Below, one piece after another: positions 1 to 45,310 of a stretch of 45,310 nt of DNA; positions within the stretch are counted from its first letter, which is position 1, and each line of letters starts with the position of its first letter. Made by a program: the position numbers and the translations under genes. The notes under the pieces were generated by a model, which was not told the DNA's origin, made no database searches, and worked only from the letters and a program-made list of their open reading frames with translations. Origin of the DNA: an uncultured bacterium. GTDB taxonomy: Bacteria; Hydrogenedentota; Hydrogenedentia; Hydrogenedentales; CAILVY01. The stretch is taken from NCBI GenBank assembly GCA_937951485.1, contig CALEDJ010000015.1, positions 1-45,310 of the forward strand, in the 5' to 3' direction.

Positions 1-3000
1 GTCGCCGGGTCCAGCCACGCGATGCTGCTGAAGCCGAAGGCCTGCGCATAGGCGATATTCCCCACGCCGGGCAGGGGCACAATAACCGAGGGGAAGCCGT
101 CCGGCGCCAAATCGCGTGGCGGCCACGTGGAATAACTGGGCAGGGTCGGCTGCTTGGGCGGCGACGGATAGAACGGCGAACGCGGGAATTCAAGTTCCGC
201 ATACGGGACGCCGTCGACCGTCGTATCGCCCGGCCGCACGCTGAAGGGCACCGTTTCAAACGCATACTGAATCGCAGTGAGCTGGTCGTTGTTGGCGAGG
301 GGCGATCCGGAAAAGAAAATGCCCTCGGACATGTCCATCTGGATACCCGGTGCGAACAGATTGAAGAAACGGTACCCCATAATCCCGAAGATATCCTGCG
401 ACAGCGGAGTCACCTGCACAATCCGCGGCGGGTCCATCCACAGGCTGAAGAATGTCAAGCCGCCGGTCCCCACGAGATTTTCGACGCTCATCCCATACCG
501 TGCGGCCAGCGCCACAATCCACGGGTCCGTCGTCGGGGGAATCTGGGCGGGATGGATATAGGTTTCTTTCGCGTAAGTATTGTACGTGCTGTAAGTCAAC
601 ACGAGATCATGCACGTCAATGCCGAAGCGAATGGGCTTGACGTTGTCCTGGTTGTGCAGGCGTTCATGCCACCAGGGCTGCGGCGCTATTATCTGACCGT
701 TCACCGTATCCAGGGCGGGCGCGTCCTGCCAGTAGGGCGTGGGGCTGTCAATGTACATGTTGCTGGTGAGGATGCCGCCGTCCCAATGGCCGCCGTGGCG
801 CGGGTTCCACCTGCGTGGCTCGATGAACGCGCGGAAATCCGCGCCCAGTTTCATGCCGACCCCATCGCCCGTCCGCCCGGACACATCCTGAAAGCCGCTG
901 TCCGTGCGCAGCACGACGAAATAGTCCGGCACAGAAAGGAATCCGGGTAATGCATCCGGCGTCCCCTCGAAAAATCCTTTGCATGGCGGCTCCGGACTGA
1001 AACTCCGGCGGCGTCCGCCCGCAAAGCGCAGGCGGATTTTCCACCACGGATCGCCGCCGCCCGGCGGAAACGGAATGTACTCCCATTGGTTCACGCCGGG
1101 GTTGACAAAGCCACCCTGCGGTACTCGTTCCGGAATCATGGGATAGTCTGTAAAGGTAACACCGAAGGTGGTTCCGGAGGGGTCCACCGGCGCCGGTGGG
1201 GTAAAGATGCCGTCGGCGTCGCAGTTGGCAATGGGATATCCGCAGTTGTCACTGCCGCCGGTGTCGTAATACAACCATGCGCCATTGAAAGAATAATCCG
1301 ATTGCACCGCAAAATCCCATGTGCCGCTGAACGCGGTGGTCATGCTCTCCAGCGCTTCGTTCGGATCGAAGCCGCCGTTGCCCGGCGGCCCGTAGGGATC
1401 GCCGCCGATGTCCGTCAGAATCAGGTTGATTTCCGTCGGCTGATGCGTGCATTCGCCGTGCATGTTGATACCGAGCACCGGCACCCAGGCGTCCACCGAG
1501 AAGAGCCGGCGGATGTCCAGCCATTCCCCGCTCACCACCTGGATGAACGTGTCGGAGATGTCCCATCGGGGCCGCGTGTGCTCCGGCACCGGCGTGTACA
1601 TCTTGTTCTGCCAGTTCCACACGTTGTGCCACCGGCCTGGCTCATAACTGTAAATAATATCACCCGTAATATCGAAAACATCGAAACCCGACGAATAACC
1701 GCACGCCTCCATCAGGAAATTCGGCGGCGATGCGAAGAAATCCGGACTGTAACTGTCCGCCGGAGCACCTTCCTCAGTGCGCGGAAATTCTCCGATAATA
1801 TATTGGTCGTGCGGGTACGCGGCATCCAGCGCAATCAGCGCATTCGACACCGGCGGTCCGCTCCAGGGCTGCATGAAAGCGCTCGTAACGGTGATGCCGA
1901 AGGTCTGTGTCGAAGCCCACGTTGATGTCAAGCGCACCGCCACGATGTAGCCGCGGCCCGGGTCCGGACCGGCAATCACCCAGTTCAGCACGGCGCTCAG
2001 TGCATCGAACGAATCCGCTTTGTAAAGCGGCGCCCCGGGGTAGTTGTCAGTCGTCTGCAAGAAGGGAAAATAAGGATTATCGGGCGAAATGCGTCCGAAT
2101 GGGTCGGAAAAACGGAACCCGAAAGGCTGCGCCGGGAAGAAATTGATCGCTGTCGCCGTTTCATGCGCAGTGCCGCGCGGCTGGGGGCGCGGATCCAAAG
2201 CGAAGTTCAGCCGGTAAATGCCGTCATTGAATTCGTACCGGCCAACAAAGTTCGGCATCTCATACGGCACGCCATTGTGGCGCCACCGCAGCATCGGCGT
2301 GCCCGGTTCGATGATGAAGCCGGAAGTGGGCAGTCCCTGGAATCCGCCTTGACGCCATACATAGCGCCCGTCGTACGCGAAGCGGTCGAAGGCCCGGTCC
2401 GGTTCGCCGGCGGGGCCGTTGTCCACGAACAAGCCGAACTCCAGAATATCCTGCTCGCGCGGCCCCACGCTGCGCGAATAGCCTCGGTTTAGAGCGGTGT
2501 CGCTGTGCATCTGAAATTCCAGCATCGTCAACACACGCGGCGCGGGGTTGTCCGGGCTGTAGGACATATTGATGTGGAACAGCGGCACCCAGTCGTTCAA
2601 CGGCACCAGGGCCATCGAATCCTGATCACAGATGAGATCCGTCGCCTCGAAATTCGCTGTTTCCTCGGTTACGGTGACCGTGCGGTCGTTGTCCGGACTT
2701 TCCGGGTCCGGTTCGATGTACGGCTGCGGCACCGGGCACTGACCCTCCTCATCAATACTGCCGAGGTCGGGATCGGGAGAAGGGCACCAGTAAAAAACGT
2801 TCGGGTCGGTTGCGCTTTGCAGCCGCACCCGCATACCGACCACGTATTCCCCCGCAGCGCGCATGAAGGGATAATCCCGCCGTCCCACCACAATGAACTG
2901 GTTCGATAAGGGGGTGCCTTGGGGAAATTCCACCGTAAACTGGATGGGAAAACACCAGATTTGATCCACCTGCTGGGCGTCCGGATCGGTGATATACCAT

Positions 3001-4916
3001 TTGATATGCGATATATAATAGCCTGCTGGCGGCTGTGTCAGGTTTCGAAAAACAAACTGCGGCGGCGTGGACGTCTCCCACGGCGAGATGGTATAGCGAA
3101 CGTTGGTGCCGAGACACGGGTCCACGTCAAATACGGCCGTTACCGCGCGGTTCCCGTTCCGTCGGACAAGACACTGATTGAAGGTCGCTATGTCATCCGC
3201 AGTCAGTCCTTCCCAGCGTACAAATGCCGAACCTTCCCGCGGGGTTGCCACCAAAAGGACATAATTCGCTTCAGGTGGCTCAATAAGGCTGTCATAAATC
3301 TGATATTCTTCTATGCAGTCATCGCCGCAGTTAATCCCGAATTCGCCCGTGGTGCCAGGTCCTGCGGGACCACGCACCGTCCCGCCTGTTCCCGGAGGCC
3401 CGCTCTTGGTCACGGTGATGACGCCCAGCGTATATGCGCTGGCGACAGCACTCCACGCGGAACAAGGCGTGGGATCGGCGTTGCAGGCGCGGATGCGGTA
3501 GAAATACCGGGTTCCGGCATTCAAGTCGGTATGCACATAAGTGCCGGTGCCTCCTGAACCTGATACGGGCGGCAGATCAGCCTGGACAACAGACCACGGC
3601 CCTCCGGCAGCCAAAGCCCACTGCAATTCAAAACGCGTTTCATTCGCGGAATTGTCCTGCCACCGTATGCGCAATTGCGACCGGCCGAACAATGCAGGGT
3701 CATCACTGGGGACCGCCTCTACCCGCAGATTGCTCGGCGCGAACGGTCCTTTTTCAAACTTCGCCTGGATGGTTTTATCCTCGTCCATACGCACGGGGAT
3801 TTCGCCGCTTTCATCGGCGGCTTTGTCTCCCCACGATTCGAGTTTTGACAACTCATCCGGAATCGCTTTCAGCGTGACCGTCGTGTCGAAGGGATATTCT
3901 TCGGAGCAATCGCCCGGGCAGTCAATGCCGTCGGCGACGACGCGGCCTGTTCCCGTGGTGCCGCTGATTTCAACGATCAGGACGGCGTGGGTGGCGCCGG
4001 CGACCGGCCCGGCGTAGTCGGATGTGCCGTCGGCGTTATAAGCGTTCACGCGGTAGTAATAGCGCCGGCCGGAATGCAGTCCCGTGTGGAGGTATTCCGT
4101 GCTGCTGAGGGGGCTGTCGGGCACGGGCGCGAACGCGCCGTCGGCGGCGTCGCTCCATTCAAGATGGTAGCCGGTGGCGCCACTTTCGGCGTTCCACCGC
4201 ACCATGATCTGTTGCGCGGATTGCCCCTCGGCGTTCAATCCGGTCGGCGCGTTCGGGGTTTTTTTCTCGACGCCTTCCGGTTTCGTCGGCTGGAGGCAGA
4301 CATCATCGAGGAAGAAATTGGTCACGCCGCCTGCCTGAGTGCGCGCCTCGAAGCGCAAGATGTGGGACGCACCGTCGGCGAAGGATGTCACGTCCACGGT
4401 CACGAGGCGATAGTCCGCGAATGACCTCTGGTCTGCCTCGGTCGCCTGAAAGACCAGCACATCATCCAGGAAGGCTTGAAAACGGCCGGTCGTCTCGGCG
4501 ACGGGGATGGCCAGATAGAACTGGAGGGAGGCGACGTCCGCTTCGGGAATGACGACTTCCTGCCATAGGGCGCCCTCGGTGTTCTCCTCCGCATTGCCCC
4601 CGAACCACGCCCACCATTCGCCGCTGAATGCGCGGCTGTCGCCGTCATCCGCTGCGCTGCTGCGGATGAACTCGATGCCCGCCGCGGTCTCCTGCCAGTA
4701 GGGCGATGCCGCGCCGCTCTCGAAGCCCGCGTCTGCAAGCAGATTCTCCGCGCAAAGGATGCGCGGCGCGCTTTTTGTCGCCGCAGTCGTATGCGCCGTG
4801 GCGGCGGGCGTCGTATCCGCCGCCTGCACTGCGCGCCAGGGCGGCGACGCCGTCAGTCCGACCACAACCACGATGGCCGCAAGGGCCAGGCATACCGTCA
4901 CGCCGTTCCTGAGCAT
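1..4916 (-). CDS. giant secreted FN3-domain protein, N-terminal part (C-terminus beyond window)
   Basis: One uninterrupted minus-strand frame runs from an ATG at 4916 off the left edge, at least 1638 codons. An in-frame GTG at 4919 is the other possible start; AAGGAG lies 9 nt before the GTG and 12 nt before the ATG. Residues 1-32 look like a signal peptide (MLRNGV, a hydrophobic LALAAIVVVVGL core, then a small-residue cleavage region). Residues about 45-165 resemble a jelly-roll carbohydrate-binding module. Two fibronectin type III units follow (each ending in a YYYRV- or YFYRIRA-like strand), each trailed by a Cys-containing Gly/Thr-rich domain (CPGDCSEEYPF, CGDDCIEEYQI) of the InlB-like bacterial repeat kind. 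The rest (from about residue 600) is rich in W, P, Y and D, and I do not recognise it. Probably exported and cell-surface or extracellular; function unknown. It has its own sigma-70 promoter. Confidence 0.8.
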   Translation of the reverse strand, partial: MLRNGVTVCLALAAIVVVVGLTASPPWRAVQAADTTPAATAHTTAATKSAPRILCAENLLADAGFESGAASPYWQETAAGIEFIRSSAADDGDSRAFSGEWWAWFGGNAEENTEGALWQEVVIPEADVASLQFYLAIPVAETTGRFQAFLDDVLVFQATEADQRSFADYRLVTVDVTSFADGASHILRFEARTQAGGVTNFFLDDVCLQPTKPEGVEKKTPNAPTGLNAEGQSAQQIMVRWNAESGATGYHLEWSDAADGAFAPVPDSPLSSTEYLHTGLHSGRRYYYRVNAYNADGTSDYAGPVAGATHAVLIVEISGTTGTGRVVADGIDCPGDCSEEYPFDTTVTLKAIPDELSKLESWGDKAADESGEIPVRMDEDKTIQAKFEKGPFAPSNLRVEAVPSDDPALFGRSQLRIRWQDNSANETRFELQWALAAGGPWSVVQADLPPVSGSGGTGTYVHTDLNAGTRYFYRIRACNADPTPCSAWSAVASAYTLGVITVTKSGPPGTGGTVRGPAGPGTTGEFGINCGDDCIEEYQIYDSLIEPPEANYVLLVATPREGSAFVRWEGLTADDIATFNQCLVRRNGNRAVTAVFDVDPCLGTNVRYTISPWETSTPPQFVFRNLTQPPAGYYISHIKWYITDPDAQQVDQIWCFPIQFTVEFPQGTPLSNQFIVVGRRDYPFMRAAGEYVVGMRVRLQSATDPNVFYWCPSPDPDLGSIDEEGQCPVPQPYIEPDPESPDNDRTVTVTEETANFEATDLICDQDSMALVPLNDWVPLFHINMSYSPDNPAPRVLTMLEFQMHSDTALNRGYSRSVGPREQDILEFGLFVDNGPAGEPDRAFDRFAYDGRYVWRQGGFQGLPTSGFIIEPGTPMLRWRHNGVPYEMPNFVGRYEFNDGIYRLNFALDPRPQPRGTAHETATAINFFPAQPFGFRFSDPFGRISPDNPYFPFLQTTDNYPGAPLYKADSFDALSAVLNWVIAGPDPGRGYIVAVRLTSTWASTQTFGITVTSAFMQPWSGPPVSNALIALDAAYPHDQYIIGEFPRTEEGAPADSYSPDFFASPPNFLMEACGYSSGFDVFDITGDIIYSYEPGRWHNVWNWQNKMYTPVPEHTRPRWDISDTFIQVVSGEWLDIRRLFSVDAWVPVLGINMHGECTHQPTEINLILTDIGGDPYGPPGNGGFDPNEALESMTTAFSGTWDFAVQSDYSFNGAWLYYDTGGSDNCGYPIANCDADGIFTPPAPVDPSGTTFGVTFTDYPMIPERVPQGGFVNPGVNQWEYIPFPPGGGDPWWKIRLRFAGGRRRSFSPEPPCKGFFEGTPDALPGFLSVPDYFVVLRTDSGFQDVSGRTGDGVGMKLGADFRAFIEPRRWNPRHGGHWDGGILTSNMYIDSPTPYWQDAPALDTVNGQIIAPQPWWHERLHNQDNVKPIRFGIDVHDLVLTYSTYNTYAKETYIHPAQIPPTTDPWIVALAARYGMSVENLVGTGGLTFFSLWMDPPRIVQVTPLSQDIFGIMGYRFFNLFAPGIQMDMSEGIFFSGSPLANNDQLTAIQYAFETVPFSVRPGDTTVDGVPYAELEFPRSPFYPSPPKQPTLPSYSTWPPRDLAPDGFPSVIVPLPGVGNIAYAQAFGFSSIAWLDPA

Positions 4917-5167
4917 CACGTTGATAGTCTCCTTGAGCAGGAAAAAATCCCACCCCCGCGCCGTATTGCGACACGTACCGAATCCATCTTTGTTGTATCA
5001 CCCGTTATCCGCCGGACACACCGCGACACCACGCGCCACAGCCGATTCTCCTGAGGAATCTCGTGAATCACCTCAATTGCTTTCGCACACGCACCACGCA
5101 GTCGCTCCTGACACACCCGGCAGGACGTTTCAAAACATGTATGATTCCCCACCTATTTCCTTCGCTT
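4917..5167 (-). other. about 240-nt transcribed leader of the giant secreted protein
   Basis: Between the promoter at 5168-5196 and the start at 4916/4919 lies an unusually long leader. It holds a 78-codon open frame (GTG at 5152, AAGGAA about 5 nt upstream, stop TGA at 4918-4916) whose stop overlaps the GTG/ATG start of the large gene, so translational coupling is possible. Its Cys/Arg-rich product (CRVCQERLRGAC near the N-terminus) matches nothing I know. It may be a leader peptide or chance; no known riboswitch fold was recognised. Confidence 0.3.
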
Positions 5168-5196
5168 TTTATAGCATAGCCCCGAGCAGGTGTCAA
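5168..5196 (-). promoter_or_regulatory. sigma-70 promoter for the giant secreted protein
   Basis: On the minus strand a perfect -35 TTGACA (5196-5191) and a -10 TATAAA (5173-5168) are separated by exactly 17 nt. It points toward the gene starting at 4916, which is the only downstream gene. Confidence 0.75.
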
Positions 5197-5367
5197 TAGA
5201 GAAACTCCCTGCAATTGCCTTACGCACTTGAAGTTAAGTGTCTGATAACGCAGCCGGTGGATAGCAGAATTCATTTTTTTTGTAAATCATATCCCAAAAA
5301 CAATCGAATCCCACGCCATCCCCGTCCTGTTCAACTGCCCGCACCAAGCCTTCCTACGGTCCTGGTA

Positions 5368-5402
5368 GTATACCCGGCCGCCCAAGCGCCTGCAAGCAAA
5401 AA
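5368..5402. repeat. 35-bp direct repeat, copy 1
   Basis: A 35-nt stretch beginning GTATACCCGGCCGCCC and ending GCAAGCAAAAA recurs without mismatch at 5433-5467 (start-to-start 65 nt). The 30-nt spacer between copies is not repeated. It lies in non-coding DNA just beyond the end of the Gld-like operon. It may be part of a dispersed genomic repeat; no mobility gene is nearby. Confidence 0.8.
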
Positions 5403-5432
5403 TTATGATCAAATCTCCCGGTCTGTTTTGAA

Positions 5433-5467
5433 GTATACCCGGCCGCCCAAGCGCCTGCAAGCAAAAA
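5433..5467. repeat. 35-bp direct repeat, copy 2
   Basis: Exact second copy of the 35-nt sequence at 5368-5402, again in non-coding DNA. Confidence 0.8.
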
Positions 5468-5607
5468 AGCGCCCGGCCTCCTTAAAACATGGATTCGAAC
5501 CGGAAGGCCATGCGCCAAGGTGCCGCCGTTTCCTGTCAGTGGCATCCCTTTCCTCCTTGCTGTCCGTGTGCGTCTGTGCTTGTCCGCGCCAATGCGGCGC
5601 GCAGGGC

Positions 5608-7449
5608 CTACAGATCGCGCAAACCGCCCAACAACTCCCGCACGGTTTCGATGATATCCTGCCGCACACGATAGACACCGGGCCGGGCGTCGCTGGCGGC
5701 ATAACGCCGCTGGTCTTCTCCCGGCACGGGATTGCCGATGGTCAGCGGTCCGTGGCGCTCGGGTCTTGCATTCGGGTCCTTCTCATCGTGCGTTGTCACA
5801 TAAACGGAAAAGATGGGATGGTCCAGACCGGTGTTGGGATGTTCCTCGGGTTTTACGGCCACACCCGCGGCAAAAAGTGGACTGAGCGCATCCAAAAGAG
5901 CGAGTACGTCGCTCTGGTTGCCAAGCGCTTTGCTTTCCGGATTCTTCACCACCCACCGTCCGTGGATTTTTTCCAGCACATAGCCCCTGCCCTCGAACTG
6001 GAATTCGAGTTTGACGGCGTGGGGCTTCGGAAATCGGAACAGGTCGCGGGACTGGAACTGCGCGAGGTCAGTGCGGATGCGCTCGACCTGCCCCCGCGCC
6101 GCCTGCATGATGGCCCCGGTGTCCTGGGTGACATAGAAATAGGCGTCATCCACGGGATGCCGCTTTATGCGGATTACGCCTGGTTCCCCTCCATCGGTGA
6201 AACGCACGGTGATGGTCGTTTCGGGGGCATCGAGGCCGTACTGCGCCAAGTCGCCCTCCTGAAAGATGGCCCCTTCGACCATCTTGAGCGCTGCAACATA
6301 CTCGGAGACGACGCCCTGGTCCGTCGGGGCTTCCTCGGGTCGGGTAATGCGCCAGCCTTGGGTCGCATCGTATTCCAGGAGAAAGGTTCCTTCCAAGCCG
6401 TCGTATTCGATGGCCGCGATGTCCGCGGCCTGGCGGGTCAGCAGGCGGCGTTCGCGGAAAGCATCGGGGATTTTCGGAAAGAGGCTCAGCATGTGCGCGT
6501 CCAGTCGAAACACGGCTTCGCGGTCCTTGCGCTGGGCAAAAATGCGCGTGCCGCCGCCGGCTTCGTCCACATCGCCGATGAGAATGGTCTGCGGCTTGCC
6601 GTCTTTTTCGTCGGCCACGGTGACGCGCGCCACGGGCGGATCCAGTCCGTAGGCGCTCAGGGTGACCGGATTGTCAATGAAATCTTCACCGACGCCGAAC
6701 TGAATCTCGCGCGCCAGCGCTTCGACGAGTTCCTGGTTGGCCGCGGCCTCCACGGGCGCCGTCATCCGCCACGGGGTCTCGGCGCTGTCGCGGACGACGG
6801 TCACCGCAATGGACTCTTCGCCGATTTCCGGCGGGTCTTCCAGTGTCATCGTGCCGCGGCCGGTCCATATCCAGGCAAATTCCATTCGCAGCAGCGCGGC
6901 ATTGCGGTCATTGACCAGGAAGCGGTTGCGCAAGTCTTTAAGAGAACGGTCCAATTCAAAAAACGCCTGCTTGGTCGCGAGGAATACCGGACCGTCGTCC
7001 AGCTGGGCGTACCGGTAGGTCTGGGTCGGTTCCAGGGACCCGAAGCGCAGCAGATGGTCCTTTCCATCGGCGCTGCGCGCCCGTACCGTCAGGGCGGGGT
7101 CGGCGAGTCCATACGTGGCGGGCTCGTCCACGCGCGCCAGCAGGGTGCGCTCATTGGTCAGGTGCGCGAGTTGCGCCGCCACGCGGTCCCACAGGGGCTC
7201 AAGCGGCGCAATGGCAGGCGAAGGCTTGATCATGACCCAGCCGCCCGATTCCTTGCGTCCCGCCGCTACGGGCGGTTCATCCAGCCGGTCAATCTCGACC
7301 TCGCTGATCGCCTCGGCGGGAAAATCAAAGACGCGCTTCGCTTCGCGTGCGCGCTCCGCGGCGCGGTCGCGCCGCCACTGCATGCTCCAATAGGCCGCGC
7401 ACAAAAACGCCAACGCCAGAGCCAAGGCCAGCGTGCCCTTGTACTTCAT
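5608..7449 (-). CDS. DUF4340 domain-containing membrane-anchored protein (Gld-type ABC operon)
   Basis: 613 residues from the ATG at 7449. GGAGGAAGCACCA sits directly before it, and its ATGA overlaps the stop of the upstream GldG-like gene, showing translational coupling; an in-frame ATG 26 codons earlier (7527) lies inside that gene and is less likely. One N-terminal membrane segment (MKYKGTLALALALAFLCAAY) leaves the rest outside the cytoplasm. The body holds repeated DUF4340-type units, recognisable by recurring stretches of the kind YGLDPP.A..TV.....G, LLRFGSLEPTQTYRYAQ and TRIFAQRKDREAVFRLDAH. Proteins of this family regularly close GldG/GldF/GldA-like ABC loci in Planctomycetota, Hydrogenedentota and Bacteroidota relatives; the biochemical role is unknown. 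Here it is the last of four genes, probably an extracytoplasmic partner of the transporter. Confidence 0.85.
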   Translation of the reverse strand: MKYKGTLALALALAFLCAAYWSMQWRRDRAAERAREAKRVFDFPAEAISEVEIDRLDEPPVAAGRKESGGWVMIKPSPAIAPLEPLWDRVAAQLAHLTNERTLLARVDEPATYGLADPALTVRARSADGKDHLLRFGSLEPTQTYRYAQLDDGPVFLATKQAFFELDRSLKDLRNRFLVNDRNAALLRMEFAWIWTGRGTMTLEDPPEIGEESIAVTVVRDSAETPWRMTAPVEAAANQELVEALAREIQFGVGEDFIDNPVTLSAYGLDPPVARVTVADEKDGKPQTILIGDVDEAGGGTRIFAQRKDREAVFRLDAHMLSLFPKIPDAFRERRLLTRQAADIAAIEYDGLEGTFLLEYDATQGWRITRPEEAPTDQGVVSEYVAALKMVEGAIFQEGDLAQYGLDAPETTITVRFTDGGEPGVIRIKRHPVDDAYFYVTQDTGAIMQAARGQVERIRTDLAQFQSRDLFRFPKPHAVKLEFQFEGRGYVLEKIHGRWVVKNPESKALGNQSDVLALLDALSPLFAAGVAVKPEEHPNTGLDHPIFSVYVTTHDEKDPNARPERHGPLTIGNPVPGEDQRRYAASDARPGVYRVRQDIIETVRELLGGLRDL

Positions 7450-9101
7450 TGGTGCTTCCTCCGCAGCCAGCGCATCGTCAATCCCGCCGCCGCAACCAAT
7501 TGCGCCGTAAGCAAAACGGAAATCCACGTGACGGCCCGTTTCTGCATCGGCGACAAAAACAGCGGAGGCGTTTCCTTGCCCGTTGGACGAATCGCGATCA
7601 ATTCCTCATGCTCCGTCAGCCAGGCAAAAGCGTTCAGCACGAAATTGAAATTGCCCGGCACCGCCAGCCCGTTGTTCGAGGTGATATCGGAATCACCAAC
7701 GACAATTATTCGGGCTTCGCGCGGACGCCCTCCGCCGGGAACCGCATCGCAGCGGGCCACCGCCGCCACGGCCAACGGCAACGGCCCCGGCTCATCACCT
7801 TCGTTGCGCTGCGCCTGGCCGGTCTGCGCAAAGCGCGCCACATCGCGCTCGGCCCAATAATAGGGTTTGCTGCGCAATAACGGTGTGACAATGACGCCGT
7901 CGGGAACTTTTTCCGCCGGACGCACCGTGCGGGCGGCCTGGAGCACCATGGACTGGGCGAAACCGCGCGTCACCGGGTGCTCCGCGTTGAATGCGCCGCG
8001 ATATTCCATGAATCCTTCGTCAAGATGCTGAAACGGCACATTGTCCGTGGTCAGTTCCTCCTCCCACATCTTCTCATAGCGGTCCGTCACGACAATGTCG
8101 CTGCCGATGCGGATGCCGTAGCGTTCTTCCAGCCATGGGCGCAACACTTCGCCGCCCGGCGTCTGACGCACGCTGCGCCACGGGTCCAAGAGCAGAAACA
8201 TGCGGCCGCCGTGCCGGAGATACTCTTCTATCGCAAAGAGTTCCTGCGGATGCAGATCGCCGGAGGGGTTGTTGATCACCAGCACATTGCAATCATGCGG
8301 CACTTCCGGGTCCGTGATCTTGATCGCGATGCGCTCCGGCCGATATGACTCCCCCGCCAGCAGGTTGCCCAGCATGGACGCACCGCCCGCGCTCTCGTCC
8401 AGAATATCCCGTTCGTTGTGCCCCGTAAGGAAACACACCTTGGGCTCCGCATCCCGCAATACGTTGATCAACGCGTTCGTGAAGTCGCGTTCCTCCAGAC
8501 GCGGACTGCCGCCCGACAGCGTGATCACGCGCTGGCGCGCCCCCGCGCTCACCACCACCGTCCCCTGCGGCGACGTGTGCGTGACGTTCAGCGCGTCCAA
8601 GCGCGGGCGGTCAATATGCGGGTCCAGCAATTCGACCTTCAGCAGGTCCGTGTATTTCCGGCACTGCTCCAGGAAACGCATCGTCTTGTCCCGCGCAATC
8701 AAGACCAATTCATCATGAACATTGATGAAAAAGCACGTGACGTTGACCTCGCGCGTCATCCCCTGCAGCACCTGCACCGTCTGGGGCGCAAGTTGACGTC
8801 GTCCTTCGCGCGTCAGGTCCCATGAAACATCCCACGCGGACGCCAGCGCGTACAACACCATGCAGATGCCCAGAAACAGAGCGGAGGAAAGCACGGCGTT
8901 GATGCCCCCGACGGCGCGGCCCTGCAGCATGGCGCGGCCTGCGCTCGCCCGGAGCGCCGTCACAAACCAAGCCACTCCGGCCGCAATGAAGAGCAGCAGC
9001 GGGATCAGCACCCAGATGGAAAAAGGGTCCTGCATCCACGCCAGCAGATTCAACGCCGCTGCCAGCGCCACCCAAGCCGTTATCGCCGCCACTCTCCGCA
9101 T
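7446..9101 (-). CDS. gldG-like: GldG-family ABC transporter auxiliary protein
   Basis: 551 residues. Three hydrophobic segments at the N-terminus (residues about 5-25, 28-50 and 70-90) are followed by a large soluble domain of the 'ABC-type uncharacterised transport system / gliding motility auxiliary' family (GldG, PF09822): an early LTREGRRQLAPQTVQVL motif, CFLTGHNERDI, a LVINNPSGDLHPQELFAIEE stretch and GGRMFLLLDP. A C-terminal membrane helix (TWISVLLTAQLVAAAGLT) precedes a basic tail. This is the usual GldG layout. It sits between the permease (9442) and the DUF4340 gene, with which it shares ATGA. A 340-bp repeat-rich gap separates it from the permease, unusual within such an operon. The substrate is unknown; a motility role is not implied outside Bacteroidota. 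Confidence 0.88.
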   Translation of the reverse strand: MRRVAAITAWVALAAALNLLAWMQDPFSIWVLIPLLLFIAAGVAWFVTALRASAGRAMLQGRAVGGINAVLSSALFLGICMVLYALASAWDVSWDLTREGRRQLAPQTVQVLQGMTREVNVTCFFINVHDELVLIARDKTMRFLEQCRKYTDLLKVELLDPHIDRPRLDALNVTHTSPQGTVVVSAGARQRVITLSGGSPRLEERDFTNALINVLRDAEPKVCFLTGHNERDILDESAGGASMLGNLLAGESYRPERIAIKITDPEVPHDCNVLVINNPSGDLHPQELFAIEEYLRHGGRMFLLLDPWRSVRQTPGGEVLRPWLEERYGIRIGSDIVVTDRYEKMWEEELTTDNVPFQHLDEGFMEYRGAFNAEHPVTRGFAQSMVLQAARTVRPAEKVPDGVIVTPLLRSKPYYWAERDVARFAQTGQAQRNEGDEPGPLPLAVAAVARCDAVPGGGRPREARIIVVGDSDITSNNGLAVPGNFNFVLNAFAWLTEHEELIAIRPTGKETPPLFLSPMQKRAVTWISVLLTAQLVAAAGLTMRWLRRKHQ

Positions 9102-9202
9102 TTTATCATCCCAATGAACCTATTTTCCTAAGAAGGAAAACAAGTCACGTTTTGGCCGACCGGCATACCCTTTGGAATCAACACACATAACACTTTCTTC
9201 TC

Positions 9203-9306
9203 GTCATTGCGAGCGGGGCGGCGATCTGCGCCGCTGAGCGAAGCAACCTGAGGCGGACTCTCTATCCAGATTGCCGCGCTACGCTTCCCTTCGCTCGCAA
9301 TTACGG
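9203..9306. repeat. palindromic dispersed-repeat-like element (MITE/REP type)
   Basis: The left end (TCATTGCGAGCG) and right end (CGCTCGCAATTAC) are inverted copies with one mismatch, enclosing GC-rich internal segments that can also fold (GGCGGCGATCTGCGCCGC). Elements beginning with this CATTGCGAGCG word are widespread as dispersed repeats in many bacterial genomes. No coding capacity; probably mobilised in trans if mobile at all. Confidence 0.55.
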
Positions 9307-9316
9307 AGTTATGCGG

Positions 9317-9344
9317 AGTGATTGCTTCAGTCGGCTAAAATGTT
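9317..9344. repeat. 28-bp dispersed sequence, copy 1
   Basis: AGTGATTGCTTCAGTCGGCT followed by AAAATGTT. It matches 43953-43980 in 24 of 28 positions; all four differences are transitions. It directly follows the palindromic element. Confidence 0.5.
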
Positions 9345-9382
9345 GTGAAAGCGAAATGCGACACAGTGAAAAGGAACTACTC

Positions 9383-9438
9383 CGCATTCCGCGTTCCGCA
9401 TTCCGCATTCCGCGTTCCGCATTCCGCGTTCCGCATTC
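9383..9438. repeat. heptanucleotide tandem array (8 units)
   Basis: Eight consecutive 7-nt units alternate between CGCATTC and CGCGTTC, in the order A-B-A-A-B-A-B-A (A = CGCATTC). The array ends three bases from the permease stop codon. The copy number may vary by slippage; with 7-nt units this lies outside the reading frame of the adjacent gene. Confidence 0.85.
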
Positions 9439-9441
9439 GAT

Positions 9442-10296
9442 TCATCCTCGCCAGTGCCTGCTTTCCAGCGCGCGAAACGTCAAAAAAATGAAGAACGCGC
9501 TGAACAGGAGATAATACGCAATATCTTTGGGCTGGAAAATGCCCTGCGCCATGTCCTTGGCGTGCGCGTCCAGCGCGAGTTCCGCCATCAAGGCGCGGAA
9601 GATGCCATACAGAAACTGCAGGGGCGCCTGCGCCAGTTCCGGCCACGCGGCGGGAACCGGTCCCTGCGCCGGGAGGTCTGCGCCGACGTTGCCTATCACA
9701 TACAACACCAGCGTCAACCCGAAGGTCACAACGCCCGAGGTGATCTGGTTGCGGGTCACGGAAGACACGAACATGCCCAGACTGATAAACGCGGCGCTCA
9801 TCAGAAACACGGTGATTACGCCAAAGACCAGCACGGCAGGCTCCACGGCCACAAAATACGAGACCACCGCCAGATGCACGCTCAAGACCAGCATCATCAC
9901 CAGCACCATGCCCATCGCCGCGAAATACTTGCCGAAGATAATCTCCCGGTCCCGCAGCGGATAGGTCAACAGCAATTCGATGGTGCCCCGGTGCCGTTCC
10001 TCCGCCAGAAGCCGCATCGTGATCAACGGCGTCAGGAACATGATCAGCACCCCACAGAAAACCAAAAACGGGCTTAACAGCGTCTCCTCAAAATCGGGCA
10101 CGCTCGGATAGCCATATTGACTCGGCGACTGCGTGATCTGCGCGAACATGAAAAAGGTCAGTGTGAATGCCAGCCCCGAAACCACCGCCACCATGCCCAC
10201 CACTACATAGCCCACGGGGGTCAGGAAATAACTTTTGAACTCGCGCTTGCACACCGCCCAGATGTTCCGCGCACTTTCCCGGAATCCATGCGTCAT
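9442..10296 (-). CDS. gldF-like: ABC-2 type transporter permease (GldF-like)
   Basis: 284 residues with six predicted membrane helices: the first at about 27-50 (FLTPVGYVVVGMVAVVSGLAF), then near 78-98, 127-150, 160-185, 190-205 and at the C-terminus (FSAFFIFLTFRALESRHW). Between helices lies the coupling-type loop LLAEERHRGTIELLLTYPL, typical of ABC-2 permeases of the NosY/GldF group. It is the membrane partner of the ATPase encoded 33 bp upstream (10330-11076) and stands with GldG- and DUF4340-type genes, so the four proteins probably form one transporter. The substrate cannot be read from the sequence. Confidence 0.88.
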   Translation of the reverse strand: MTHGFRESARNIWAVCKREFKSYFLTPVGYVVVGMVAVVSGLAFTLTFFMFAQITQSPSQYGYPSVPDFEETLLSPFLVFCGVLIMFLTPLITMRLLAEERHRGTIELLLTYPLRDREIIFGKYFAAMGMVLVMMLVLSVHLAVVSYFVAVEPAVLVFGVITVFLMSAAFISLGMFVSSVTRNQITSGVVTFGLTLVLYVIGNVGADLPAQGPVPAAWPELAQAPLQFLYGIFRALMAELALDAHAKDMAQGIFQPKDIAYYLLFSAFFIFLTFRALESRHWRG

Positions 10297-10329
10297 AGGC
10301 GTCTTGTATTTCGCTCCTGCGTATTCGTG

Positions 10330-11076
10330 TCAGTCCATCTCAGTCCGCGTCGCTGCCTGTTGGTCCGCCGCCACCGCTTCGATGAAGACCTCCTCCAGGC
10401 TTTTTCCCCGGTCCGGGCCGGTCAGCCGGTCCATGCGGTCCTGGGTTACAATCCGGCCATGGTTGATGATGATTACCCGCTCACAAACCATCGCCACTTC
10501 CGGCAGGATGTGCGTGCTTAGCAGAATGGTATGTTCCGCACCCAGTTCCTTGATCATCTGCCGGATGTCCACAATCTGGCGGGGGTCCAGGCCCACCGTC
10601 GGCTCGTCCAGAATCAGTACGGGCGGGTTGCCAATCAGCGCCTGCGCCAGGCCCACCCGTTGCCGGTAGCCCTTTGACAGGTTTCCAATCAGCCGTTTCG
10701 ACATCTCCGTCAAACCGCAGCGCGTGATCGCGCGATCCACTTCTGCGCGCCGCGCCGCGCGCGGCACCCCCTTCACCTCCGCCACGTAATTCAGAAAGCC
10801 CGACACCACCATCTCGTCATAAAGCGGGACCCGCTCCGGCATGTACCCCACGCGGCGCTTCACCTCGATGGGATCCGTGTGCACCTCGTACCCCCCCACC
10901 CGCGCCGTCCCCGATGTCGCCGGAAAAAAGCCCGTCAATATGCGCATCGCCGTGCTCTTTCCAGCGCCGTTCGGCCCCAGAAATCCAACGATCTCGCGCT
11001 CCCCCACCGAAAACGACGCATTGTCCAACGCCACAATGGCCCCATAGCGCTTGCTCAGGCCCGAAACTTCAATCAT
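10330..11076 (-). CDS. gldA-like: ABC transporter ATP-binding protein (GldA/NosF-like)
   Basis: 248 residues with all ABC ATPase elements in order: Walker A GPNGAGKST (about residues 35-43), a Q-loop-like region before GYMPERVPLYDEM, the signature motif LSKGYRQRVGLAQ (about 134-146), Walker B LILDEPTVGLD (about 154-164) and the H-loop STHIL (about 188). The GYMPE and LIGNLSKGYRQRVG words are those of ABC-2 ATPases of the Gld/Nos/CcmA group. First gene of the four-gene Gld-like operon, followed after 33 bp by the permease. It energises transport at the inner face of the membrane. An upstream TTGACA (11252-11247) with a weak AACTAT -10 may drive the operon. Confidence 0.93.
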   Translation of the reverse strand: MIEVSGLSKRYGAIVALDNASFSVGEREIVGFLGPNGAGKSTAMRILTGFFPATSGTARVGGYEVHTDPIEVKRRVGYMPERVPLYDEMVVSGFLNYVAEVKGVPRAARRAEVDRAITRCGLTEMSKRLIGNLSKGYRQRVGLAQALIGNPPVLILDEPTVGLDPRQIVDIRQMIKELGAEHTILLSTHILPEVAMVCERVIIINHGRIVTQDRMDRLTGPDRGKSLEEVFIEAVAADQQAATRTEMD

Positions 11077-11223
11077 TCAAGAATCTCCGGCAAAACGACG
11101 GACTTTCGGCGCATATTGCCGCAAGCCAAACACCCAGATCGCCCACCCTACCACGTTTTTCAGTGGCGGCACAAACGGGAGGCCCGGCAGGGGGGCGTCA
11201 ATGTGGCAGAAAATGCCGCGAAA

Positions 11224-11252
11224 ATAGTTCCAATATGGAGCATTGTTGTCAA
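11224..11252 (-). promoter_or_regulatory. possible sigma-70 promoter of the ABC operon
   Basis: Minus-strand TTGACA at 11252-11247, a 17-nt spacer and AACTAT at 11229-11224 (three of six -10 matches). It lies about 150 nt before the ATPase start. The -35 is perfect, the -10 poor. Confidence 0.35.
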
Positions 11253-11337
11253 CTTTTTCCCTTTCCATGGGATCATATATCGAAAAAAAGCCAATAAATC
11301 AAGCCCATCCCTTCCGATAAGAATATCGGCACAAGAA

Positions 11338-11589
11338 ATGCTCTTTAACCGGTTGAAGACAGTCGAAAAGCAGGAGCAGAAAGGCAGGCAGTTTATGCTG
11401 GTGCAATGTTGTGTATGTGGTCGGGTGCGTGACGGCGCGACATGGACGCGCCCGGCGAAAACGCCCGATCGTATGGAAAAAATCAGTCACGGGTATTGCC
11501 CCCCCTGCGCCGCAAAGGCCTTTCAGGAACTTCGCAGACAACACCACCGCCTCTCACGGATCCCCCCCAAGGCGGTCCTGAGCCTGTGA
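11338..11589 (+). CDS. small CxxC zinc-ribbon-like protein (SHG-CPxC motif)
   Basis: 83 residues from the ATG at 11338; an internal ATG at 11395 (64 residues) is also possible and has AGGAG and GGCAGG upstream. The core is CCVCGRVRDGATW, about 19 residues, then ISHGYCPPCAAKAF: two CxxC pairs around an SHG motif. This pattern is familiar as the short tail of many response-regulator and PAS proteins (C..C..IRD..G.W ... FSHGICPDC...), where it probably binds zinc or iron. Here it stands alone as a mini-protein, convergent with the toxin-antitoxin relics. A stand-alone redox or metal-binding adaptor is a guess; it could also be a fragment of a longer regulator. Confidence 0.5.
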   Translation: MLFNRLKTVEKQEQKGRQFMLVQCCVCGRVRDGATWTRPAKTPDRMEKISHGYCPPCAAKAFQELRRQHHRLSRIPPKAVLSL

Positions 11590-11599
11590 TACGCTGCCG

Positions 11600-11696
11600 G
11601 ATTTCCGCCCCGCGCAGGCGCGCCGACAAAGAAGCATTCAACGTTCTGGGTGTTTAACAACGCGGGCAACTCTTTGAAGTCGGACTTCAGTTTCAT
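11600..11696 (-). pseudogene. remnant of nucleotidyltransferase-type toxin, truncated
   Basis: From the ATG at 11696 the frame reads MKLKSDFKELPALLNTQNVE, then CFFVGAPA, which resembles the first 28 or so residues of the small nucleotidyltransferase toxins (family start M.L..DFKELL.LLN...V.YLVVGGYA). After that the similarity stops and no GSxRxxxDxD-type catalytic motif follows, so only the N-terminus survives. It overlaps the end of the antitoxin-like frame (11638-11826) by 59 nt and converges on the small zinc-ribbon gene, which may mark the deletion endpoint. Confidence 0.5.
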
Positions 11697-11826
11697 GCGC
11701 CGGCCTCCAGAGATATTCCACCGCTGCAATGCGTTCTTCGGGACTACGCGACAGCCAATACGCCGGGTTCTCCTTCACTTCGTCAAATGCGGAGAGTTTC
11801 GCCTTGCGCACCACCTTGTCCATCAA
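11638..11826 (-). CDS. antitoxin-like small protein (partner of nucleotidyltransferase toxin)
   Basis: 62 residues: MMDKVVRKAKL near the start, then YWLSRSPEERIAAVEYL and a C-terminal RLQRVARVV. The YWLS..PEERIAAVE.LRR ... RLQR.ARV pattern is that of a common small gene found just before nucleotidyltransferase-type toxins in anaerobes and Planctomycetota-like genomes. Length and spacing of the motifs agree with the family, so this gene looks intact, although its partner is reduced to an N-terminal stub. Probably an orphan antitoxin without its toxin; the function is inferred from the family context only. Confidence 0.6.
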   Translation of the reverse strand: MMDKVVRKAKLSAFDEVKENPAYWLSRSPEERIAAVEYLWRPAHETEVRLQRVARVVKHPER

Positions 11827-11905
11827 GGAATGCCTTGGTTCTTCGTGGCTGGCACGCTGGGGGGCATTGCGCCCTGCCCGCCTATTGAAATACCTGTTTG
11901 TGCCC

Positions 11906-12136
11906 TCAGACGGACGCCGCCCCCTCCGCCAACGGGTTGTTCAAAGATAGTTCATAGCGGAAAACAGTATCCAAGTCCATTTTCTTGGATGCATTGAGGA
12001 TTTCAATTCCCACAATCCCATCGTCGGCGGTCGTATCAAGGTTCACACCTGCATCAAGTTCTATCACGCCCTCCGGCTCACGATTACCTAATTCACGATT
12101 ACCTAATCGTATGTAAAGGGCATCCCCTTGTATCAT
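11906..12136 (-). CDS. DUF2283 domain-containing protein
   Basis: 76 residues. The motif GDALYIRL at the N-terminus, GVNLD near the centre and IVGIEILNASKKM are hallmarks of DUF2283 (family pattern DALYIRL...G....D.DG..VGIEILDAS). The start at 12136 lacks a strong ribosome site, and the frame is open upstream, so a few family-typical residues before GDALYI may be missing. A 15-bp tandem duplication inserts a second LGNRE after the first. It follows the DUF4258-like frame by only four bases, the usual two-gene order of this suspected toxin-antitoxin pair. Confidence 0.7.
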   Translation of the reverse strand: MIQGDALYIRLGNRELGNREPEGVIELDAGVNLDTTADDGIVGIEILNASKKMDLDTVFRYELSLNNPLAEGAASV

Positions 12137-12140
12137 ATAA

Positions 12141-12302
12141 TCAGACCAGCATGATGTTTTTTCCTTTTTTCAGCGGATACGCTGTTATCACGATTATATC
12201 AACGCCCACAGCAACAACGATCTTTATCTGGTATTTGAAACCTTCAACATGCCCGATGATTTCGTGATTGCCCTTCGCAAACTCTTTGCCCGCCAACAAC
12301 AT
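12141..12302 (-). pseudogene. DUF4258-like protein, N-terminally truncated
   Basis: 53 residues from the ATG at 12302; the frame stays open to 12326, where an in-frame TAG blocks it. The sequence LLAGKEFAKGNHEIIGHVEG, then KIVVAVGVDIIVITAYPLKK has the C-terminal half of DUF4258-type proteins, which end in a conserved VITAY strand. The expected N-terminal helix is absent, so I read it as a decayed gene. It is followed immediately by the DUF2283 gene, the usual partner. Role in a toxin-antitoxin pair is inferred from this pairing. Confidence 0.45.
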
Positions 12303-12416
12303 CTGTACGACTTGTTCCGGAATGCCCTAAAGTCGCCTCCTGTTGCCTGCATGTCGTGATATCGTTATCGTCACTTGCAATAACCCCCTGTTTTCCCGGC
12401 GCGACAGCGCGCGACT

Positions 12417-12794
12417 TTACTTCTCCGGAGCCTCAAAATAATCGTCTTCGGCGATATCGGGAACGCCGATAACGAGGACGCGCATCCGGCCGCGCGCGGC
12501 ATGGACGACGCCGGGGGGAATATGCACGAGCGTACCCCGGCTGACCGGATGCTCCGCTCCATCGAGCACAACCGCGCCTTCCCCTTCCAACACATAGTAG
12601 AGTTCCGTGGACCGCTTGTGGTAATGCGGCTTCGCGCCTTCAATGTCCACCGCGTGCGCCCAGGCGGCGGGGGCCAGTTCGGCGTCCTCGCGGCTGATGA
12701 GGCGATAACGCCAGCCGCACGCGCTCTTCTCGCGTCTCGCATCGGCCTCACTGCGCACAATAATCGCGCCGCCTTGCTGTTGATTCATGGGCAT
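12417..12794 (-). CDS. cupin domain-containing protein
   Basis: 125 residues from the ATG at 12794 (AGGAGG four nt upstream); the second ATG at 12788 (spacing 10) is equally possible. An upstream extension to 12914 is open but lacks a ribosome site. Metal-ligand motifs of a single-domain cupin are present: PHYHKRSTELYYVLEGEG (H, H and E) and, about 20 residues later, PPGVVHAARG with the third His. A small mononuclear-metal cupin; in such stand-alone genes the substrate is rarely predictable. The neighbours do not suggest a pathway. Confidence 0.85.
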   Translation of the reverse strand: MPMNQQQGGAIIVRSEADARREKSACGWRYRLISREDAELAPAAWAHAVDIEGAKPHYHKRSTELYYVLEGEGAVVLDGAEHPVSRGTLVHIPPGVVHAARGRMRVLVIGVPDIAEDDYFEAPEK

Positions 12795-13124
12795 AAACCC
12801 TCCTGTTGGCGTTAAAGCCAGTATAGCGGCCTGCGCCCACGCCGGACAAGCCGGCGGCTGGAAAGCCACTGGAAATGCCAGGGGGTGCCGCTGGAAATCT
12901 CCGTTTCTCGACACAAGCCTTTACGTCCATGATATTCCTCCGACCAATCCGACCGGGGGACATGGTGGGTTCCGCTTTGCTGCCCCCGCGCTACGTTGTT
13001 TTCGTCCGCCCCGTCCGCCCCTCTGACCTGTCCGGCCTGTCCGACCAAAGAACCTTCCCGGGAGGATTCGCTTCGACGGCACCCCCTGTCGGAGCGCAGC
13101 AGCCACTGCCACGGAAAAGGTCCC
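12795..13124. other. 330-bp gene-free interval with degenerate 9-bp repeats
   Basis: Between the cupin and the LAB_N gene I see no convincing coding sequence. The interval contains a degenerate array of about 9-nt units at 13003-13047 and a run of GC-rich sequence before the cupin start. Confidence 0.5.
13003..13047. repeat. degenerate 9-bp GTCGGACA-type repeats
   Basis: Read on the minus strand: GGTCGGACA, GGCCGGACA, GGTCAGAGG, then GGCGGACGG and GGCGGACGA. Five imperfect units of a G-rich nonamer, outside any gene. Confidence 0.45.
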
Positions 13125-13805
13125 TCATTCCGGCGCGGGAGCGGGAACGTGGCGCATGTGGATCAGCCAAAGGTTACGCAGGTAAACGGGCAGGGTGGCG
13201 GCCAGACCCAGCGCGAAGACCCACTCGCCGCGCGGCGCGTAGGAGATGATCTGGAGAAGGGACGCGACGACGCTGATGTGCCAGAAGATGACCGGCACGA
13301 CGCTCTTGCGTTTGGCTTCGGTCACCACCCATTGCAGGAAGAAGCGACAGGCGAAAAGCGCCTGTCCGACGGTGCCCACCGCGATGAGCATCCAGGTCCG
13401 CACCGCTTCATCGGGATGGGTGGCATGGTATTCGTTGAACCAGGTGTAGGCAACAAGGGCCATGGCCGCCAGACACACTGCCCCCGCGATGCCATGGACG
13501 AGAAGCGACCGTTCCCGGCTGAGCACGCCTTTCTCGCGCCAGATGTGGACCAGGTTGCGGGTGTACACCACGATATTGAAACTGTAACTGAGCGCGCCGA
13601 CCGGCGACTGGAGATAAAAGACGGCGTAGGGGAACAACATCAGCGCGCCGACGCCGCTCATGTACCAGAAGCCGACCGGCACCACGCTGCGTTTGCGCCG
13701 TTCGGATACATACCATTGCAGATAGAAGCGGCCAAAGAAGATCAGTCCGCCCGTCACGCCGACCGTTTTCCAGAACAGCGCCCATAATCCGAATTCCGCC
13801 AACAC
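13125..13805 (-). CDS. membrane protein with two LAB_N (lipid-A-disaccharide synthase N-terminal-like) domains
   Basis: 226 residues, about six to eight membrane helices. The LAB_N core appears twice: FGRFYLQWYVSERRKRSVVP followed by GFWYMS (residues about 24-50), and CRFFLQWVVTEAKRKSVVP followed by IFWHIS (residues about 152-178). LAB_N is normally a single small membrane domain fused or adjacent to LpxB or to GT2 enzymes acting on lipid-linked sugars. Here the pair makes one protein, three bases after the GT2 gene, so both are probably translated together. The likely role is in flipping or modifying an undecaprenyl- or lipid A-linked sugar. Confidence 0.82.
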   Translation of the reverse strand: MLAEFGLWALFWKTVGVTGGLIFFGRFYLQWYVSERRKRSVVPVGFWYMSGVGALMLFPYAVFYLQSPVGALSYSFNIVVYTRNLVHIWREKGVLSRERSLLVHGIAGAVCLAAMALVAYTWFNEYHATHPDEAVRTWMLIAVGTVGQALFACRFFLQWVVTEAKRKSVVPVIFWHISVVASLLQIISYAPRGEWVFALGLAATLPVYLRNLWLIHMRHVPAPAPE

Positions 13806-13808
13806 GTC

Positions 13809-14534
13809 CTATTCTTCTCCTTCCATCCGACACACCACATAACGCCGACGAAGCCATCCCACCCCGATCAAATCATACAGGCCGCGCCAAAGCCGGTCGC
13901 GGATGCCATACTTGGACACGCCGTGCCGGCGCGGATGATGCCGCACGGGACATTCCACCAGCGTCAGGCCCGCCGCCCGAATCATCACCGCAAAAAAGCG
14001 ATGCACACCGTTGAACAGAACAAAATGCTCCACACAGCATCGGCGGAATCCCTTGTTTCCGCATCCCGCATCGCGCACACCATCATGCAGCAACGCATTT
14101 CGGACCACATTCGCCACGCGGCTGGACACCCTGCGCACCCAGGTGTCGTGCCGCGCAGTCCGGTATCCACAGACACAGTCATAGTCCCGGAGCAGCCTCA
14201 GAAAACGCGGAAAATCCGCCGGGTCATTCTGCAGGTCGCCGTCAAGGGTCAGGATGTACTCGCCGCGGGCGCGCCGCATTCCTGTCACCAGCGCCGCAGA
14301 CTGGCCATAATTCCGCGCCAGATGCACCGGGCGGATGCGCGCATCCGCCGCCGCCAGCGCATTCAATTGCGCCCGGGTGCCGTCCGTGCTGCCATCGTTC
14401 ACCAACACGCACTCGTAATCGTAGTCGGGCAGATCAAGAAAGACCGCCGCAATGCGCTCCGCCAGCGGCCTCACATTGTCTTCTTCGTTGAAAAACGGAA
14501 CCACCACCGACACAAGTTGCTTCACAAGCGGCAT
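13809..14534 (-). CDS. family 2 glycosyltransferase (dolichyl-/undecaprenyl-phosphate sugar transferase type)
   Basis: 241 residues. GT-A features: VSVVVPFFNEEDNV (residues about 8-21), VLVNDGSTDGT (about 43-53), ARNYGQSAAL (about 73-82) and the metal-binding LTLDGDLQNDP (about 94-104). The C-terminus (VECPVRHHPRRHGVSKYGI) matches the DPM1/ArnC branch, but the usual C-terminal membrane pair is absent, so the enzyme is probably a soluble or peripheral transferase relying on the downstream LAB_N membrane protein. Predicted to move a sugar from a nucleotide donor to a polyprenyl phosphate at the cytoplasmic membrane. The ribosome site is weak; a GTG three codons downstream is an alternative start. 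Confidence 0.88.
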   Translation of the reverse strand: MPLVKQLVSVVVPFFNEEDNVRPLAERIAAVFLDLPDYDYECVLVNDGSTDGTRAQLNALAAADARIRPVHLARNYGQSAALVTGMRRARGEYILTLDGDLQNDPADFPRFLRLLRDYDCVCGYRTARHDTWVRRVSSRVANVVRNALLHDGVRDAGCGNKGFRRCCVEHFVLFNGVHRFFAVMIRAAGLTLVECPVRHHPRRHGVSKYGIRDRLWRGLYDLIGVGWLRRRYVVCRMEGEE

Positions 14535-14689
14535 CCGACCAGCGCGTATCCGTTGCGATTACCCAGACGGACAACCACGCACCTTGTTCCCCCTCTTTGT
14601 TGTTGCTTCCCCGTAGAAACCTTCGCGCGTCATAAGAGGACATCGTCTGGCAGCCGGAACTGAAGGACCGGCCCTTTCACGGGTTTAGA

Positions 14690-14695
14690 ATTATA
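14690..14695 (-). promoter_or_regulatory. possible -10 box upstream of the GT2 gene
   Basis: A perfect minus-strand TATAAT lies about 155 nt before the GT2 start. No convincing -35 element occurs 16-18 nt upstream (best GTGCTT), so this is a weak call. Confidence 0.3.
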
Positions 14696-14813
14696 CCTTG
14701 GCGCGTCCCGAAAAGCACATCCGCGCAGCGCGCCATCTGGAACCTTACCGGGAGAGAAATCATCGAGACATTTGCGATCTTACCGAACAGAACAATGCAA
14801 GGGAGGCCGCAAG

Positions 14814-15215
14814 ATGGCTGGAGAACGGTTGGAGCAGGCGTTGAAGTTGAAGAGGTTCCGTCGGCGGTGCGCGAAGGCCGCTCGAAGTGGAAAAAGTGCG
14901 GTGCTCAACGAGTTCTGCGCGGCAACGGGGTATCATCCCAAATACGCGAACGCGCTGTTGAACCGTCCGGCGGATGAGCCGGTCAAGGTGCGCAAGCGCC
15001 GCCGGGGTCCGGCATATTCGGAGGCGGCCCTTGGGGCGAAAGAGACAGTCTGGAAAGCGGCCGGGTATCCGTGGTCTCACCGGCCCAAGGCGCTGTTGCC
15101 GCTGTGGCTGCCGTGGCTGCGCCGGCGCCTGCCCCAATTGACGCCTGCGGTAGCGCAGGAGATGTTGCGGATTTCGGCGCGTCAACTCGACCGGCGGCTG
15201 CAAGGATATAGGAGA
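14814..15215 (+). pseudogene. integrase-type transposase, N-terminal fragment
   Basis: From the ATG at 14814 (GGGAGG seven nt upstream) the frame reads about 134 residues of a recognisable transposase N-terminus: LNEFCAATGYHPKYANALLN, RKRRRGPAYSEAAL, WKAAGYPWSHRPKALLPLWL and ISARQLDRRLQGYRR. This is the helical N-terminus of an rve-type (DDE) transposase family; the catalytic DDE domain that should follow is missing. The frame remains open to 15713 but its later part has no resemblance to the family. The break coincides with a RAYT-associated sequence beginning at 15211, suggesting that the insertion truncated it. Confidence 0.75.
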
Positions 15216-15247
15216 CAGGCACCTGTTTTTACTGTTTCCTGCCTGTC
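15214..15247. repeat. REP-like inverted repeat next to the RAYT relic
   Basis: GACAGGC (15214-15220) and GCCTGTC (15241-15247) form a 7-bp inverted repeat around ACCTGTTTTTACTGTTTCCT. The GGAGACAGGCACCTGTTTTT word is a familiar flank of REP-associated tyrosine transposases, one of which lies in relic form immediately beyond it. Confidence 0.55.
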
Positions 15248-15560
15248 ATGTCAGGTTTTTGGGAACCGCGTGGGCGGCCTGCCGGCAGCGGGCGCAGACG
15301 GCGGCCGGGCATCTGCTCCAGTTTGCCGGGGAAACTGTCGCGGCCCAAGGGGTGACCGGTGCGCGTGTGCGGGCGTAGCGCCTCCACCCTTTCATCGTTT
15401 CGAAACTGTTGCAGCGTCTCGCGCCACACGGCGGCGGACGGACATGACCGTGCGCCACGCTTCCATGTGCAGTACGGGATACGCCGCGCCCATGCCGCCA
15501 TGCGCCGCGGCGCTCAGCCGCCAAGGAAAGCATGTTGCGGTATTCCGCAAGGGCATTGTG
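15229..15560 (-). pseudogene. REP-associated tyrosine transposase (RAYT), frameshifted C-terminal relic
   Basis: The C-terminal part of a Y1-type RAYT is seen in two frames on the minus strand. One frame gives PWRLSAAAHGGMGAAYPVL and HMEAWRTV (about 15545-15455). The next gives AAVWRETLQQFRNDERVEAL, then HTRTGHPLGRDSFPGKLEQM and GRRLRPLPAGRPRG (about 15435-15245). Together they match the family ending (E.AWRE...D..R...LRRHTRTGRPLGSDSF...LE..LGR.L.P...GRP). At least one frameshift separates the pieces, and the catalytic HUH/Tyr part is absent. Not functional. Confidence 0.65.
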
Positions 15561-15670
15561 GATTGCCGCAATTCGGTCCGGTGGTACGCCCCCCAGGCGC
15601 CCGGGATATTGATTTTTTTGTTCTGGTCATTTCATCGAAAAGGATTATACGCAACAACATATTTCAGAGA

Positions 15671-15694
15671 CAGCGGCCTGAAGGCCCTCCGCTG
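15671..15694. repeat. 24-bp palindrome upstream of the CODH promoter
   Basis: CAGCGG and CCGCTG flank an imperfectly self-complementary centre (CCTGAAGGCCCT). It lies 21 nt upstream of the sigma-54 -24 element. It may be an activator or repressor site, or a hairpin ending upstream transcription; no T-run follows. Confidence 0.35.
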
Positions 15695-15714
15695 CGCCCC
15701 CCGGACCGCGTGAA

Positions 15715-15730
15715 AGGCACGGGAATTGCT
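15715..15730 (+). promoter_or_regulatory. sigma-54 promoter of the CODH unit
   Basis: AGGCACGGGAATTGCT matches the TGGCACR-N4-TTGCW consensus at every position but the first, with GG and GC exactly 10 nt apart. The CooS start is 81 nt downstream of it. Two other C1 transcription units have the same element, and an NtrC-type activator is encoded at 21997. Confidence 0.8.
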
Positions 15731-15810
15731 CATTGGAACGCGCATGATGATGAATTTTACCAGTTTAATGCGGTTACTCAAACTTGACGACAACAGGTAA
15801 AGGAGTGCAC

Positions 15811-17781
15811 ATGCCGGAAGCGAAAAGGGTTTCAGCGGACGTTGCCGCAGATGAGATGGTGCGATTGGCGCAGGAACGCGGCGACAGACTGGCGCATGAC
15901 CGTTATCAGGCGATGCGGCCGCAATGCGGTTTCGGGCAGTTGGGGCTGTGCTGCCATAATTGCAATATGGGGCCGTGCCGGATTGACCCGTTTGGCCAGG
16001 GGACCAGGGAAGGCATCTGCGGCGCATCGGCGGACGTGATTGCAGCGCGGAATCTGGCCCGCCGTGCCGCGGTTGGCTCCGCGGCCCATTCGGACCATGG
16101 CCGCAGTATTGCCATGACGCTGCTGGAAACGGCGCGCGGCCAGGCGCAAGGGTATTCCATCAAAGGACCGGCCAAACTGCTGGCGCTGGCGAAGGAGTGG
16201 GGGATTGCGACGGACAAGCGCAGCCTGGAGGAGATTGCAGAGGAGGTGGCGCTGGCGGCGCTGGAGGACTTTGGGCGGCAGGACGGCGGCCTTCGGTTTG
16301 TCTCCCGCGCACCGGCAAAGGTGCAGGCGCGCTGGGAAAGTCACGGCGTGATGCCGCGCGGCGTTGATCGCGATATTGTGGGGGTGTTGCACAGCACGAA
16401 TATGGGCGGATCCAACGAGCCGTATCATTTGCTCCGCAGTTGCGTGCGGGCGGGCCTGGTGGACGGATGGGGCGGCTCAATGGTCGCCACAGAACTGAGC
16501 GACATCCTGTTCGGCGAACCCGCGCCGCTGGTATCCGAGGCGAACCTGGGCGTACTTAAGGAGGATCATGTCAACATTCTCGTTCATGGCCATGAACCCG
16601 TGCTTTCCGACGCGCTGGTGGCCGCCTCGCAAACCGACGAAGTGATGGCGGCGTGTGAGGCGGTAGGCGCGAAGGGCATTCAGTTGGCGGGGATTTGCTG
16701 CACGGCCAACGAAATTCTCATGCGCCACGGCGTACCCATCGCGGGCAACCTGCTCCACCAGGAATTTGCCCTGGTCACGGGGGCCGTGGACATGATGGTG
16801 GTGGATATCCAGTGCATTTTCCCGTCGTTGCGCGCAGTGGCGGGCAAGTATCACACGAAAATCGTCAGCACTTCGCCCAAGGCCCATTTTGAGGGGTTCA
16901 CCCACATCGAGTTCGACGAACGCCGCGCGCTGGACAGTGCGCGCACGCTGCTGTTGACCGGCATCCAGAATTTTGCGAACCGCGACCCAGGGAAGGTGCA
17001 CATCCCCACGGACAAGTCGCCATTGATTGCGGGATTTACCACCGAGGGCGTCTTTGATCATTTGGGCGGGCGCTACCGGCCCTCGTACCGCCCGTTGAAC
17101 AACGCCATCATAGACGGCCGTATCCGAGGCGTGGTCGGCATTGTCGGCTGCAACACCGTGAAGATCACGCAGGACGAGGCCCATCTGACGCTTGCCAAGG
17201 AATTGCTGCGCCACGATGTACTGATTGTGCAGACGGGGTGTTCGGCGATTGCCTGCGGGAAGGCGGGTCTGTTGACTCCGGAAGCGGTGGAACTGTACGC
17301 GGGGGCCGGGCTTCAGGAAGTATGCGATGCGGTGGGCTTGCCGCCGTGCCTTCATTTGGGCGCGTGCGTGGACAACACGCGCATCCTCACCGCGTGCATC
17401 GAGATATGCCGCGAAGGCGGCTTGGGCGATGACTTTGCGGAGTTGCCGGTTGCGGGGGCTGCGCCGGAATGGATGAGCGACAAGGCGATTGCCATCGGGT
17501 TCTACGTGGTCGGCTCGGGCATCTTTACCGTGGTCGGCGATTCGCTCCCGATTATGGGCAGCCCCCGGGTTGCAGACTACCTGACGGGCGGCATGGAAGA
17601 GGATTTCGGCGCCCGATTCGCTTTCGAGCGCGACCCGCTCAAGGCGGCGGCGCTTATTGTCGAGCATTTGAACGCCAAACGCGAGGCGCTGCATTTGTCG
17701 CCCATGATCTACGAGCCGCGACCGGCGGAAACCCTCGGCAAGAGGTGGCGCGCCGGCGGCGTCGCACTGGCGGCCGTATAG
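15811..17781 (+). CDS. cooS: anaerobic carbon monoxide dehydrogenase catalytic subunit
   Basis: 656 residues from the ATG at 15811 (AAAGGAG six nt upstream). The enzyme interconverts CO and CO2 at a nickel-iron C-cluster and passes electrons through B- and D-clusters to a ferredoxin. The N-terminal cluster motif CGFGQLGLCCHNCNMGPCRI is complete. C-cluster regions follow in order: LVHGHEPVLSDAL, GICCTANEIL, VVDIQCIFPSL, GIVGCNTVK, QTGCSAIACGKAG and HLGACVDNTRI. Length fits the Coo/Acs CODH family (about 630-670). It is the first gene of a unit continuing with CooF-, NuoE-, NuoF- and NuoG-like proteins, so its electrons probably go to NAD(P)+ or come from it. No acetyl-CoA synthase gene is adjacent. 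Confidence 0.97.
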   Translation: MPEAKRVSADVAADEMVRLAQERGDRLAHDRYQAMRPQCGFGQLGLCCHNCNMGPCRIDPFGQGTREGICGASADVIAARNLARRAAVGSAAHSDHGRSIAMTLLETARGQAQGYSIKGPAKLLALAKEWGIATDKRSLEEIAEEVALAALEDFGRQDGGLRFVSRAPAKVQARWESHGVMPRGVDRDIVGVLHSTNMGGSNEPYHLLRSCVRAGLVDGWGGSMVATELSDILFGEPAPLVSEANLGVLKEDHVNILVHGHEPVLSDALVAASQTDEVMAACEAVGAKGIQLAGICCTANEILMRHGVPIAGNLLHQEFALVTGAVDMMVVDIQCIFPSLRAVAGKYHTKIVSTSPKAHFEGFTHIEFDERRALDSARTLLLTGIQNFANRDPGKVHIPTDKSPLIAGFTTEGVFDHLGGRYRPSYRPLNNAIIDGRIRGVVGIVGCNTVKITQDEAHLTLAKELLRHDVLIVQTGCSAIACGKAGLLTPEAVELYAGAGLQEVCDAVGLPPCLHLGACVDNTRILTACIEICREGGLGDDFAELPVAGAAPEWMSDKAIAIGFYVVGSGIFTVVGDSLPIMGSPRVADYLTGGMEEDFGARFAFERDPLKAAALIVEHLNAKREALHLSPMIYEPRPAETLGKRWRAGGVALAAV

Positions 17782-17830
17782 ATAAGTGCGAATTGAATCT
17801 CCCACCAGCAAAGAGGGCATACAAGTTGTC

Positions 17831-18349
17831 ATGAAACAGATACTGGTCGTCAAGGCAGAGCGGTGCCTGGGGTGCAAGAGTTGTGAGATCGCCTGCGCCA
17901 TCGAGCACTCGAAATCGCAGGAACTGGTTGCGGCGCTGGGGGAATCACCCGCGCCGCAATCACGGGTGCGCGTGTTGCAGGGCGAAACGTTTGCCGTGCC
18001 GCTTCAGTGCCGGCAGTGCGAGGATGCCGCCTGCGTGGCGTCATGCCCGACGCAGGCGCTCCGGCGCGACCATGAGGGTCCGGTGGTGCTGGAACGCAGT
18101 CGGTGCATCGGCTGCATGTGGTGCATCGAGGCCTGTCCTTTCGGCGTCATCACCATGGACCGCAACAGCGGCGCCGTCGTGAAATGCGACCAGTGCTATG
18201 AGCGCGTCGCAGAAGGGAAAATGCCCGCCTGCGTGACGGCGTGCCCCACAAGCGCGATTGCCTGCCGGGACCTCGAGGCCGTCGTGGCCGAGAAACGCCA
18301 CGCCTATCTGGTACAGATAGAGCGGGCGGTGCGGGAGGAGGCGTCGTGA
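17831..18349 (+). CDS. cooF: CooF-like four-cluster ferredoxin
   Basis: 172 residues from the ATG at 17831; a GTG at 17786 is open upstream but has no homologous N-terminus. Four Cys motifs for 4Fe-4S clusters are visible: CLGCKSCEIAC near residue 12, CRQCEDAACVASCP near 62, CIGCMWCIEACP near 96, and CDQC ... CVTACP near 120-140. This matches CooF/HycB-type electron carriers, which take electrons from CooS. It lies 50 bp after cooS and overlaps the NuoE-like gene by four bases, so it probably relays CODH electrons to the flavoprotein encoded next. Confidence 0.93.
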   Translation: MKQILVVKAERCLGCKSCEIACAIEHSKSQELVAALGESPAPQSRVRVLQGETFAVPLQCRQCEDAACVASCPTQALRRDHEGPVVLERSRCIGCMWCIEACPFGVITMDRNSGAVVKCDQCYERVAEGKMPACVTACPTSAIACRDLEAVVAEKRHAYLVQIERAVREEAS

Positions 18350-18846
18350 GCGCGGGGGAAACTGTGTCTATCGCGGCGGACACGCCCCGGCTTGAGGCCG
18401 TCCTGCAGCGATATCGCCGGGTCCCCGCATCGCTGATTTCCGTGCTGGAGGATTTGAACGAGGAATTCCGGTATCTGCCACGCCCAGTCCTCGAGCATGT
18501 CTCGATGGCGCTCAATGTGCCGCTGAATCAGATCTACCATGTGGCAACGTTTTACAAGGTGTTCAACCTCGCCCCGCAGGGCAAGCACACAATCTGTGTG
18601 TGCGAGGGGACCGCATGCCATGTGAAAGGGGCGGGGGCAATTATGGAGAAACTGCAAGAGCAGTTGCGCGTGAGCGAAGGCGGCACCACGGAGGACGGCC
18701 AGTTTACGCTGCGCAGCGTTCGTTGCCTGGGCTGCTGTGCATTGGCGCCCGCAGTCATGGTTGACCATGACGTACACGGGGAGTTGCAATTGGACGAAAC
18801 AGCGCGACTACTGTCGCGGTATGCGGACAGGCCCGATGATGCATAA
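18346..18846 (+). CDS. NuoE-like [2Fe-2S] subunit of a soluble oxidoreductase
   Basis: 166 residues from the GTG at 18346 (GTGA overlap with the preceding stop; GGGAGGAGG upstream). A helical N-terminus (PASLISVLEDLNEEFRYLP) leads to a thioredoxin-like domain with the four [2Fe-2S] ligands in the pairs CEGTACH (C-x4-C) and CLGCC (C-x3-C), as in NuoE/HydC/HndA. It delivers electrons to or from the NuoF-like subunit. The next gene begins inside this one (overlap at 18836-18846), which points to coupled translation. Confidence 0.93.
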   Translation: MSAGETVSIAADTPRLEAVLQRYRRVPASLISVLEDLNEEFRYLPRPVLEHVSMALNVPLNQIYHVATFYKVFNLAPQGKHTICVCEGTACHVKGAGAIMEKLQEQLRVSEGGTTEDGQFTLRSVRCLGCCALAPAVMVDHDVHGELQLDETARLLSRYADRPDDA

Positions 18847-20746
18847 GTGCCCTGAACAACTGGCAGCAGTCCGGAAACGGGCGCGCGCCCGCCAAAACCA
18901 TGCACGCCCCCGGATTCTGGTGGGGGCCGCGACATGCGGGCTCGCGTCCGGCGCAGGCCCGGTATTGGAGGCGTTGCGCGCGGCGGCGGCCACGGGCGCA
19001 GAAGAGATGGAAATCACAGAGACCGGCTGCAATGGGGCCTGTTACCTCGAGCCGATCGTCGAGGCGGTATTGCCTGGCAAAACGCGCGTAATGTACGGGC
19101 ATGTCAAGCCCGGGGATGCGCCCATGATCATCCAGGCGACGGTCAACGGGACGGTCTATGAAGAACGGGCGCTGTGCCGTGTGGATGCGGATGAAATCCT
19201 GCTTGAGGACGTCGTTGCGCCGTATCGCCGCAATGGCCTCGATGCCGCCCTTGAAAGAATTGTCGCCCGTGATGCGCACCCGTTCTTTCGAAGTCAACGC
19301 CACATTGCCATGCGGAATTGCGGCGTGATTGACCCTGCTTCCCTGGAGGAATATGTCGCTCGGGGCGGCTATGCCGGCGCCGCCAAGGCGCTGCTCGAGA
19401 TGCGCCCGGAGAGCATCATCGAGGCCATCAAGCGCTCCGGCCTGCGTGGGCGCGGGGGCGGCGGTTTTCCCACCGGCCGCAAGTGGGAGGCCTGCCGCAA
19501 GGCGCCCGGCGAACCCAAATACGTCATTTGCAATGCGGACGAAGGAGACCCGGGCGCATACATGGACCGCGCCATCATCGAGGGTGACCCGCATTCAATC
19601 ATAGAGGGCATGATTATTGGTTCCTATGCCATCGGCGCGCATCTCGGCTATATCTATGTGCGCCAGGAATATCCCCTGGCCGTGAGAAGACTTCGGCTGG
19701 CGCTGCAACAGGCCGAGGAGGCAGGCTTTCTGGGCACGGACATTTTCGGGTCGGGCCATGAGTTCACCATCCAGATTAACCGGGGGGCGGGCGCATTTGT
19801 CTGCGGGGAATCCACGGCGCTGATGGCATCCCTCGAAGGGCGGGTGGGCGAACCTCGGGCCAAATATATTCATACCGTCGAATTCGGACTGTGGAACAAA
19901 CCGAGTTGCCTGAACAATGTCGAGACTTGGAACAACGTCCCGGCAATCATTCAGCGCGGGGCGGACTGGTATGCCGGGATTGGTACGACAGGCAGCAAAG
20001 GCACTAAGGTGTTCTCGCTGGTGGGCAGCGCGAAGCGGGCCGGTCTGGTGGAAGTGCCGATGGGGGTGTCGTTGCGTGAAGTGGTTGAGGAGATTGGCGG
20101 CGGCGTGACCGAAGGGCGCACGTTGAAAGCGATACAGACAGGCGGCCCATCGGGCGGATGTATTCCGGCGACGTTGCTGGACGTTCCCGTGGATTACGAA
20201 AGCCTCGGCGCCCTGGGTTCGATGATGGGATCAGGCGGCCTGGTCGTCATGGACAACAGGACCTGCATGGTGGATGTCGCGCGATACTTTACCGCTTTCC
20301 TCAAGGAGGAGTCCTGCGGCAAATGCGTGCCGTGCCGCGAAGGCTCGGCGCACATGCTCGATGTCCTCACCCGCATTTGCGAGGGGGCCGGCCGGGCCGA
20401 AGACATTCCATTGCTTGAGGAACTGTCGGTTGTCATGACGGACGGGTCCCTGTGCGCGCTGGGCGGCTCGGCGCCCAATCCCGTCTTGAGCACGCTCAAG
20501 TATTTCAGAAATGAATATCAGGCGCATATAGATGAACATCGTTGTCCCGCGGGCGTCTGCAAAGCCTTGCTTACCTACCGCATCGTTGCCGAAGACTGCT
20601 CGGGATGCGATGCCTGCGTGGACGCATGCCCTTCCGGCGCCATCTCCGGCGACTATTCCGAGGCGCACGTCATTGACGAATCATTGTGCGCCCGATGCGG
20701 CCTGTGCGTTCCCGCATGCCCCCAAGGCGCGATTATTCTGCAATGA
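18836..20746 (+). CDS. NuoF/HydB-like NAD(P)H-binding flavoprotein
   Basis: 636 residues from ATG 18836 (ATG 18839 is equivalent). An N-terminal thioredoxin-like [2Fe-2S] domain (cysteines in ATCGLASG and ETGCNGACYLEP) precedes the NuoF core: FMN site GLRGRGGGGFPTGRKW (about 202-217) with CNADEGDPGAYMDR, the NADH region GAGAFVCGESTALMASLEGR (about 318-337), and the 4Fe-4S site ESCGKCVPCREG (about 493-504) closed by SLCALG. Two further clusters end the protein: CSGCDACVDACP and CARCGLCVPACP. This is the HydB/HndC layout of bifurcating hydrogenases and formate dehydrogenases, here without a hydrogenase. With CooS and CooF it probably forms a CO- or ferredoxin-linked NAD(P)+ reductase. Confidence 0.93.
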   Translation: MMHKCPEQLAAVRKRARARQNHARPRILVGAATCGLASGAGPVLEALRAAAATGAEEMEITETGCNGACYLEPIVEAVLPGKTRVMYGHVKPGDAPMIIQATVNGTVYEERALCRVDADEILLEDVVAPYRRNGLDAALERIVARDAHPFFRSQRHIAMRNCGVIDPASLEEYVARGGYAGAAKALLEMRPESIIEAIKRSGLRGRGGGGFPTGRKWEACRKAPGEPKYVICNADEGDPGAYMDRAIIEGDPHSIIEGMIIGSYAIGAHLGYIYVRQEYPLAVRRLRLALQQAEEAGFLGTDIFGSGHEFTIQINRGAGAFVCGESTALMASLEGRVGEPRAKYIHTVEFGLWNKPSCLNNVETWNNVPAIIQRGADWYAGIGTTGSKGTKVFSLVGSAKRAGLVEVPMGVSLREVVEEIGGGVTEGRTLKAIQTGGPSGGCIPATLLDVPVDYESLGALGSMMGSGGLVVMDNRTCMVDVARYFTAFLKEESCGKCVPCREGSAHMLDVLTRICEGAGRAEDIPLLEELSVVMTDGSLCALGGSAPNPVLSTLKYFRNEYQAHIDEHRCPAGVCKALLTYRIVAEDCSGCDACVDACPSGAISGDYSEAHVIDESLCARCGLCVPACPQGAIILQ

Positions 20747-20759
20747 TGAAGGCGAGAAT

Positions 20760-21599
20760 ATGCATCAGATGAATCCTGTGAATTTCTCGATTAATGGTCG
20801 GCCAATGCGCGCAGCGCCAGGGGAAACGGTGCTGAGCGTCGCCCGCCGCAACGATATTCCCATCCCCACCCTCTGCCATCACGAGGCGCTTACGTCCCAG
20901 GGATCATGCCGGCTGTGCGTGGTCGAGGTGTCCTGGGGCGACCGATCCAAACTAGTCACGTCATGCATTTATACGCCTTACGAGGAAGACCGCATCGAAA
21001 CAGACACGCCCCGCGTTCGCACGCTTCGACGACTGGTGATTGAACTGTTGTTGGCGCGATGCCCGAACGTGGACGTGCTCCAACGGCTGGGCTGGGAATA
21101 CGGCGTGAAGCCTGGACGCCTGGCGCCTGAAGATGGGCGCGGAAAGGAACGCTGTATCCTCTGCGGCTTGTGTGTGCGCGTATGCGATGAGGTGGTGGGG
21201 CAACACGCCATCGGCTATGAAGGGCGTGGGGTGGAGCGGCGCATTACAACGCCATTCAACGATCATGCGGCGGCGTGCATTGGATGCGGCGCATGCGTAT
21301 ATGTCTGCCCGACAAGCGCGCTGCACTATGAAGACGTGGAAAACGTGCGCATTATGAAGGAGTTTCAAACCAGGGTGGAACTTGCGCAATGCCGACAGTG
21401 CGGACGTCGGTATGCGCCGGCTGTGTTGATTGAGAAAGTGACACGATGCGCGCAAACCAAGGAAGATGACCGGCACCTGTGCCCGGCTTGCCGCCGTCGC
21501 ACATTTGCAGAACGAATGTCAGCATGGATGCAAAAGCAACTGCCGGATGCCCGCGCCAACGGTGACCGTCTGGACGTGACAACACGCGCAGGAGGCTAG
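20760..21599 (+). CDS. NuoG N-terminus-like [2Fe-2S]/4Fe-4S protein with C-terminal zinc-ribbon-like region
   Basis: 279 residues from the ATG at 20760. The N-terminal plant-type [2Fe-2S] domain (CHHEALTSQGSCRLCVVEV, then SCIYTP) is as in NuoG/HydA. Two 4Fe-4S motifs follow: CILCGLCVRVCDEV (about 144) and CIGCGACVYVCP (about 182). There is no His-Cys3 cluster and no H-cluster or molybdopterin domain. The C-terminus has paired cysteines (CRQCGRRYAPAV, CPACRRRTF), as in a rubredoxin or zinc ribbon. It is an electron-wiring subunit of the CODH-linked complex, last gene of that unit. Confidence 0.88.
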   Translation: MHQMNPVNFSINGRPMRAAPGETVLSVARRNDIPIPTLCHHEALTSQGSCRLCVVEVSWGDRSKLVTSCIYTPYEEDRIETDTPRVRTLRRLVIELLLARCPNVDVLQRLGWEYGVKPGRLAPEDGRGKERCILCGLCVRVCDEVVGQHAIGYEGRGVERRITTPFNDHAAACIGCGACVYVCPTSALHYEDVENVRIMKEFQTRVELAQCRQCGRRYAPAVLIEKVTRCAQTKEDDRHLCPACRRRTFAERMSAWMQKQLPDARANGDRLDVTTRAGG

Positions 21600-21834
21600 C
21601 GGTCCCCCGACAGGTTATTACTATTCCAATCCAATCGGTATCGCCCGTGGACAATGACTGAAACTGCTGAGAACACCCGGCATCATTCTTCTCTTCATCG
21701 TATGGTGGCCATTGTTCCCGTCTTCCCCACCTCAACTCGAAGAAGCATCGGACTGCACGCGCGCATGCGATGTTCTCCTTTTTGGGTCCGTTTATTTTAT
21801 AACAGTCTGCGAAGTTCGAATGGTGTGAAGTTCT

Positions 21835-21850
21835 TGGCTTGTTTTTCGCA
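21835..21850 (+). promoter_or_regulatory. weak sigma-54-like element upstream of the NtrC-type regulator
   Basis: TGGCTTGTTTTTCGCA has GG and GC at the correct 10-nt spacing, but AC is replaced by TT and TTGC by TCGC. It may indicate autoregulation; weaker than the other three elements. Confidence 0.3.
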
Positions 21851-21852
21851 CT

Positions 21853-21938
21853 AAAGTGTAGTAACTTTTTTGGTTGCGGTGGATGTTCTTTGAAAAATGC
21901 GAATCTCAGGATATGCATCTCGCTTAAAAGTGCAGTAA
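21853..21938. repeat. pair of direct repeats AAAGTGYAGTAA
   Basis: AAAGTGTAGTAA (21853-21864) and AAAGTGCAGTAA (21927-21938) differ only in one pyrimidine. Their starts are 74 bp apart, close to seven helical turns, so the two copies face the same side of the DNA. Candidate binding sites for the adjacent regulator or another factor. Confidence 0.45.
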
Positions 21939-21996
21939 TCTGATAGAATATATGTAAAATATCTATTGCAAAGGCCCCTGCAAGAGGATAACCGAC

Positions 21997-23373
21997 GTGA
22001 AGATTCTGTTGATTGATGATGAAAAGATCAAGCGCATGGCCTTGGGGGATGACTTGGCCGACGCGGGCTACACGGTTTGCGCGGTGCCAAACGCGGAAGC
22101 GGGGATGGCCTGTCTTGAGAAGCAGGAGTTTGATGTGGTGATAACCGACCTTCGGATGAACGGCATGGACGGGTTGACCTTTCTGAAGAAGGTCAAGGCG
22201 GATCACCCGGAGATCGAAGTCGTGATGATCACCGCCTATGCCACCGTTGACAATGCGGTGGAGGCGATGAAGATTGGCGCCTTTGACTATATAACGAAAC
22301 CTTTCGAGAGCGCCAAACTGATTCTGGTTCTTGAGAAGATTGCCAGGATAAAGGAATTGACGCGGGAGAACACGGATCTTCGCGCCGAACTGGCCCGTGC
22401 CACGCGGCATGGCGAAATCATTGGACAGAGCGAGGCGATGCGGGATGCTTTTGAATTGCTGCAAACCGCGATCCAGGGGGAGGCGCCCATCCTCCTATGC
22501 GGTGAAACGGGCACCGGCAAGGAATTATTTGCCGAAGCCATTCACAGATACGGCCCCCGCAAGAACGCCCCCTTCATACGCGTCAGTTGCGCGGCCTTGT
22601 CCCAGCAGCTGATGGAAAGCGAGTTGTTCGGCCATGAACGGGGCGCCTTCACGGGCGCCATGGACGAGAAGCCGGGGCGCTTCGAATTGGCCAATAAAGG
22701 GACCCTGTTCCTCGATGAAATTGACGATATCCCGTTGGACATCCAAGTCAAATTGTTGCGCGTACTGGATGGCATGCCCTTTGAACGCGTCGGGGGCGTC
22801 CGCTCCATCGTCACGGATGTGCGCATTGTGGCGGCGACGAAAGTGGACTTGAAATCCAAGGTGGACGCGGGCGCGTTCAGGATTGACCTCTACTTCCGGT
22901 TGAATGTGTTTCCGATCTGGATACCGCCCCTCCGCGAGCGCAAGGAAGATATCCCGCTGCTTTTCAACCATTTCCTGGACAAATACCGAAAGTCGCACGA
23001 ACCGCTTGAGGTGAGTGAAGAAGCCATGGCCCTGTTGTGGGATCATTCCTGGCCGGGCAACGTGCGGGAACTGCAGAACGTCACACGGCGCATCCTGATG
23101 GGATTGGGCAATCGCACCCGGATTCTGCCGCAGGACATACCTGCGGATTTGCGGCAAATTTCGGGCAAAACCGCCACCGCCAGGCCCAATACGTTCTACG
23201 AGGTGATCAGGGACGTCGAACGAGACATGCTTGAGAAAGCGCTTGAAACGGCGCAAGGCAACCAGAGTAGAGCAGCCGCCGCGCTTGGGCTGAAACTGTC
23301 CACATTCCGCGACAAACTGGCGAAGCACGGCATGTTGCATGTCGGCAGCGAAGCGGCCGCCCTGGACGCCTGA
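21997..23373 (+). CDS. sigma-54-dependent NtrC-family response regulator
   Basis: 458 residues from a GTG at 21997 (AGAGG upstream). Receiver domain 1-115: LLIDDEK, phospho-acceptor D51 (VVITDLRMNGMDG), conserved T in MITAYAT and K in DYITKPF. The AAA+ domain has Walker A GETGTGKELF (about 169), the sigma-54 contact motif GAFTGA (about 216), Walker B GTLFLDEID (about 238) and arginine-finger-region words PPLRERKEDIPLL. The C-terminus is a Fis-type helix-turn-helix (GNQSRAAAALGLKLSTFRDKL). It is built to activate sigma-54 promoters and lies between two units that have them (15715 and 23664). No kinase is adjacent; the one at 44152 is the best partner in view. No stop or frameshift is seen. Confidence 0.95.
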   Translation: MKILLIDDEKIKRMALGDDLADAGYTVCAVPNAEAGMACLEKQEFDVVITDLRMNGMDGLTFLKKVKADHPEIEVVMITAYATVDNAVEAMKIGAFDYITKPFESAKLILVLEKIARIKELTRENTDLRAELARATRHGEIIGQSEAMRDAFELLQTAIQGEAPILLCGETGTGKELFAEAIHRYGPRKNAPFIRVSCAALSQQLMESELFGHERGAFTGAMDEKPGRFELANKGTLFLDEIDDIPLDIQVKLLRVLDGMPFERVGGVRSIVTDVRIVAATKVDLKSKVDAGAFRIDLYFRLNVFPIWIPPLRERKEDIPLLFNHFLDKYRKSHEPLEVSEEAMALLWDHSWPGNVRELQNVTRRILMGLGNRTRILPQDIPADLRQISGKTATARPNTFYEVIRDVERDMLEKALETAQGNQSRAAAALGLKLSTFRDKLAKHGMLHVGSEAAALDA

Positions 23374-23398
23374 ACCGTGGATGGCCGACAACCCGTGG

Positions 23399-23416
23399 GC
23401 CGCTCGAAAAAGCGGC
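23399..23416 (+). terminator. possible hairpin downstream of the regulator gene
   Basis: GCCGCT and AGCGGC pair across a CGAAAA loop, 26 nt after the stop codon. There is no T-run, so factor-independent termination is doubtful. Confidence 0.3.
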
Positions 23417-23466
23417 ATATGAGGAAGCGCCCCGTTGCCTCTCCCTTTTCCCGGATGCGCATTCAT

Positions 23467-23503
23467 TTGCGGGATACCGCATTTTGTATGGGGTATCCCG
23501 CAA
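23467..23503. promoter_or_regulatory. 12-bp perfect inverted repeat, candidate enhancer site
   Basis: TTGCGGGATACC (23467-23478) and GGTATCCCGCAA (23492-23503) are perfect inverted copies across 13 nt. The centre lies about 180 nt upstream of the sigma-54 promoter, a usual distance for an NtrC-type activator. The half-site spacing (25 nt, arm to arm) would suit a dimer. It could also be a hairpin. Confidence 0.45.
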
Positions 23504-23663
23504 CTTCCAGCCGGACAAACGCCCGTATCGTTCACTTATAAAGCGCGGATGCTCTGGCTTTTCGAGTTCTCTGCCCGCAAATCTTTCTCAGAACACGCAA
23601 CATTCCCGCTATTCAGGGTCCTACCGGGGCGGGGGTGGCGTTTTTTTTGCCCCCGCGCTGCAC

Positions 23664-23680
23664 GGGCACAGGAGTTGCTA
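23664..23680 (+). promoter_or_regulatory. sigma-54 promoter of the CooC-AcsD-Fhs-Hdr-Met unit
   Basis: GGGCACAGGAGTTGCTA has GGCAC at 23665-23669 and TTGCT at 23675-23679, with the invariant GG and GC separated by 10 nt. Transcription would start near 23691, giving a leader of about 135 nt before the CooC-type gene. Confidence 0.82.
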
Positions 23681-23826
23681 TACACCATGCAAGGCGTCCC
23701 GGATGGCCCTGTTTGCGGCATCTCGCAGATGGACGCCCAGGGAAGAAGCGCTGATGAACGGTCCGTGGGCAGGCGCGGCATGGTGAATGAGAATTGCGGC
23801 GGTTCAACGCCGGACAGGAGTAATGG

Positions 23827-24600
23827 ATGAACCCTTTGATCGCGGTGGTAGGCAAAGGCGGCACAGGCAAGAGCACCGTGTCTTCTGTACTGGTGCGCCT
23901 GTTGATGGAACATGGCGAACGTCCGGTGCTTGCGGTGGATGCGGACCCCAACAATACCCTGGCGCCTTTTCTGGGCGTGAGTTGCAGCAGGACCATTGGC
24001 GAGATTCGCGACGAGGTGCTCGCGGAAAAGGAGAAGAGCACCGGGATTCCCAAGGAGCGATTGTTGGAGATGAAGGTTGAGGAGTGTCTTCAGGAATCTG
24101 AGGGTTTTGACCTGCTGACCATGGGGCGATCCGAAGGTCCCGGGTGTTATTGCTACGTGAACAACCTCCTGCGCGGCGCCATGGCGCGGCTGCGCGCCAA
24201 TTACCGCGCCACGGTGGTGGACAACGCGGCGGGCATGGAACACCTGTCGCGCATGAACAACAAGACGATTGATTGCATGGTGCTGGTGTGCGAACCCACG
24301 TCGGTGAGCGCACGGGCGGCTGTGCGAATCAACGCCCTTGCGGACAGTCTGCATGTGGAGGTTGCGCGCCGGGTGTTGGTCTGGAACAAGGTCGAGGGAT
24401 GGGAGCCGCCGGAGAACGTGCGCGCGCTGGCGGGTGAAGAACGATTTGACGATGTCGTGGTGTTGCCGGCGGATGCGGAAATCGCCCGCCTTTCCATCGA
24501 GGAGAAAAGCGTGCTGAAAATTGCGATCCCAGACGCTTTTTCGACGCTGCTGCACGCCTGCGTACAGCATTTAACGCTCGCGGGAGAAAAAAGGTCATGA
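23827..24600 (+). CDS. cooC: CooC/AcsF-type nickel-insertion ATPase
   Basis: 257 residues (AGGAG six nt upstream). A MinD/ArsA-like P-loop ATPase: deviant Walker A VVGKGGTGKST at the N-terminus, VDADPNNTLA (about 38-47), and the metal-binding GPGCYCYVNN (CxC, about 112) that identifies CooC/AcsF maturation proteins, which load nickel into CODH or acetyl-CoA synthase and dimerise through these cysteines. It is the first gene after the second sigma-54 promoter and shares ATGA with AcsD. CooS itself lies in a separate unit 6 kb upstream. Confidence 0.94.
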   Translation: MNPLIAVVGKGGTGKSTVSSVLVRLLMEHGERPVLAVDADPNNTLAPFLGVSCSRTIGEIRDEVLAEKEKSTGIPKERLLEMKVEECLQESEGFDLLTMGRSEGPGCYCYVNNLLRGAMARLRANYRATVVDNAAGMEHLSRMNNKTIDCMVLVCEPTSVSARAAVRINALADSLHVEVARRVLVWNKVEGWEPPENVRALAGEERFDDVVVLPADAEIARLSIEEKSVLKIAIPDAFSTLLHACVQHLTLAGEKRS

Positions 24601-25583
24601 GAGCCAAGGATACAGCAATCAACTGGAACGCCGCGGTGAACACCGTGCGTATCGGCGCGACGCGCAACGAAAACGGAACCCGCGACAGAACGGTGACTCT
24701 TGGCGGAGCGCGCTGCGTGTCATGGATGCGCTACGAAGGGGAACCGGGACATCCCCCCGCGATTGCGGCCGAAATATGGGACCAGGGCGCCGAGAATTGG
24801 CCGGCGCCGATCGTGGAATGCTACGGCGACGTGATCGGCGACCCGGTCGCATGGGCGAAACAAGCCGCTGAATGGGGTGTGGACCTGATTTGTCTGCGCT
24901 TGGCGGGAACGCATCCCGCCGGCGGCGACGCGGGACCGGACAAGGCGGCGGCCGTGGTGAAAGCCGTGCTGGACGCGGTTGAACTCCCCCTGATTGTCTG
25001 GGGATGCGATGTGGAAGATAAAGACAACACGGTCCTCCCGGCATGCAGCGAGGCCGCCAAGGGAGAAAACTGCCTGTTCGGGACGATCAAGGAAAAGAAC
25101 TACCGCACCCTTGTCGCGTCCTGCCTGGCGGATGGCCACAAGATTATTGCCGAGTCGCCCTGCGACATCAATATCGCCAAGCAACTCAACATTCTTGCGC
25201 ACGATGTCGGATTCCCCCTCGAAGATATTGTCATCTTTCCGACCACCGCGGCATTGGGCTGCGGACTGGAGTTCATTTACAGCGCCATGGAGCGCACCCG
25301 CCTGGCCGCGCTCAGCGGTGATCCGCTGCTGCGCCAGCCGATCCTTTGCGATGTCGGCTCTCAGGCGTGGCGGACGCGCGAGGCTTCCACGCCGGACGAG
25401 AATGTGCCGGGCTGGGGTTCCGTGCGCGTGCGCGGCCCGCTCTGGGAGGCCATTACGGCCACGAACTATCTCCAGGCGGGCGGCGACCTGCTCATCATGA
25501 GGCATCCCGAAGCCATCAGGATAGTGCGCGAATCCATCAACCGTTTGTGCCGCACATCCGAGATGGCGATGGCGACTGCATAA
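24597..25583 (+). CDS. acsD: corrinoid iron-sulfur protein small subunit (CFeSP beta)
   Basis: 328 residues, starting in the ATGA overlap with cooC. The TIM-barrel CFeSP small subunit is identified by PAIAAEIWD, CYGDVIGDPVAWAKQAAE, GVDLICLRLAGTHP, LIVWGCDVEDKDNTVLP, GENCLFGTIKEKNYRTL, PCDINIAKQLNIL and GGDLLIMRHPEA. With AcsC it carries the methyl group from methyl-THF to acetyl-CoA synthase. Remarkably AcsC, AcsB and the methyltransferase AcsE are not in the window. It stands between cooC and fhs, consistent with a Wood-Ljungdahl role. Length is close to the family norm of about 310-325. Confidence 0.94.
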   Translation: MRAKDTAINWNAAVNTVRIGATRNENGTRDRTVTLGGARCVSWMRYEGEPGHPPAIAAEIWDQGAENWPAPIVECYGDVIGDPVAWAKQAAEWGVDLICLRLAGTHPAGGDAGPDKAAAVVKAVLDAVELPLIVWGCDVEDKDNTVLPACSEAAKGENCLFGTIKEKNYRTLVASCLADGHKIIAESPCDINIAKQLNILAHDVGFPLEDIVIFPTTAALGCGLEFIYSAMERTRLAALSGDPLLRQPILCDVGSQAWRTREASTPDENVPGWGSVRVRGPLWEAITATNYLQAGGDLLIMRHPEAIRIVRESINRLCRTSEMAMATA

Positions 25584-25738
25584 CGGATTGTTTTAAGACA
25601 TCGGAATGAAGGGAACCAGGGACAAGCGAGCGGTGAACATGGCGGCAGTCGGGAAACGCGTGACGATTCCGGCATGAGCGCGGCGCGGATTCACCCGTTT
25701 TCAGCACACACCCGGAAAGGTATAGAGGAGAGCGGCCA

Positions 25739-27589
25739 ATGTCTACCACGACCACTTTGGGTATTGCAGTACAGGATCAGGGAAAGGCCCCGTCCAGAAG
25801 AGCGCGCGCCATTAAACCGGCGCCCTTGCGGTTGGACCCGACGAAACTGAAGGACTGGGAAATTGCCGCGGCAACAGAAAAGCGGATGAGAACCGTCTAT
25901 GATCTTGCAGACGAGTTGGGTCTGGAGCGCATGGAATTGCTGCCTTACGGGCATTATGTCGCGAAACTGGACTACCGCAGCATTCTGGACCGGCTTTGCG
26001 ATGCGCCAAGCGGGAAGTACATTGATGTGACTGCGATTACGCCGACGCCGTTGGGCGAGGGGAAATCCACCACCACCATCGGACTGGTGCAGGGTCTTGG
26101 ACGCCTGGGCAAGCGGGTCATTGGCGCGATTCGCCAGCCCTCGAGCGGGCCTACGTTCAACATCAAAGGGTCCGCGGCCGGCGGGGGGCTGAGCCAATGC
26201 ATCCCGCTCACGGAATTCAGCCTTGGGCTTACGGGGGATATTGACGCCGTAAACAATGCGCACAATCTGGCCATGGTGGCCCTTACGAGCCGCCTGCAAC
26301 ACGAGTTCAACTATTCCGATGAACGGCTGGCCAAAGCCAATCTGAAGCGACTGGACATAGATCCCCGCAATCTCGCCATCGGGTGGGCCATAGATTTCTG
26401 CGCGCAGGCGCTGCGGGAAATCATTGTGGGGCTTGGCGGCAAGATGGACGGGTTCATGCTCAAGAGCGGTTTCCAGATCACCGTCTCATCGGAAATCATG
26501 GCCATCCTGTGCGTCTCGACCAGCCTTGCCGATATGCGCAGGCGCATTGGCGAGATGGTTGTGGCCTGGAGCAAATCGGGCAGGCCGGTCACGACGGCCG
26601 ACTTGGAGGTGGACGGCGCCATGACGGCTATCATGGCGCGCGCCCTCAACCCGAATCTGATGCAGACCATCGAGGGGCAGCCGGTGCTGGTTCATGCGGG
26701 GCCTTTCGCCAACATCGCGTTCGGGCAGTCGTCCATTCTTGCGGACATGCTGGGCACGAAACTGGCCGATTACCATGTGACCGAAAGCGGGTTCGGGGCG
26801 GACATCGGCTTCGAGAAGTTCTGGAATTTGAAGTGCCGTTTCAGCCGCCTAGCGCCCCATTGCGCCGTCGTTGTCGCCACCATCCGGGCACTGAAAATGC
26901 ACGGCGGCGGTCCCAAGGTAGTGTCCGGCAAGCCGTTGCCCGCAGCCTATACACAATCGGACCCGGCGTTGGTGGAGAAAGGGGTCGAGAATCTGCTCGC
27001 CCACATTGAAACCGTGAAGAAGAGCGGCGCGAATGCCGTGGTTTGCATCAATCATTTTCACACGGACGCAGACGAAGAGGTGAACGTGGTGCGGCGCGCG
27101 GCGGAGGCGGCGGGCGTGCGTGTCGCCGTGTCAAAGCACTGGCAGTACGGCGGAGAAGGGGCCATTGAACTGGCCGAGGCCGTGCTTGACGCCTGCAACG
27201 AGCCTTCAACGTTCCAATTGTTGTATGAAGACGATACGCCCGTGAAGGACAAGATTGAGCGTATCGCTTTGGGCGTATATGGCGCCGACGGGGTGTCCTA
27301 CAGCGCGACTGCCGAGGCGAAAATCGATCAGATTCAGGGTGATGAGAACACGAAGCGACTCGGTATTTGCATGGTCAAGACACATCTGAGTCTTTCGCAT
27401 GATCCCGAACGGAAAGGACGCCCGCGCGGATGGACGCTGCCCATTCGTGATGTGCTTGTGTATCGCGGCGCAGGCGTGGTCGTGCCGGTGGCGGGTGATA
27501 TCAAACTCATGCCGGGCACCTCTTCGGACCCCGCCTACCGCAAGATTGATGTGGATACCGAGACCGGAGCGGTGCGCGGCCTGTTCTAG
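25739..27589 (+). CDS. fhs: formate-tetrahydrofolate ligase
   Basis: 616 residues from the ATG at 25739 (AGAGGAG nine nt upstream). ATP-dependent formylation of tetrahydrofolate, the second step of the methyl branch. Nucleotide site [16 protein letters not shown] (about residues 102-117), followed by [47 protein letters not shown] and [17 protein letters not shown] at the C-terminus. The protein is longer than the usual 555-590 residues; the first 35 or so ([20 protein letters not shown]) look like an extra N-terminal tail. It lies 155 bp after acsD and 86 bp before hdrC, in the same likely transcript. Confidence 0.97.
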
Positions 27590-27675
27590 CGGAACATATA
27601 TCCTCCGGCGCATCCCCGGCGCGGATCGGCGGCGGTAAGCGGACCAATTTGAATTTGAAACAGATGAGGCCTTGA

Positions 27676-28173
27676 ATGCCAGTAGCATTCAGAGAAAATA
27701 TCAACCGCTGTTACCAATGCGGAAAATGCTCGACCGGATGCCCCATAGCCGAGGCCATGGACATGCTTCCGCATCAGGTGATCCATTTGCTGGCCTTGGG
27801 AATGGAAGCGCGGGTCAGACCGCTCAACACGCCGTGGCTGTGCGCCGGATGCTATACGTGCGCGGTGCGCTGTCCCAACGACATTGACGTGACGGCGGTC
27901 ATGGGCGAATTGCGCGAGAAGGCGATTGCGGCGGGTGCGCCGTGCCCTTGCCCCGATGTACTCGCATTCCACAGGAATTTCCTGCGGGATTTGAAACGTC
28001 GGGGGCGCATCCATGAACTGCGGATGATGGGCGAATACAACCTGCTGACCCGCCGCCCATTCCGGGATGCCGCGCTGGCATCGAAAATGCTGCTGAAGGG
28101 GCGGCTGCCGTTGCGTGCGCCCAGGGCGTTGCGTGGTTTCAAACGGTGGGTGCGGAAAGCGGGGCGACTGTGA
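27676..28173 (+). CDS. hdrC: heterodisulfide reductase-like subunit C
   Basis: 165 residues with two 4Fe-4S motifs typical of HdrC: CYQCGKCSTGCP (about residues 12-23) and CAGCYTCAVRCP (about 56-67), followed by a basic helical C-terminus. HdrC passes electrons between HdrA and HdrB. It shares GTGA with hdrB. With hdrB, hdrA, mvhD, metV and metF it forms a set as in acetogens, where HdrABC-MvhD accompanies MetFV methylene-THF reductase. Confidence 0.93.
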   Translation: MPVAFRENINRCYQCGKCSTGCPIAEAMDMLPHQVIHLLALGMEARVRPLNTPWLCAGCYTCAVRCPNDIDVTAVMGELREKAIAAGAPCPCPDVLAFHRNFLRDLKRRGRIHELRMMGEYNLLTRRPFRDAALASKMLLKGRLPLRAPRALRGFKRWVRKAGRL

Positions 28174-29102
28174 AAAAGGCGACGGGACTATATCCGGGGT
28201 GCAGCCTGGAAGGAACTTCCAAGGCTTTCCGCACCAGCCTGCGCAGCGTGTTGCGGAGGCTCGATGCGCAGTGCGAGCCGTTGCGTGATTGGAACTGCTG
28301 TGGGGCGAGTTCGGCCCATGCCATGGACCATGAATTGTACCTGGCCTTGAGCGCGCGGAACCTGGCGCAGGCGCGAGACCAGGGCTACGAGGAAATCATT
28401 GCGCCGTGCGCCGCATGTTATCACCGGCTGGTTTGCGCGGAGATGGAACTGGCCCGGCATCCCGAAACGCTCGCGGCGGTCAACGCCCGGACCGGCCTGA
28501 ACTACGGCGGCGGAATTGCGGTGCTGAACATGCTCGATTACTTTACGGACCGGGTGGGCCTTTCCGCCATCGGCGAACAGGTCAGGCAACCCCTGAAAGG
28601 CCTGCGGGTCGCCTGTTACTACGGCTGCTTGAACAGCCGGATACCCCATGCCGCGGCCACGTCGGGGCCGCCAGACGCTCCCGGGGGCGCCACCCGCAGT
28701 GAATATCCGATGTCCATGGACCACATTGTTGCGGCATTGGGCGCGCAGCCGCTGGATTGGTCCTATAAGACCGAATGCTGCGGAGCCAGTTTGTTTGTAA
28801 CGGCATCGTCGGTTTCGGCGCGGCTTGTAGGGCACATTCTGAAAGATGCGGTGGCGGCGGGCGCGGATTGCATCAGCGTGGCCTGTCCAATGTGCCAAAA
28901 CAACCTCGATACCAAACAGGACGCGATACGCGCCGCCTTTGGCATCGGCCGGCCCATGCCGGTCCTGTTCATTACGCAGTTGATGGGGCTGGCTTTCGGC
29001 GTGTCGGCCGCTGAGTTGAGGATTGGAGATGCCCTTGTGCCGTTCCAGTGGCGCGTAGACAAGGGCGGCGCGGCGGCGGAGGTGACGGCATGTCCGGCAT
29101 GA
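28170..29102 (+). CDS. hdrB: heterodisulfide reductase-like subunit B
   Basis: 310 residues from the GTG at 28170 (overlapping the hdrC stop); a GTG at 28146 is a less likely alternative. Two CCG-type domains carry the cysteines of the noncubane 4Fe-4S clusters: YPGCSLEG, WNCCGASSAHAMD and CAACYHRLVC in the first; YYGCLN, ECCGASL and CPMCQNNLD in the second. The family role is two-electron chemistry on a disulfide-like substrate; here, in a methylene-THF context, the acceptor is unknown. It overlaps hdrA by 13 bases. Confidence 0.93.
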   Translation: MKKATGLYPGCSLEGTSKAFRTSLRSVLRRLDAQCEPLRDWNCCGASSAHAMDHELYLALSARNLAQARDQGYEEIIAPCAACYHRLVCAEMELARHPETLAAVNARTGLNYGGGIAVLNMLDYFTDRVGLSAIGEQVRQPLKGLRVACYYGCLNSRIPHAAATSGPPDAPGGATRSEYPMSMDHIVAALGAQPLDWSYKTECCGASLFVTASSVSARLVGHILKDAVAAGADCISVACPMCQNNLDTKQDAIRAAFGIGRPMPVLFITQLMGLAFGVSAAELRIGDALVPFQWRVDKGGAAAEVTACPA

Positions 29103-32100
29103 ACAACGGCGCTCCGGTCGGAGCGGTGCTGGTGCTCGGCGGCGGCATTGCGGGCATGCAGGCGGCGCTGGATTGCGCCAACTCCGGCTTCAAGGTGTAC
29201 CTGGTGGAACAGCAGGCGTCCATCGGCGGCAACATGGCGCGCCTGGACAAGACATTCCCGACCAATGACTGCGCGATGTGCATGATTTCGCCAAAACTGG
29301 TCGAGACCGGACGCCATCTCAATATCGAAATCATCGCAAACGCGGACCTGAAGGCGGTGGCGGGCACGCCCGGTCGTTTTCAGGCAACCATCAAGAAGCG
29401 TGCCCGGTATGTGGATGAGAACAAATGCAACGGGTGCGGGGATTGCGAACGCGCCTGCCCCGTGACCTGCAGGGATGCGTTCAATGGCGACCTCGGAGAG
29501 CGGCACGCTATCCATCGGTTGTATCCGCAGGCGATCCCCAACGTATATGCCATTTCCAAGGCAGGCGCACTGCCGCCATGCCGGGGCGTCTGCCCGGCGG
29601 GCGTGAATGCCCAGGGCTATGTGGCCCTGATCGCCAAGGGCAAATTCCTGGAATCGCTGGATGTGGTCCGCGAACGCATGCCCTTTGCGGGTATCTGTGG
29701 TCGCGTGTGCCATCATCCCTGCGAAACCCAGTGCAATCGCGCGAAAGTGGACGAGCCGATCGCCGTCCGCCACCTGAAGCGTTTTGTCGCCGATTATGAG
29801 TGGTCGCTGATAAAAACGGGCCAGTCCATCGCGCGCGCGCCCAGCGAAGCGCCTGTGGCCGAACCGCAGCGCTATCAGGAACGCGTGGCCGTCGTGGGCG
29901 GCGGCCCCGCCGGGATGACCTGCGCCAACGATCTGGCCAAGATGGGCTATGCCGTCACCGTTTTCGAGGCGGCGGAACAACTGGGCGGCATGATGCGCCA
30001 GGGGATTCCCGCCTACCGGCTGCCGCGTGAGGTGCTTGACCACGAGATCGCGCTCATCACCGGCCAAGGCATTGACGTGCGCACCAACCAGGCATTGGGC
30101 CGCGATTTCACCCTGTCAGACCTCCGGGCGCAGGGCTATGCCTGCACTTTTGTGGCCACCGGCGCGCACCTGCCCAAACGCATTCCGCTAGAAGGCAGCG
30201 ACGCCGTCGGCGTCCTGTACGGGACATCCTTTTTGCGCGAGGTCAACGTGGGACAAGCCCCGCGCCTGGGCAAGCGCATCGCGGTGATCGGCGGCGGCAA
30301 TGTCGCGATTGACGCGGCGCGCTGCGCCCTGCGCGAAAGCCCTGACAGCGCGGTGGCGCTGTATTGCCTGGAAGCGCGTGGGGAAATGCCCGCGCATGAG
30401 TGGGAGATACAGGAAGCGCTGGAGGAGGGCATCGCCATCCATCCGTCCTGGGGGCCGGGGCGCATTCTTGTCAGGAACGGCGCAGTGCGTGGGTTGGAAC
30501 TCGTGAGGTGTCTGTGCGTCTTTGATGAAAACAGGCAATTCAACCCGAAGTTTGACCGGGCAGAGACGCAACAGGTCACGGCGGACACGATTATTCTGGC
30601 GGTGGGCCAGGTTTGCGACCTGTCCTTTGTGGACGGGCATGTGCAAACGAAGCATGGACTGATAGCCGTGGACCGGATCACCCTCGAAACCTCGATGAAG
30701 GGCGTGTTTGCGGGGGGCGACAACGTGCTGGGGCCGGCATCGCTGGTGCAAGCCGTCGAGCAGGGGCACCGCGCCGCCGAGTCCATGCACCGTTTCATGC
30801 GCGGGCTTGACCTGCGTGAAGGCCGGGAAGCGGTCGAACGTAGCGCGGAATTCGCCGCCCCCCCCGCTGAGACGCCGGTGGTTCCCGCCAGGCGGATCGC
30901 CATTCCCACAGCCTCCCCGGAAGAACGGAAGCGGTCTTTTCTGGAGATGGAACACGGTTACACCCCGGAGATGGCGATGGCGGAAGCGCAGCGTTGCCTG
31001 AACTGCGGCATTTGCTCCCAGTGCAACGAATGCGTCCGGGTCTGCAAGGCCCATGCGATAGACCATGCCATGCGCGACCAGGACCTGACGCTGGAGGTCG
31101 GCGCTGTCATCGTGACCAACGGATACGATCTTTTTGACCCGCGTATCAAGGCCGAGTACGGGTTTGGCCGCTATCCCAACGTGATCACGAGCATGCAATT
31201 CGAGCGCATCCTGAGCGCGTCCGGGCCATACCAGGGGCACGTGCGACGTCCCGGCGACGGCAAGACGCCCAGGAAGGTCGCGTGGATTCAGTGCGTCGGA
31301 TCACGCGATACAACGCTGGGCAGGAACTACTGCTCTTCCGTTTGCTGCATGTACGCCACGAAAGAGGCGATCATCGCGAAAGAACACGAAAAGGACCTGG
31401 AGCCGACCATTTTCTTCATTGACCTCCGCGCTTTCGGCAAAGGGTATGAGGAATTCTACAACCGCGCCAAATCCCAATACGGGGTGCGGTATGTGCGCAG
31501 CCAGGTCTCCTCGCTCAAGGAGAATCCTGAGAACAAGAACATCATTATCCGGTATGTGGGGGAATCCGAGGGCCGCATACGCATTGTCGAGGAGGAATTC
31601 GATCTGGTGGTGTTGTCCGTGGGGATGACGGCGCGCCCGGACACCGCGGTGCTGACGCAAACCCTCGGCATCTCCTGCAACGAATACGGCTTTGCTCGCG
31701 GTTCGCAGGCGTTGCCGCTGCTGTCGGACAGGGAGGGGATTTATCTGTGCGGGACGGTGAGCGGCCCGAAGGACATTCCGGAGACGGTCATGGAAAGCAG
31801 CGCGGCGGCGGCGCTGTGCGGACAGTTGCTGGGCCGCGCGCGCGGGACGCGGGTGCGCATCAAGGAGTATCCCGCGGAGCGCGAGGTGGCGGGCGAAGCG
31901 CCGCGAATCGGCGTTTTCATCTGCCATTGCGGCACAAACATCGCCTCGGTGGTGGATGTCGCGGCCGTGGCCGAATATGTGAAAAGCATCCCCGGCCTGA
32001 CCCATGCGGAGCATACCCTGTACGCCTGCTCCCAAGACACCCAGGAACGGATCAAGGGCATCATTCAAGAGAAAAGGCTGAATCGCGTCATCGTGGCTTC

Positions 32101-33625
32101 CTGCACACCGCGCACCCATGAGCCGCTGTTCCAGGAAACCCTGCGCGAGGCGGGACTGAACAAATATCTCTTCGAGATGGCGGATATCCGGGAGCAATGC
32201 TCGTGGGTCCATCAAGGCGAATCCGTTCGGGCCACGGAAAAGGCCAAGGCGCTGGTACGCGGCAGCATTGGCAAAGCCAGAAACCTGGAGCCCCTGAAAT
32301 TCAATCGCGTGGGCGTCACGCGATGCGCGTTGGTTGTCGGCGGCGGCATCGCAGGCTTGACTGCCGCGCATTCGCTGGCGCGGCAGGGCTTTTCCGTGCA
32401 CCTGGTGGAGAAATCCGGCACGCTGGGAGGCCAGTTACGCAAAGTCCGCCGCAGTCTCGAAGGCTATGATTGGCAACGACACCTGGAGAACCTTATCGCG
32501 CAGGTGCAAGCCGACGAATCCATCACTGTGCACCTGAATTCCGAGATCGCCGAATGCAACGGCTTTGTCGGCAACTTCACCACCCGCCTCCAGGGGGCGA
32601 GCAACGCGACGATTAATCACGGCGTGACGCTGGTCGCGACCGGCGCCGCCGAGTTTCAGCCCGACGGATTCCTGTATGGCGGGAGTCCGCGCGTCATGAC
32701 GCAGCAATCTTTGGAGGAAATGCTTCATGGGGGAAACGGTTTGCGCGGGTCATCGGGGCACGCGGAACGCCCGCCGGAATCGGTGGTCATGATTCAGTGC
32801 GTGGGGAGCCGGGACGAAAAGCGGCCTTATTGTTCGCGGGTCTGCTGCGGCGCGGCGGTGAAAAACGCCCTTGCCGTTAAAGAGAAATATCCCGACACCC
32901 AGGTGTACGTGCTGTACCGGGATATGCGCACCTATCAGTACAGGGAAGAATACTACTGGCAGGCGCGTGACCGGGGAGTCGTTTTCATCCACTTTCCTGA
33001 CGAGGAATACCCCGAAGTCGGCCAGGAAGGGGATCGCCTGAGGGTTTCGGTGAGGGACACCGCCTTGGGCGAACCCCTGACGCTGCCCGCGGATTGGGTG
33101 GTGTTGAGCACGGCTGTTGTGCCGGACCGAGCCAGCAACGGGCGTCTAGCCGAACTCCTGAAGATTCCCCTGAATGATCATGGCTTTTTCATGGAGGCGC
33201 ACATCAAATTGCGGCCCGTTGACTTTGCGAATGAGGGCATATTTGTGTGCGGGCTGGCGCACTCGCCGAAATACACGGAGGAAAACATCTCCCAGGCGCT
33301 GGCGGCGGCGGGACGCGCCGCCTGCATCCTGTCCCGGAATTACCTGGAAGTGGGCGGCGTAATTTCTCATGTCAACCAGAACAAGTGCGCCGCGTGTCTG
33401 ACTTGCGTGCGGGAATGCGTTTACCAAGCCCCGTTCATCAATGCCGAGGGCAAGGCCGAGATCGAAGAAGCGAAATGCCAGGGCTGCGGCAACTGCGCGG
33501 CGGCATGCCCTGCCAAGGCAATCCAGTTGCAGGCGTTTACGGACGCCCAGGAACAGGCGTTGGTGCGCAGTCTTCTCAATGAAACGGCGGCGGAAGCGCA
33601 ACAAATGGCGCTGGCGCGGGAGTAG
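29090..33625 (+). CDS. hdrA: giant HdrA with inserted GltD/NfnB module and second HdrA half
   Basis: 1511 residues (perfect GGAGGTGA before ATG 29090). Layout: HdrA N-terminal FAD domain (VLVLGGGIAGMQAAL, residues 13-27) with CAMCMISPKL; a ferredoxin site CNGCGDCERACP (113-124); then an inserted GltD/NfnB-type module, with Cys-rich CRGVCPAGVNAQGY and CGRVCHHPCETQC (about 164-215), FAD site VAVVGGGPAGM (about 266) and NAD(P) site IAVIGGGNVAIDAA (about 402); then HdrA resumes at CLNCGICSQCNECVRVC (about 636) through IQCVGSRD and SVCCMYATKEA. From about 938 a second HdrA begins (IGVFICHCG, YACSQDTQERI, ASCTPRTHEP, VVGGGIAGLTAAH near 1082) and ends in two 4Fe-4S motifs. Probably the flavin-based bifurcating core, with an added NAD(P)H entry point. 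Ordinary HdrA is about 650 residues. Confidence 0.93.
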   Translation: MSGMNNGAPVGAVLVLGGGIAGMQAALDCANSGFKVYLVEQQASIGGNMARLDKTFPTNDCAMCMISPKLVETGRHLNIEIIANADLKAVAGTPGRFQATIKKRARYVDENKCNGCGDCERACPVTCRDAFNGDLGERHAIHRLYPQAIPNVYAISKAGALPPCRGVCPAGVNAQGYVALIAKGKFLESLDVVRERMPFAGICGRVCHHPCETQCNRAKVDEPIAVRHLKRFVADYEWSLIKTGQSIARAPSEAPVAEPQRYQERVAVVGGGPAGMTCANDLAKMGYAVTVFEAAEQLGGMMRQGIPAYRLPREVLDHEIALITGQGIDVRTNQALGRDFTLSDLRAQGYACTFVATGAHLPKRIPLEGSDAVGVLYGTSFLREVNVGQAPRLGKRIAVIGGGNVAIDAARCALRESPDSAVALYCLEARGEMPAHEWEIQEALEEGIAIHPSWGPGRILVRNGAVRGLELVRCLCVFDENRQFNPKFDRAETQQVTADTIILAVGQVCDLSFVDGHVQTKHGLIAVDRITLETSMKGVFAGGDNVLGPASLVQAVEQGHRAAESMHRFMRGLDLREGREAVERSAEFAAPPAETPVVPARRIAIPTASPEERKRSFLEMEHGYTPEMAMAEAQRCLNCGICSQCNECVRVCKAHAIDHAMRDQDLTLEVGAVIVTNGYDLFDPRIKAEYGFGRYPNVITSMQFERILSASGPYQGHVRRPGDGKTPRKVAWIQCVGSRDTTLGRNYCSSVCCMYATKEAIIAKEHEKDLEPTIFFIDLRAFGKGYEEFYNRAKSQYGVRYVRSQVSSLKENPENKNIIIRYVGESEGRIRIVEEEFDLVVLSVGMTARPDTAVLTQTLGISCNEYGFARGSQALPLLSDREGIYLCGTVSGPKDIPETVMESSAAAALCGQLLGRARGTRVRIKEYPAEREVAGEAPRIGVFICHCGTNIASVVDVAAVAEYVKSIPGLTHAEHTLYACSQDTQERIKGIIQEKRLNRVIVASCTPRTHEPLFQETLREAGLNKYLFEMADIREQCSWVHQGESVRATEKAKALVRGSIGKARNLEPLKFNRVGVTRCALVVGGGIAGLTAAHSLARQGFSVHLVEKSGTLGGQLRKVRRSLEGYDWQRHLENLIAQVQADESITVHLNSEIAECNGFVGNFTTRLQGASNATINHGVTLVATGAAEFQPDGFLYGGSPRVMTQQSLEEMLHGGNGLRGSSGHAERPPESVVMIQCVGSRDEKRPYCSRVCCGAAVKNALAVKEKYPDTQVYVLYRDMRTYQYREEYYWQARDRGVVFIHFPDEEYPEVGQEGDRLRVSVRDTALGEPLTLPADWVVLSTAVVPDRASNGRLAELLKIPLNDHGFFMEAHIKLRPVDFANEGIFVCGLAHSPKYTEENISQALAAAGRAACILSRNYLEVGGVISHVNQNKCAACLTCVRECVYQAPFINAEGKAEIEEAKCQGCGNCAAACPAKAIQLQAFTDAQEQALVRSLLNETAAEAQQMALARE

Positions 33626-33629
33626 GGCA

Positions 33630-34112
33630 ATGAGCACGGAAACAATTGCAATGCCGGCGGAGACAGCCGAAACGGACGCGTTGAGGATCATCGCGTTCTG
33701 TTGTCATTATTGCGCGTTTACGGCGGCGGACCTTGCCGGGACCATGCGCCGGCAATACCCGCCCAACATCCGCATTGTCCGGTTCCCATGCACGGGACGT
33801 CTGGAGACCAACACAATCCTGCAGGCCTTTCTCGATGGGGCGGACGGCGTACTGGTGGCGGGATGCGAGCCGGGCGGTTGCCATTTCCTCAAAGGGAATC
33901 TGCGCGCGGCCAAGCGGGTCGAACACTGCCGGAGGCTGCTGGAGCAGGCCGGTGTATCGCCGGAACGGCTTGAAATGCGGCATATCGCGGCGTCGCAGGG
34001 GCCGCTGTTCGCCGAAACGGCCAGGCAGTTTACGGAAAAGATTCGCATGATCAAGGAACAGGCCCGACGCGGGACAGCCCCCTCCGACGAATGCCTTGGA
34101 GACGAGCCATGA
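33630..34112 (+). CDS. mvhD: MvhD-like [2Fe-2S] subunit
   Basis: 160 residues (GGGAGTAGGG upstream). Typical MvhD/FrhD cysteines: FCCHYCAFTAAD near residue 24, RFPCTGRLE near 53, and AGCEPGGCHFLKGN near 80. In methanogens MvhD links hydrogenase to HdrA; in acetogens and sulfate reducers it links other donors to Hdr. It stands between hdrA and metV, with an ATGA overlap to metV, so it probably connects the Hdr core with the MetFV reductase here. Confidence 0.93.
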   Translation: MSTETIAMPAETAETDALRIIAFCCHYCAFTAADLAGTMRRQYPPNIRIVRFPCTGRLETNTILQAFLDGADGVLVAGCEPGGCHFLKGNLRAAKRVEHCRRLLEQAGVSPERLEMRHIAASQGPLFAETARQFTEKIRMIKEQARRGTAPSDECLGDEP

Positions 34113-34783
34113 TTGTAGCCGAACAGAAGCCCTTTGAGGATATTTACAGTTACGCCAAGAGGCATCGGCGCGTGTTGTTGCTGGGCTGCGGCACCTGCGT
34201 GACGGTGTGCATGGCCGGCGGCGAAAAGGAAGTGGGCATCCTGGCCTCGCTGGTCCGCCTCGCCGCCCGCGAACGCAATGACGACATCACGGTGGATGAG
34301 CACACCATCACGCGGCAGTGCGACGCGGAGTTTTTCGATGAGACGACCGCCCGGAAAGCCGCCGACGCCGAGGCCGTCATCTCGATGGGCTGCGGCGTGG
34401 GCGTGCAGTTCTGCGCACAACGATTCCCCGACAAAATCGTGTACCCCGCCCTGAACACCAAGTTCTACGGCGCCACAATCGAGCAAGGGGTGTGGGCGGA
34501 ACGTTGCGCGGGTTGCGGCGAATGCGTGCTGGCGGATTTCGGCGGCATATGCCCCGTCGCGCGGTGCTCCAAGAGCCTGTTGAACGGCCCCTGCGGCGGT
34601 TCGCAAGACGGCCGATGCGAGGTGGACCCGGAGCGTGTCGAGTGCGCCTGGCAACTCATTTACGAGCGAATGGAGGCGATGGGCCGCCTTGAGGAATTGG
34701 AGAAGATACAGCCGTTCAAGGACTGGTCGCAGCACCGCGACGGCGGCCCAAGAACCATCACAAGGGAAGAAGTGCGGCTATGA
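34109..34783 (+). CDS. metV: methylene-tetrahydrofolate reductase C-terminal-domain protein MetV
   Basis: 224 residues from the ATG at 34109 in ATGA overlap. Cysteine-rich zinc/iron-sulfur protein: GCGTCVTVC near residue 27, GCGVGVQFC near 95, and a C-terminal CAGCGECVLADFGGICPVAR (about 136-155) and GPCGGSQDGRCEV (about 165-177), the last being the MetV-typical NGPCGG..G.CE motif. It partners MetF in acetogens and other Wood-Ljungdahl bacteria and is required for activity. Coupled to metF by a second ATGA. Confidence 0.93.
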   Translation: MIVAEQKPFEDIYSYAKRHRRVLLLGCGTCVTVCMAGGEKEVGILASLVRLAARERNDDITVDEHTITRQCDAEFFDETTARKAADAEAVISMGCGVGVQFCAQRFPDKIVYPALNTKFYGATIEQGVWAERCAGCGECVLADFGGICPVARCSKSLLNGPCGGSQDGRCEVDPERVECAWQLIYERMEAMGRLEELEKIQPFKDWSQHRDGGPRTITREEVRL

Positions 34784-35835
34784 ACACCACCATGCTGAAA
34801 GCCGGAAGCCGGTTGGAGCGGATATTGCGCTCGGGGCGCCCCGTCGTCACCGCAGAATTAGGGCCGCCCAAGAGCGCTGACACGGATCTCATCCGCAGAA
34901 AGGCCGGATACCTGCGGGGCGTGGTTGATGCCGCCAATATCACGGACAACCAGACTGCAATCGTGCGCATGTCGTCCATTGGGGCCGCTCTGATCGCGAT
35001 GCAGGAGGGCCTCGAACCGGTCATCCAGATCACATGCCGTGACCGCAACCGCTTGGCCGTTCAGAGCGACGTCTTGGGGGCCTATGCCCTGGGTATTCGC
35101 AATGTCCTGTGCCTGACCGGCGACCACCAGAAATTCGGCAACCATCCTGCGGCGAAAAATGTGTTCGACATGGACTCCATCCAGCTGGTGGCCATGCTGA
35201 GAGCCATGCGGGATGAAAAAGTCTTTGCCTGCGGCGATGAAATCCGCAACTCGAAAAAGGCGCCCGTCGTCGAGCCAAGAATGTTCATCGGCGCTGCCGC
35301 CAATCCCTTTGGCGATCCCTTCCCCTTCCGGGTCGCGCGCCTGGCCAAAAAGGTCAATGCCGGGGCCGATTTCATTCAGACGCAGTGCATTTACGACATG
35401 AAACGGTTCCGGCAGTGGATGCAGCAGGTGTGTGACCGGGGACTCCATGAAAGGGTTTACATTCTGGCCGGCATCACTCCCCTGAAGTCACTGCGAATGG
35501 CGGAGCACATGCGCGACAATGTCGCGGGGTTGACCGTGCCCGAAGAGATCATTGAACGACTGCGCGGCGCGGAAAATGCCGCCGAGGAAGGCGAGCGAAT
35601 CGCCGTCGAGCAGATTCAGGAATTGCTCCAGATTCCAGGTGTGCACGGCGTGCATATCATGGCGATTGAAAGCGAACACATAGTACCCGATCTGCTGAAG
35701 AAAGCGGGGCTGTTGCCGCGCCCGGTCGTGGCAGACCCTTTGCATGACGCAGTGACGTCCGGCCCCGAAATGCTGCGCGATTCCGTAAGCGGCGTTGCGG
35801 AGAATCGCAACCGGGCCGCGCAACCCGTCGGATAA
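34780..35835 (+). CDS. metF: methylenetetrahydrofolate reductase
   Basis: 351 residues, starting in ATGA overlap with metV. TIM-barrel MetF: VVTAELGPPKSADT (residues 22-35) with the catalytic-region Glu, ITCRDRNRLAVQSD (about 84-97), LTGDHQKFG (about 111-119), a GAAANPFG motif (about 172) and AGADFIQTQCIYDM near 202. Reduces methylene-THF to methyl-THF using flavin; in this operon the electrons probably come through MetV and the Hdr-MvhD complex rather than directly from NADH. Last gene of the unit; about 80 nt later the third sigma-54 promoter begins the next unit. Confidence 0.96.
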   Translation: MNTTMLKAGSRLERILRSGRPVVTAELGPPKSADTDLIRRKAGYLRGVVDAANITDNQTAIVRMSSIGAALIAMQEGLEPVIQITCRDRNRLAVQSDVLGAYALGIRNVLCLTGDHQKFGNHPAAKNVFDMDSIQLVAMLRAMRDEKVFACGDEIRNSKKAPVVEPRMFIGAAANPFGDPFPFRVARLAKKVNAGADFIQTQCIYDMKRFRQWMQQVCDRGLHERVYILAGITPLKSLRMAEHMRDNVAGLTVPEEIIERLRGAENAAEEGERIAVEQIQELLQIPGVHGVHIMAIESEHIVPDLLKKAGLLPRPVVADPLHDAVTSGPEMLRDSVSGVAENRNRAAQPVG

Positions 35836-35914
35836 TCTGCGAAAGTTGTCTTGCAATAATGCGAATGTCAAAGATAGCCCATCCTCAGAACGCTGGACAA
35901 CCCCCTCCACACGG

Positions 35915-35930
35915 TGGCACATGATTTGCT
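35915..35930 (+). promoter_or_regulatory. sigma-54 promoter of the PRC-barrel/formate dehydrogenase unit
   Basis: TGGCACATGATTTGCT: TGGCAC at 35915-35920 and TTGCT at 35926-35930, GG and GC 10 nt apart, a full match to the consensus core. Predicted start near 35941, giving a leader of about 135 nt before the PRC-barrel gene. An inverted GGTAT...ATACC lies in that leader (36039-36056). Confidence 0.85.
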
Positions 35931-36077
35931 CTTTATTCTTACAGATCGCAATGGACTCCTTTATATTGCGTTGTCTTCGGCACTTGACGCGCCATGTGGA
36001 CCACGCTCTGCTGGCGGATATGAATATATGAACAACGCCGGTATTGACTGCGATACCGATAAAGGGAGAATCAGGCC

Positions 36078-36770
36078 ATGGTTATCAGCATGAGATCATT
36101 GCTGGGGCACCGGGTTCGGTGCAGTGATGGATATGTGGCCAGGATTTCCGACCTCCATCTCTACAACGGGGATTGGCGAGCGCAGCAAGTGGTATTAAGC
36201 GTGCCGACCCAACCCTGGCGCAAGACAGTGGTGAAAACAGAGAAGTTCACCGCGATCGACTGGACGAAACAGAATTTCGCCATAGCGTGTACGCGAGGGG
36301 ATGTCGAGCGGGCCGACTGCATTGAGGACAATCCCCCCATTGATTGGATTGCCGAGCAGAACGCCCTCAATTTCAACGTATGCGCAACGCATTGGTCGCC
36401 TTGGTCCGCATTTCCGCAAGACGTTGTCCCAAATGTTTCCGATAAGGGTCCGCAACTGTACAGTCTGCGACACCTCTTGCGTTATTCCGTTCAAGGGCGT
36501 GACGGCCAGTTCATCGGGAAAGTTTTCGACTTCTGCATGGAACCGAAGGGCTGGGGGGTTTCGAGCATTACAGTTCGCGTGGCTGAGTCGGGAAGCATCA
36601 AGTGTATTGCCCTGGACATCGGCAACGTATCGTCTGTGGATTTTGAGCGCCGCGTCATCGCGCTCAATTTGAACAAGGAGGCCGTGGTCAAGGCGGAGTC
36701 TTTCACGACCTTCCATGAAAGCGGCGTGCGTGCGTTCGCAAGCAGGGTGTGTGCGCGTCTGACCGGCTGA
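36078..36770 (+). CDS. double PRC-barrel domain protein
   Basis: 230 residues (AGGGAG about 12 nt upstream). Two PRC-barrel beta domains: residues 1-80 (SLLGHRVRCSDGYVARISDL, then WRAQQVVLSV) and about 130-215 (SLRHLLRYSVQGRDGQFIGK, then VFDFCMEPKGWGVSSITVRV). PRC-barrels serve as RNA-processing (RimM), photosynthetic reaction-centre or stress-related modules; function here is unknown. No signal peptide or membrane helix. As first gene behind a sigma-54 promoter and ahead of formate dehydrogenase genes, it may help to assemble or regulate that complex; this is a guess. Confidence 0.85.
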   Translation: MVISMRSLLGHRVRCSDGYVARISDLHLYNGDWRAQQVVLSVPTQPWRKTVVKTEKFTAIDWTKQNFAIACTRGDVERADCIEDNPPIDWIAEQNALNFNVCATHWSPWSAFPQDVVPNVSDKGPQLYSLRHLLRYSVQGRDGQFIGKVFDFCMEPKGWGVSSITVRVAESGSIKCIALDIGNVSSVDFERRVIALNLNKEAVVKAESFTTFHESGVRAFASRVCARLTG

Positions 36771-36881
36771 TTGCACAACGTCGCGCGAGGCAATGCGGGT
36801 TGATAAGAGAGCGGCAACGCCTGGGGCGCTTCATGCCGCGAGACACGCGCGCCGAGGCAATACCAATAAGGAGAACAACCA

Positions 36882-37394
36882 ATGGCCGTAGCGCTGGAGA
36901 TTGACCTTGCGCCGGTAGAGGAAATTCTGGAGAAGAGCGCGGCGTCGCGGAACGGGGATGACGAGGAGTTCTGTTCCGGGGACATCATCTCCATCCTGCA
37001 GGAGATACAGCGGATTTACGGTTATCTCCCGTTTGAGGCGCTACGGCGGGTCAGTCAGCGCACCGGCGTACCCGAGAGCCGCATCCAGGGAGTGGTGACA
37101 TTCTATGCCCAGTTCCATCGAGAGCCGCGCGGCCGCCACAGGCTGACCCTTTGCTGCGGCACCTCGTGCCACGTGCGGGGCGGCAACAAACTGTTGGATG
37201 CCGTCAAGAAAGTGCTTGACCTCGAACCCGGCAGCACGTCGGCGGATTCCCAAGTTACATTGGAGACGGCCGCGTGCCTCGGCGCCTGTGCGCTGTCGCC
37301 GGTCATGGTCATCAACGGCAAGTACTATGGCAAGTTGACCCCGCGCAAGGGCGAGCGACTCGTACGGATGATGGCGCGGGAAGAACAGACATGA
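36882..37394 (+). CDS. NuoE-like [2Fe-2S] subunit of the formate dehydrogenase complex
   Basis: 170 residues (AAGGAGAACAACCA before the ATG). A four-helix N-terminus (SILQEIQRIYGYLP) is followed by a thioredoxin-like domain with the [2Fe-2S] ligands in CCGTSCHVRGG (C-x4-C) and CLGACALSP (C-x3-C). It shares ATGA with the NuoF-GltD fusion and so probably delivers electrons to it. It is a paralogue of the 18346-18846 product, with clearly different sequence. Confidence 0.94.
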   Translation: MAVALEIDLAPVEEILEKSAASRNGDDEEFCSGDIISILQEIQRIYGYLPFEALRRVSQRTGVPESRIQGVVTFYAQFHREPRGRHRLTLCCGTSCHVRGGNKLLDAVKKVLDLEPGSTSADSQVTLETAACLGACALSPVMVINGKYYGKLTPRKGERLVRMMAREEQT

Positions 37395-40300
37395 AAAGAC
37401 TGGGCACCGTCGCCGAATTGCATGCCTGGAGAGAACGCATCCGCGCCAATGTAAGGAAGGGGGGTCACACCATCGCGGTATGCGGCACCGGATGCGATGC
37501 GGTGGGAGCCTCGGAAGTGGCGGAGGCCCTCGATCGGGCGATTGCACAACGGGGGCTGGAGCGGTCAGTCCTGGTGAAGCGCACCGGCTGTCATGGCTTT
37601 TGTGAACAAGGGCCGATCGTGGTGGTGCGTCCCGGCGACATCTTCTATGCGCGGGTCGAGCCTGCGGATGCCGCGGAAATTGTGGACAAGAGCGTGGCGG
37701 GGGGGGAAATCATTGAACGCCTGTTGTACAAGGACCCTGTCACCGGGGAACGGGTGATACGGGAACAGGACATTCCTTTTTATGCCCGGCAGACCCGCGT
37801 GCTGCTGCGCGACAACAGTCGCATGGACCCGCTCTCGCTGGAGGACTACGTCGCGAACGACGGGTATGCGGCGCTCGCCAAAGCGCTGAGCGAAATGACG
37901 CCCGACCAGGTCATTGACGAAATCCTTGAGTCTGGGCTGAGGGGGCGCGGCGGCGCCGGATTTCCGACGGGCGTGAAATGGCGCTTTTGCCGGGAAGCGC
38001 CGGGCGAATGCAAAGTGATCGTGTGCAATGCCGACGAGGGCGACCCGGGCGCGTTCATGGACCGCAGCCTCCTGGAAGGCGCGCCGCATGCAATTCTCGA
38101 GGGCATGTGCATCGCGGCCTATGCGATTGGGGCGCGCCGGGGCTTCGTTTATGTCCGGGCCGAATACCCCCTCGCCGTGCGCCACACGCGCATCGCCATC
38201 GAGCAGGCGCAACAGGCGGGATTGCTGGGCGACAGGATTCTGGGGACCGGTTTTCGGCTTCATCTCAGTGTGCGCGAAGGCGCCGGCGCTTTCGTGTGCG
38301 GCGAAGAAACAGCGCTGATCGCTTCCCTCGAGGGGCGGCGCGGCACGCCGAGGACCCGGCCCCCCTTTCCCGCGCGCCAGGGATACCGGGGGCAACCGAC
38401 GACCATCAATAACGTCGAGACACTGGCCAATGTCCCGCTGATCCTGCGACATGGGAAGGACTGGTACCGTTCCATCGGGACCGACGCCAGCAAGGGCACC
38501 AAGATATTCGCCCTCGCGGGCAAAGTGAACAACACCGGCCTGGTCGAAGCGCCGATGGGCGCGACCCTGAGACAGATCATTTTCGATATCGGCGGGGGCA
38601 TCCCCCGGAAGCGCCGCGTCAAAGCGGTCCAGATGGGCGGTCCCTCGGGTGGCTGTGTGCCGGCCCAATTCCTGGATCTGCCGATTGACTACGAATCCAT
38701 GAAGGAGATTGGGGCTATCATGGGGTCCGGCGGCCTCATCGTCATGGATGAATTGACGTGCATCGTTGACATCGCCCGGTTCTTCATGGAGTTCGTGCAA
38801 AACGAGTCCTGCGGAAAATGTGTACCGTGTCGCATCGGCACCCGCCATCTCCTTGACCTGTTGACCCGCATCTGCGAAGGTCAGGGCCAGGAGGGCGACA
38901 TCGAGCGGCTCGAAGAACTCGCCCGGCTGGTCAAGGCGGGTTCGCTGTGCGGGCTGGGGCAGACCGCACCGAATCCGGTGCTCTCAACGCTGCGCTATTT
39001 CCGCGAAGAGTATGAGGAACACATCCGGCAACGGCATTGCCGGGCTGCGGCCTGCGAAGCCCTGGTCGAAACGCCATGCAGTCACGCGTGCCCCGCCGGT
39101 GTGAATGTCCCCCATTACATCGGACTCATCGCGGAGGGAAGAGAAAACGATGCCGTAAACGTGGTGCGGCGCCGGAATCCCTTTGTGTCGGTGTGCGGGC
39201 GGGTATGCGATGCGCCCTGTGAAACGCGCTGCCGCCGCGTTGATCTGGACGAGCCGCTGGCCATCCGGGCGCTCAAGCGTTATGCCGGCGACCACAATGA
39301 CAACGGAAGAGCGACACTCACGCGTCCGGTTTCGGGGAAAGCGGAAGTGGCCATTATCGGCAGCGGTCCCGCAGGACTGGCATGCGCCTATTTTCTGGCG
39401 CTGCTGCAGCGGTGCTCAACGGTTTTCGAGGCGCTGCCGATTCCCGGGGGCATGCTGGCCGTGGGCATTCCCGAGTTCCGCCTTCCCAAGGCAGCACTTC
39501 AGGCCGACATTGATTTCATCCTGTCGCACGGCGTGGACCTGCGTACCAACACGCGCATCGGCAAAGCCGACGCGCTTCTGAGCCAAGGCTATCGCGCCGT
39601 GTTTGTCGCCACGGGGGCTCAGACCGGCCAGCCATTGAACATTGAAGGGGAGCGGAGCGCGGGGGTGATTGATGCATTGAGCCTGCTGCGGCGCCGCGCG
39701 CTGGGCGAACCGTGTCATTGCGGGAAGATCGTGGCGGTGGTTGGTGGCGGCAACGCGGCGGTGGACGCTGCGCGGTCGGCGCTGCGTCTGGGTGCCGAAA
39801 CGGTTTACATCCTGTATCGTCGGACGCGGGAGGAAATGCCCGCCTATGAGGAGGAAGTGGAGGCCGGACTTGCGGAAGGACTGGAACTGATGGAACTGGT
39901 GGCGCCGAAGCGCATCCATACAGCAGACGGCAGGGTGTCAGGGATCGAACTGATCAAGATGCGCCTCGGAGAGGCGGACTCCGGCGGACGCCGCCGCCCC
40001 ATCCCTGTCGAAGGCAGTGAATTCGTGCTGCCATGCGACATGGTGGTTCCCGCCATCGGTCAACAGCCGTCCCTGGAGCCGGTGAATCACCTGGTTGAAC
40101 GGACTGCTTCGGGGGCGGTGCGCGTGGACGCCCGCACATGCGTGACATCCGTGGCGCGGATCTTCGCCGGAGGCGATTGCATTTCCGGCGGCGGCACCGT
40201 CATCGAAGCCATCGCGGCGGGACAAAGGACGGCCGTGGCGATAGACCGCCTGCTGGGCGGGTCGGGAGTGCTGCCCGAAAACACCGGCGGCAGCCTGTGG

Positions 40301-40495
40301 CGCCCCGCCGCCGAACAAATGGCCGCCGCGTCCTCTCGCTGCAAAGAAGACATGCTTCCGGTCGAACACCGCCGGAACGGATTCGCGGAGGTGGTCGCCG
40401 GCCTGGGACCGCTGCATGCGCGGCAGGAAGCGCAACGCTGCATGCGTTGCGACCTGGAAAGAAGGCACCGGCGCCCCGTGAAACAGGAAAGGTAG
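37391..40495 (+). CDS. NuoF-like flavoprotein fused to a GltD/NfnB-like NAD(P)H oxidoreductase
   Basis: 1034 residues from the ATG at 37391 (ATGA overlap). N-terminal thioredoxin-like [2Fe-2S] domain (CGTGCDAVGA, RTGCHGFCEQGP). NuoF core: FMN motif GLRGRGGAGFPTGVKW (about 184-199), CNADEGDPGAFMDR, GAGAFVCGEETALIASLEGR (about 298), and the cluster ESCGKCVPCRIG (about 472). Instead of the usual ferredoxin tail it continues into a GltD/NfnB-like half: CSHACPAGVNVPHYIGLIAE (about 562), CGRVCDAPCETRC, FAD site VAIIGSGPAGLACAY (about 654), NAD(P) site VAVVGGGNAAVDAARSAL (about 780), and GGDCISGGGTVIEAIAAGQR near 925. One polypeptide therefore has two flavin and two nucleotide sites, a bifurcation- or transhydrogenase-like plan. 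It is followed after 3 bp by the formate dehydrogenase. Confidence 0.93.
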   Translation: MKRLGTVAELHAWRERIRANVRKGGHTIAVCGTGCDAVGASEVAEALDRAIAQRGLERSVLVKRTGCHGFCEQGPIVVVRPGDIFYARVEPADAAEIVDKSVAGGEIIERLLYKDPVTGERVIREQDIPFYARQTRVLLRDNSRMDPLSLEDYVANDGYAALAKALSEMTPDQVIDEILESGLRGRGGAGFPTGVKWRFCREAPGECKVIVCNADEGDPGAFMDRSLLEGAPHAILEGMCIAAYAIGARRGFVYVRAEYPLAVRHTRIAIEQAQQAGLLGDRILGTGFRLHLSVREGAGAFVCGEETALIASLEGRRGTPRTRPPFPARQGYRGQPTTINNVETLANVPLILRHGKDWYRSIGTDASKGTKIFALAGKVNNTGLVEAPMGATLRQIIFDIGGGIPRKRRVKAVQMGGPSGGCVPAQFLDLPIDYESMKEIGAIMGSGGLIVMDELTCIVDIARFFMEFVQNESCGKCVPCRIGTRHLLDLLTRICEGQGQEGDIERLEELARLVKAGSLCGLGQTAPNPVLSTLRYFREEYEEHIRQRHCRAAACEALVETPCSHACPAGVNVPHYIGLIAEGRENDAVNVVRRRNPFVSVCGRVCDAPCETRCRRVDLDEPLAIRALKRYAGDHNDNGRATLTRPVSGKAEVAIIGSGPAGLACAYFLALLQRCSTVFEALPIPGGMLAVGIPEFRLPKAALQADIDFILSHGVDLRTNTRIGKADALLSQGYRAVFVATGAQTGQPLNIEGERSAGVIDALSLLRRRALGEPCHCGKIVAVVGGGNAAVDAARSALRLGAETVYILYRRTREEMPAYEEEVEAGLAEGLELMELVAPKRIHTADGRVSGIELIKMRLGEADSGGRRRPIPVEGSEFVLPCDMVVPAIGQQPSLEPVNHLVERTASGAVRVDARTCVTSVARIFAGGDCISGGGTVIEAIAAGQRTAVAIDRLLGGSGVLPENTGGSLWRPAAEQMAAASSRCKEDMLPVEHRRNGFAEVVAGLGPLHARQEAQRCMRCDLERRHRRPVKQER

Positions 40496-40498
40496 GGG

Positions 40499-43207
40499 AT
40501 GACCTCGTTTCCAATTCATATAGACGGCCGTGAGGTTGTCGCGCGGACGGGCGACACAGTGCTCGATGTGGCCCTGGCGCACGGCATCGCGATTCCGCAT
40601 CTCTGCTATGAGCCGAGGCTGACGGCGACGGCGGGGTGTCGCTTATGCGTGGTTGAACTTGCGGGGCGTCCAGGACTGCACACCGCCTGCACCTGTATCG
40701 TTGAGGAAGGCATGATTGTCCACGCCAATACGGAGGCGGTCCGGAAGGCGCGCAGGGGCATCCTAGAACTGCTGCTGAGCGAACACGATCTCCGCTGCAC
40801 CACATGCGACAAGGACGGCGACTGCCTGCTGCAGGACTATGCGTATGAGTACGGGGCAAACGAAGCCGCCTTCCCCAGGGTGGGGCTGTCGCCATACACA
40901 AGAAACTTCAGCACCGGCAATGTGGCGTTCCGATATGACCCTTCAAAATGCATCCGGTGCGAGCGGTGCGTGAAGGCCTGCGCCGAAATACAAGGGTGCC
41001 AGGCGCTGACGATGCAGGGGCGCGCGGGCAATGTGCGTGTCGCCGCCGGGCTTGATGTCGCGCTCTACGATTCCTCATGCGAGGCCTGCGGGCAATGCAT
41101 CAGTGTCTGTCCGGTGGGCGCGTTATACGAACGCAATGCGGTAGGCCGGGGCAAGGCAAAGGACTTCATCAAGACGCGCACCACCTGTCCCTACTGCGGG
41201 GTGGGCTGCCAATTGGACCTGAACGTGCATCGGAAGTCGGGGCGAATCGTGCGCGTGACGAGCGCCCCGGGCGTGACACCCAATGACGGCGCCCTGTGCG
41301 TGAAAGGGCGTTTCGGGATGGATTTCGTGGGCAGCCCCGAGCGTCTGAGCGTCCCGCTGATCAAGCAGAGCGGCGTTTTCCGGGAGGCTTCCTGGGATGA
41401 GGCGCTGGATCTGGCGGCATCCCGGTTCACGGCACTGAAGGAGCGCCACGGCCCGGACGCCCTGGCCTGTCTGAGTTCCGCCAAAACCACCAATGAAGAC
41501 AACTACATCATGCAGAAACTGGCCAGGGCCGTGTTTCAGACCAACAACATAGACCACTGCGCCCGGCTGTGTCATGCGTCCACGGTGGCTGGTCTGGCGC
41601 GCGCCTTCGGCAGCGGCGCCATGACCAACAGCATCGAGGAACTACGGCGTACGCCCCTGATTTTCGTCATTGGCTCCAACACCACGGAATGCCATCCGGT
41701 GATCGGCATCTTCATCCGGCAGGCGGTGATGTCGGGCAATACGACGCTGATCGTGGCGGACCCGCGGCGGATTCCCCTCGCCAGCATCGCCCACGTTCAT
41801 CTGCGGCATCGGCCGGGCACAGACGTCGCCCTTATCAACGCTTTTCTCAACGTAATCCTGGAGGAGGGTCTGGAAGACCGCGACTTCATTGCGCAGCATA
41901 CCGAGGGCTTCGATGCCATCCGCGGACGCATCGGATGGTACACGCCCGAACGCGTGGCTGCCATCACAGGGACGCCCGCGGACCAGATACGCCATGCGGC
42001 CCGGCTGTATGCCTCCGCGCCGGGGGCCGCGGTGGTCTATTCCATGGGGATCACACAGCACGTCACGGGAACCGACAACGTGCTTGCGCTGGCCAACCTG
42101 GCGATGGCGACAGGCAACGTCGGCAGGGAATGCACCGGCGTCAATCCATTGCGCGGCCAGAACAATGTGCAGGGCGCCTGCGATATGGGCGCGCTGCCCA
42201 ACATGTACCCCGGTTATCAGCCGGTCACGGACCCCGGTGCCCGGGAAAAGTTCGAGCACGCATGGCAAGTATCCCTTCCAGGCGCGCCCGGTCTGACCAT
42301 GATGGAAATGATCCGGGCCGCGCATGAAAGAACGCTCCGGGGCATGTACATCATGGGCGAAAACGGCATGCTCAGCGAACCGGACATCGGCCATGTGCGC
42401 GAAGGACTTGAATCGCTTGATTTTCTCGTCGTCCAGGACATCTTTCTTACGGAGACCGCCCAACTGGCCGACGTCGTGTTTCCCGCGGCCTGTTTCGCGG
42501 AAAGGGCGGGCAGCGTCACCAACACCGAACGCCGGGTGCAACGCCTCGCGCCTGCGGTTGCCCCGCCCGGACAAGCCCGCGAGGACTGGCGCATCTTGTG
42601 CGAGGTAGCCACGCGCATGGGATACGCGATGTCATACCCCAGCCATGAGGCAATCACCGATGAGATAGCGTCGCTCACGCCCATATACGGCGGCATCACC
42701 CATGACCGGCTGGGCGCGCCCGGACTGCAGTGGCCTTGTCCGACACGCGATCATCCCGGCACGAAATTCCTGCATGCCGGCGGGAACTTCACGCGCGGCA
42801 AGGGAAAGTTCCACCCCGTGGACTATCTCGACCCCGCCGAGCAGCCCGACGAGGCCTTCCCCTTCATTCTGACCACCGGAAGGATTCTCGAGCATTACCA
42901 TACGGGCAGCATGAGCCGGCGCTCGCTTGTGCTGGATGACCGGGTCCCACACGGATGTCTCGAGTTGCATCCGGAGGACGCCGCCGCGCTGAACATCGAA
43001 CACAACGAGCAGGTCCGGGTGGAATCGCGGCGCGGGCGGATTGAATTGCCCGCGAATATCACGGACCGCGTGCCGCGCGGCACCTTGTTTGTGGCCTGGC
43101 ATTTTGCGGAACACCCCGCCAATGCGCTGACCATCGCCGCGCTGGACCCCGTCGCCAAAATACCCGAGTATAAAGTCGCCGCCGCGCGCGTCTGCAAGTT
43201 GACATGA
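40499..43207 (+). CDS. fdhA: formate dehydrogenase alpha subunit, Cys-type, with NuoG-like N-terminus
   Basis: 902 residues (GGAAAGG upstream). N-terminus: [2Fe-2S] site CYEPRLTATAGCRLCVVEL (about 38-56) with CTCIVEE; a His-Cys3-type cluster around LRCTTCDKDGDCLLQDYAYE (about 100); two 4Fe-4S sites, CIRCERCVKAC (about 152) and CEACGQCISVCP (about 196). The molybdopterin domain begins at CPYCGVGCQLDLNV (about 231) with its own 4Fe-4S cluster. The active-site ligand is a Cys, C358, in DHCARLCHAST (TGT at 41570-41572), where selenocysteine is common. The C-terminus has the molybdopterin-binding TGRILEHYHTGSMSRRS (about 800). Interconverts formate and CO2, probably linked to NAD(P)+ and ferredoxin through the adjacent NuoE and NuoF-GltD proteins. 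Confidence 0.95.
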   Translation: MTSFPIHIDGREVVARTGDTVLDVALAHGIAIPHLCYEPRLTATAGCRLCVVELAGRPGLHTACTCIVEEGMIVHANTEAVRKARRGILELLLSEHDLRCTTCDKDGDCLLQDYAYEYGANEAAFPRVGLSPYTRNFSTGNVAFRYDPSKCIRCERCVKACAEIQGCQALTMQGRAGNVRVAAGLDVALYDSSCEACGQCISVCPVGALYERNAVGRGKAKDFIKTRTTCPYCGVGCQLDLNVHRKSGRIVRVTSAPGVTPNDGALCVKGRFGMDFVGSPERLSVPLIKQSGVFREASWDEALDLAASRFTALKERHGPDALACLSSAKTTNEDNYIMQKLARAVFQTNNIDHCARLCHASTVAGLARAFGSGAMTNSIEELRRTPLIFVIGSNTTECHPVIGIFIRQAVMSGNTTLIVADPRRIPLASIAHVHLRHRPGTDVALINAFLNVILEEGLEDRDFIAQHTEGFDAIRGRIGWYTPERVAAITGTPADQIRHAARLYASAPGAAVVYSMGITQHVTGTDNVLALANLAMATGNVGRECTGVNPLRGQNNVQGACDMGALPNMYPGYQPVTDPGAREKFEHAWQVSLPGAPGLTMMEMIRAAHERTLRGMYIMGENGMLSEPDIGHVREGLESLDFLVVQDIFLTETAQLADVVFPAACFAERAGSVTNTERRVQRLAPAVAPPGQAREDWRILCEVATRMGYAMSYPSHEAITDEIASLTPIYGGITHDRLGAPGLQWPCPTRDHPGTKFLHAGGNFTRGKGKFHPVDYLDPAEQPDEAFPFILTTGRILEHYHTGSMSRRSLVLDDRVPHGCLELHPEDAAALNIEHNEQVRVESRRGRIELPANITDRVPRGTLFVAWHFAEHPANALTIAALDPVAKIPEYKVAAARVCKLT

Positions 43208-43884
43208 AATCATCCATCCAATCCATTCTGGGAGCGGGCGTCGTTTCAAGCGCCCCGGGCGATCCGGTCCGCCACATCGCCCCGATGCGCTTCCGCGCAA
43301 CGGCGGTGATCCTTGCCGGCGGCAACAGTTCGCGCATGGGGCGCGACAAGCGCTTTCTTCCCTTCGCCGGGCGCCCGCTTATTCAGATCATTGCCGCACA
43401 AGTACGACCGCATTTCGAGGAACTTGTGATTGCCGCAAACGATGGCTGTGCGGTCGCTGGCTGCGGGATACGTGTCGTGGCGGATGAAATCCCGGGATTG
43501 GGACCTATTGGGGGCATGGTGAGTTCCATGGCCGCATCGCACCATGACACCTGTTTCGTGCTCCCCTGCGACATGCCGCAGATTGACCTCGCGCTGATCG
43601 CGCGCCTTCTGGACAGCGCACGCCGGGGCGACTGCGCAATCCCGGTCTCCGCGGAAGGCAGGTATGAGCCGTTGTTTGCGGCCTATCGCAAGCGTGTGCT
43701 CCCATTCTTGCGGCGCGCCATCGCCTGCGGCGTGTACAAAGTCATGGACGCGCTCAGGGACTGCAAGATCGTGTCCGTGAACCTGCCAACCGCAGAGGGA
43801 CTGCAGAATCTGAACACCCTCGACGACTACCGGCGATGGCTCGATACCCAGCCTGCCGGCAATTCTTCCGGGGTGATATTCTAG
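43204..43884 (+). CDS. mobA: molybdenum cofactor guanylyltransferase
   Basis: 226 residues from the ATG at 43204 (ATGA overlap with fdhA); the conserved part begins at residue 28 (ATG 43285), so the shorter start is possible. Nucleotidyltransferase motif VILAGGNSSRMGRDKRFLPF, then GPIGGMVSS, LPCDMPQ and the C-terminal LNTLDDY. It attaches GMP to molybdopterin to make the MGD cofactor of the formate dehydrogenase encoded just upstream, so both are co-expressed. Last gene of this unit. Confidence 0.93.
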   Translation: MKSSIQSILGAGVVSSAPGDPVRHIAPMRFRATAVILAGGNSSRMGRDKRFLPFAGRPLIQIIAAQVRPHFEELVIAANDGCAVAGCGIRVVADEIPGLGPIGGMVSSMAASHHDTCFVLPCDMPQIDLALIARLLDSARRGDCAIPVSAEGRYEPLFAAYRKRVLPFLRRAIACGVYKVMDALRDCKIVSVNLPTAEGLQNLNTLDDYRRWLDTQPAGNSSGVIF

Positions 43885-43952
43885 CCAACTGAAGTTGAAG
43901 GCAGCCGACTATTCATGTTCCACCGCTGCACGCAGGAATCCTTTGGAAGAGC

Positions 43953-43980
43953 AGTGATTACTTTAATCGGCTGAAATGTT
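43953..43980. repeat. 28-bp dispersed sequence, copy 2
   Basis: Matches 9317-9344 at 24 of 28 positions (AGTGATTRCTTYARTCGGCT followed by RAAATGTT), all differences being transitions. The two copies are 34.6 kb apart. Confidence 0.5.
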
Positions 43981-44120
43981 ACCATGGTGGAAATATGTGT
44001 GAATCCTTGCAGGTCCCTGTAAAGCAGAGGCGATTAATTCCCCGCCAATTGCAGTTTCTAAGAGTCGGAGCCGCCCGATATGAACCCCTCATAACACTTT
44101 TTCCGAGACCGGGGTTAATC

Positions 44121-44126
44121 TATAAT
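44121..44126 (+). promoter_or_regulatory. possible -10 box of the histidine kinase gene
   Basis: A perfect TATAAT lies 26 nt before the ATG at 44152. The -35 region (CTTTTTCC, about 44096-44103) is poor, so the kinase may be constitutive and weak. No sigma-54 element is seen here. Confidence 0.4.
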
Positions 44127-44151
44127 ATATATATGATGGTGCTGCGGGCAA

Positions 44152-45310
44152 ATGATGCATGAAAATGCCCGTGCCCGGGCATTGTTGTTGGCCAGGACGG
44201 CGTCGAGGCATTTCGGAATGTTTTTTGCTTGGATGGTTGCCGCATTCCTTCTTGGCGGCGGCTGTGTCGGCGCTGCGGTGACGCTGTTTGCCGGTTATCG
44301 GCGGCGGCGCGCCGACCATTCTTCCGCACAACGCATGTCCGCCATTGTGGAAGACATGAACCAAATCCTGCAGAGCGCCGAGGAGAGCGATAATTTTTCG
44401 TTGCGCTGCCACAATGATCTTCTTAGACCCTGTTGGGAATATCGGCAATGCGGCCGGGAGGATTGTGAAGCGTACGGGAATTTCGGGGTTCGATGCTGGC
44501 ACTTGGGGCGGCCCCTTTGTCATGACCTGCAGGATTTTCGGCAATTATTTGAGCGGACGCGGCATTGTGAAGCATGCCCTGTGTATCTGCAGGCGCGGCG
44601 CGACGTCGAACACAGGTTTATCGAGCAGTTCAACGATGTCATGGCAATCCTGGACTATAAATCCAAACTGCTGAAAGAGGCGCGGAATCGCGTCGAGGAA
44701 TCGAGTCGGTTGGCTTCCATCGGCGAATTCGCCGCTGGATTGGCCCACGAAATCAACAATCCGCTGGACGGCATCATGAGTTGCATGGCGCGGCTCGAGC
44801 GCCAACCGGAAAATCTGGCGCAGAATATCGAATACCTGCGGATGATTCGGGATGCGTTGAACCGTCTTTGCGGCGCCACCCAGCAACTTTTGGAATACGC
44901 CCGAAAACACGAAATACAACGCGAATTCCTCGATGTACACACCGCCATCGAGCATGCAGTCGCCTTTATGGGAATGAGAGTGAGGCAAAATGCCATTGAC
45001 ATCAAGTTTGATCTGGACAATGCCGTTCCCCTGATCCAGGGCGATCGGCATGCTCTGACCCAGGTTTTTCTTAATCTTCTGATTAACGCCGTGGGGGCCA
45101 TAACGGAAGCCAGGGACAAGAACCGCGACGCCAGGAGCACAGGATCGGAGGCCATTGGCGAGATTCTGTTTCGGACGCGCACCATCGAGTCGGGGGATAA
45201 ACGCAAGGAATTTGTGGAAGTGAGCGTAACGGACGACGGCATAGGCATTCCAGCCGAGCACATAAAGCGCATCTTCGAGCCTTTCTTCACGACCAAGGGA
45301 CCGGGCAAGG
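44152..45310 (+). CDS. membrane sensor histidine kinase with cysteine-rich 'two-CW'-like segment (C-terminus beyond window)
   Basis: At least 386 residues from the ATG at 44152 (or 44155); the frame runs off the right edge. One membrane helix at about 22-47 (FFAWMVAAFLLGGGCVGAAV). A cysteine-rich stretch follows (about 84-145): CHNDLLRPCWEYRQCGREDC, then CWHLGRPLCHDL and HCEACPVYLQ, nine cysteines with two CW pairs; similar segments occur in other sensory proteins and probably bind metal or an iron-sulfur cluster. Then a HisKA domain with the phospho-acceptor His in FAAGLAHEINNPLDGIM, an N-box (VFLNLLINAVGAI), a G1 box (DDGIGIP) and FEPFFTTK. This is NtrB-like. The best partner in view is the sigma-54 response regulator at 21997. 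Signal unknown; redox, CO or nickel are guesses from the context. Confidence 0.88.
   Translation, partial: MMHENARARALLLARTASRHFGMFFAWMVAAFLLGGGCVGAAVTLFAGYRRRRADHSSAQRMSAIVEDMNQILQSAEESDNFSLRCHNDLLRPCWEYRQCGREDCEAYGNFGVRCWHLGRPLCHDLQDFRQLFERTRHCEACPVYLQARRDVEHRFIEQFNDVMAILDYKSKLLKEARNRVEESSRLASIGEFAAGLAHEINNPLDGIMSCMARLERQPENLAQNIEYLRMIRDALNRLCGATQQLLEYARKHEIQREFLDVHTAIEHAVAFMGMRVRQNAIDIKFDLDNAVPLIQGDRHALTQVFLNLLINAVGAITEARDKNRDARSTGSEAIGEILFRTRTIESGDKRKEFVEVSVTDDGIGIPAEHIKRIFEPFFTTKGPGK

Follow-up and report, generated by a model that had tools for sequence, protein, structure and literature searches.

The general mechanism of NtrC-type two-component sigma-54 regulons is well established. 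In the NtrB-NtrC, AtoS-AtoC, and ZraS-ZraR systems, a histidine kinase is paired with a regulator composed of a receiver domain, an AAA+ domain with the GAFTGA motif, and a Fis-type HTH; the target promoters are of the -24/-12 type, and the regulator sites are tandem palindromes spaced by about two helical turns and located 100 to 200 bp upstream. A sigma-54 promoter has essentially zero basal activity and needs its AAA+ activator. In the FhlA formate regulon of Escherichia coli, a formate dehydrogenase gene is likewise transcribed from a sigma-54 promoter with the help of an AAA+ activator. FhlA has neither a receiver domain nor a partner kinase, and it is not known to control CODH/ACS.

Formate metabolism is named among the E. 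coli sigma-54 operons (PMC4641369). The sigma-54 regulomes of Desulfovibrio vulgaris and of Clostridiales have been reconstructed from genomes (PMC4641369, PMC6615313); the main texts of these two papers contain zero mentions of Wood-Ljungdahl, carbon monoxide, or acetyl-CoA synthase, and the latter paper suggests a role of sigma-54 in autotrophy only via fermentation and amino acid genes. The on/off control of the Wood-Ljungdahl pathway in bacteria is poorly known, and the described cases that we found use other sigma factors. In Clostridium autoethanogenum, Wood-Ljungdahl genes carry the Pcauto motif, linked to the TetR-family protein CAETHG_0459 together with the housekeeping sigma-A (PMC6873888), and in Sporomusa sphaeroides a role of SigH is possible for Wood-Ljungdahl genes, while sigma-54 acts on betaine genes (PMC12456013). 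No published sigma-54 control of Wood-Ljungdahl genes was found in open-access papers.

Here, we analyzed a window of 45,310 nucleotides (the first part of contig CALEDJ010000015.1, here C15, assembly GCA_937951485.1) from an uncultured bacterium of the phylum Hydrogenedentota, together with the remainder of the contig and genome. A single cluster of about 39.5 kb (C15:15716-55248) encodes every step of the Wood-Ljungdahl pathway. It is organized in four units that follow one another head to tail on one strand, and an activator gene and a kinase gene are placed between units (Table 1); a divergent cooC precedes unit 4 outside the window. Judged from genes and sites, the whole set is very probably run by a dedicated two-component, sigma-54-dependent regulon through the cluster's own activator and kinase. 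As for the genes themselves, the product of hdrA (29048-33625) carries an extra NADPH-glutamate-synthase-like half, and the neighboring mvhD open reading frame (ORF) overlaps the hdrA end. The 230-amino-acid product of the first ORF in the formate dehydrogenase unit has no Pfam or NCBIfam match.

Table 1. Predicted regulatory and coding features of the Wood-Ljungdahl cluster, with positions on contig C15
Feature	Position	Strand	Description
Predicted enhancer 1	15535-15571	+	TTGCGGTATTCCGCAA (15535-15550) and TTGTGGATTGCCGCAA (15556-15571)
Sigma-54 promoter 1	15715-15730	+	AGGCACGGGAATTGCT; element GGCACGGGAATTGCT at 15716-15730; CODH unit
Unit 1	15784-21599	+	cooS (likely ATG 15811), HydN-like FeS protein, NuoF-like, HoxU-like
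NtrC-type response regulator (predicted activator)	21997-23373	+	Receiver, sigma-54 AAA+ with GAFTGA, Fis-type HTH (HTH_8)
Predicted enhancer 2	23467-23503	+	TTGCGGGATACCGCAT (23467) and ATGGGGTATCCCGCAA (23488)
Sigma-54 promoter 2	23664-23679	+	GGGCACAGGAGTTGCT; element GGCACAGGAGTTGCT at 23665-23679; unit 2
Unit 2	23827-35835	+	cooC1, acsD, fhs, hdrC, hdrB, hdrA (1525 aa), mvhD, metV, metF
Predicted enhancer 3	35773-35810	+	CTGCGCGATTCCGTAA (35773) and TTGCGGAGAATCGCAA (35795); overlaps metF 3' end
Sigma-54 promoter 3	35915-35930	+	TGGCACATGATTTGCT; element GGCACATGATTTGCT at 35916-35930; unit 3, formate dehydrogenase
Unit 3	36078-43884	+	ORF 36078-36770, NuoE-like, NuoF-GltD fusion, fdhA, mobA
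Histidine kinase	44152-45310 in the window, continues to C15:45462	+	HisKA, HATPase_c
Predicted enhancer 4	C15:46426-46461		Beyond the window; palindromes at 46426 and 46446
Sigma-54 promoter 4	C15:46612-46627		Element GGCACAGGACTTGCT at C15:46613-46627; precedes acsB, 1.3 kb past the window end
Unit 4	Beyond the window, to C15:55248		acsB, acsC, acsV, acsE, two small genes, folD

A first-pass annotation of the window had described three near-perfect -24/-12 elements, each 80 to 150 nt before the first gene of its unit. The elements are as described, apart from GGCAC starting one base later: promoters 1 to 3 have a TGGCACN5TTGCW-like sequence in which the spacing of GG and GC is exactly 10 nt, and the distances to the likely start codons, read from the sequence, are about 81 nt for cooS, 148 nt for cooC, and 148 nt for ORF 36078. 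The same annotation proposed a search for this element at acsB, acsC, acsE, and folD units and named a genome without rpoN as a refutation. Element and rpoN were both found: an element precedes acsB-acsC-acsV-acsE-folD (C15:46613; 181 nt to acsB), and rpoN is present as a 482-amino-acid open frame (E value, 4.8e-61). The statement that no element lies inside the operons holds for strict matches and fails for a weaker matrix match within metF (TGGCAGACCCTTTGCA at 35729; score, 14.6). A terminator-like site is located at 23621-23638. When up to one mismatch was allowed, no match to an IHF site was found between enhancer and promoter.

Relative to background, the density of such elements gives a divided result. 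Genome-wide, the strict pattern GGCACN5TTGCW occurs 16 times, which is the count of the reversed control (16), so that the pattern alone is at background level and proves nothing; some of the other matches precede genes typically under sigma-54 control (flagellar rod genes, one type IV pilin gene, and one exopolysaccharide gene, as judged by eye from the translations). Locally, the three matches in the window compare with a mean of 0.36 in shuffled sequences, none of 100 shuffles reached three or more, and 4 of the 16 genomic matches fall within 31 kb on this contig. Genome-wide scans consisted of pattern and profile searches, and a simple sigma-54 matrix was applied contig-wide. The four top matrix matches on both strands of the whole 124,879-bp contig are exactly the four unit starts, and a Markov simulation puts the probability of such a match in the 250 nt before a given unit at about 0.0014.

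Each of the four promoters is preceded by two imperfect TTGCGG-N4-CCGCAA-type palindromes in tandem; the copies are 20 to 22 bp apart, and the pair centers lie 137 to 193 bp upstream of the -12 GC. Every promoter is thus accompanied by a repeated palindrome 100 to 200 bp upstream, as in an upstream activating sequence. With up to 5 mismatches of 24 allowed, tandem pairs occur in only four places on the 125-kb contig, and each of these places precedes one of the promoters; no pair with up to 4 mismatches appeared in 20 simulated contigs. A tandem profile found only those four places in the whole genome (next candidate, E value of 0.2) and, across 68 Hydrogenedentota genomes, added only the cooS promoter of one relative, G058. 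This profile was trained on the same five rows (the four pairs and that of G058), so that their own scores are high by construction and the result lies in the lack of any further match. Beyond the promoter and palindrome elements, the four promoter regions are mutually unalike; with no other shared similarity, they cannot be regarded as young duplicates of one another, and an origin by recent duplication was rejected. Enhancer 1 falls inside ORF 14772-15713, which lies upstream of cooS and has no family match; because of this position, the ORF may be a gene in decay or no real gene at all.

The product of the gene at 21997-23373 has the domains of an NtrC-type activator, namely, a receiver, Sigma54_activat with GAFTGA, and HTH_8. 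It is not NtrC itself, since its TIGR01818 score (435.7 bits) is under the equivalog cutoff of 558.6, and with the FhlA family model this protein falls far short of the cutoff. Several NtrC-type paralogs exist in the genome. Neither a sigma-54 element nor a tandem palindrome was found before the activator's own gene. Orthologs of the activator (56 to 66% identity) are present in 3 of the 67 other Hydrogenedentota genomes searched (G044, G048, and G020). The four orthologous activators have one and the same recognition-helix region, KLSTFRDKLAK, from which the paralogs deviate.

In all three of these relatives, a kinase gene directly adjoins the activator gene, and this kinase is the ortholog of the HisKA- and HATPase_c-containing kinase at 44152, with the same N-terminal Cys-rich domain. 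Because of this adjacency, the kinase is taken as the partner of the activator, and the two genes, separated by 20 kb in this cluster, most likely form a single split pair. The N terminus of the kinase consists of a hydrophobic stretch followed by a Cys-rich domain that resembles the two-CW domain; it scores 23.9 bits with NF045718, under the cutoff of 35, and the motif is recognizable. Six Cys residues are common to the four orthologs. It is likely that this domain is the sensor, and the signal is possibly redox or metal. A lone palindrome (TTGCGGCCTATCGCAA, 43676-43691) within mobA, some 460 bp before the kinase gene and without a sigma-54 element, possibly reflects chance or autoregulation.

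The palindrome motif was read off the window's contig and then looked for in relatives. In G058 (contig JAPLKX010000398.1), tandem palindromes lie upstream of the sigma-54 element before cooS; despite both palindromes and the promoter, no activator ortholog was found in this bin, which is 84% complete. In G048, an exact palindrome is flanked by a sigma-54 site (score, 19.0) on one side and the genes of the orthologous kinase-activator pair on the other. Near the activator genes of G044 and G020, no clear palindrome-promoter pair was found. The AcsB of G045 is 79% identical, but the -24/-12 bases are degenerate, the palindromes are absent, and a sigma-70-like promoter is visible by eye in this locus (L060). 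Among the exact palindromes found elsewhere in G020, G044, G045, G048, and G058, only that of G048 beside the kinase-activator pair has a high-scoring sigma-54 site nearby. At the G048 locus (L039, G048:C90, 217-5077), the sigma-54 element and exact palindrome are upstream of a gene whose MoeA-like matches are weak. Next come a cyclic-nucleotide-binding-domain gene and a PAS kinase gene, and this group, which faces the orthologous pair, is perhaps another target of this activator family. Locus L060 (JAACEL010000001.1) matches G045:C620 in gene order, and G045 is placed in the same order of Hydrogenedentota as the window genome.

A conservation survey was drawn from 80 AcsB loci in the genome collection. 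G058 (L071) and two metagenome-assembled genomes (MAGs) of Actinomycetota (L061 and L063) retain the strict element immediately ahead of cooS. The element is absent before cooS in L062, L065, L067, L069, L070, L074, and L078, so that universal conservation across ACS loci was rejected; L065 and L067 have sigma-70-like promoters by eye and lack a -24/-12 element. Loci that lack the element include several of Planctomycetota, Verrucomicrobiota, and other groups. The conservation of the -24/-12 bases in orthologous loci, to which the first-pass annotation had pointed as a check, is therefore partial: it extends to G058 and the two Actinomycetota MAGs, and the bases are degenerate in G045 and absent in these other loci. 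Given the loci that lack the element, the predicted -24/-12 control of ACS loci is lineage specific.

In both Actinomycetota loci, an NtrC-type regulator and a kinase adjoin the cluster, and the promoter regions share, in addition to the -24/-12 element, two GCCGA-N5-CGGC palindromes at about -205 and -106. The kinase has a different N terminus, which is PAS-like by eye. In a tree of 36 regulators, the Actinomycetota activators are sister to the cluster activator (support, 97/85), with long branches and limited sampling. A histidine kinase gene also follows the deltaproteobacterial ACS clusters L085 (5892-8486) and L138 (17038-18723), and L085 has an NtrC-type regulator as well; no convincing sigma-54 element was found in these two clusters. 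In L081 (Omnitrophota), a strict match lies inside an ORF. Across these loci, predicted sigma-54 control is found together with a kinase-NtrC pair in certain lineages and is not inherent in the pathway itself. We tentatively suggest that the pair might travel with, or repeatedly join, ACS clusters across phyla (Hydrogenedentota, Actinomycetota, and possibly Deltaproteobacteria), where it would turn the whole Wood-Ljungdahl pathway on and off through sigma-54 and lineage-specific palindromes.

The steps of the proposed mechanism that go beyond the inventory of genes and sites are drawn from the established mechanism of the NtrC-type family. A signal would reach the kinase through its Cys-rich domain, and the kinase, whose gene lies between units 3 and 4, would phosphorylate the regulator, whose gene lies between units 1 and 2. 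Once phosphorylated, the activator would occupy the tandem palindromes at two sites two helical turns apart, form an active AAA+ ring, and loop to sigma-54 RNA polymerase, and all four promoters would open together for transcription of the four units. Because sigma-54 promoters have near-zero basal activity, this arrangement would tie an expensive, oxygen-sensitive pathway strictly to one sensor. A softer version, to which we give some weight but which seems unlikely, is that sigma-54 drives the units while read-through or extra sigma-70 promoters provide basal expression, so that the pair tunes rather than switches. It would agree with the same-strand, head-to-tail order of the units, with the lack of a clear sigma-54 element at the activator and kinase genes between them, and with a terminator-like site that may be leaky; the full promoter-enhancer set of each unit, needless under read-through, argues against this version.

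Several NtrC-type paralogs in the genome, and the palindromes of G058 without a detectable activator ortholog, would also be compatible with real sigma-54 promoters whose palindromes are read by another NtrC-type activator or an unrelated regulator, the cluster's pair controlling something else. We consider this improbable, because the activator gene sits inside the cluster, its recognition helix is conserved, and the exact palindrome and strong sigma-54 site of G048 lie beside the orthologous pair. It is hardly credible that the sites are functionless sigma-54-like matches and palindromes arisen by chance in a G+C-rich genome, with sigma-70 transcription as in related clusters: the genome-wide strict count equal to its control and the sigma-70-like promoters of L065 and L067 fit such an origin, whereas the clustering of 4 of the 16 sites at the four unit starts, their rank as the contig's best four matrix matches, the independent tandem palindrome confined to them, and its conservation in G058 speak against it. 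The single sigma-54 C1 regulon proposed in the first-pass annotation is strengthened by rpoN, the fourth promoter, the cluster-encoded activator and kinase, and the tandem palindrome, which in this genome occurs at these four promoters only.

The probable regulon is of the known NtrC-type kind with an unusual target, the Wood-Ljungdahl set. For an uncultured phylum, it yields a regulator that can be tested, a precisely defined DNA site, and a candidate for the sensor domain, and the motif can be used to seek the same control elsewhere. As in the work on the Desulfovibrio vulgaris and Clostridiales regulomes, activators, palindromes, and -24/-12 promoters were reconstructed from genomes. The locus resembles the Pcauto case of C. 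autoethanogenum in having a common promoter signal upstream of Wood-Ljungdahl genes and differs from it in the predicted use of sigma-54 rather than a TetR-family protein and sigma-A. With the FhlA regulon, it would share a formate dehydrogenase gene that has a sigma-54 promoter and an AAA+ activator. The closest likeness in domains, promoter type, and the spacing and position of the tandem palindromes is with NtrB-NtrC, AtoS-AtoC, and ZraS-ZraR. In contrast to those systems, the predicted targets comprise a complete Wood-Ljungdahl set, the palindrome is TTGCGG-N4-CCGCAA, the kinase and regulator genes lie 20 kb apart, and the putative sensor carries a Cys-rich two-CW-like domain that scores below its family cutoff.

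Follow-up and report, generated by a model that had tools for sequence, protein, structure and literature searches.

Background

The two-component systems closest to the one described here are NtrB/NtrC, AtoS/AtoC, and ZraS/ZraR. They share with it the domain order of the response regulator (RR), the GAFTGA motif, a Fis-type HTH, sigma54 promoters, and a remote UAS of paired dyads. They differ from it in the UAS itself, in the cysteine-rich two-CW-like region that we find in the kinase, and in their targets, which are here predicted to be genes of the Wood-Ljungdahl pathway (WLP). CO dehydrogenase (CODH) genes are also controlled by CooA and RcoM, one-component haem CO-responsive activators that work with ordinary sigma factors, whereas the control predicted here would run through a phosphorelay and sigma54. 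To our knowledge, the transcriptional control of the WLP is poorly understood.

SigA is the main driver of acetogenesis genes in E. limosum, A. woodii, and A. bakii; SigH has been reported for the pathway in Sporomusa, and sigma54 for betaine genes (PMC12456013). These cultured acetogens share with the present genome the pathway and its coordinated separate units, which they drive with SigA or SigH, while sigma54 and a dedicated two-component activator are predicted here. Sigma54 regulons described in Clostridiales (PMC6615313) and Desulfovibrio vulgaris (PMC4641369) cover fermentation, amino acids, alcohols, and formate-lyase; like our analysis, these studies follow a comparative-genomic logic of UAS and promoters and tie sigma54 to central metabolism. 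By term search, CO dehydrogenase is absent from the main texts of both, the Wood-Ljungdahl pathway is absent from the main text of PMC6615313, and a sigma54 regulon survey (PMC12316311) mentions neither CODH nor the pathway. The literature searched, from which most subscription journals were excluded, yielded no earlier description of WLP genes under a sigma54 two-component system.

From sequence comparison, we propose that an NtrC-type RR and its sensor kinase form a two-component system that co-activates four sigma54 WLP units in the genome examined here (G000). We give this reading a probability of about 0.78.

Results

A sigma54 activator within a Wood-Ljungdahl gene island

The window analyzed covers bases 1 to 45,310 of contig C15 (124,879 bases), which belongs to G000 (4.55 Mb, 94% complete). 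The RR gene sits within a WLP gene island, whose features are collected in Table 1. Beyond the window, the contig carries the rest of the kinase gene, cooC2, acsB, acsC, a RACo-type corrinoid activase gene, acsE, and folD. The cooS assignment follows from a TIGR01702 match above the cut-off, and mobA was assigned from reading the sequence.

Table 1 Predicted target units, regulatory genes, and putative regulatory sites of the island (window positions unless marked as contig positions)
Feature	Position	Strand	Sequence	Remarks
UAS dyad 1, cooS unit	15536..15549	+	TGCGGTATTCCGCA	
UAS dyad 2, cooS unit	15557..15570	+	TGTGGATTGCCGCA	21 bp from dyad 1
Sigma54-like promoter, cooS unit	15714..15730	+	AAGGCACGGGAATTGCT	weight matrix
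Target unit 1	15784..21599	+		cooS, FeS protein, nuoE, nuoF, HoxU-like subunit
Possible sigma54-like site 5' of RR gene	21834..21850	+	TTGGCTTGTTTTTCGCA	significance doubtful
NtrC-type response regulator	21997..23373	+		receiver, AAA+ sigma54 activator, Fis HTH; 458 aa, GTG start
UAS dyad 1, cooC-acsD unit	23468..23481	+	TGCGGGATACCGCA	
UAS dyad 2, cooC-acsD unit	23489..23502	+	TGGGGTATCCCGCA	21 bp from dyad 1
Sigma54-like promoter, cooC-acsD unit	23663..23679	+	CGGGCACAGGAGTTGCT	weight matrix
Target unit 2	23827..35835	+		cooC1, acsD, fhs, hdrC, hdrB, hdrA-gltD, MvhD-like, MetV-like, metF; predicted operon extent
UAS dyad 1, fdh unit	35774..35787	+	TGCGCGATTCCGTA	in 3' end of metF
UAS dyad 2, fdh unit	35796..35809	+	TGCGGAGAATCGCA	22 bp from dyad 1
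Sigma54-like promoter, fdh unit	35914..35930	+	GTGGCACATGATTTGCT	best score in 83 kb
Target unit 3	36078..43884	+		protein without Pfam match (E<=1e-5), nuoE, nuoF-gltD fusion, fdhA, mobA
Probable cognate sensor histidine kinase	44152..45310, continuing to contig position 45462	+		predicted TM helix, two-CW-like region with six Cys, HisKA, HATPase
Fourth sigma54-like promoter, acsB	contig position 46611			just past window; weight matrix

The start codon of the RR matches that of its orthologues. Matches above the Pfam cut-offs were obtained for Response_reg (PF00072, residues 3–111, E 3e-29), Sigma54_activat (PF00158, residues 141–307, E 1e-65), AAA_lid_14, and the C-terminal Fis-type HTH_8 (PF02954, residues 404–443, E 4e-12). 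The alignment of four orthologues shows no variation at the receiver residues D51, D7/D8, T79, and K101, in the Walker A sequence GETGTGKE, or in KLSTFRDKLAK, the core of the HTH, and GAFTGA becomes GSFTGA in one protein, that of G003. These matches and the alignment bear out an earlier note on this DNA, which had read an intact receiver with D51, GAFTGA, and a Fis-type HTH in the gene. It had also placed the gene between two units with sigma54 promoters, and sigma54-like sites are indeed found at 15714 (cooS) and 23663 (cooC-acsD).

With its receiver Asp, AAA+ domain bearing Walker A and GAFTGA, and Fis-type HTH, the protein has the features of the NtrC family (group I). The best NCBIfam models were ntrC and AtoC for the RR and AtoS and ZraS for the kinase, all with scores below the equivalog cut-offs (for the RR, 435.7 bits against 558.6 for TIGR01818, NtrC, NR(I), and 417 bits against 714 for the AtoC model NF008469). 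The haem-binding CRP-like or PAS-LytTR architecture of CooA and RcoM is not that of the RR, which is receiver-AAA+-HTH_8. RpoN is present in the genome (PF04552 at C45, E 5e-61), together with 16 clear sigma54 activators, i.e., 15 besides the RR.

No sigma54-like site was found upstream of fhs or hdrC, which makes hdrA-gltD most likely a part of the cooC-acsD unit. The earlier note had listed hdrA-gltD beside cooS and acsD and had spoken of three promoters; hdrA-gltD has no site of its own, and the third site (35914) precedes the nuoE/nuoF-gltD/fdhA unit. GltD-like NAD(P)H modules are fused into HdrA (29048–33625) and into NuoF (37274–40495), and these fusions suggest that formate dehydrogenase and Hdr receive electrons by an NAD(P)H-linked, possibly bifurcating, route. 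Elsewhere in the window, a tandem repeat of the 7-base unit TCCGCAT (8.3 copies, 9381–9438) lies upstream of minus-strand ABC-type genes.

A probable cognate kinase with a six-cysteine region

The kinase gene, which the earlier note overlooked, is found in the same island approximately 21 kb downstream of the RR gene. RR orthologues occur only in G063 (66%), G019 (63%), and G003 (56%). A separate scan of genome contigs with the RR retrieved paralogues alone, at no more than 46% identity. When ten genomes were searched with the kinase, orthologues aligning into the cysteine-rich region (310–340 bits, 42–45% identity) were found in exactly these three, and all other matches in that search scored at most 151 bits and covered the kinase core only. 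In each of the three relatives, the kinase gene is directly upstream of the RR orthologue, adjacent to or overlapping it, and among 68 genomes of the phylum, the four that carry the kinase gene are also the four that carry the RR gene, G000 included. Given this shared distribution and the adjacency in the relatives, we consider the two proteins a two-component system whose genes stand apart in G000.

An N-terminal TM helix, predicted from reading the sequence, is followed by the cysteine region (residues 94–145), with the pattern CW...C...C...CW...C..C and six cysteines that are invariant in the four orthologues. Its motif spacing is similar to that of the two-CW domain NF045718, to which the kinase scored 23.9 bits (E 4e-5), below the cut-off of 35; a literature search for "two-CW domain" returned nothing. 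Pfam reported no PAS domain or periplasmic sensor in the kinase. The AlphaFold2 model had a mean pLDDT of 59, with the cysteine region below 50, and was left out of the argument. As a guess, the cysteines suggest a region that senses a redox, metal, or gas/CO signal.

Paired dyads upstream of four sigma54-like promoters

The earlier note had proposed a motif search upstream of the promoters; a paired dyad proved to be shared by four WLP units. The inverted repeat at 23467–23503 consists of two TGCGG-N4-CCGCA dyads 21 bp apart. Each of the four units (cooS, cooC-acsD, nuoEF-fdhA, and acsB) has such a pair, 20–22 bp apart, upstream of a sigma54-like promoter, at a distance of 118–195 bp from dyad start to promoter start. 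Allowing at most 3 mismatches, exactly four dyad pairs were found in 83 kb, all at WLP units. Taking as a module any dyad pair followed 80–220 bp downstream by a sigma54-like site with a score of at least 12, we observed 4 modules in 83 kb, compared to 1 in total across 200 dinucleotide shuffles. Because the consensus for the dyad was derived from the cooC site, independent tests are provided by the remaining sites alone.

The sigma54 scan covered the same 83 kb, with a weight matrix modelled on the published consensus. The bare -24/-12 consensus was discarded as evidence, given 18 matches in the window with at most 2 mismatches where 26 were expected; the sites are therefore significant only through their position and the upstream dyads. 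Three of the four WLP elements have RGGCACRGGANTTGCT in common. A further sigma54-like sequence upstream of cooC, TGGCGTTTTTTTTGC at 23635, scored 9.1 and was set aside as weaker than the site at 23663.

Genome-wide, dyads were located by pattern search. The strict pair pattern matched 3 sites in the whole G000 genome, all at WLP units, and the reversed control matched 0. There are 15 other single dyads, none of them paired or accompanied by a sigma54-like site, and 14 are intragenic. Neither the RR gene nor the kinase gene has a dyad in front of it, and autoregulation of either through the same UAS was rejected.

An alternative is that the dyads act as transcription terminators or are palindromes that arose by chance, and that the promoters are chance matches. 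The 23467–23503 repeat, 94 bp past the RR stop, could form a hairpin, and the raw consensus matches are no more frequent than chance would give. However, no T-run follows the repeat, the same geometry recurs at four independent units and almost never in shuffled sequence, the modules are conserved in G003 and G056, and the single dyads scattered through the genome are unpaired and nearly all intragenic. We disfavour this reading and consider it close to negligible. When seven modules were aligned, the dyads and promoter were conserved and the spacer between them was not alignable, which argues against simple copying or duplication of modules.

Distribution among relatives

CooS orthologues of 75–77% were found in G003, G054, and G056. 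G003 also has the kinase-RR pair, adjoining cooC2 (a cooC paralogue, 74% identical to that of G000), and carries a module at cooS, with dyads at 14446 and 14468 and the promoter at 14647. G056 conserves the module at cooS, and neither kinase nor RR was found in its assembly (84% complete, 790 contigs). It stands as a counter-example, which a gap in the assembly may explain. G054 has the WLP with no kinase, no RR, and no module at cooS. The profile of cooS against the RR, which the earlier note had put forward as a check, is thus mixed: G003 has both, while G054 and G056 share the cooS clade and no RR was found in either.

The remaining two genomes with the pair lack this CODH clade. G019 has a CODH of another type (49%), and no CODH was found in G063 (66% complete). 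The modules of G019 precede non-C1 genes, encoding a PKD-domain lipoprotein and a MoeA-like protein. At L068:4907 and 5063, the intergenic region that separates the kinase-RR genes from the divergent MoeA-like gene holds a sigma54-like site of very high score (17.7) and, 156 bp away, a perfect dyad, and on this arrangement the MoeA-like gene is likely a non-C1 target of the same two-component system. A dyad pair also lies 192 bp upstream of another sigma54-like site in this genome. The earlier note had tied its proposal to the neighbours of the RR orthologues, and here too the outcome was divided, with cooC2 beside the RR in G003 and non-C1 neighbours in G019 and G063.

These observations bear on the possibility that the RR is a non-dedicated, wider redox/energy activator with ancestral targets elsewhere, and that WLP units were recruited in the G000 and G003 lineages. 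The G019 targets and the lack of a detected CODH in G063 speak for it. On the other side, every detectable paired module in the G000 genome is at a WLP unit, and the kinase-RR pair is enriched among CODH/ACS genomes (3/4 vs 7/68, hypergeometric P about 0.003, calculated by hand with phylogeny ignored). We consider this history unlikely, and for G000 it is compatible with co-activation of the four WLP units by the RR.

A different objection is that one of the 15 further sigma54 activators binds the dyads, and that the RR, placed in the island by coincidence, has other targets. The number of activators in the genome allows for this, as do the G056 module at cooS where no RR was detected and the retention of the pair in G019 and G063 without this CODH clade. 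Yet the HTH region of the RR, with its recognition helix, turned up in no genome besides the four that have the kinase-RR pair, and modules with promoters are present in 3 of these 4 and, among the other 64 genomes, in G056 only. The RR and kinase genes also both lie in the island, and the pair is beside cooC2 in G003. It is this correlation from which we infer that the RR binds the dyads; another activator in its place seems quite improbable. Strict pair matches in G004, G006, G052, G054, and G064 had no well-placed sigma54-like promoter, were mostly intragenic, and were taken as chance.

Gene order differs between G054 and G000. G054 has cooS, nuoF, acsB, acsC, cooC1, acsD, and acsE in one uninterrupted run on a single strand, whereas G000 distributes these genes over separate units that each carry a module. 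An ORF at 14772–15713 in the window, which reads as a decayed transposase fragment (14817–15500 has no Pfam match), abuts the cooS promoter module and may mark a rearrangement that split the operon. The divergent cooS/cooC2 intergenic region of G056 (L074:7380–7990) contains two paired dyads together with sigma54-like sites in both orientations. The corresponding cooC2/cooS region of G054 (L071:6624–7090) has no dyads and a TTGACA-like hexamer, a sequence suggesting that control passed to sigma70 once the two-component system had been lost.

Discussion

In the mechanism we propose, the kinase, perhaps via its six-cysteine cytoplasmic region, would phosphorylate the RR at D51. The activated RR would then assemble on the paired dyads, about two helical turns apart, and its AAA+/GAFTGA domain would remodel sigma54-RNA polymerase at the four promoters. 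The predicted units cooS-nuoEF, cooC-acsD-fhs-hdr-met, nuoEF-fdhA, and acsB-acsC-RACo-acsE would thereby be transcribed together.

Counting against the RR as the activator are the G056 module with neither RR nor kinase found, the G054 pathway without either, the pair in G019 and G063 without this CODH clade, the RR and kinase genes without an upstream UAS dyad, and the 15 other sigma54 activators. The earlier proposal of the RR as a dedicated C1 activator is well supported for G000, with its four WLP units, unique dyad pairs, and both regulatory genes in the island, and probably for G003; it does not fit G019 or G063. At somewhat below even odds, we suggest that a dedicated sigma54 two-component system with a six-cysteine cytoplasmic sensor, possibly an Fe-S/redox switch, runs the whole WLP as a single regulon of several operons, and that the module was kept or acquired as an ancestral operon split in four.

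Because sigma54 promoters stay silent until their activator acts on them, sigma54 two-component control would make the WLP an on/off regulon under one signal. Since the activator, sensor, DNA sites, and promoters are all named, each step can be tested from DNA parts with no culture needed. A CO/formate carbon-fixing pathway appears to be switched on as one block in a bacterium of an uncultured phylum, with a promoter type other than those reported for this pathway in the acetogens studied so far. Judging by the cysteine-rich sensor, carbon fixation may be gated by redox state or by a metal/CO signal.

Follow-up and report, generated by a model that had tools for sequence, protein, structure and literature searches.

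In 2014, Mock reportedly described the methylene-THF reductase of Moorella thermoacetica as a MetFV-HdrABC-MvhD complex. The HdrA chain of this organism carries an extra ferredoxin and TrxR domain interrupted by GltD, has a C-terminal HdrA without the inserted ferredoxin, and was assigned eight [4Fe-4S] clusters, three FAD, one NAD(P)H site and an E/K pair in both copies (Kremp et al. 2022, PMC9430772); the purified complex oxidizes NADH with benzyl viologen and reduces methylene-THF (PMC5861303). Sporomusa ovata also has a fused double HdrA together with MetVF, MvhD and HdrBC, but it lacks the GltD insert and has just one extra TrxR-like domain, at its N-terminus (PMC9430772). The MetVF of Sporomusa, whose HdrA is without GltD, does not co-purify with its Hdr proteins. 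The HdrL1-L3 proteins of Desulfobacterium autotrophicum are Hdr/glutamate synthase fusions with an NADH site and an adjoining mvhD, some of them containing Sec, while HdrL1 differs in adjoining dsrABC, not metVF (Strittmatter 2009, PMC2702500). In ANME-1 and Bathyarchaeota, HdrA9/10/11 (published in 2022 for ANME-1) and type III HdrA (2025) hold a GltD/NfnB insert in the same ferredoxin domain; these are archaeal, number nine sequences, follow the domain pattern of a single type I HdrA and, in the accessible portions of both reports, come without mention of a MetFV-HdrABC-MvhD operon (PMC12054007, PMC9012536). Finally, BamE of class II benzoyl-CoA reductase likewise couples an HdrA with two flavin sites to an NADH module, but this module (NuoEFG/Bfu-like BamGHI) is separate.

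The window analysed here, a stretch of 45,310 nucleotides from an uncultured Hydrogenedentota bacterium, encodes a member of this known kind, whose layout has been seen in Moorella, an acetogen, and in numerous sulfate reducers. The gene is a single intact reading frame with an ATG start and zero internal stops (Table 1). By published description, Moorella HdrA agrees with it in the domain order, the GltD-interrupted copy 1, the copy 2 without inserted ferredoxin, the E/K pair in both FAD domains and the hdr-mvhD-metVF operon, and differs in belonging to another phylum. The original prediction was to fall if this domain order proved already common and characterised in an HdrA subtype, which is largely the case; the window protein bears out a known design for a phylum that has been little studied. 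The operon runs hdrC-hdrB-hdrA-mvhD-metV-metF with adjoining or overlapping genes. Ahead of it lie a cooC-like gene, acsD and fhs and, at a greater distance, cooS; a formate dehydrogenase comes downstream, and a CdhC/AcsB match falls just outside the window. By operon content and HdrA domain order, the gene set is that of the Moorella-type MetFV-HdrABC-MvhD, and the NADH oxidation and methylene-THF reduction known from Moorella are predicted for it. A full GltD module is also fused to NuoF in the formate dehydrogenase operon (window positions 37,391-40,495), and reading frames of similar length with GltD modules (1027 and 1044 aa) occur on contigs C51 and C5.

Table 1 Features of the hdrA locus and its surroundings in the window
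Feature	Position	Strand	Remarks
cooS, CO dehydrogenase	15784..17781	+	
acsD/cdhD-type corrinoid protein subunit	24597..25583	+	
Formate-tetrahydrofolate ligase (fhs)	25739..27589	+	Wood-Ljungdahl context
hdrC	27676..28173	+	TIGR03290
hdrB	28170..29102	+	Both CCG motifs intact; start codon uncertain, GTG 28146 or 28170
hdrA-gltD-hdrA gene, 1511 aa	29090..33625	+	
Copy-1 HdrA N part, residues 11-156	29120..29557	+	FAD motif 17-22; C61/C64; 5odc 146-290
Inserted ferredoxin Cys motif I: C113, C116, C119, C123	29426..29458	+	Invariant in homologues
GltD/NfnL module, residues 157-640	29558..31009	+	Exchange boundaries 156/157 to ~598-659
GltD/NfnL parts			Fer4_20 162-238; FAD domain 263-378 + 500-575; NAD(P) domain 379-499; C-terminal CLNC 636-639
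CLEAR, residues 426-430	30365..30379	+	E428 acidic; end of strand beta2
Copy-1 HdrA C part, residues 641-917	31010..31840	+	E705 + K758
Inserted ferredoxin Cys motif II: C642, C645, C648, C652	31013..31045	+	
Copy-2 HdrA, residues 938-1505	31901..33604	+	No inserted ferredoxin
Copy-2 HdrA parts			N-terminal C945, C947, C980, C1005; FAD motif 1084-1089; E1209/K1258; C-terminal 2[4Fe-4S] ferredoxin 1433-1473
mvhD	33630..34112	+	PF02662
metV	34091..34783	+	PF12225
metF	34780..35835	+	
NuoE, NuoF-GltD fusion, FdhA-NuoG	36882..43207	+	NAD(P)-linked formate dehydrogenase

Comparison with solved structures places residues 13-157 on residues 146-290 of Methanothermococcus HdrA (5odc), residues 160-648 on GltD/NfnL proteins (E ~1e-103 to NfnABC/Stn subunits; best matches 9bov, 9n5u and 8oh5), residues 630-911 on 5odc 281-562, and residues ~938-1505 on the entire 5odc HdrA (2-652) minus the inserted ferredoxin only. 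These E-values rule out chance similarity, and bear out the earlier claim of an HdrA interrupted by a complete GltD/NfnB module and followed by more HdrA. Pfam places Fer4_20 at 162-238 and Pyr_redox_2 at 265-559. Specifically, the insert enters between 5odc residues 290 and 294, inside the inserted ferredoxin domain of HdrA, and the GltD module is flanked by both Cys motifs of this domain (C113-C123 and C642-C652), which retains its cluster ligands though interrupted. The predicted split in the ferredoxin region thus held, while its boundary near residue 124 did not, the HdrA homology reaching ~157. Likewise, a second HdrA with its own FAD motif does begin near 938, but is almost a whole HdrA and not a half: it comprises the N-terminal domain, FAD domain and C-terminal ferredoxin, whereas the first copy is without N-terminal and C-terminal domains. 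FAD motifs at 17-22, 270-275 and 1084-1089 give the three flavin sites expected in one chain, and an NAD(P) motif lies at 401-406; all four are kept across homologues. On whole-protein scores the chain falls below the NCBIfam cut-offs (NF040770, 986.8 bits against 1100; NF041778, 752.2 against 1400), by which it is homologous to the methanogen CoB-CoM heterodisulfide reductase HdrA, but not its equivalog.

The AlphaFold2 model of residues 1-1078 alone (pLDDT 87.7, pTM 0.82) shows the HdrA fold re-forming around the insert. In this model the HdrA fold closes across the insert, with residues 8-917 superimposing on 8rwn over 425 aligned residues (rmsd 1.4), and the insert adopts the NfnL fold (476 residues aligned to 9bov, rmsd 2.1). 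The large subunits NfnL/NfnB, StnC and NfnABC match the inserted module in fold (Z 45-48, rmsd 2.1-2.3), but they stand free whereas the module of the window sits inside HdrA. A homologue without GltD, L091, is also predicted as one confident unit (pTM 0.89), in which copy 1 corresponds to HdrA 149-575 and copy 2 to HdrA 2-652.

Scanning GTDB genomes gave 577 relatives, the best 80 of which cover the whole protein or reach a contig end (L009-L088). The layout recurs in these best 80 of 577, confirming the same insertion point elsewhere. Among these best 80 of 577, at least 80 full-length homologues in many phyla, most are in Desulfobacterota and others, by record title, in Chloroflexota, Bacillota, Spirochaetota, Planctomycetota and Acidobacteriota. 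That 80 independent loci share this layout, isolates among them (Desulfospira joergensenii and Desulfatitalea alkaliphila), refutes an assembly or annotation artefact, which we regard as having practically no probability even for a draft genome of 77 contigs. A GltD-insert HdrA also occurs in the phylum of the window as L092 (G019:C135, frame of 1158 aa), which looks like a single HdrA that has the N-terminal domain, resembling the archaeal type III.

Sequence ends aside, the predicted Fe-S cluster ligands are invariant in 80 homologues, while C203 varies. In HdrA of M. thermolithotrophicus, E356/K409 marks bifurcating flavins (PMC9430772). The equivalent pair in copy 1, E705/K758, is kept in 80/80 and 76/80 homologues, respectively, and that in copy 2, E1209/K1258, in 28/80 and 67/80; the copy-2 glutamate, lost in many homologues, is kept in the window protein. 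Thus the copy with the NADH module is the copy with the strictly kept flavin signature. With both pairs present, the chain has by its residues the flavin signature of bifurcating HdrA, and with GltD inside the ferredoxin domain it classes by sequence with type III HdrA/HdrL. C64, the equivalent of methanogen HdrA Cys197, is encoded by TGA in 31/80 homologue loci. This in-frame TGA presumably specifies selenocysteine, which agrees with the HdrA and HdrL selenoproteins already known (PMC2702500). Additionally, C64 is present in copy 1, which lacks the N-terminal domain, whereas copy 2 has the cysteines of that domain but no C64 equivalent. Since the two HdrA copies complement each other, the single chain probably folds as its own heterodimer; Chadwick et al. 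interpret a complementarity of this kind, though with the order reversed, as a self-heterodimer (PMC9012536).

The inserted modules fall into two predicted types. At positions 427-428, the end of the second strand of the NAD(P) domain, the window protein and 46 homologues read LE and 32 homologues RR; we predict LE to be the NAD type and RR the NADP type, as in Nfn. The CLEAR site of the window, with E428, contrasts with YRR in other family members. Trees built from the HdrA parts require 14-17 changes of this label, whereas those built from the GltD module, or from its NAD(P) domain with the label region removed, require only 2-3. For instance, L074 and L083 are 53% identical outside but 86% identical within residues 157-598, and L035 and L085 are 80% identical outside but 43% within residues 232-634; fitted exchange boundaries often begin at 156/157. 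At equal HdrA identity, same-label pairs are far closer in GltD than different-label pairs, for example 69 versus 51% at 70-75% HdrA identity. Point mutation alone does not account for the switch of signature: in AU tests, GltD data rejected four HdrA sister pairs (p 1.7e-7 to 0.014), and HdrA data rejected a single origin of the NAD type. Together, these comparisons suggest that divergent HdrA proteins swap the GltD module as a unit, a cassette exchange that switches the predicted NAD/NADP signature. Both types can be held by single genomes, as with L028 and L063 on one contig. Moreover, in one genus of the window genome's family the module is present in L090 and absent in L091, with flanks 82-90% identical, both in hdrC-hdrB-hdrA-mvhD-metV; the empty site of L091 reads CIECMRCVKAC at Cys motif II. 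metV lies downstream of hdrA in 45/51 testable homologue loci, and a link between its presence and the NAD/NADP signature was not convincing (30/31 versus 15/19, p = 0.06).

We consider it quite probable that the window protein is the HdrA of a Moorella-type MetFV-HdrABC-MvhD methylene-THF reductase with NADH input, operating along the following path. NADH would bind the inserted GltD/NfnL module and pass a hydride to the module FAD; the preference for NADH is predicted from the E428 signature and the Moorella precedent. Electrons would then leave singly via the [4Fe-4S] clusters of the GltD module to the HdrA ferredoxin domain flanking the insert, and from there to the FAD of copy 1, which bears the bifurcating E/K pair. 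One branch would lead from this FAD through MvhD and MetV to MetF, reducing methylene-THF, and the other through copy 2 and its C-terminal ferredoxin to HdrCB and a second acceptor. The insert would thereby put the NAD(P)H entry in place of the usual ferredoxin exit. The original prediction that NAD(P)H enters Hdr-type bifurcation with MetFV therefore keeps its likely NAD(P)H donor and its MetFV/MvhD partners, and loses its novelty.

For any family member, neither electron bifurcation nor a low-potential or second acceptor has been demonstrated in the literature consulted, which counts against the proposed path, as does the lack of co-purification in Sporomusa. The complex may not bifurcate at all, the insert simply yielding an NADH:methylene-THF reductase: electron transfer from NADH to methylene-THF is exergonic by itself, no low-potential acceptor is known for Moorella (PMC5861303), and the canonical ferredoxin exit is taken up by GltD, as argued in PMC12054007. 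The strict retention of the copy-1 flavin signature, and of HdrC and an HdrB with intact CCG motifs that would be useless in a linear path, speaks against this reading, which we find unlikely. Conversely, the GltD/NfnL flavin might be a second bifurcating site as in NfnAB, giving two bifurcations in series. The inserted module is nearer to the NfnABC/Stn/Nfn large subunits than to GltD, its R310, an invariant column, corresponds in the alignment to Arg187, the arginine at the b-FAD in T. maritima NfnB, and Chadwick et al. raise a second site for ANME-1 HdrA-NfnB (PMC9012536). However, the high-potential Nfn partner NfnS ([2Fe-2S], a-FAD) was not found among the identified operon genes and the arginine may be kept for other reasons; we consider serial bifurcation rather improbable.

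The bifurcating NADH-dependent reductase could also run in reverse, with methyl-THF and a second reductant jointly supplying electrons to NAD(P)+ by confurcation while acetate or one-carbon compounds are oxidized. Many Desulfobacterota oxidize acetate via the reversed pathway, and most of the best 80 of 577 homologues belong to that phylum. Direction is not readable from sequence, and the genome of the window has no dsrA above the cut-off and six clear [FeFe] hydrogenase domains; the reverse reaction is possible, if doubtful.

The same ferredoxin loop is broken in a second hdrA of the window's genome, L108 (G000:C18:40000-52000, minus strand 10067-663). Here HdrA 1-257 is fused to NuoE, followed by NuoF and then by a NuoG-type domain fused to HdrA 253-644 (NF040770 profile positions). 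The operon contains hdrCB, and genes for the VhuG and VhuA NiFe hydrogenase follow the split hdrA. NuoEFG-split hdrA genes also occur in two other genera (L123 and L124), while a relative, L125, has an uninterrupted hdrA, 71-72% identical, in the same operon. No HdrA-NuoE fusion was seen in 297 genomes from the phylum of genome G072, with five candidates scored per genome. The GltD cassette exchange, the filled/empty pair in one genus and the NuoEFG-split hdrA appear to be new; a search of open-access papers yielded no mention of the exchange or the split gene, which is weak evidence of novelty.

Based on these observations, we lean towards the view that the loop between the HdrA ferredoxin Cys motifs is a general socket: unrelated NAD(P)H dehydrogenases would have entered it, been acquired or lost there, and replaced one another as cassettes, each time setting anew which donor feeds the Hdr complex. 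Its occupants would be GltD/NfnL with an NAD-like or NADP-like signature and NuoEFG, two of them in the window's genome. In the energy conservation of acetogens, sulfate reducers and also methanotrophic archaea, HdrA modules set which donor is coupled to which acceptor. More useful than the single protein is the family-wide result: with naturally filled and empty sites, and with NAD and NADP cassettes paired in a common scaffold, donor specificity can be tested directly. That the ferredoxin loop also holds another kind of NADH module hints at the purpose of this domain.

Follow-up and report, generated by a model that had tools for sequence, protein, structure and literature searches.

A NuoF-GltD fusion subunit beside a formate dehydrogenase in Hydrogenedentota: a candidate NADP(H)-linked formate dehydrogenase

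The locus and the fusion gene

The window, the whole 45,310-nucleotide stretch analysed here, comes from contig CALEDJ010000015.1 of an uncultured Hydrogenedentota bacterium. Genes for NuoE, a NuoF-GltD fusion and FdhA lie there within a Wood-Ljungdahl cluster that includes FTHFS, MetV and MetF. The features are as follows:

25739..27589 (+), formate-tetrahydrofolate ligase (FTHFS); PF01268, E 2.4e-226
27676..35835 (+), HdrC-like, HdrB-like, HdrA with a GltD-like insert, MvhD, MetV and MetF, a methylene-THF reductase set; Pfam
36882..37394 (+), NuoE / HydC / BfuC-type [2Fe-2S] thioredoxin-like subunit, 170 aa; PF01257, E 4.6e-45
37391..40495 (+), NuoF-GltD fusion subunit, 1034 aa; ORF, Pfam and AlphaFold2 model
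37454..37690 (+), N-terminal thioredoxin-like part of NuoF, residues 22-100, with Cys31, Cys35, Cys67 and Cys71 at the Bfu-type [2Fe-2S] position; PF01257
37925..38437 (+), FMN / NAD(H)-binding domain of NuoF; PF01512, E 3.8e-46
38768..39022 (+), NuoF [4Fe-4S] domain (Cys474, Cys477, Cys480, Cys520); PF10589, E 8.9e-36, and conservation
39032..39301 (+), Fer4_20 part of GltD (Cys563, Cys567, Cys602, Cys606, Cys610, Cys614; Lys629); PF14691, E 4.5e-20
39344..40255 (+), FAD- and NADP(H)-binding GltD domain; PF07992, E 1.8e-27, closest solved chains including 9bov_A, 9n5u_A and 8oh5_C
40439..40450 (+), C-terminal CxxC (Cys1017, Cys1020), kept in 98/98 fusions
40499..43207 (+), FdhA, a NuoG-like N-terminus (residues 1-220) and a Mo/W-bisPGD formate dehydrogenase; TIGR01591 and Pfam
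43204..43884 (+), MobA-like nucleotidyltransferase overlapping the FdhA stop; PF12804, E 4.5e-38

The fusion is read from an ATG at 37391, which overlaps the NuoE stop codon (37392-37394), to a stop at 40493-40495 with 0 internal stops. Along the chain, Pfam places the Nuo51 FMN domain at residues 179-349, NADH_4Fe-4S at 460-544, Fer4_20 at 548-637 and Pyr_redox_2 at 652-944; an SLBB match scores 24.9 bits against the Pfam cut-off of 27. The FAD motif GSGPAG occupies residues 657-662, and the NAD(P) motif GGGNAA, at residues 785-790, is followed by YRRTREEMP. A hydrogenase-B-type set, Cys457/His544/Cys550/Cys555, surrounds the NuoF [4Fe-4S] domain, and we take these residues to be zinc ligands. 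In structural comparison the FMN domain matches bifurcating HydB/BfuB with Z up to 54.9. The NuoF half is of the HydB/BfuB type, and the GltD half is a GltD/NfnB-type FAD-NADP(H) domain; a Pfam scan of the fusion finds no C-terminal, ferredoxin-type two-[4Fe-4S] domain (Fer4 pair). The ORF, Pfam matches and motifs thus agree with the preliminary description, according to which NuoF, usually stopping or ending in a ferredoxin domain, here continues into GltD with FAD and NAD(P) motifs.

Pfam and TIGR01591 likewise confirm the neighbours named there, NuoE and an FdhA whose N-terminus resembles NuoG. FdhA follows the fusion directly, scores 817 bits as TIGR01591 Fdh-alpha against a curated NCBIfam cut-off of 666, and at the Sec/Cys site, codon 41570-41572, has Cys358 followed by His359. 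The MobA-like gene presumably serves Mo-cofactor maturation. In the methyl branch of the Wood-Ljungdahl pathway, FTHFS acts directly after FDH. No NfnA is among the genes assigned from 25739 to 43884.

A genuine fusion and the exchange of NuoF C-termini

The NuoF-GltD fusion is genuine, neither an assembly error nor a chance joining of genes. Its own genome holds 3 full-length copies, and a second genome of the phylum (G009) carries a fusion 67-68% identical, also with FdhA, which is followed there by FTHFS. A single HSP crosses the NuoF-GltD junction in 115/115 loci examined (4 with one in-frame stop), a set chosen for matching the fusion, with L026 and L117 representing one and the same contig. 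These results dispose of the assembly or sequencing error that had been entertained at the outset. AlphaFold2 models the full-length chain with a mean pLDDT of 88.6 and a pTM of 0.79, and is confident across the junction.

The search for fusions and partners that had been proposed as a check shows that the arrangement recurs. Most relatives with a known partner adjoin an [FeFe] hydrogenase, and 9, the present locus included, adjoin an FDH, which rules out an FDH-linked fusion restricted to this lineage. That count leaves out L077, L088, L105, L123, L142 and L148, whose FDH-like partners have no Cys/Sec-His at the site and are apparently inactive. Cys67 and Cys71 occur in 105/105 fusions reaching both positions, and Cys35 in 78/104, including 8/8 FDH-linked rows that reach it. 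By column counts, the FMN/NAD(H) site is fully kept in the fusions examined, FDH-linked rows included; the GltD residues for FAD, NADP and clusters are kept across examined fusions from many phyla.

Two further genomes of the phylum, G054 and G003, have the order NuoE, NuoF with C-terminal Fer4 pairs, and FdhA, the latter 68% and 53% identical to the present FdhA, respectively. On the FdhA tree, the present locus and G009 (fusions) group with G054 (ferredoxin tail), and G003 (ferredoxin tail) groups with L143 (fusion), each with support 100/100. Relatives exchange the two NuoF C-termini, GltD and the two-[4Fe-4S] domain. In StnB the latter is the putative ferredoxin site (PMC10482914). Because same-phylum relatives with the same FdhA end their NuoF in this domain, GltD appears to stand in for the ferredoxin port. 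The NuoF trees, one by FastTree (outgroup not one clade) and a second, careful tree, intersperse unfused NuoF rows among fused ones, have several weak branches and give no demonstration of a single fusion origin.

The GltD half and the electron acceptor

Among solved structures, three of the top four sequence relatives of the GltD half are of the Stn type (9bov_A, 9n5u_A and 8oh5_C), and structural comparison gives Z scores of 48.6 (9bov_A) and 46.2 (8oh5_C) versus 38.3 for NfnI (5jca_L). The ligand of the FAD-proximal cluster is given as lysine in StnC and glutamate in NfnB (PMC10482914). The fusion has no such glutamate; in its place stands Lys629 (codon 39275-39277), which aligns with StnC Lys170. 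This lysine is found in 100/114 fusions, 9/9 with FDH and 43/43 with HydA. By these measures the GltD half is of the StnC type, and because of the lysine its FAD is probably non-bifurcating.

We consider it reasonably probable that NuoE, NuoF-GltD and FdhA make up one soluble NADP(H)-linked formate dehydrogenase / CO2 reductase that feeds the Wood-Ljungdahl methyl branch, presumably in the CO2-reducing direction and without ferredoxin. The electron path would link the formate site of FdhA, through the Fe-S chain of its NuoG-like N-terminus, to the FMN and clusters of NuoEF, and would lead on through the GltD [4Fe-4S] clusters and the non-bifurcating FAD to NADP(H). GltD occupies the place where HydB and StnB normally have a ferredoxin-docking two-[4Fe-4S] domain, so that a ferredoxin exit would have been traded for an NADP(H) exit, and with this NADP-binding domain swapped in, NADPH is probably the carrier that the enzyme uses. 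Support comes from the same FdhA with the other tail within the phylum, the StnC-type GltD, the Moorella hydrogenase and NADP-FDH compared below, and the Wood-Ljungdahl cluster. Against it, CO2 reduction by NADPH is at best near equilibrium (PMC13040438). The electron exchange with ferredoxin that was suggested earlier finds no support, since the putative ferredoxin domain of StnB is the part that GltD replaces. NAD(H) may be a further substrate, because the FMN/NAD(H) site and the N-terminal [2Fe-2S] cysteines are conserved in the FDH rows.

The same residues, present in all FDH rows reaching them, and the retained NuoE also speak for a three-way formate/NAD(H)/NADP(H) enzyme, in which FMN would still bifurcate or confurcate with NADP(H) replacing ferredoxin. 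Examples are 2 NADPH + NAD+ + CO2 -> NADH + formate, or the joint reduction of NAD+ and NADP+ by formate. With E' values of about -370 mV for NADPH, -270 mV for NADH and -432 mV for CO2/formate (PMC13040438), NAD and CO2/formate average about -350 mV, which NADPH could just reach to drive the two together. However, the Moorella hydrogenase with NuoF-GltD appears in PMC13391211 as an NADP+-reducing enzyme, and if GltD is the low-potential port, the port order misfits the energetics of NADPH-driven bifurcation; we regard such an enzyme as unlikely. Also rather unlikely is a bifurcating family with a ferredoxin port interchangeable with an NADP(H) port, its FMN chemistry still working and coupling formate/CO2, NADH and NADPH without ferredoxin. 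Formate would then play the part of reduced ferredoxin, and the same swap would be repeated with hydrogenase and FDH partners.

FdhA and NuoF are near the NAD-dependent FDHs 7vw6, 6tg9 and 6vw7, as would befit a plain FdsABG-type enzyme with GltD as a vestigial or structural appendix. The conservation of the GltD cofactor residues across many phyla, Lys629 in every FDH-linked row, and the Moorella NADP-FDH, which retains GltD and loses the FMN domain, make this quite improbable. It is very improbable that ferredoxin docks on GltD or FdhA and makes this a four-way enzyme, since the HydB/StnB ferredoxin domain is absent, even though a ferredoxin site is known on NfnB-type GltD proteins (PMC10482914).

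The NADP(H)-linked reading predicts the electron supply to CO2 reduction in Wood-Ljungdahl bacteria of Hydrogenedentota and Planctomycetota. Natural pairs that have much the same FdhA but differ in the NuoF C-terminus would allow one to test cleanly which part of a bifurcating enzyme chooses between ferredoxin and NADP(H), and whether bifurcation outlasts loss of the ferredoxin port.

Comparison with known systems

Searches of the open PMC literature turned up no description of a NuoF-GltD-FdhA complex, and no activity or structure for a fusion linked to FDH. Of the relatives known biochemically, the nearest two are both from Moorella thermoacetica and are described as using NADP(H), namely the NADP+-reducing hydrogenase and the NADP-dependent FDH. 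In this organism, a 1011-aa NuoF-GltD adjoins HydA within a run of six genes, which from the gene number we infer to encode the purified hydrogenase. This enzyme reportedly shows no bifurcation. It is described as hexameric, with six consecutive locus tags (Mothe_c19180-19230) and an H2 + NADP+ activity of 8.3 U/mg (PMC13391211). Like the present set, it has NuoE, NuoF-GltD and a catalytic subunit with a NuoG-like N-terminus, but HydA takes the place of FdhA and there are additional small genes. On the NuoF trees the present fusion and that of the Moorella hydrogenase are not grouped together, and the analogy therefore rests on architecture.

The Moorella NADP-dependent FDH, as described in PMC13040438, uses NADPH only and has SfrB2 as its beta subunit. 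A 710-aa ORF beside an FdhA start, with NADH_4Fe-4S and GltD and 39% identity to fusion residues 438-1020, is by position and make-up probably SfrB2. This enzyme (SfrB2 with SfrA2/FdhF3) shares with the present set an FdhA with a NuoG-like start and a GltD-type beta subunit, but is without NuoE, and its NuoF part has neither the thioredoxin-like nor the FMN domain. The present fusion bears the mark of the Moorella type, a GltD-type beta subunit with an NADP site. The idea that Moorella hydC-hydB-fdhA clusters (PMC11328732) carry the fusion was rejected: in the four regions examined, NuoF has no GltD and adjoins HydA or a NuoG-like start, and there is no FDH match.

Stn and NfnABC (8oh5, 9bov, 9n5u) share NuoE, a HydB-type NuoF and a GltD of the same subtype. 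The Sporomusa-type likeness proposed in the preliminary description holds for the GltD half, which is closest to that of Stn, but not for its position, since in Stn GltD is fused to the NuoG-like StnC rather than to NuoF (PMC7483475, PMC10482914). These systems also have a NuoF with a ferredoxin domain and no active FDH. Membership in Stn/Nfn-Bfu is ruled out, as GltD is on NuoF here and FdhA is without it.

Fdh-Bfu (Carboxydothermus type 1; PMC9304861) has NuoE, a HydB-type NuoF and an FdhA with a NuoG N-terminus, but carries a C-terminal two-[4Fe-4S] domain where the fusion has GltD; L197 and L198, from the same phylum, are Fdh-Bfu-like sister complexes whose NuoF has the Fer4-pair domain. 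BfuB is defined by FMN, SLBB and NuoF-4Fe4S domains (IPR011538, IPR019554, IPR019575) and a ferredoxin-type IPR017896 (PMC9304861). The present set has clear FMN and 4Fe-4S domains by Pfam, an SLBB match under the Pfam cut-off and a BfuC (NuoE) partner, and the fusion has no ferredoxin-type domain (IPR017896, C-terminal clusters). NuoF-GltD subunits, which recur in many phyla, thus lie outside the published definition, which demands that domain. Finally, the NAD-dependent FdsABG and Rhodobacter FDHs (6vw7, 6tg9) combine FdhA with NuoEF, as here, but have no GltD, and their NuoF homologues are, according to PMC9304861, without the extra Bfu clusters.

The fusion in its gene cluster

The window's genome (4.5 Mb, 94% complete) belongs to a group of 68 genomes from one order. 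The genes around the fusion are as follows.

15784, plus strand, CooS-like protein (profile matches)
18241-21599, plus strand, NuoE/NuoF/NuoG-like set (profile matches)
Following, plus strand, response regulator, CbiA-type ATPase, CdhD-like protein, formate-THF ligase
Then, plus strand, HdrC-like and HdrB-like proteins, HdrA with a GltD insert (29090-33625), MvhD, MetV, MetF
Then, plus strand, 230-aa protein (36078-36770), NuoE, NuoF-GltD, FdhA, MobA

Three steps of the Wood-Ljungdahl methyl branch, those of formate dehydrogenase (FDH), formate-THF ligase and methylene-THF reductase, are encoded together. The 230-aa protein between MetF and NuoE, which is possibly PRC-barrel-like, gave no match in Pfam or NCBIfam. 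At 15784-21599, the CooS-like gene precedes genes for NuoE, a NuoF of canonical type that ends in a Fer4 pair, and a NuoG-like protein; this set resembles the predicted Codh-Bfu, represented by four sequences in PMC9304861. In HdrA, which belongs to the MetVF/HdrABC/MvhD set, an insert resembling GltD/NfnB lies close to the N-terminal ferredoxin region (residues 162-559, matched by Fer4_20 and Pyr_redox_2 of Pfam), so that two different redox subunits of one cluster bear a GltD graft; ANME-1 is described as having comparable HdrA-NfnB proteins (PMC9012536).

The fusion is a single ORF (37391-40495) of 1034 aa, the start of which overlaps the NuoE stop, and FdhA begins 3 bases downstream. Pfam orders its domains as thioredoxin-like fold, NuoF FMN, NuoF [4Fe-4S], Fer4_20 and a GltD-type pyridine-nucleotide/FAD domain. 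The AlphaFold2 model, with 42 fusions as input, has a mean pLDDT of 88.6 and a pTM of 0.79, with blocks at pLDDT 82-93 in residues 521-620. By structure comparison, its first half resembles bifurcating HydB/BfuB chains (9mqx_B, Z 54.9; 7p92_B, Z 52.9), and NAD-FDH beta chains match as well (6vw7, Z 49.1). For the second half, two Stn-type subunits, 9bov_A from Caldicellulosiruptor (Z 48.6 over 450 residues at 2.0 A) and 8oh5_C from Sporomusa (Z 46.2), score higher than NfnI 5jca_L (Z 38.3).

Conserved residues of the two halves

The NuoF half retains HydB-type features. Where the fusions extend far enough, Cys67 and Cys71 are kept in 105/105 and the NuoF [4Fe-4S] cysteines in all 114 or 115; Cys457, His544, Cys550 and Cys555 are near-invariant, and Cys35 is present in 78/104. 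Gly replaces Cys35 in a further 25, a large group including many of the loci L120, L121 and L128-L147, some with His at position 629 and most with partners that are a NuoG-like N-terminus only. The half stops short of the two-[4Fe-4S] domain, which in StnB is a putative ferredoxin site (PMC10482914).

In the GltD half, Cys563, 567, 606, 610 and 614 of Fer4_20 occur in 115/115 fusions (Cys602 in 95) and the C-terminal CxxC in 98/98. The YRR motif, which presumably reads the NADP phosphate, is retained. Alignment to 8oh5_C equates Lys629 with StnC Lys170, a position at which NfnB carries glutamate (PMC10482914). Lys is found there in 100/114 fusions (His, Ser, Ala or Arg in the remaining 14), including 9/9 FDH-linked and 43/43 HydA-linked ones. 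This lysine identifies the GltD as StnC-type, with an FAD that is probably non-bifurcating, as in StnC.

Partners and tail exchange

Record titles of the best 80 of 582 relatives retained from a genome-contig scan name well over ten phyla at least. Among the 95 fusions that are 900 aa or longer, an [FeFe] hydrogenase domain lies near 43, an FDH near nine, a NuoG-like protein of ~850 aa near seven, and none of these near 36. The Cys/Sec-His site is visible in eight of the nine FDH partners: the window, L039/L009 (genome G009), L074 and L143 (Planctomycetota), L075 (Chloroflexota), L079 (selenocysteine codon), L113 (titled Proteobacteria) and L104 (titled Bacteroidales), those beyond the window and G009 being MAG records by title in which single-contig contamination is possible. 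The ninth, L087, ends before the site.

A third type of paralogue places NuoF-GltD next to the NuoG-like protein of ~850 aa (L038 4885-10584; L059 3027-10196). In the own-genome copy, L038, this protein has an NfnA-like end, a DHODB Fe-S domain. Six of the seven such loci (L057, L059-L063) have an additional, free-standing GltD gene downstream, which is absent from L038. These loci are possibly an Nfn-like unit built on the NuoEF-GltD core. MetV/MetF adjoin NuoF-GltD in L076, L077, L088 (MetV only on its contig) and L151, from records of Chloroflexi, Deltaproteobacteria/Desulfobacterales and Pirellulales, which suggests that NuoEF-GltD is linked to methylene-THF reductase as well.

FdhA is found at E < 1e-150 in 8/68 genomes of the phylum, seven of which are described here, with G056 as the eighth. 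The window's genome and G009 pair FdhA with the fusion; in G054 and G003 the gene order is NuoE, a NuoF of 616 or 621 aa ending in Fer4 pairs, and FdhA; in G002 and G012 a 579-aa protein matching both NuoE and NuoF comes after FdhA; and in G026 a NuoF truncated by the contig start precedes FdhA. The FdhA tree supports the trio of window, G009 and G054 at 100/100 (G009 with G054 inside it, 88/86) and G003 with L143 at 100/100. As these groupings mix both tails, the tail has changed while the FdhA lineage stayed stable, and the starred branches require at least two changes of the ferredoxin-tail label. In the NuoF tree both ferredoxin-tail rows group with the fused L074 (97/95), and the change could have run in either direction.

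Proposed function and comparison with known systems

In Moorella thermoacetica DSM 21394, a 1011-aa NuoF-GltD lies between four small genes including NuoE, upstream, and a group A [FeFe] hydrogenase of 573 aa, downstream; a second NuoF of this strain, 57% identical, gave no GltD match. Two soluble hydrogenases are described from M. thermoacetica, one bifurcating and one NADP+-reducing (PMC13391211, PMC13040438, PMC11328732). The latter, called hexameric in a paper title and listed with six locus tags, catalysed H2-dependent NADP+ reduction at 8.3 U/mg when purified and formed no H2 from NADPH (PMC13391211). We infer that the 1011-aa cluster encodes this enzyme. HydB in the genus also occurs next to HydA with neither ferredoxin tail nor GltD (L184 6291-8003, ~570 aa; also L187). 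The beta subunit of the M. thermoacetica NADP-dependent FDH is SfrB2 (PMC13040438), and a Moorella ORF fitting it, with NADH_4Fe-4S and GltD domains, aligns to window residues 438-1020 with 39% identity; next to it, where the contig ends, is the start of an FdhA.

By analogy, both relatives point to NADP(H), and on that basis we read the window complex, with moderate confidence, as an FDH/CO2 reductase linked to NADP(H). It would correspond to an Fdh-Bfu-like enzyme in which an NADP(H) exit takes the place of the one for ferredoxin. The FMN site of the NuoF half is intact and may still trade electrons with NAD(H), perhaps with bifurcation retained. With CO2/formate near -432 mV and NADPH near -370 mV (PMC13040438), NADPH-driven CO2 reduction would lie near equilibrium, and formate-THF ligase could plausibly pull it forward.

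No description of the complete NuoE/NuoF-GltD/FdhA set was found in the open PMC literature searched, and in one of the features tested the set departs from the Bfu family as defined in print. The two halves and the partners are all known individually: in Moorella a GltD domain serves an FDH, and a purified hydrogenase is inferred to carry GltD on a NuoF of the HydB type.
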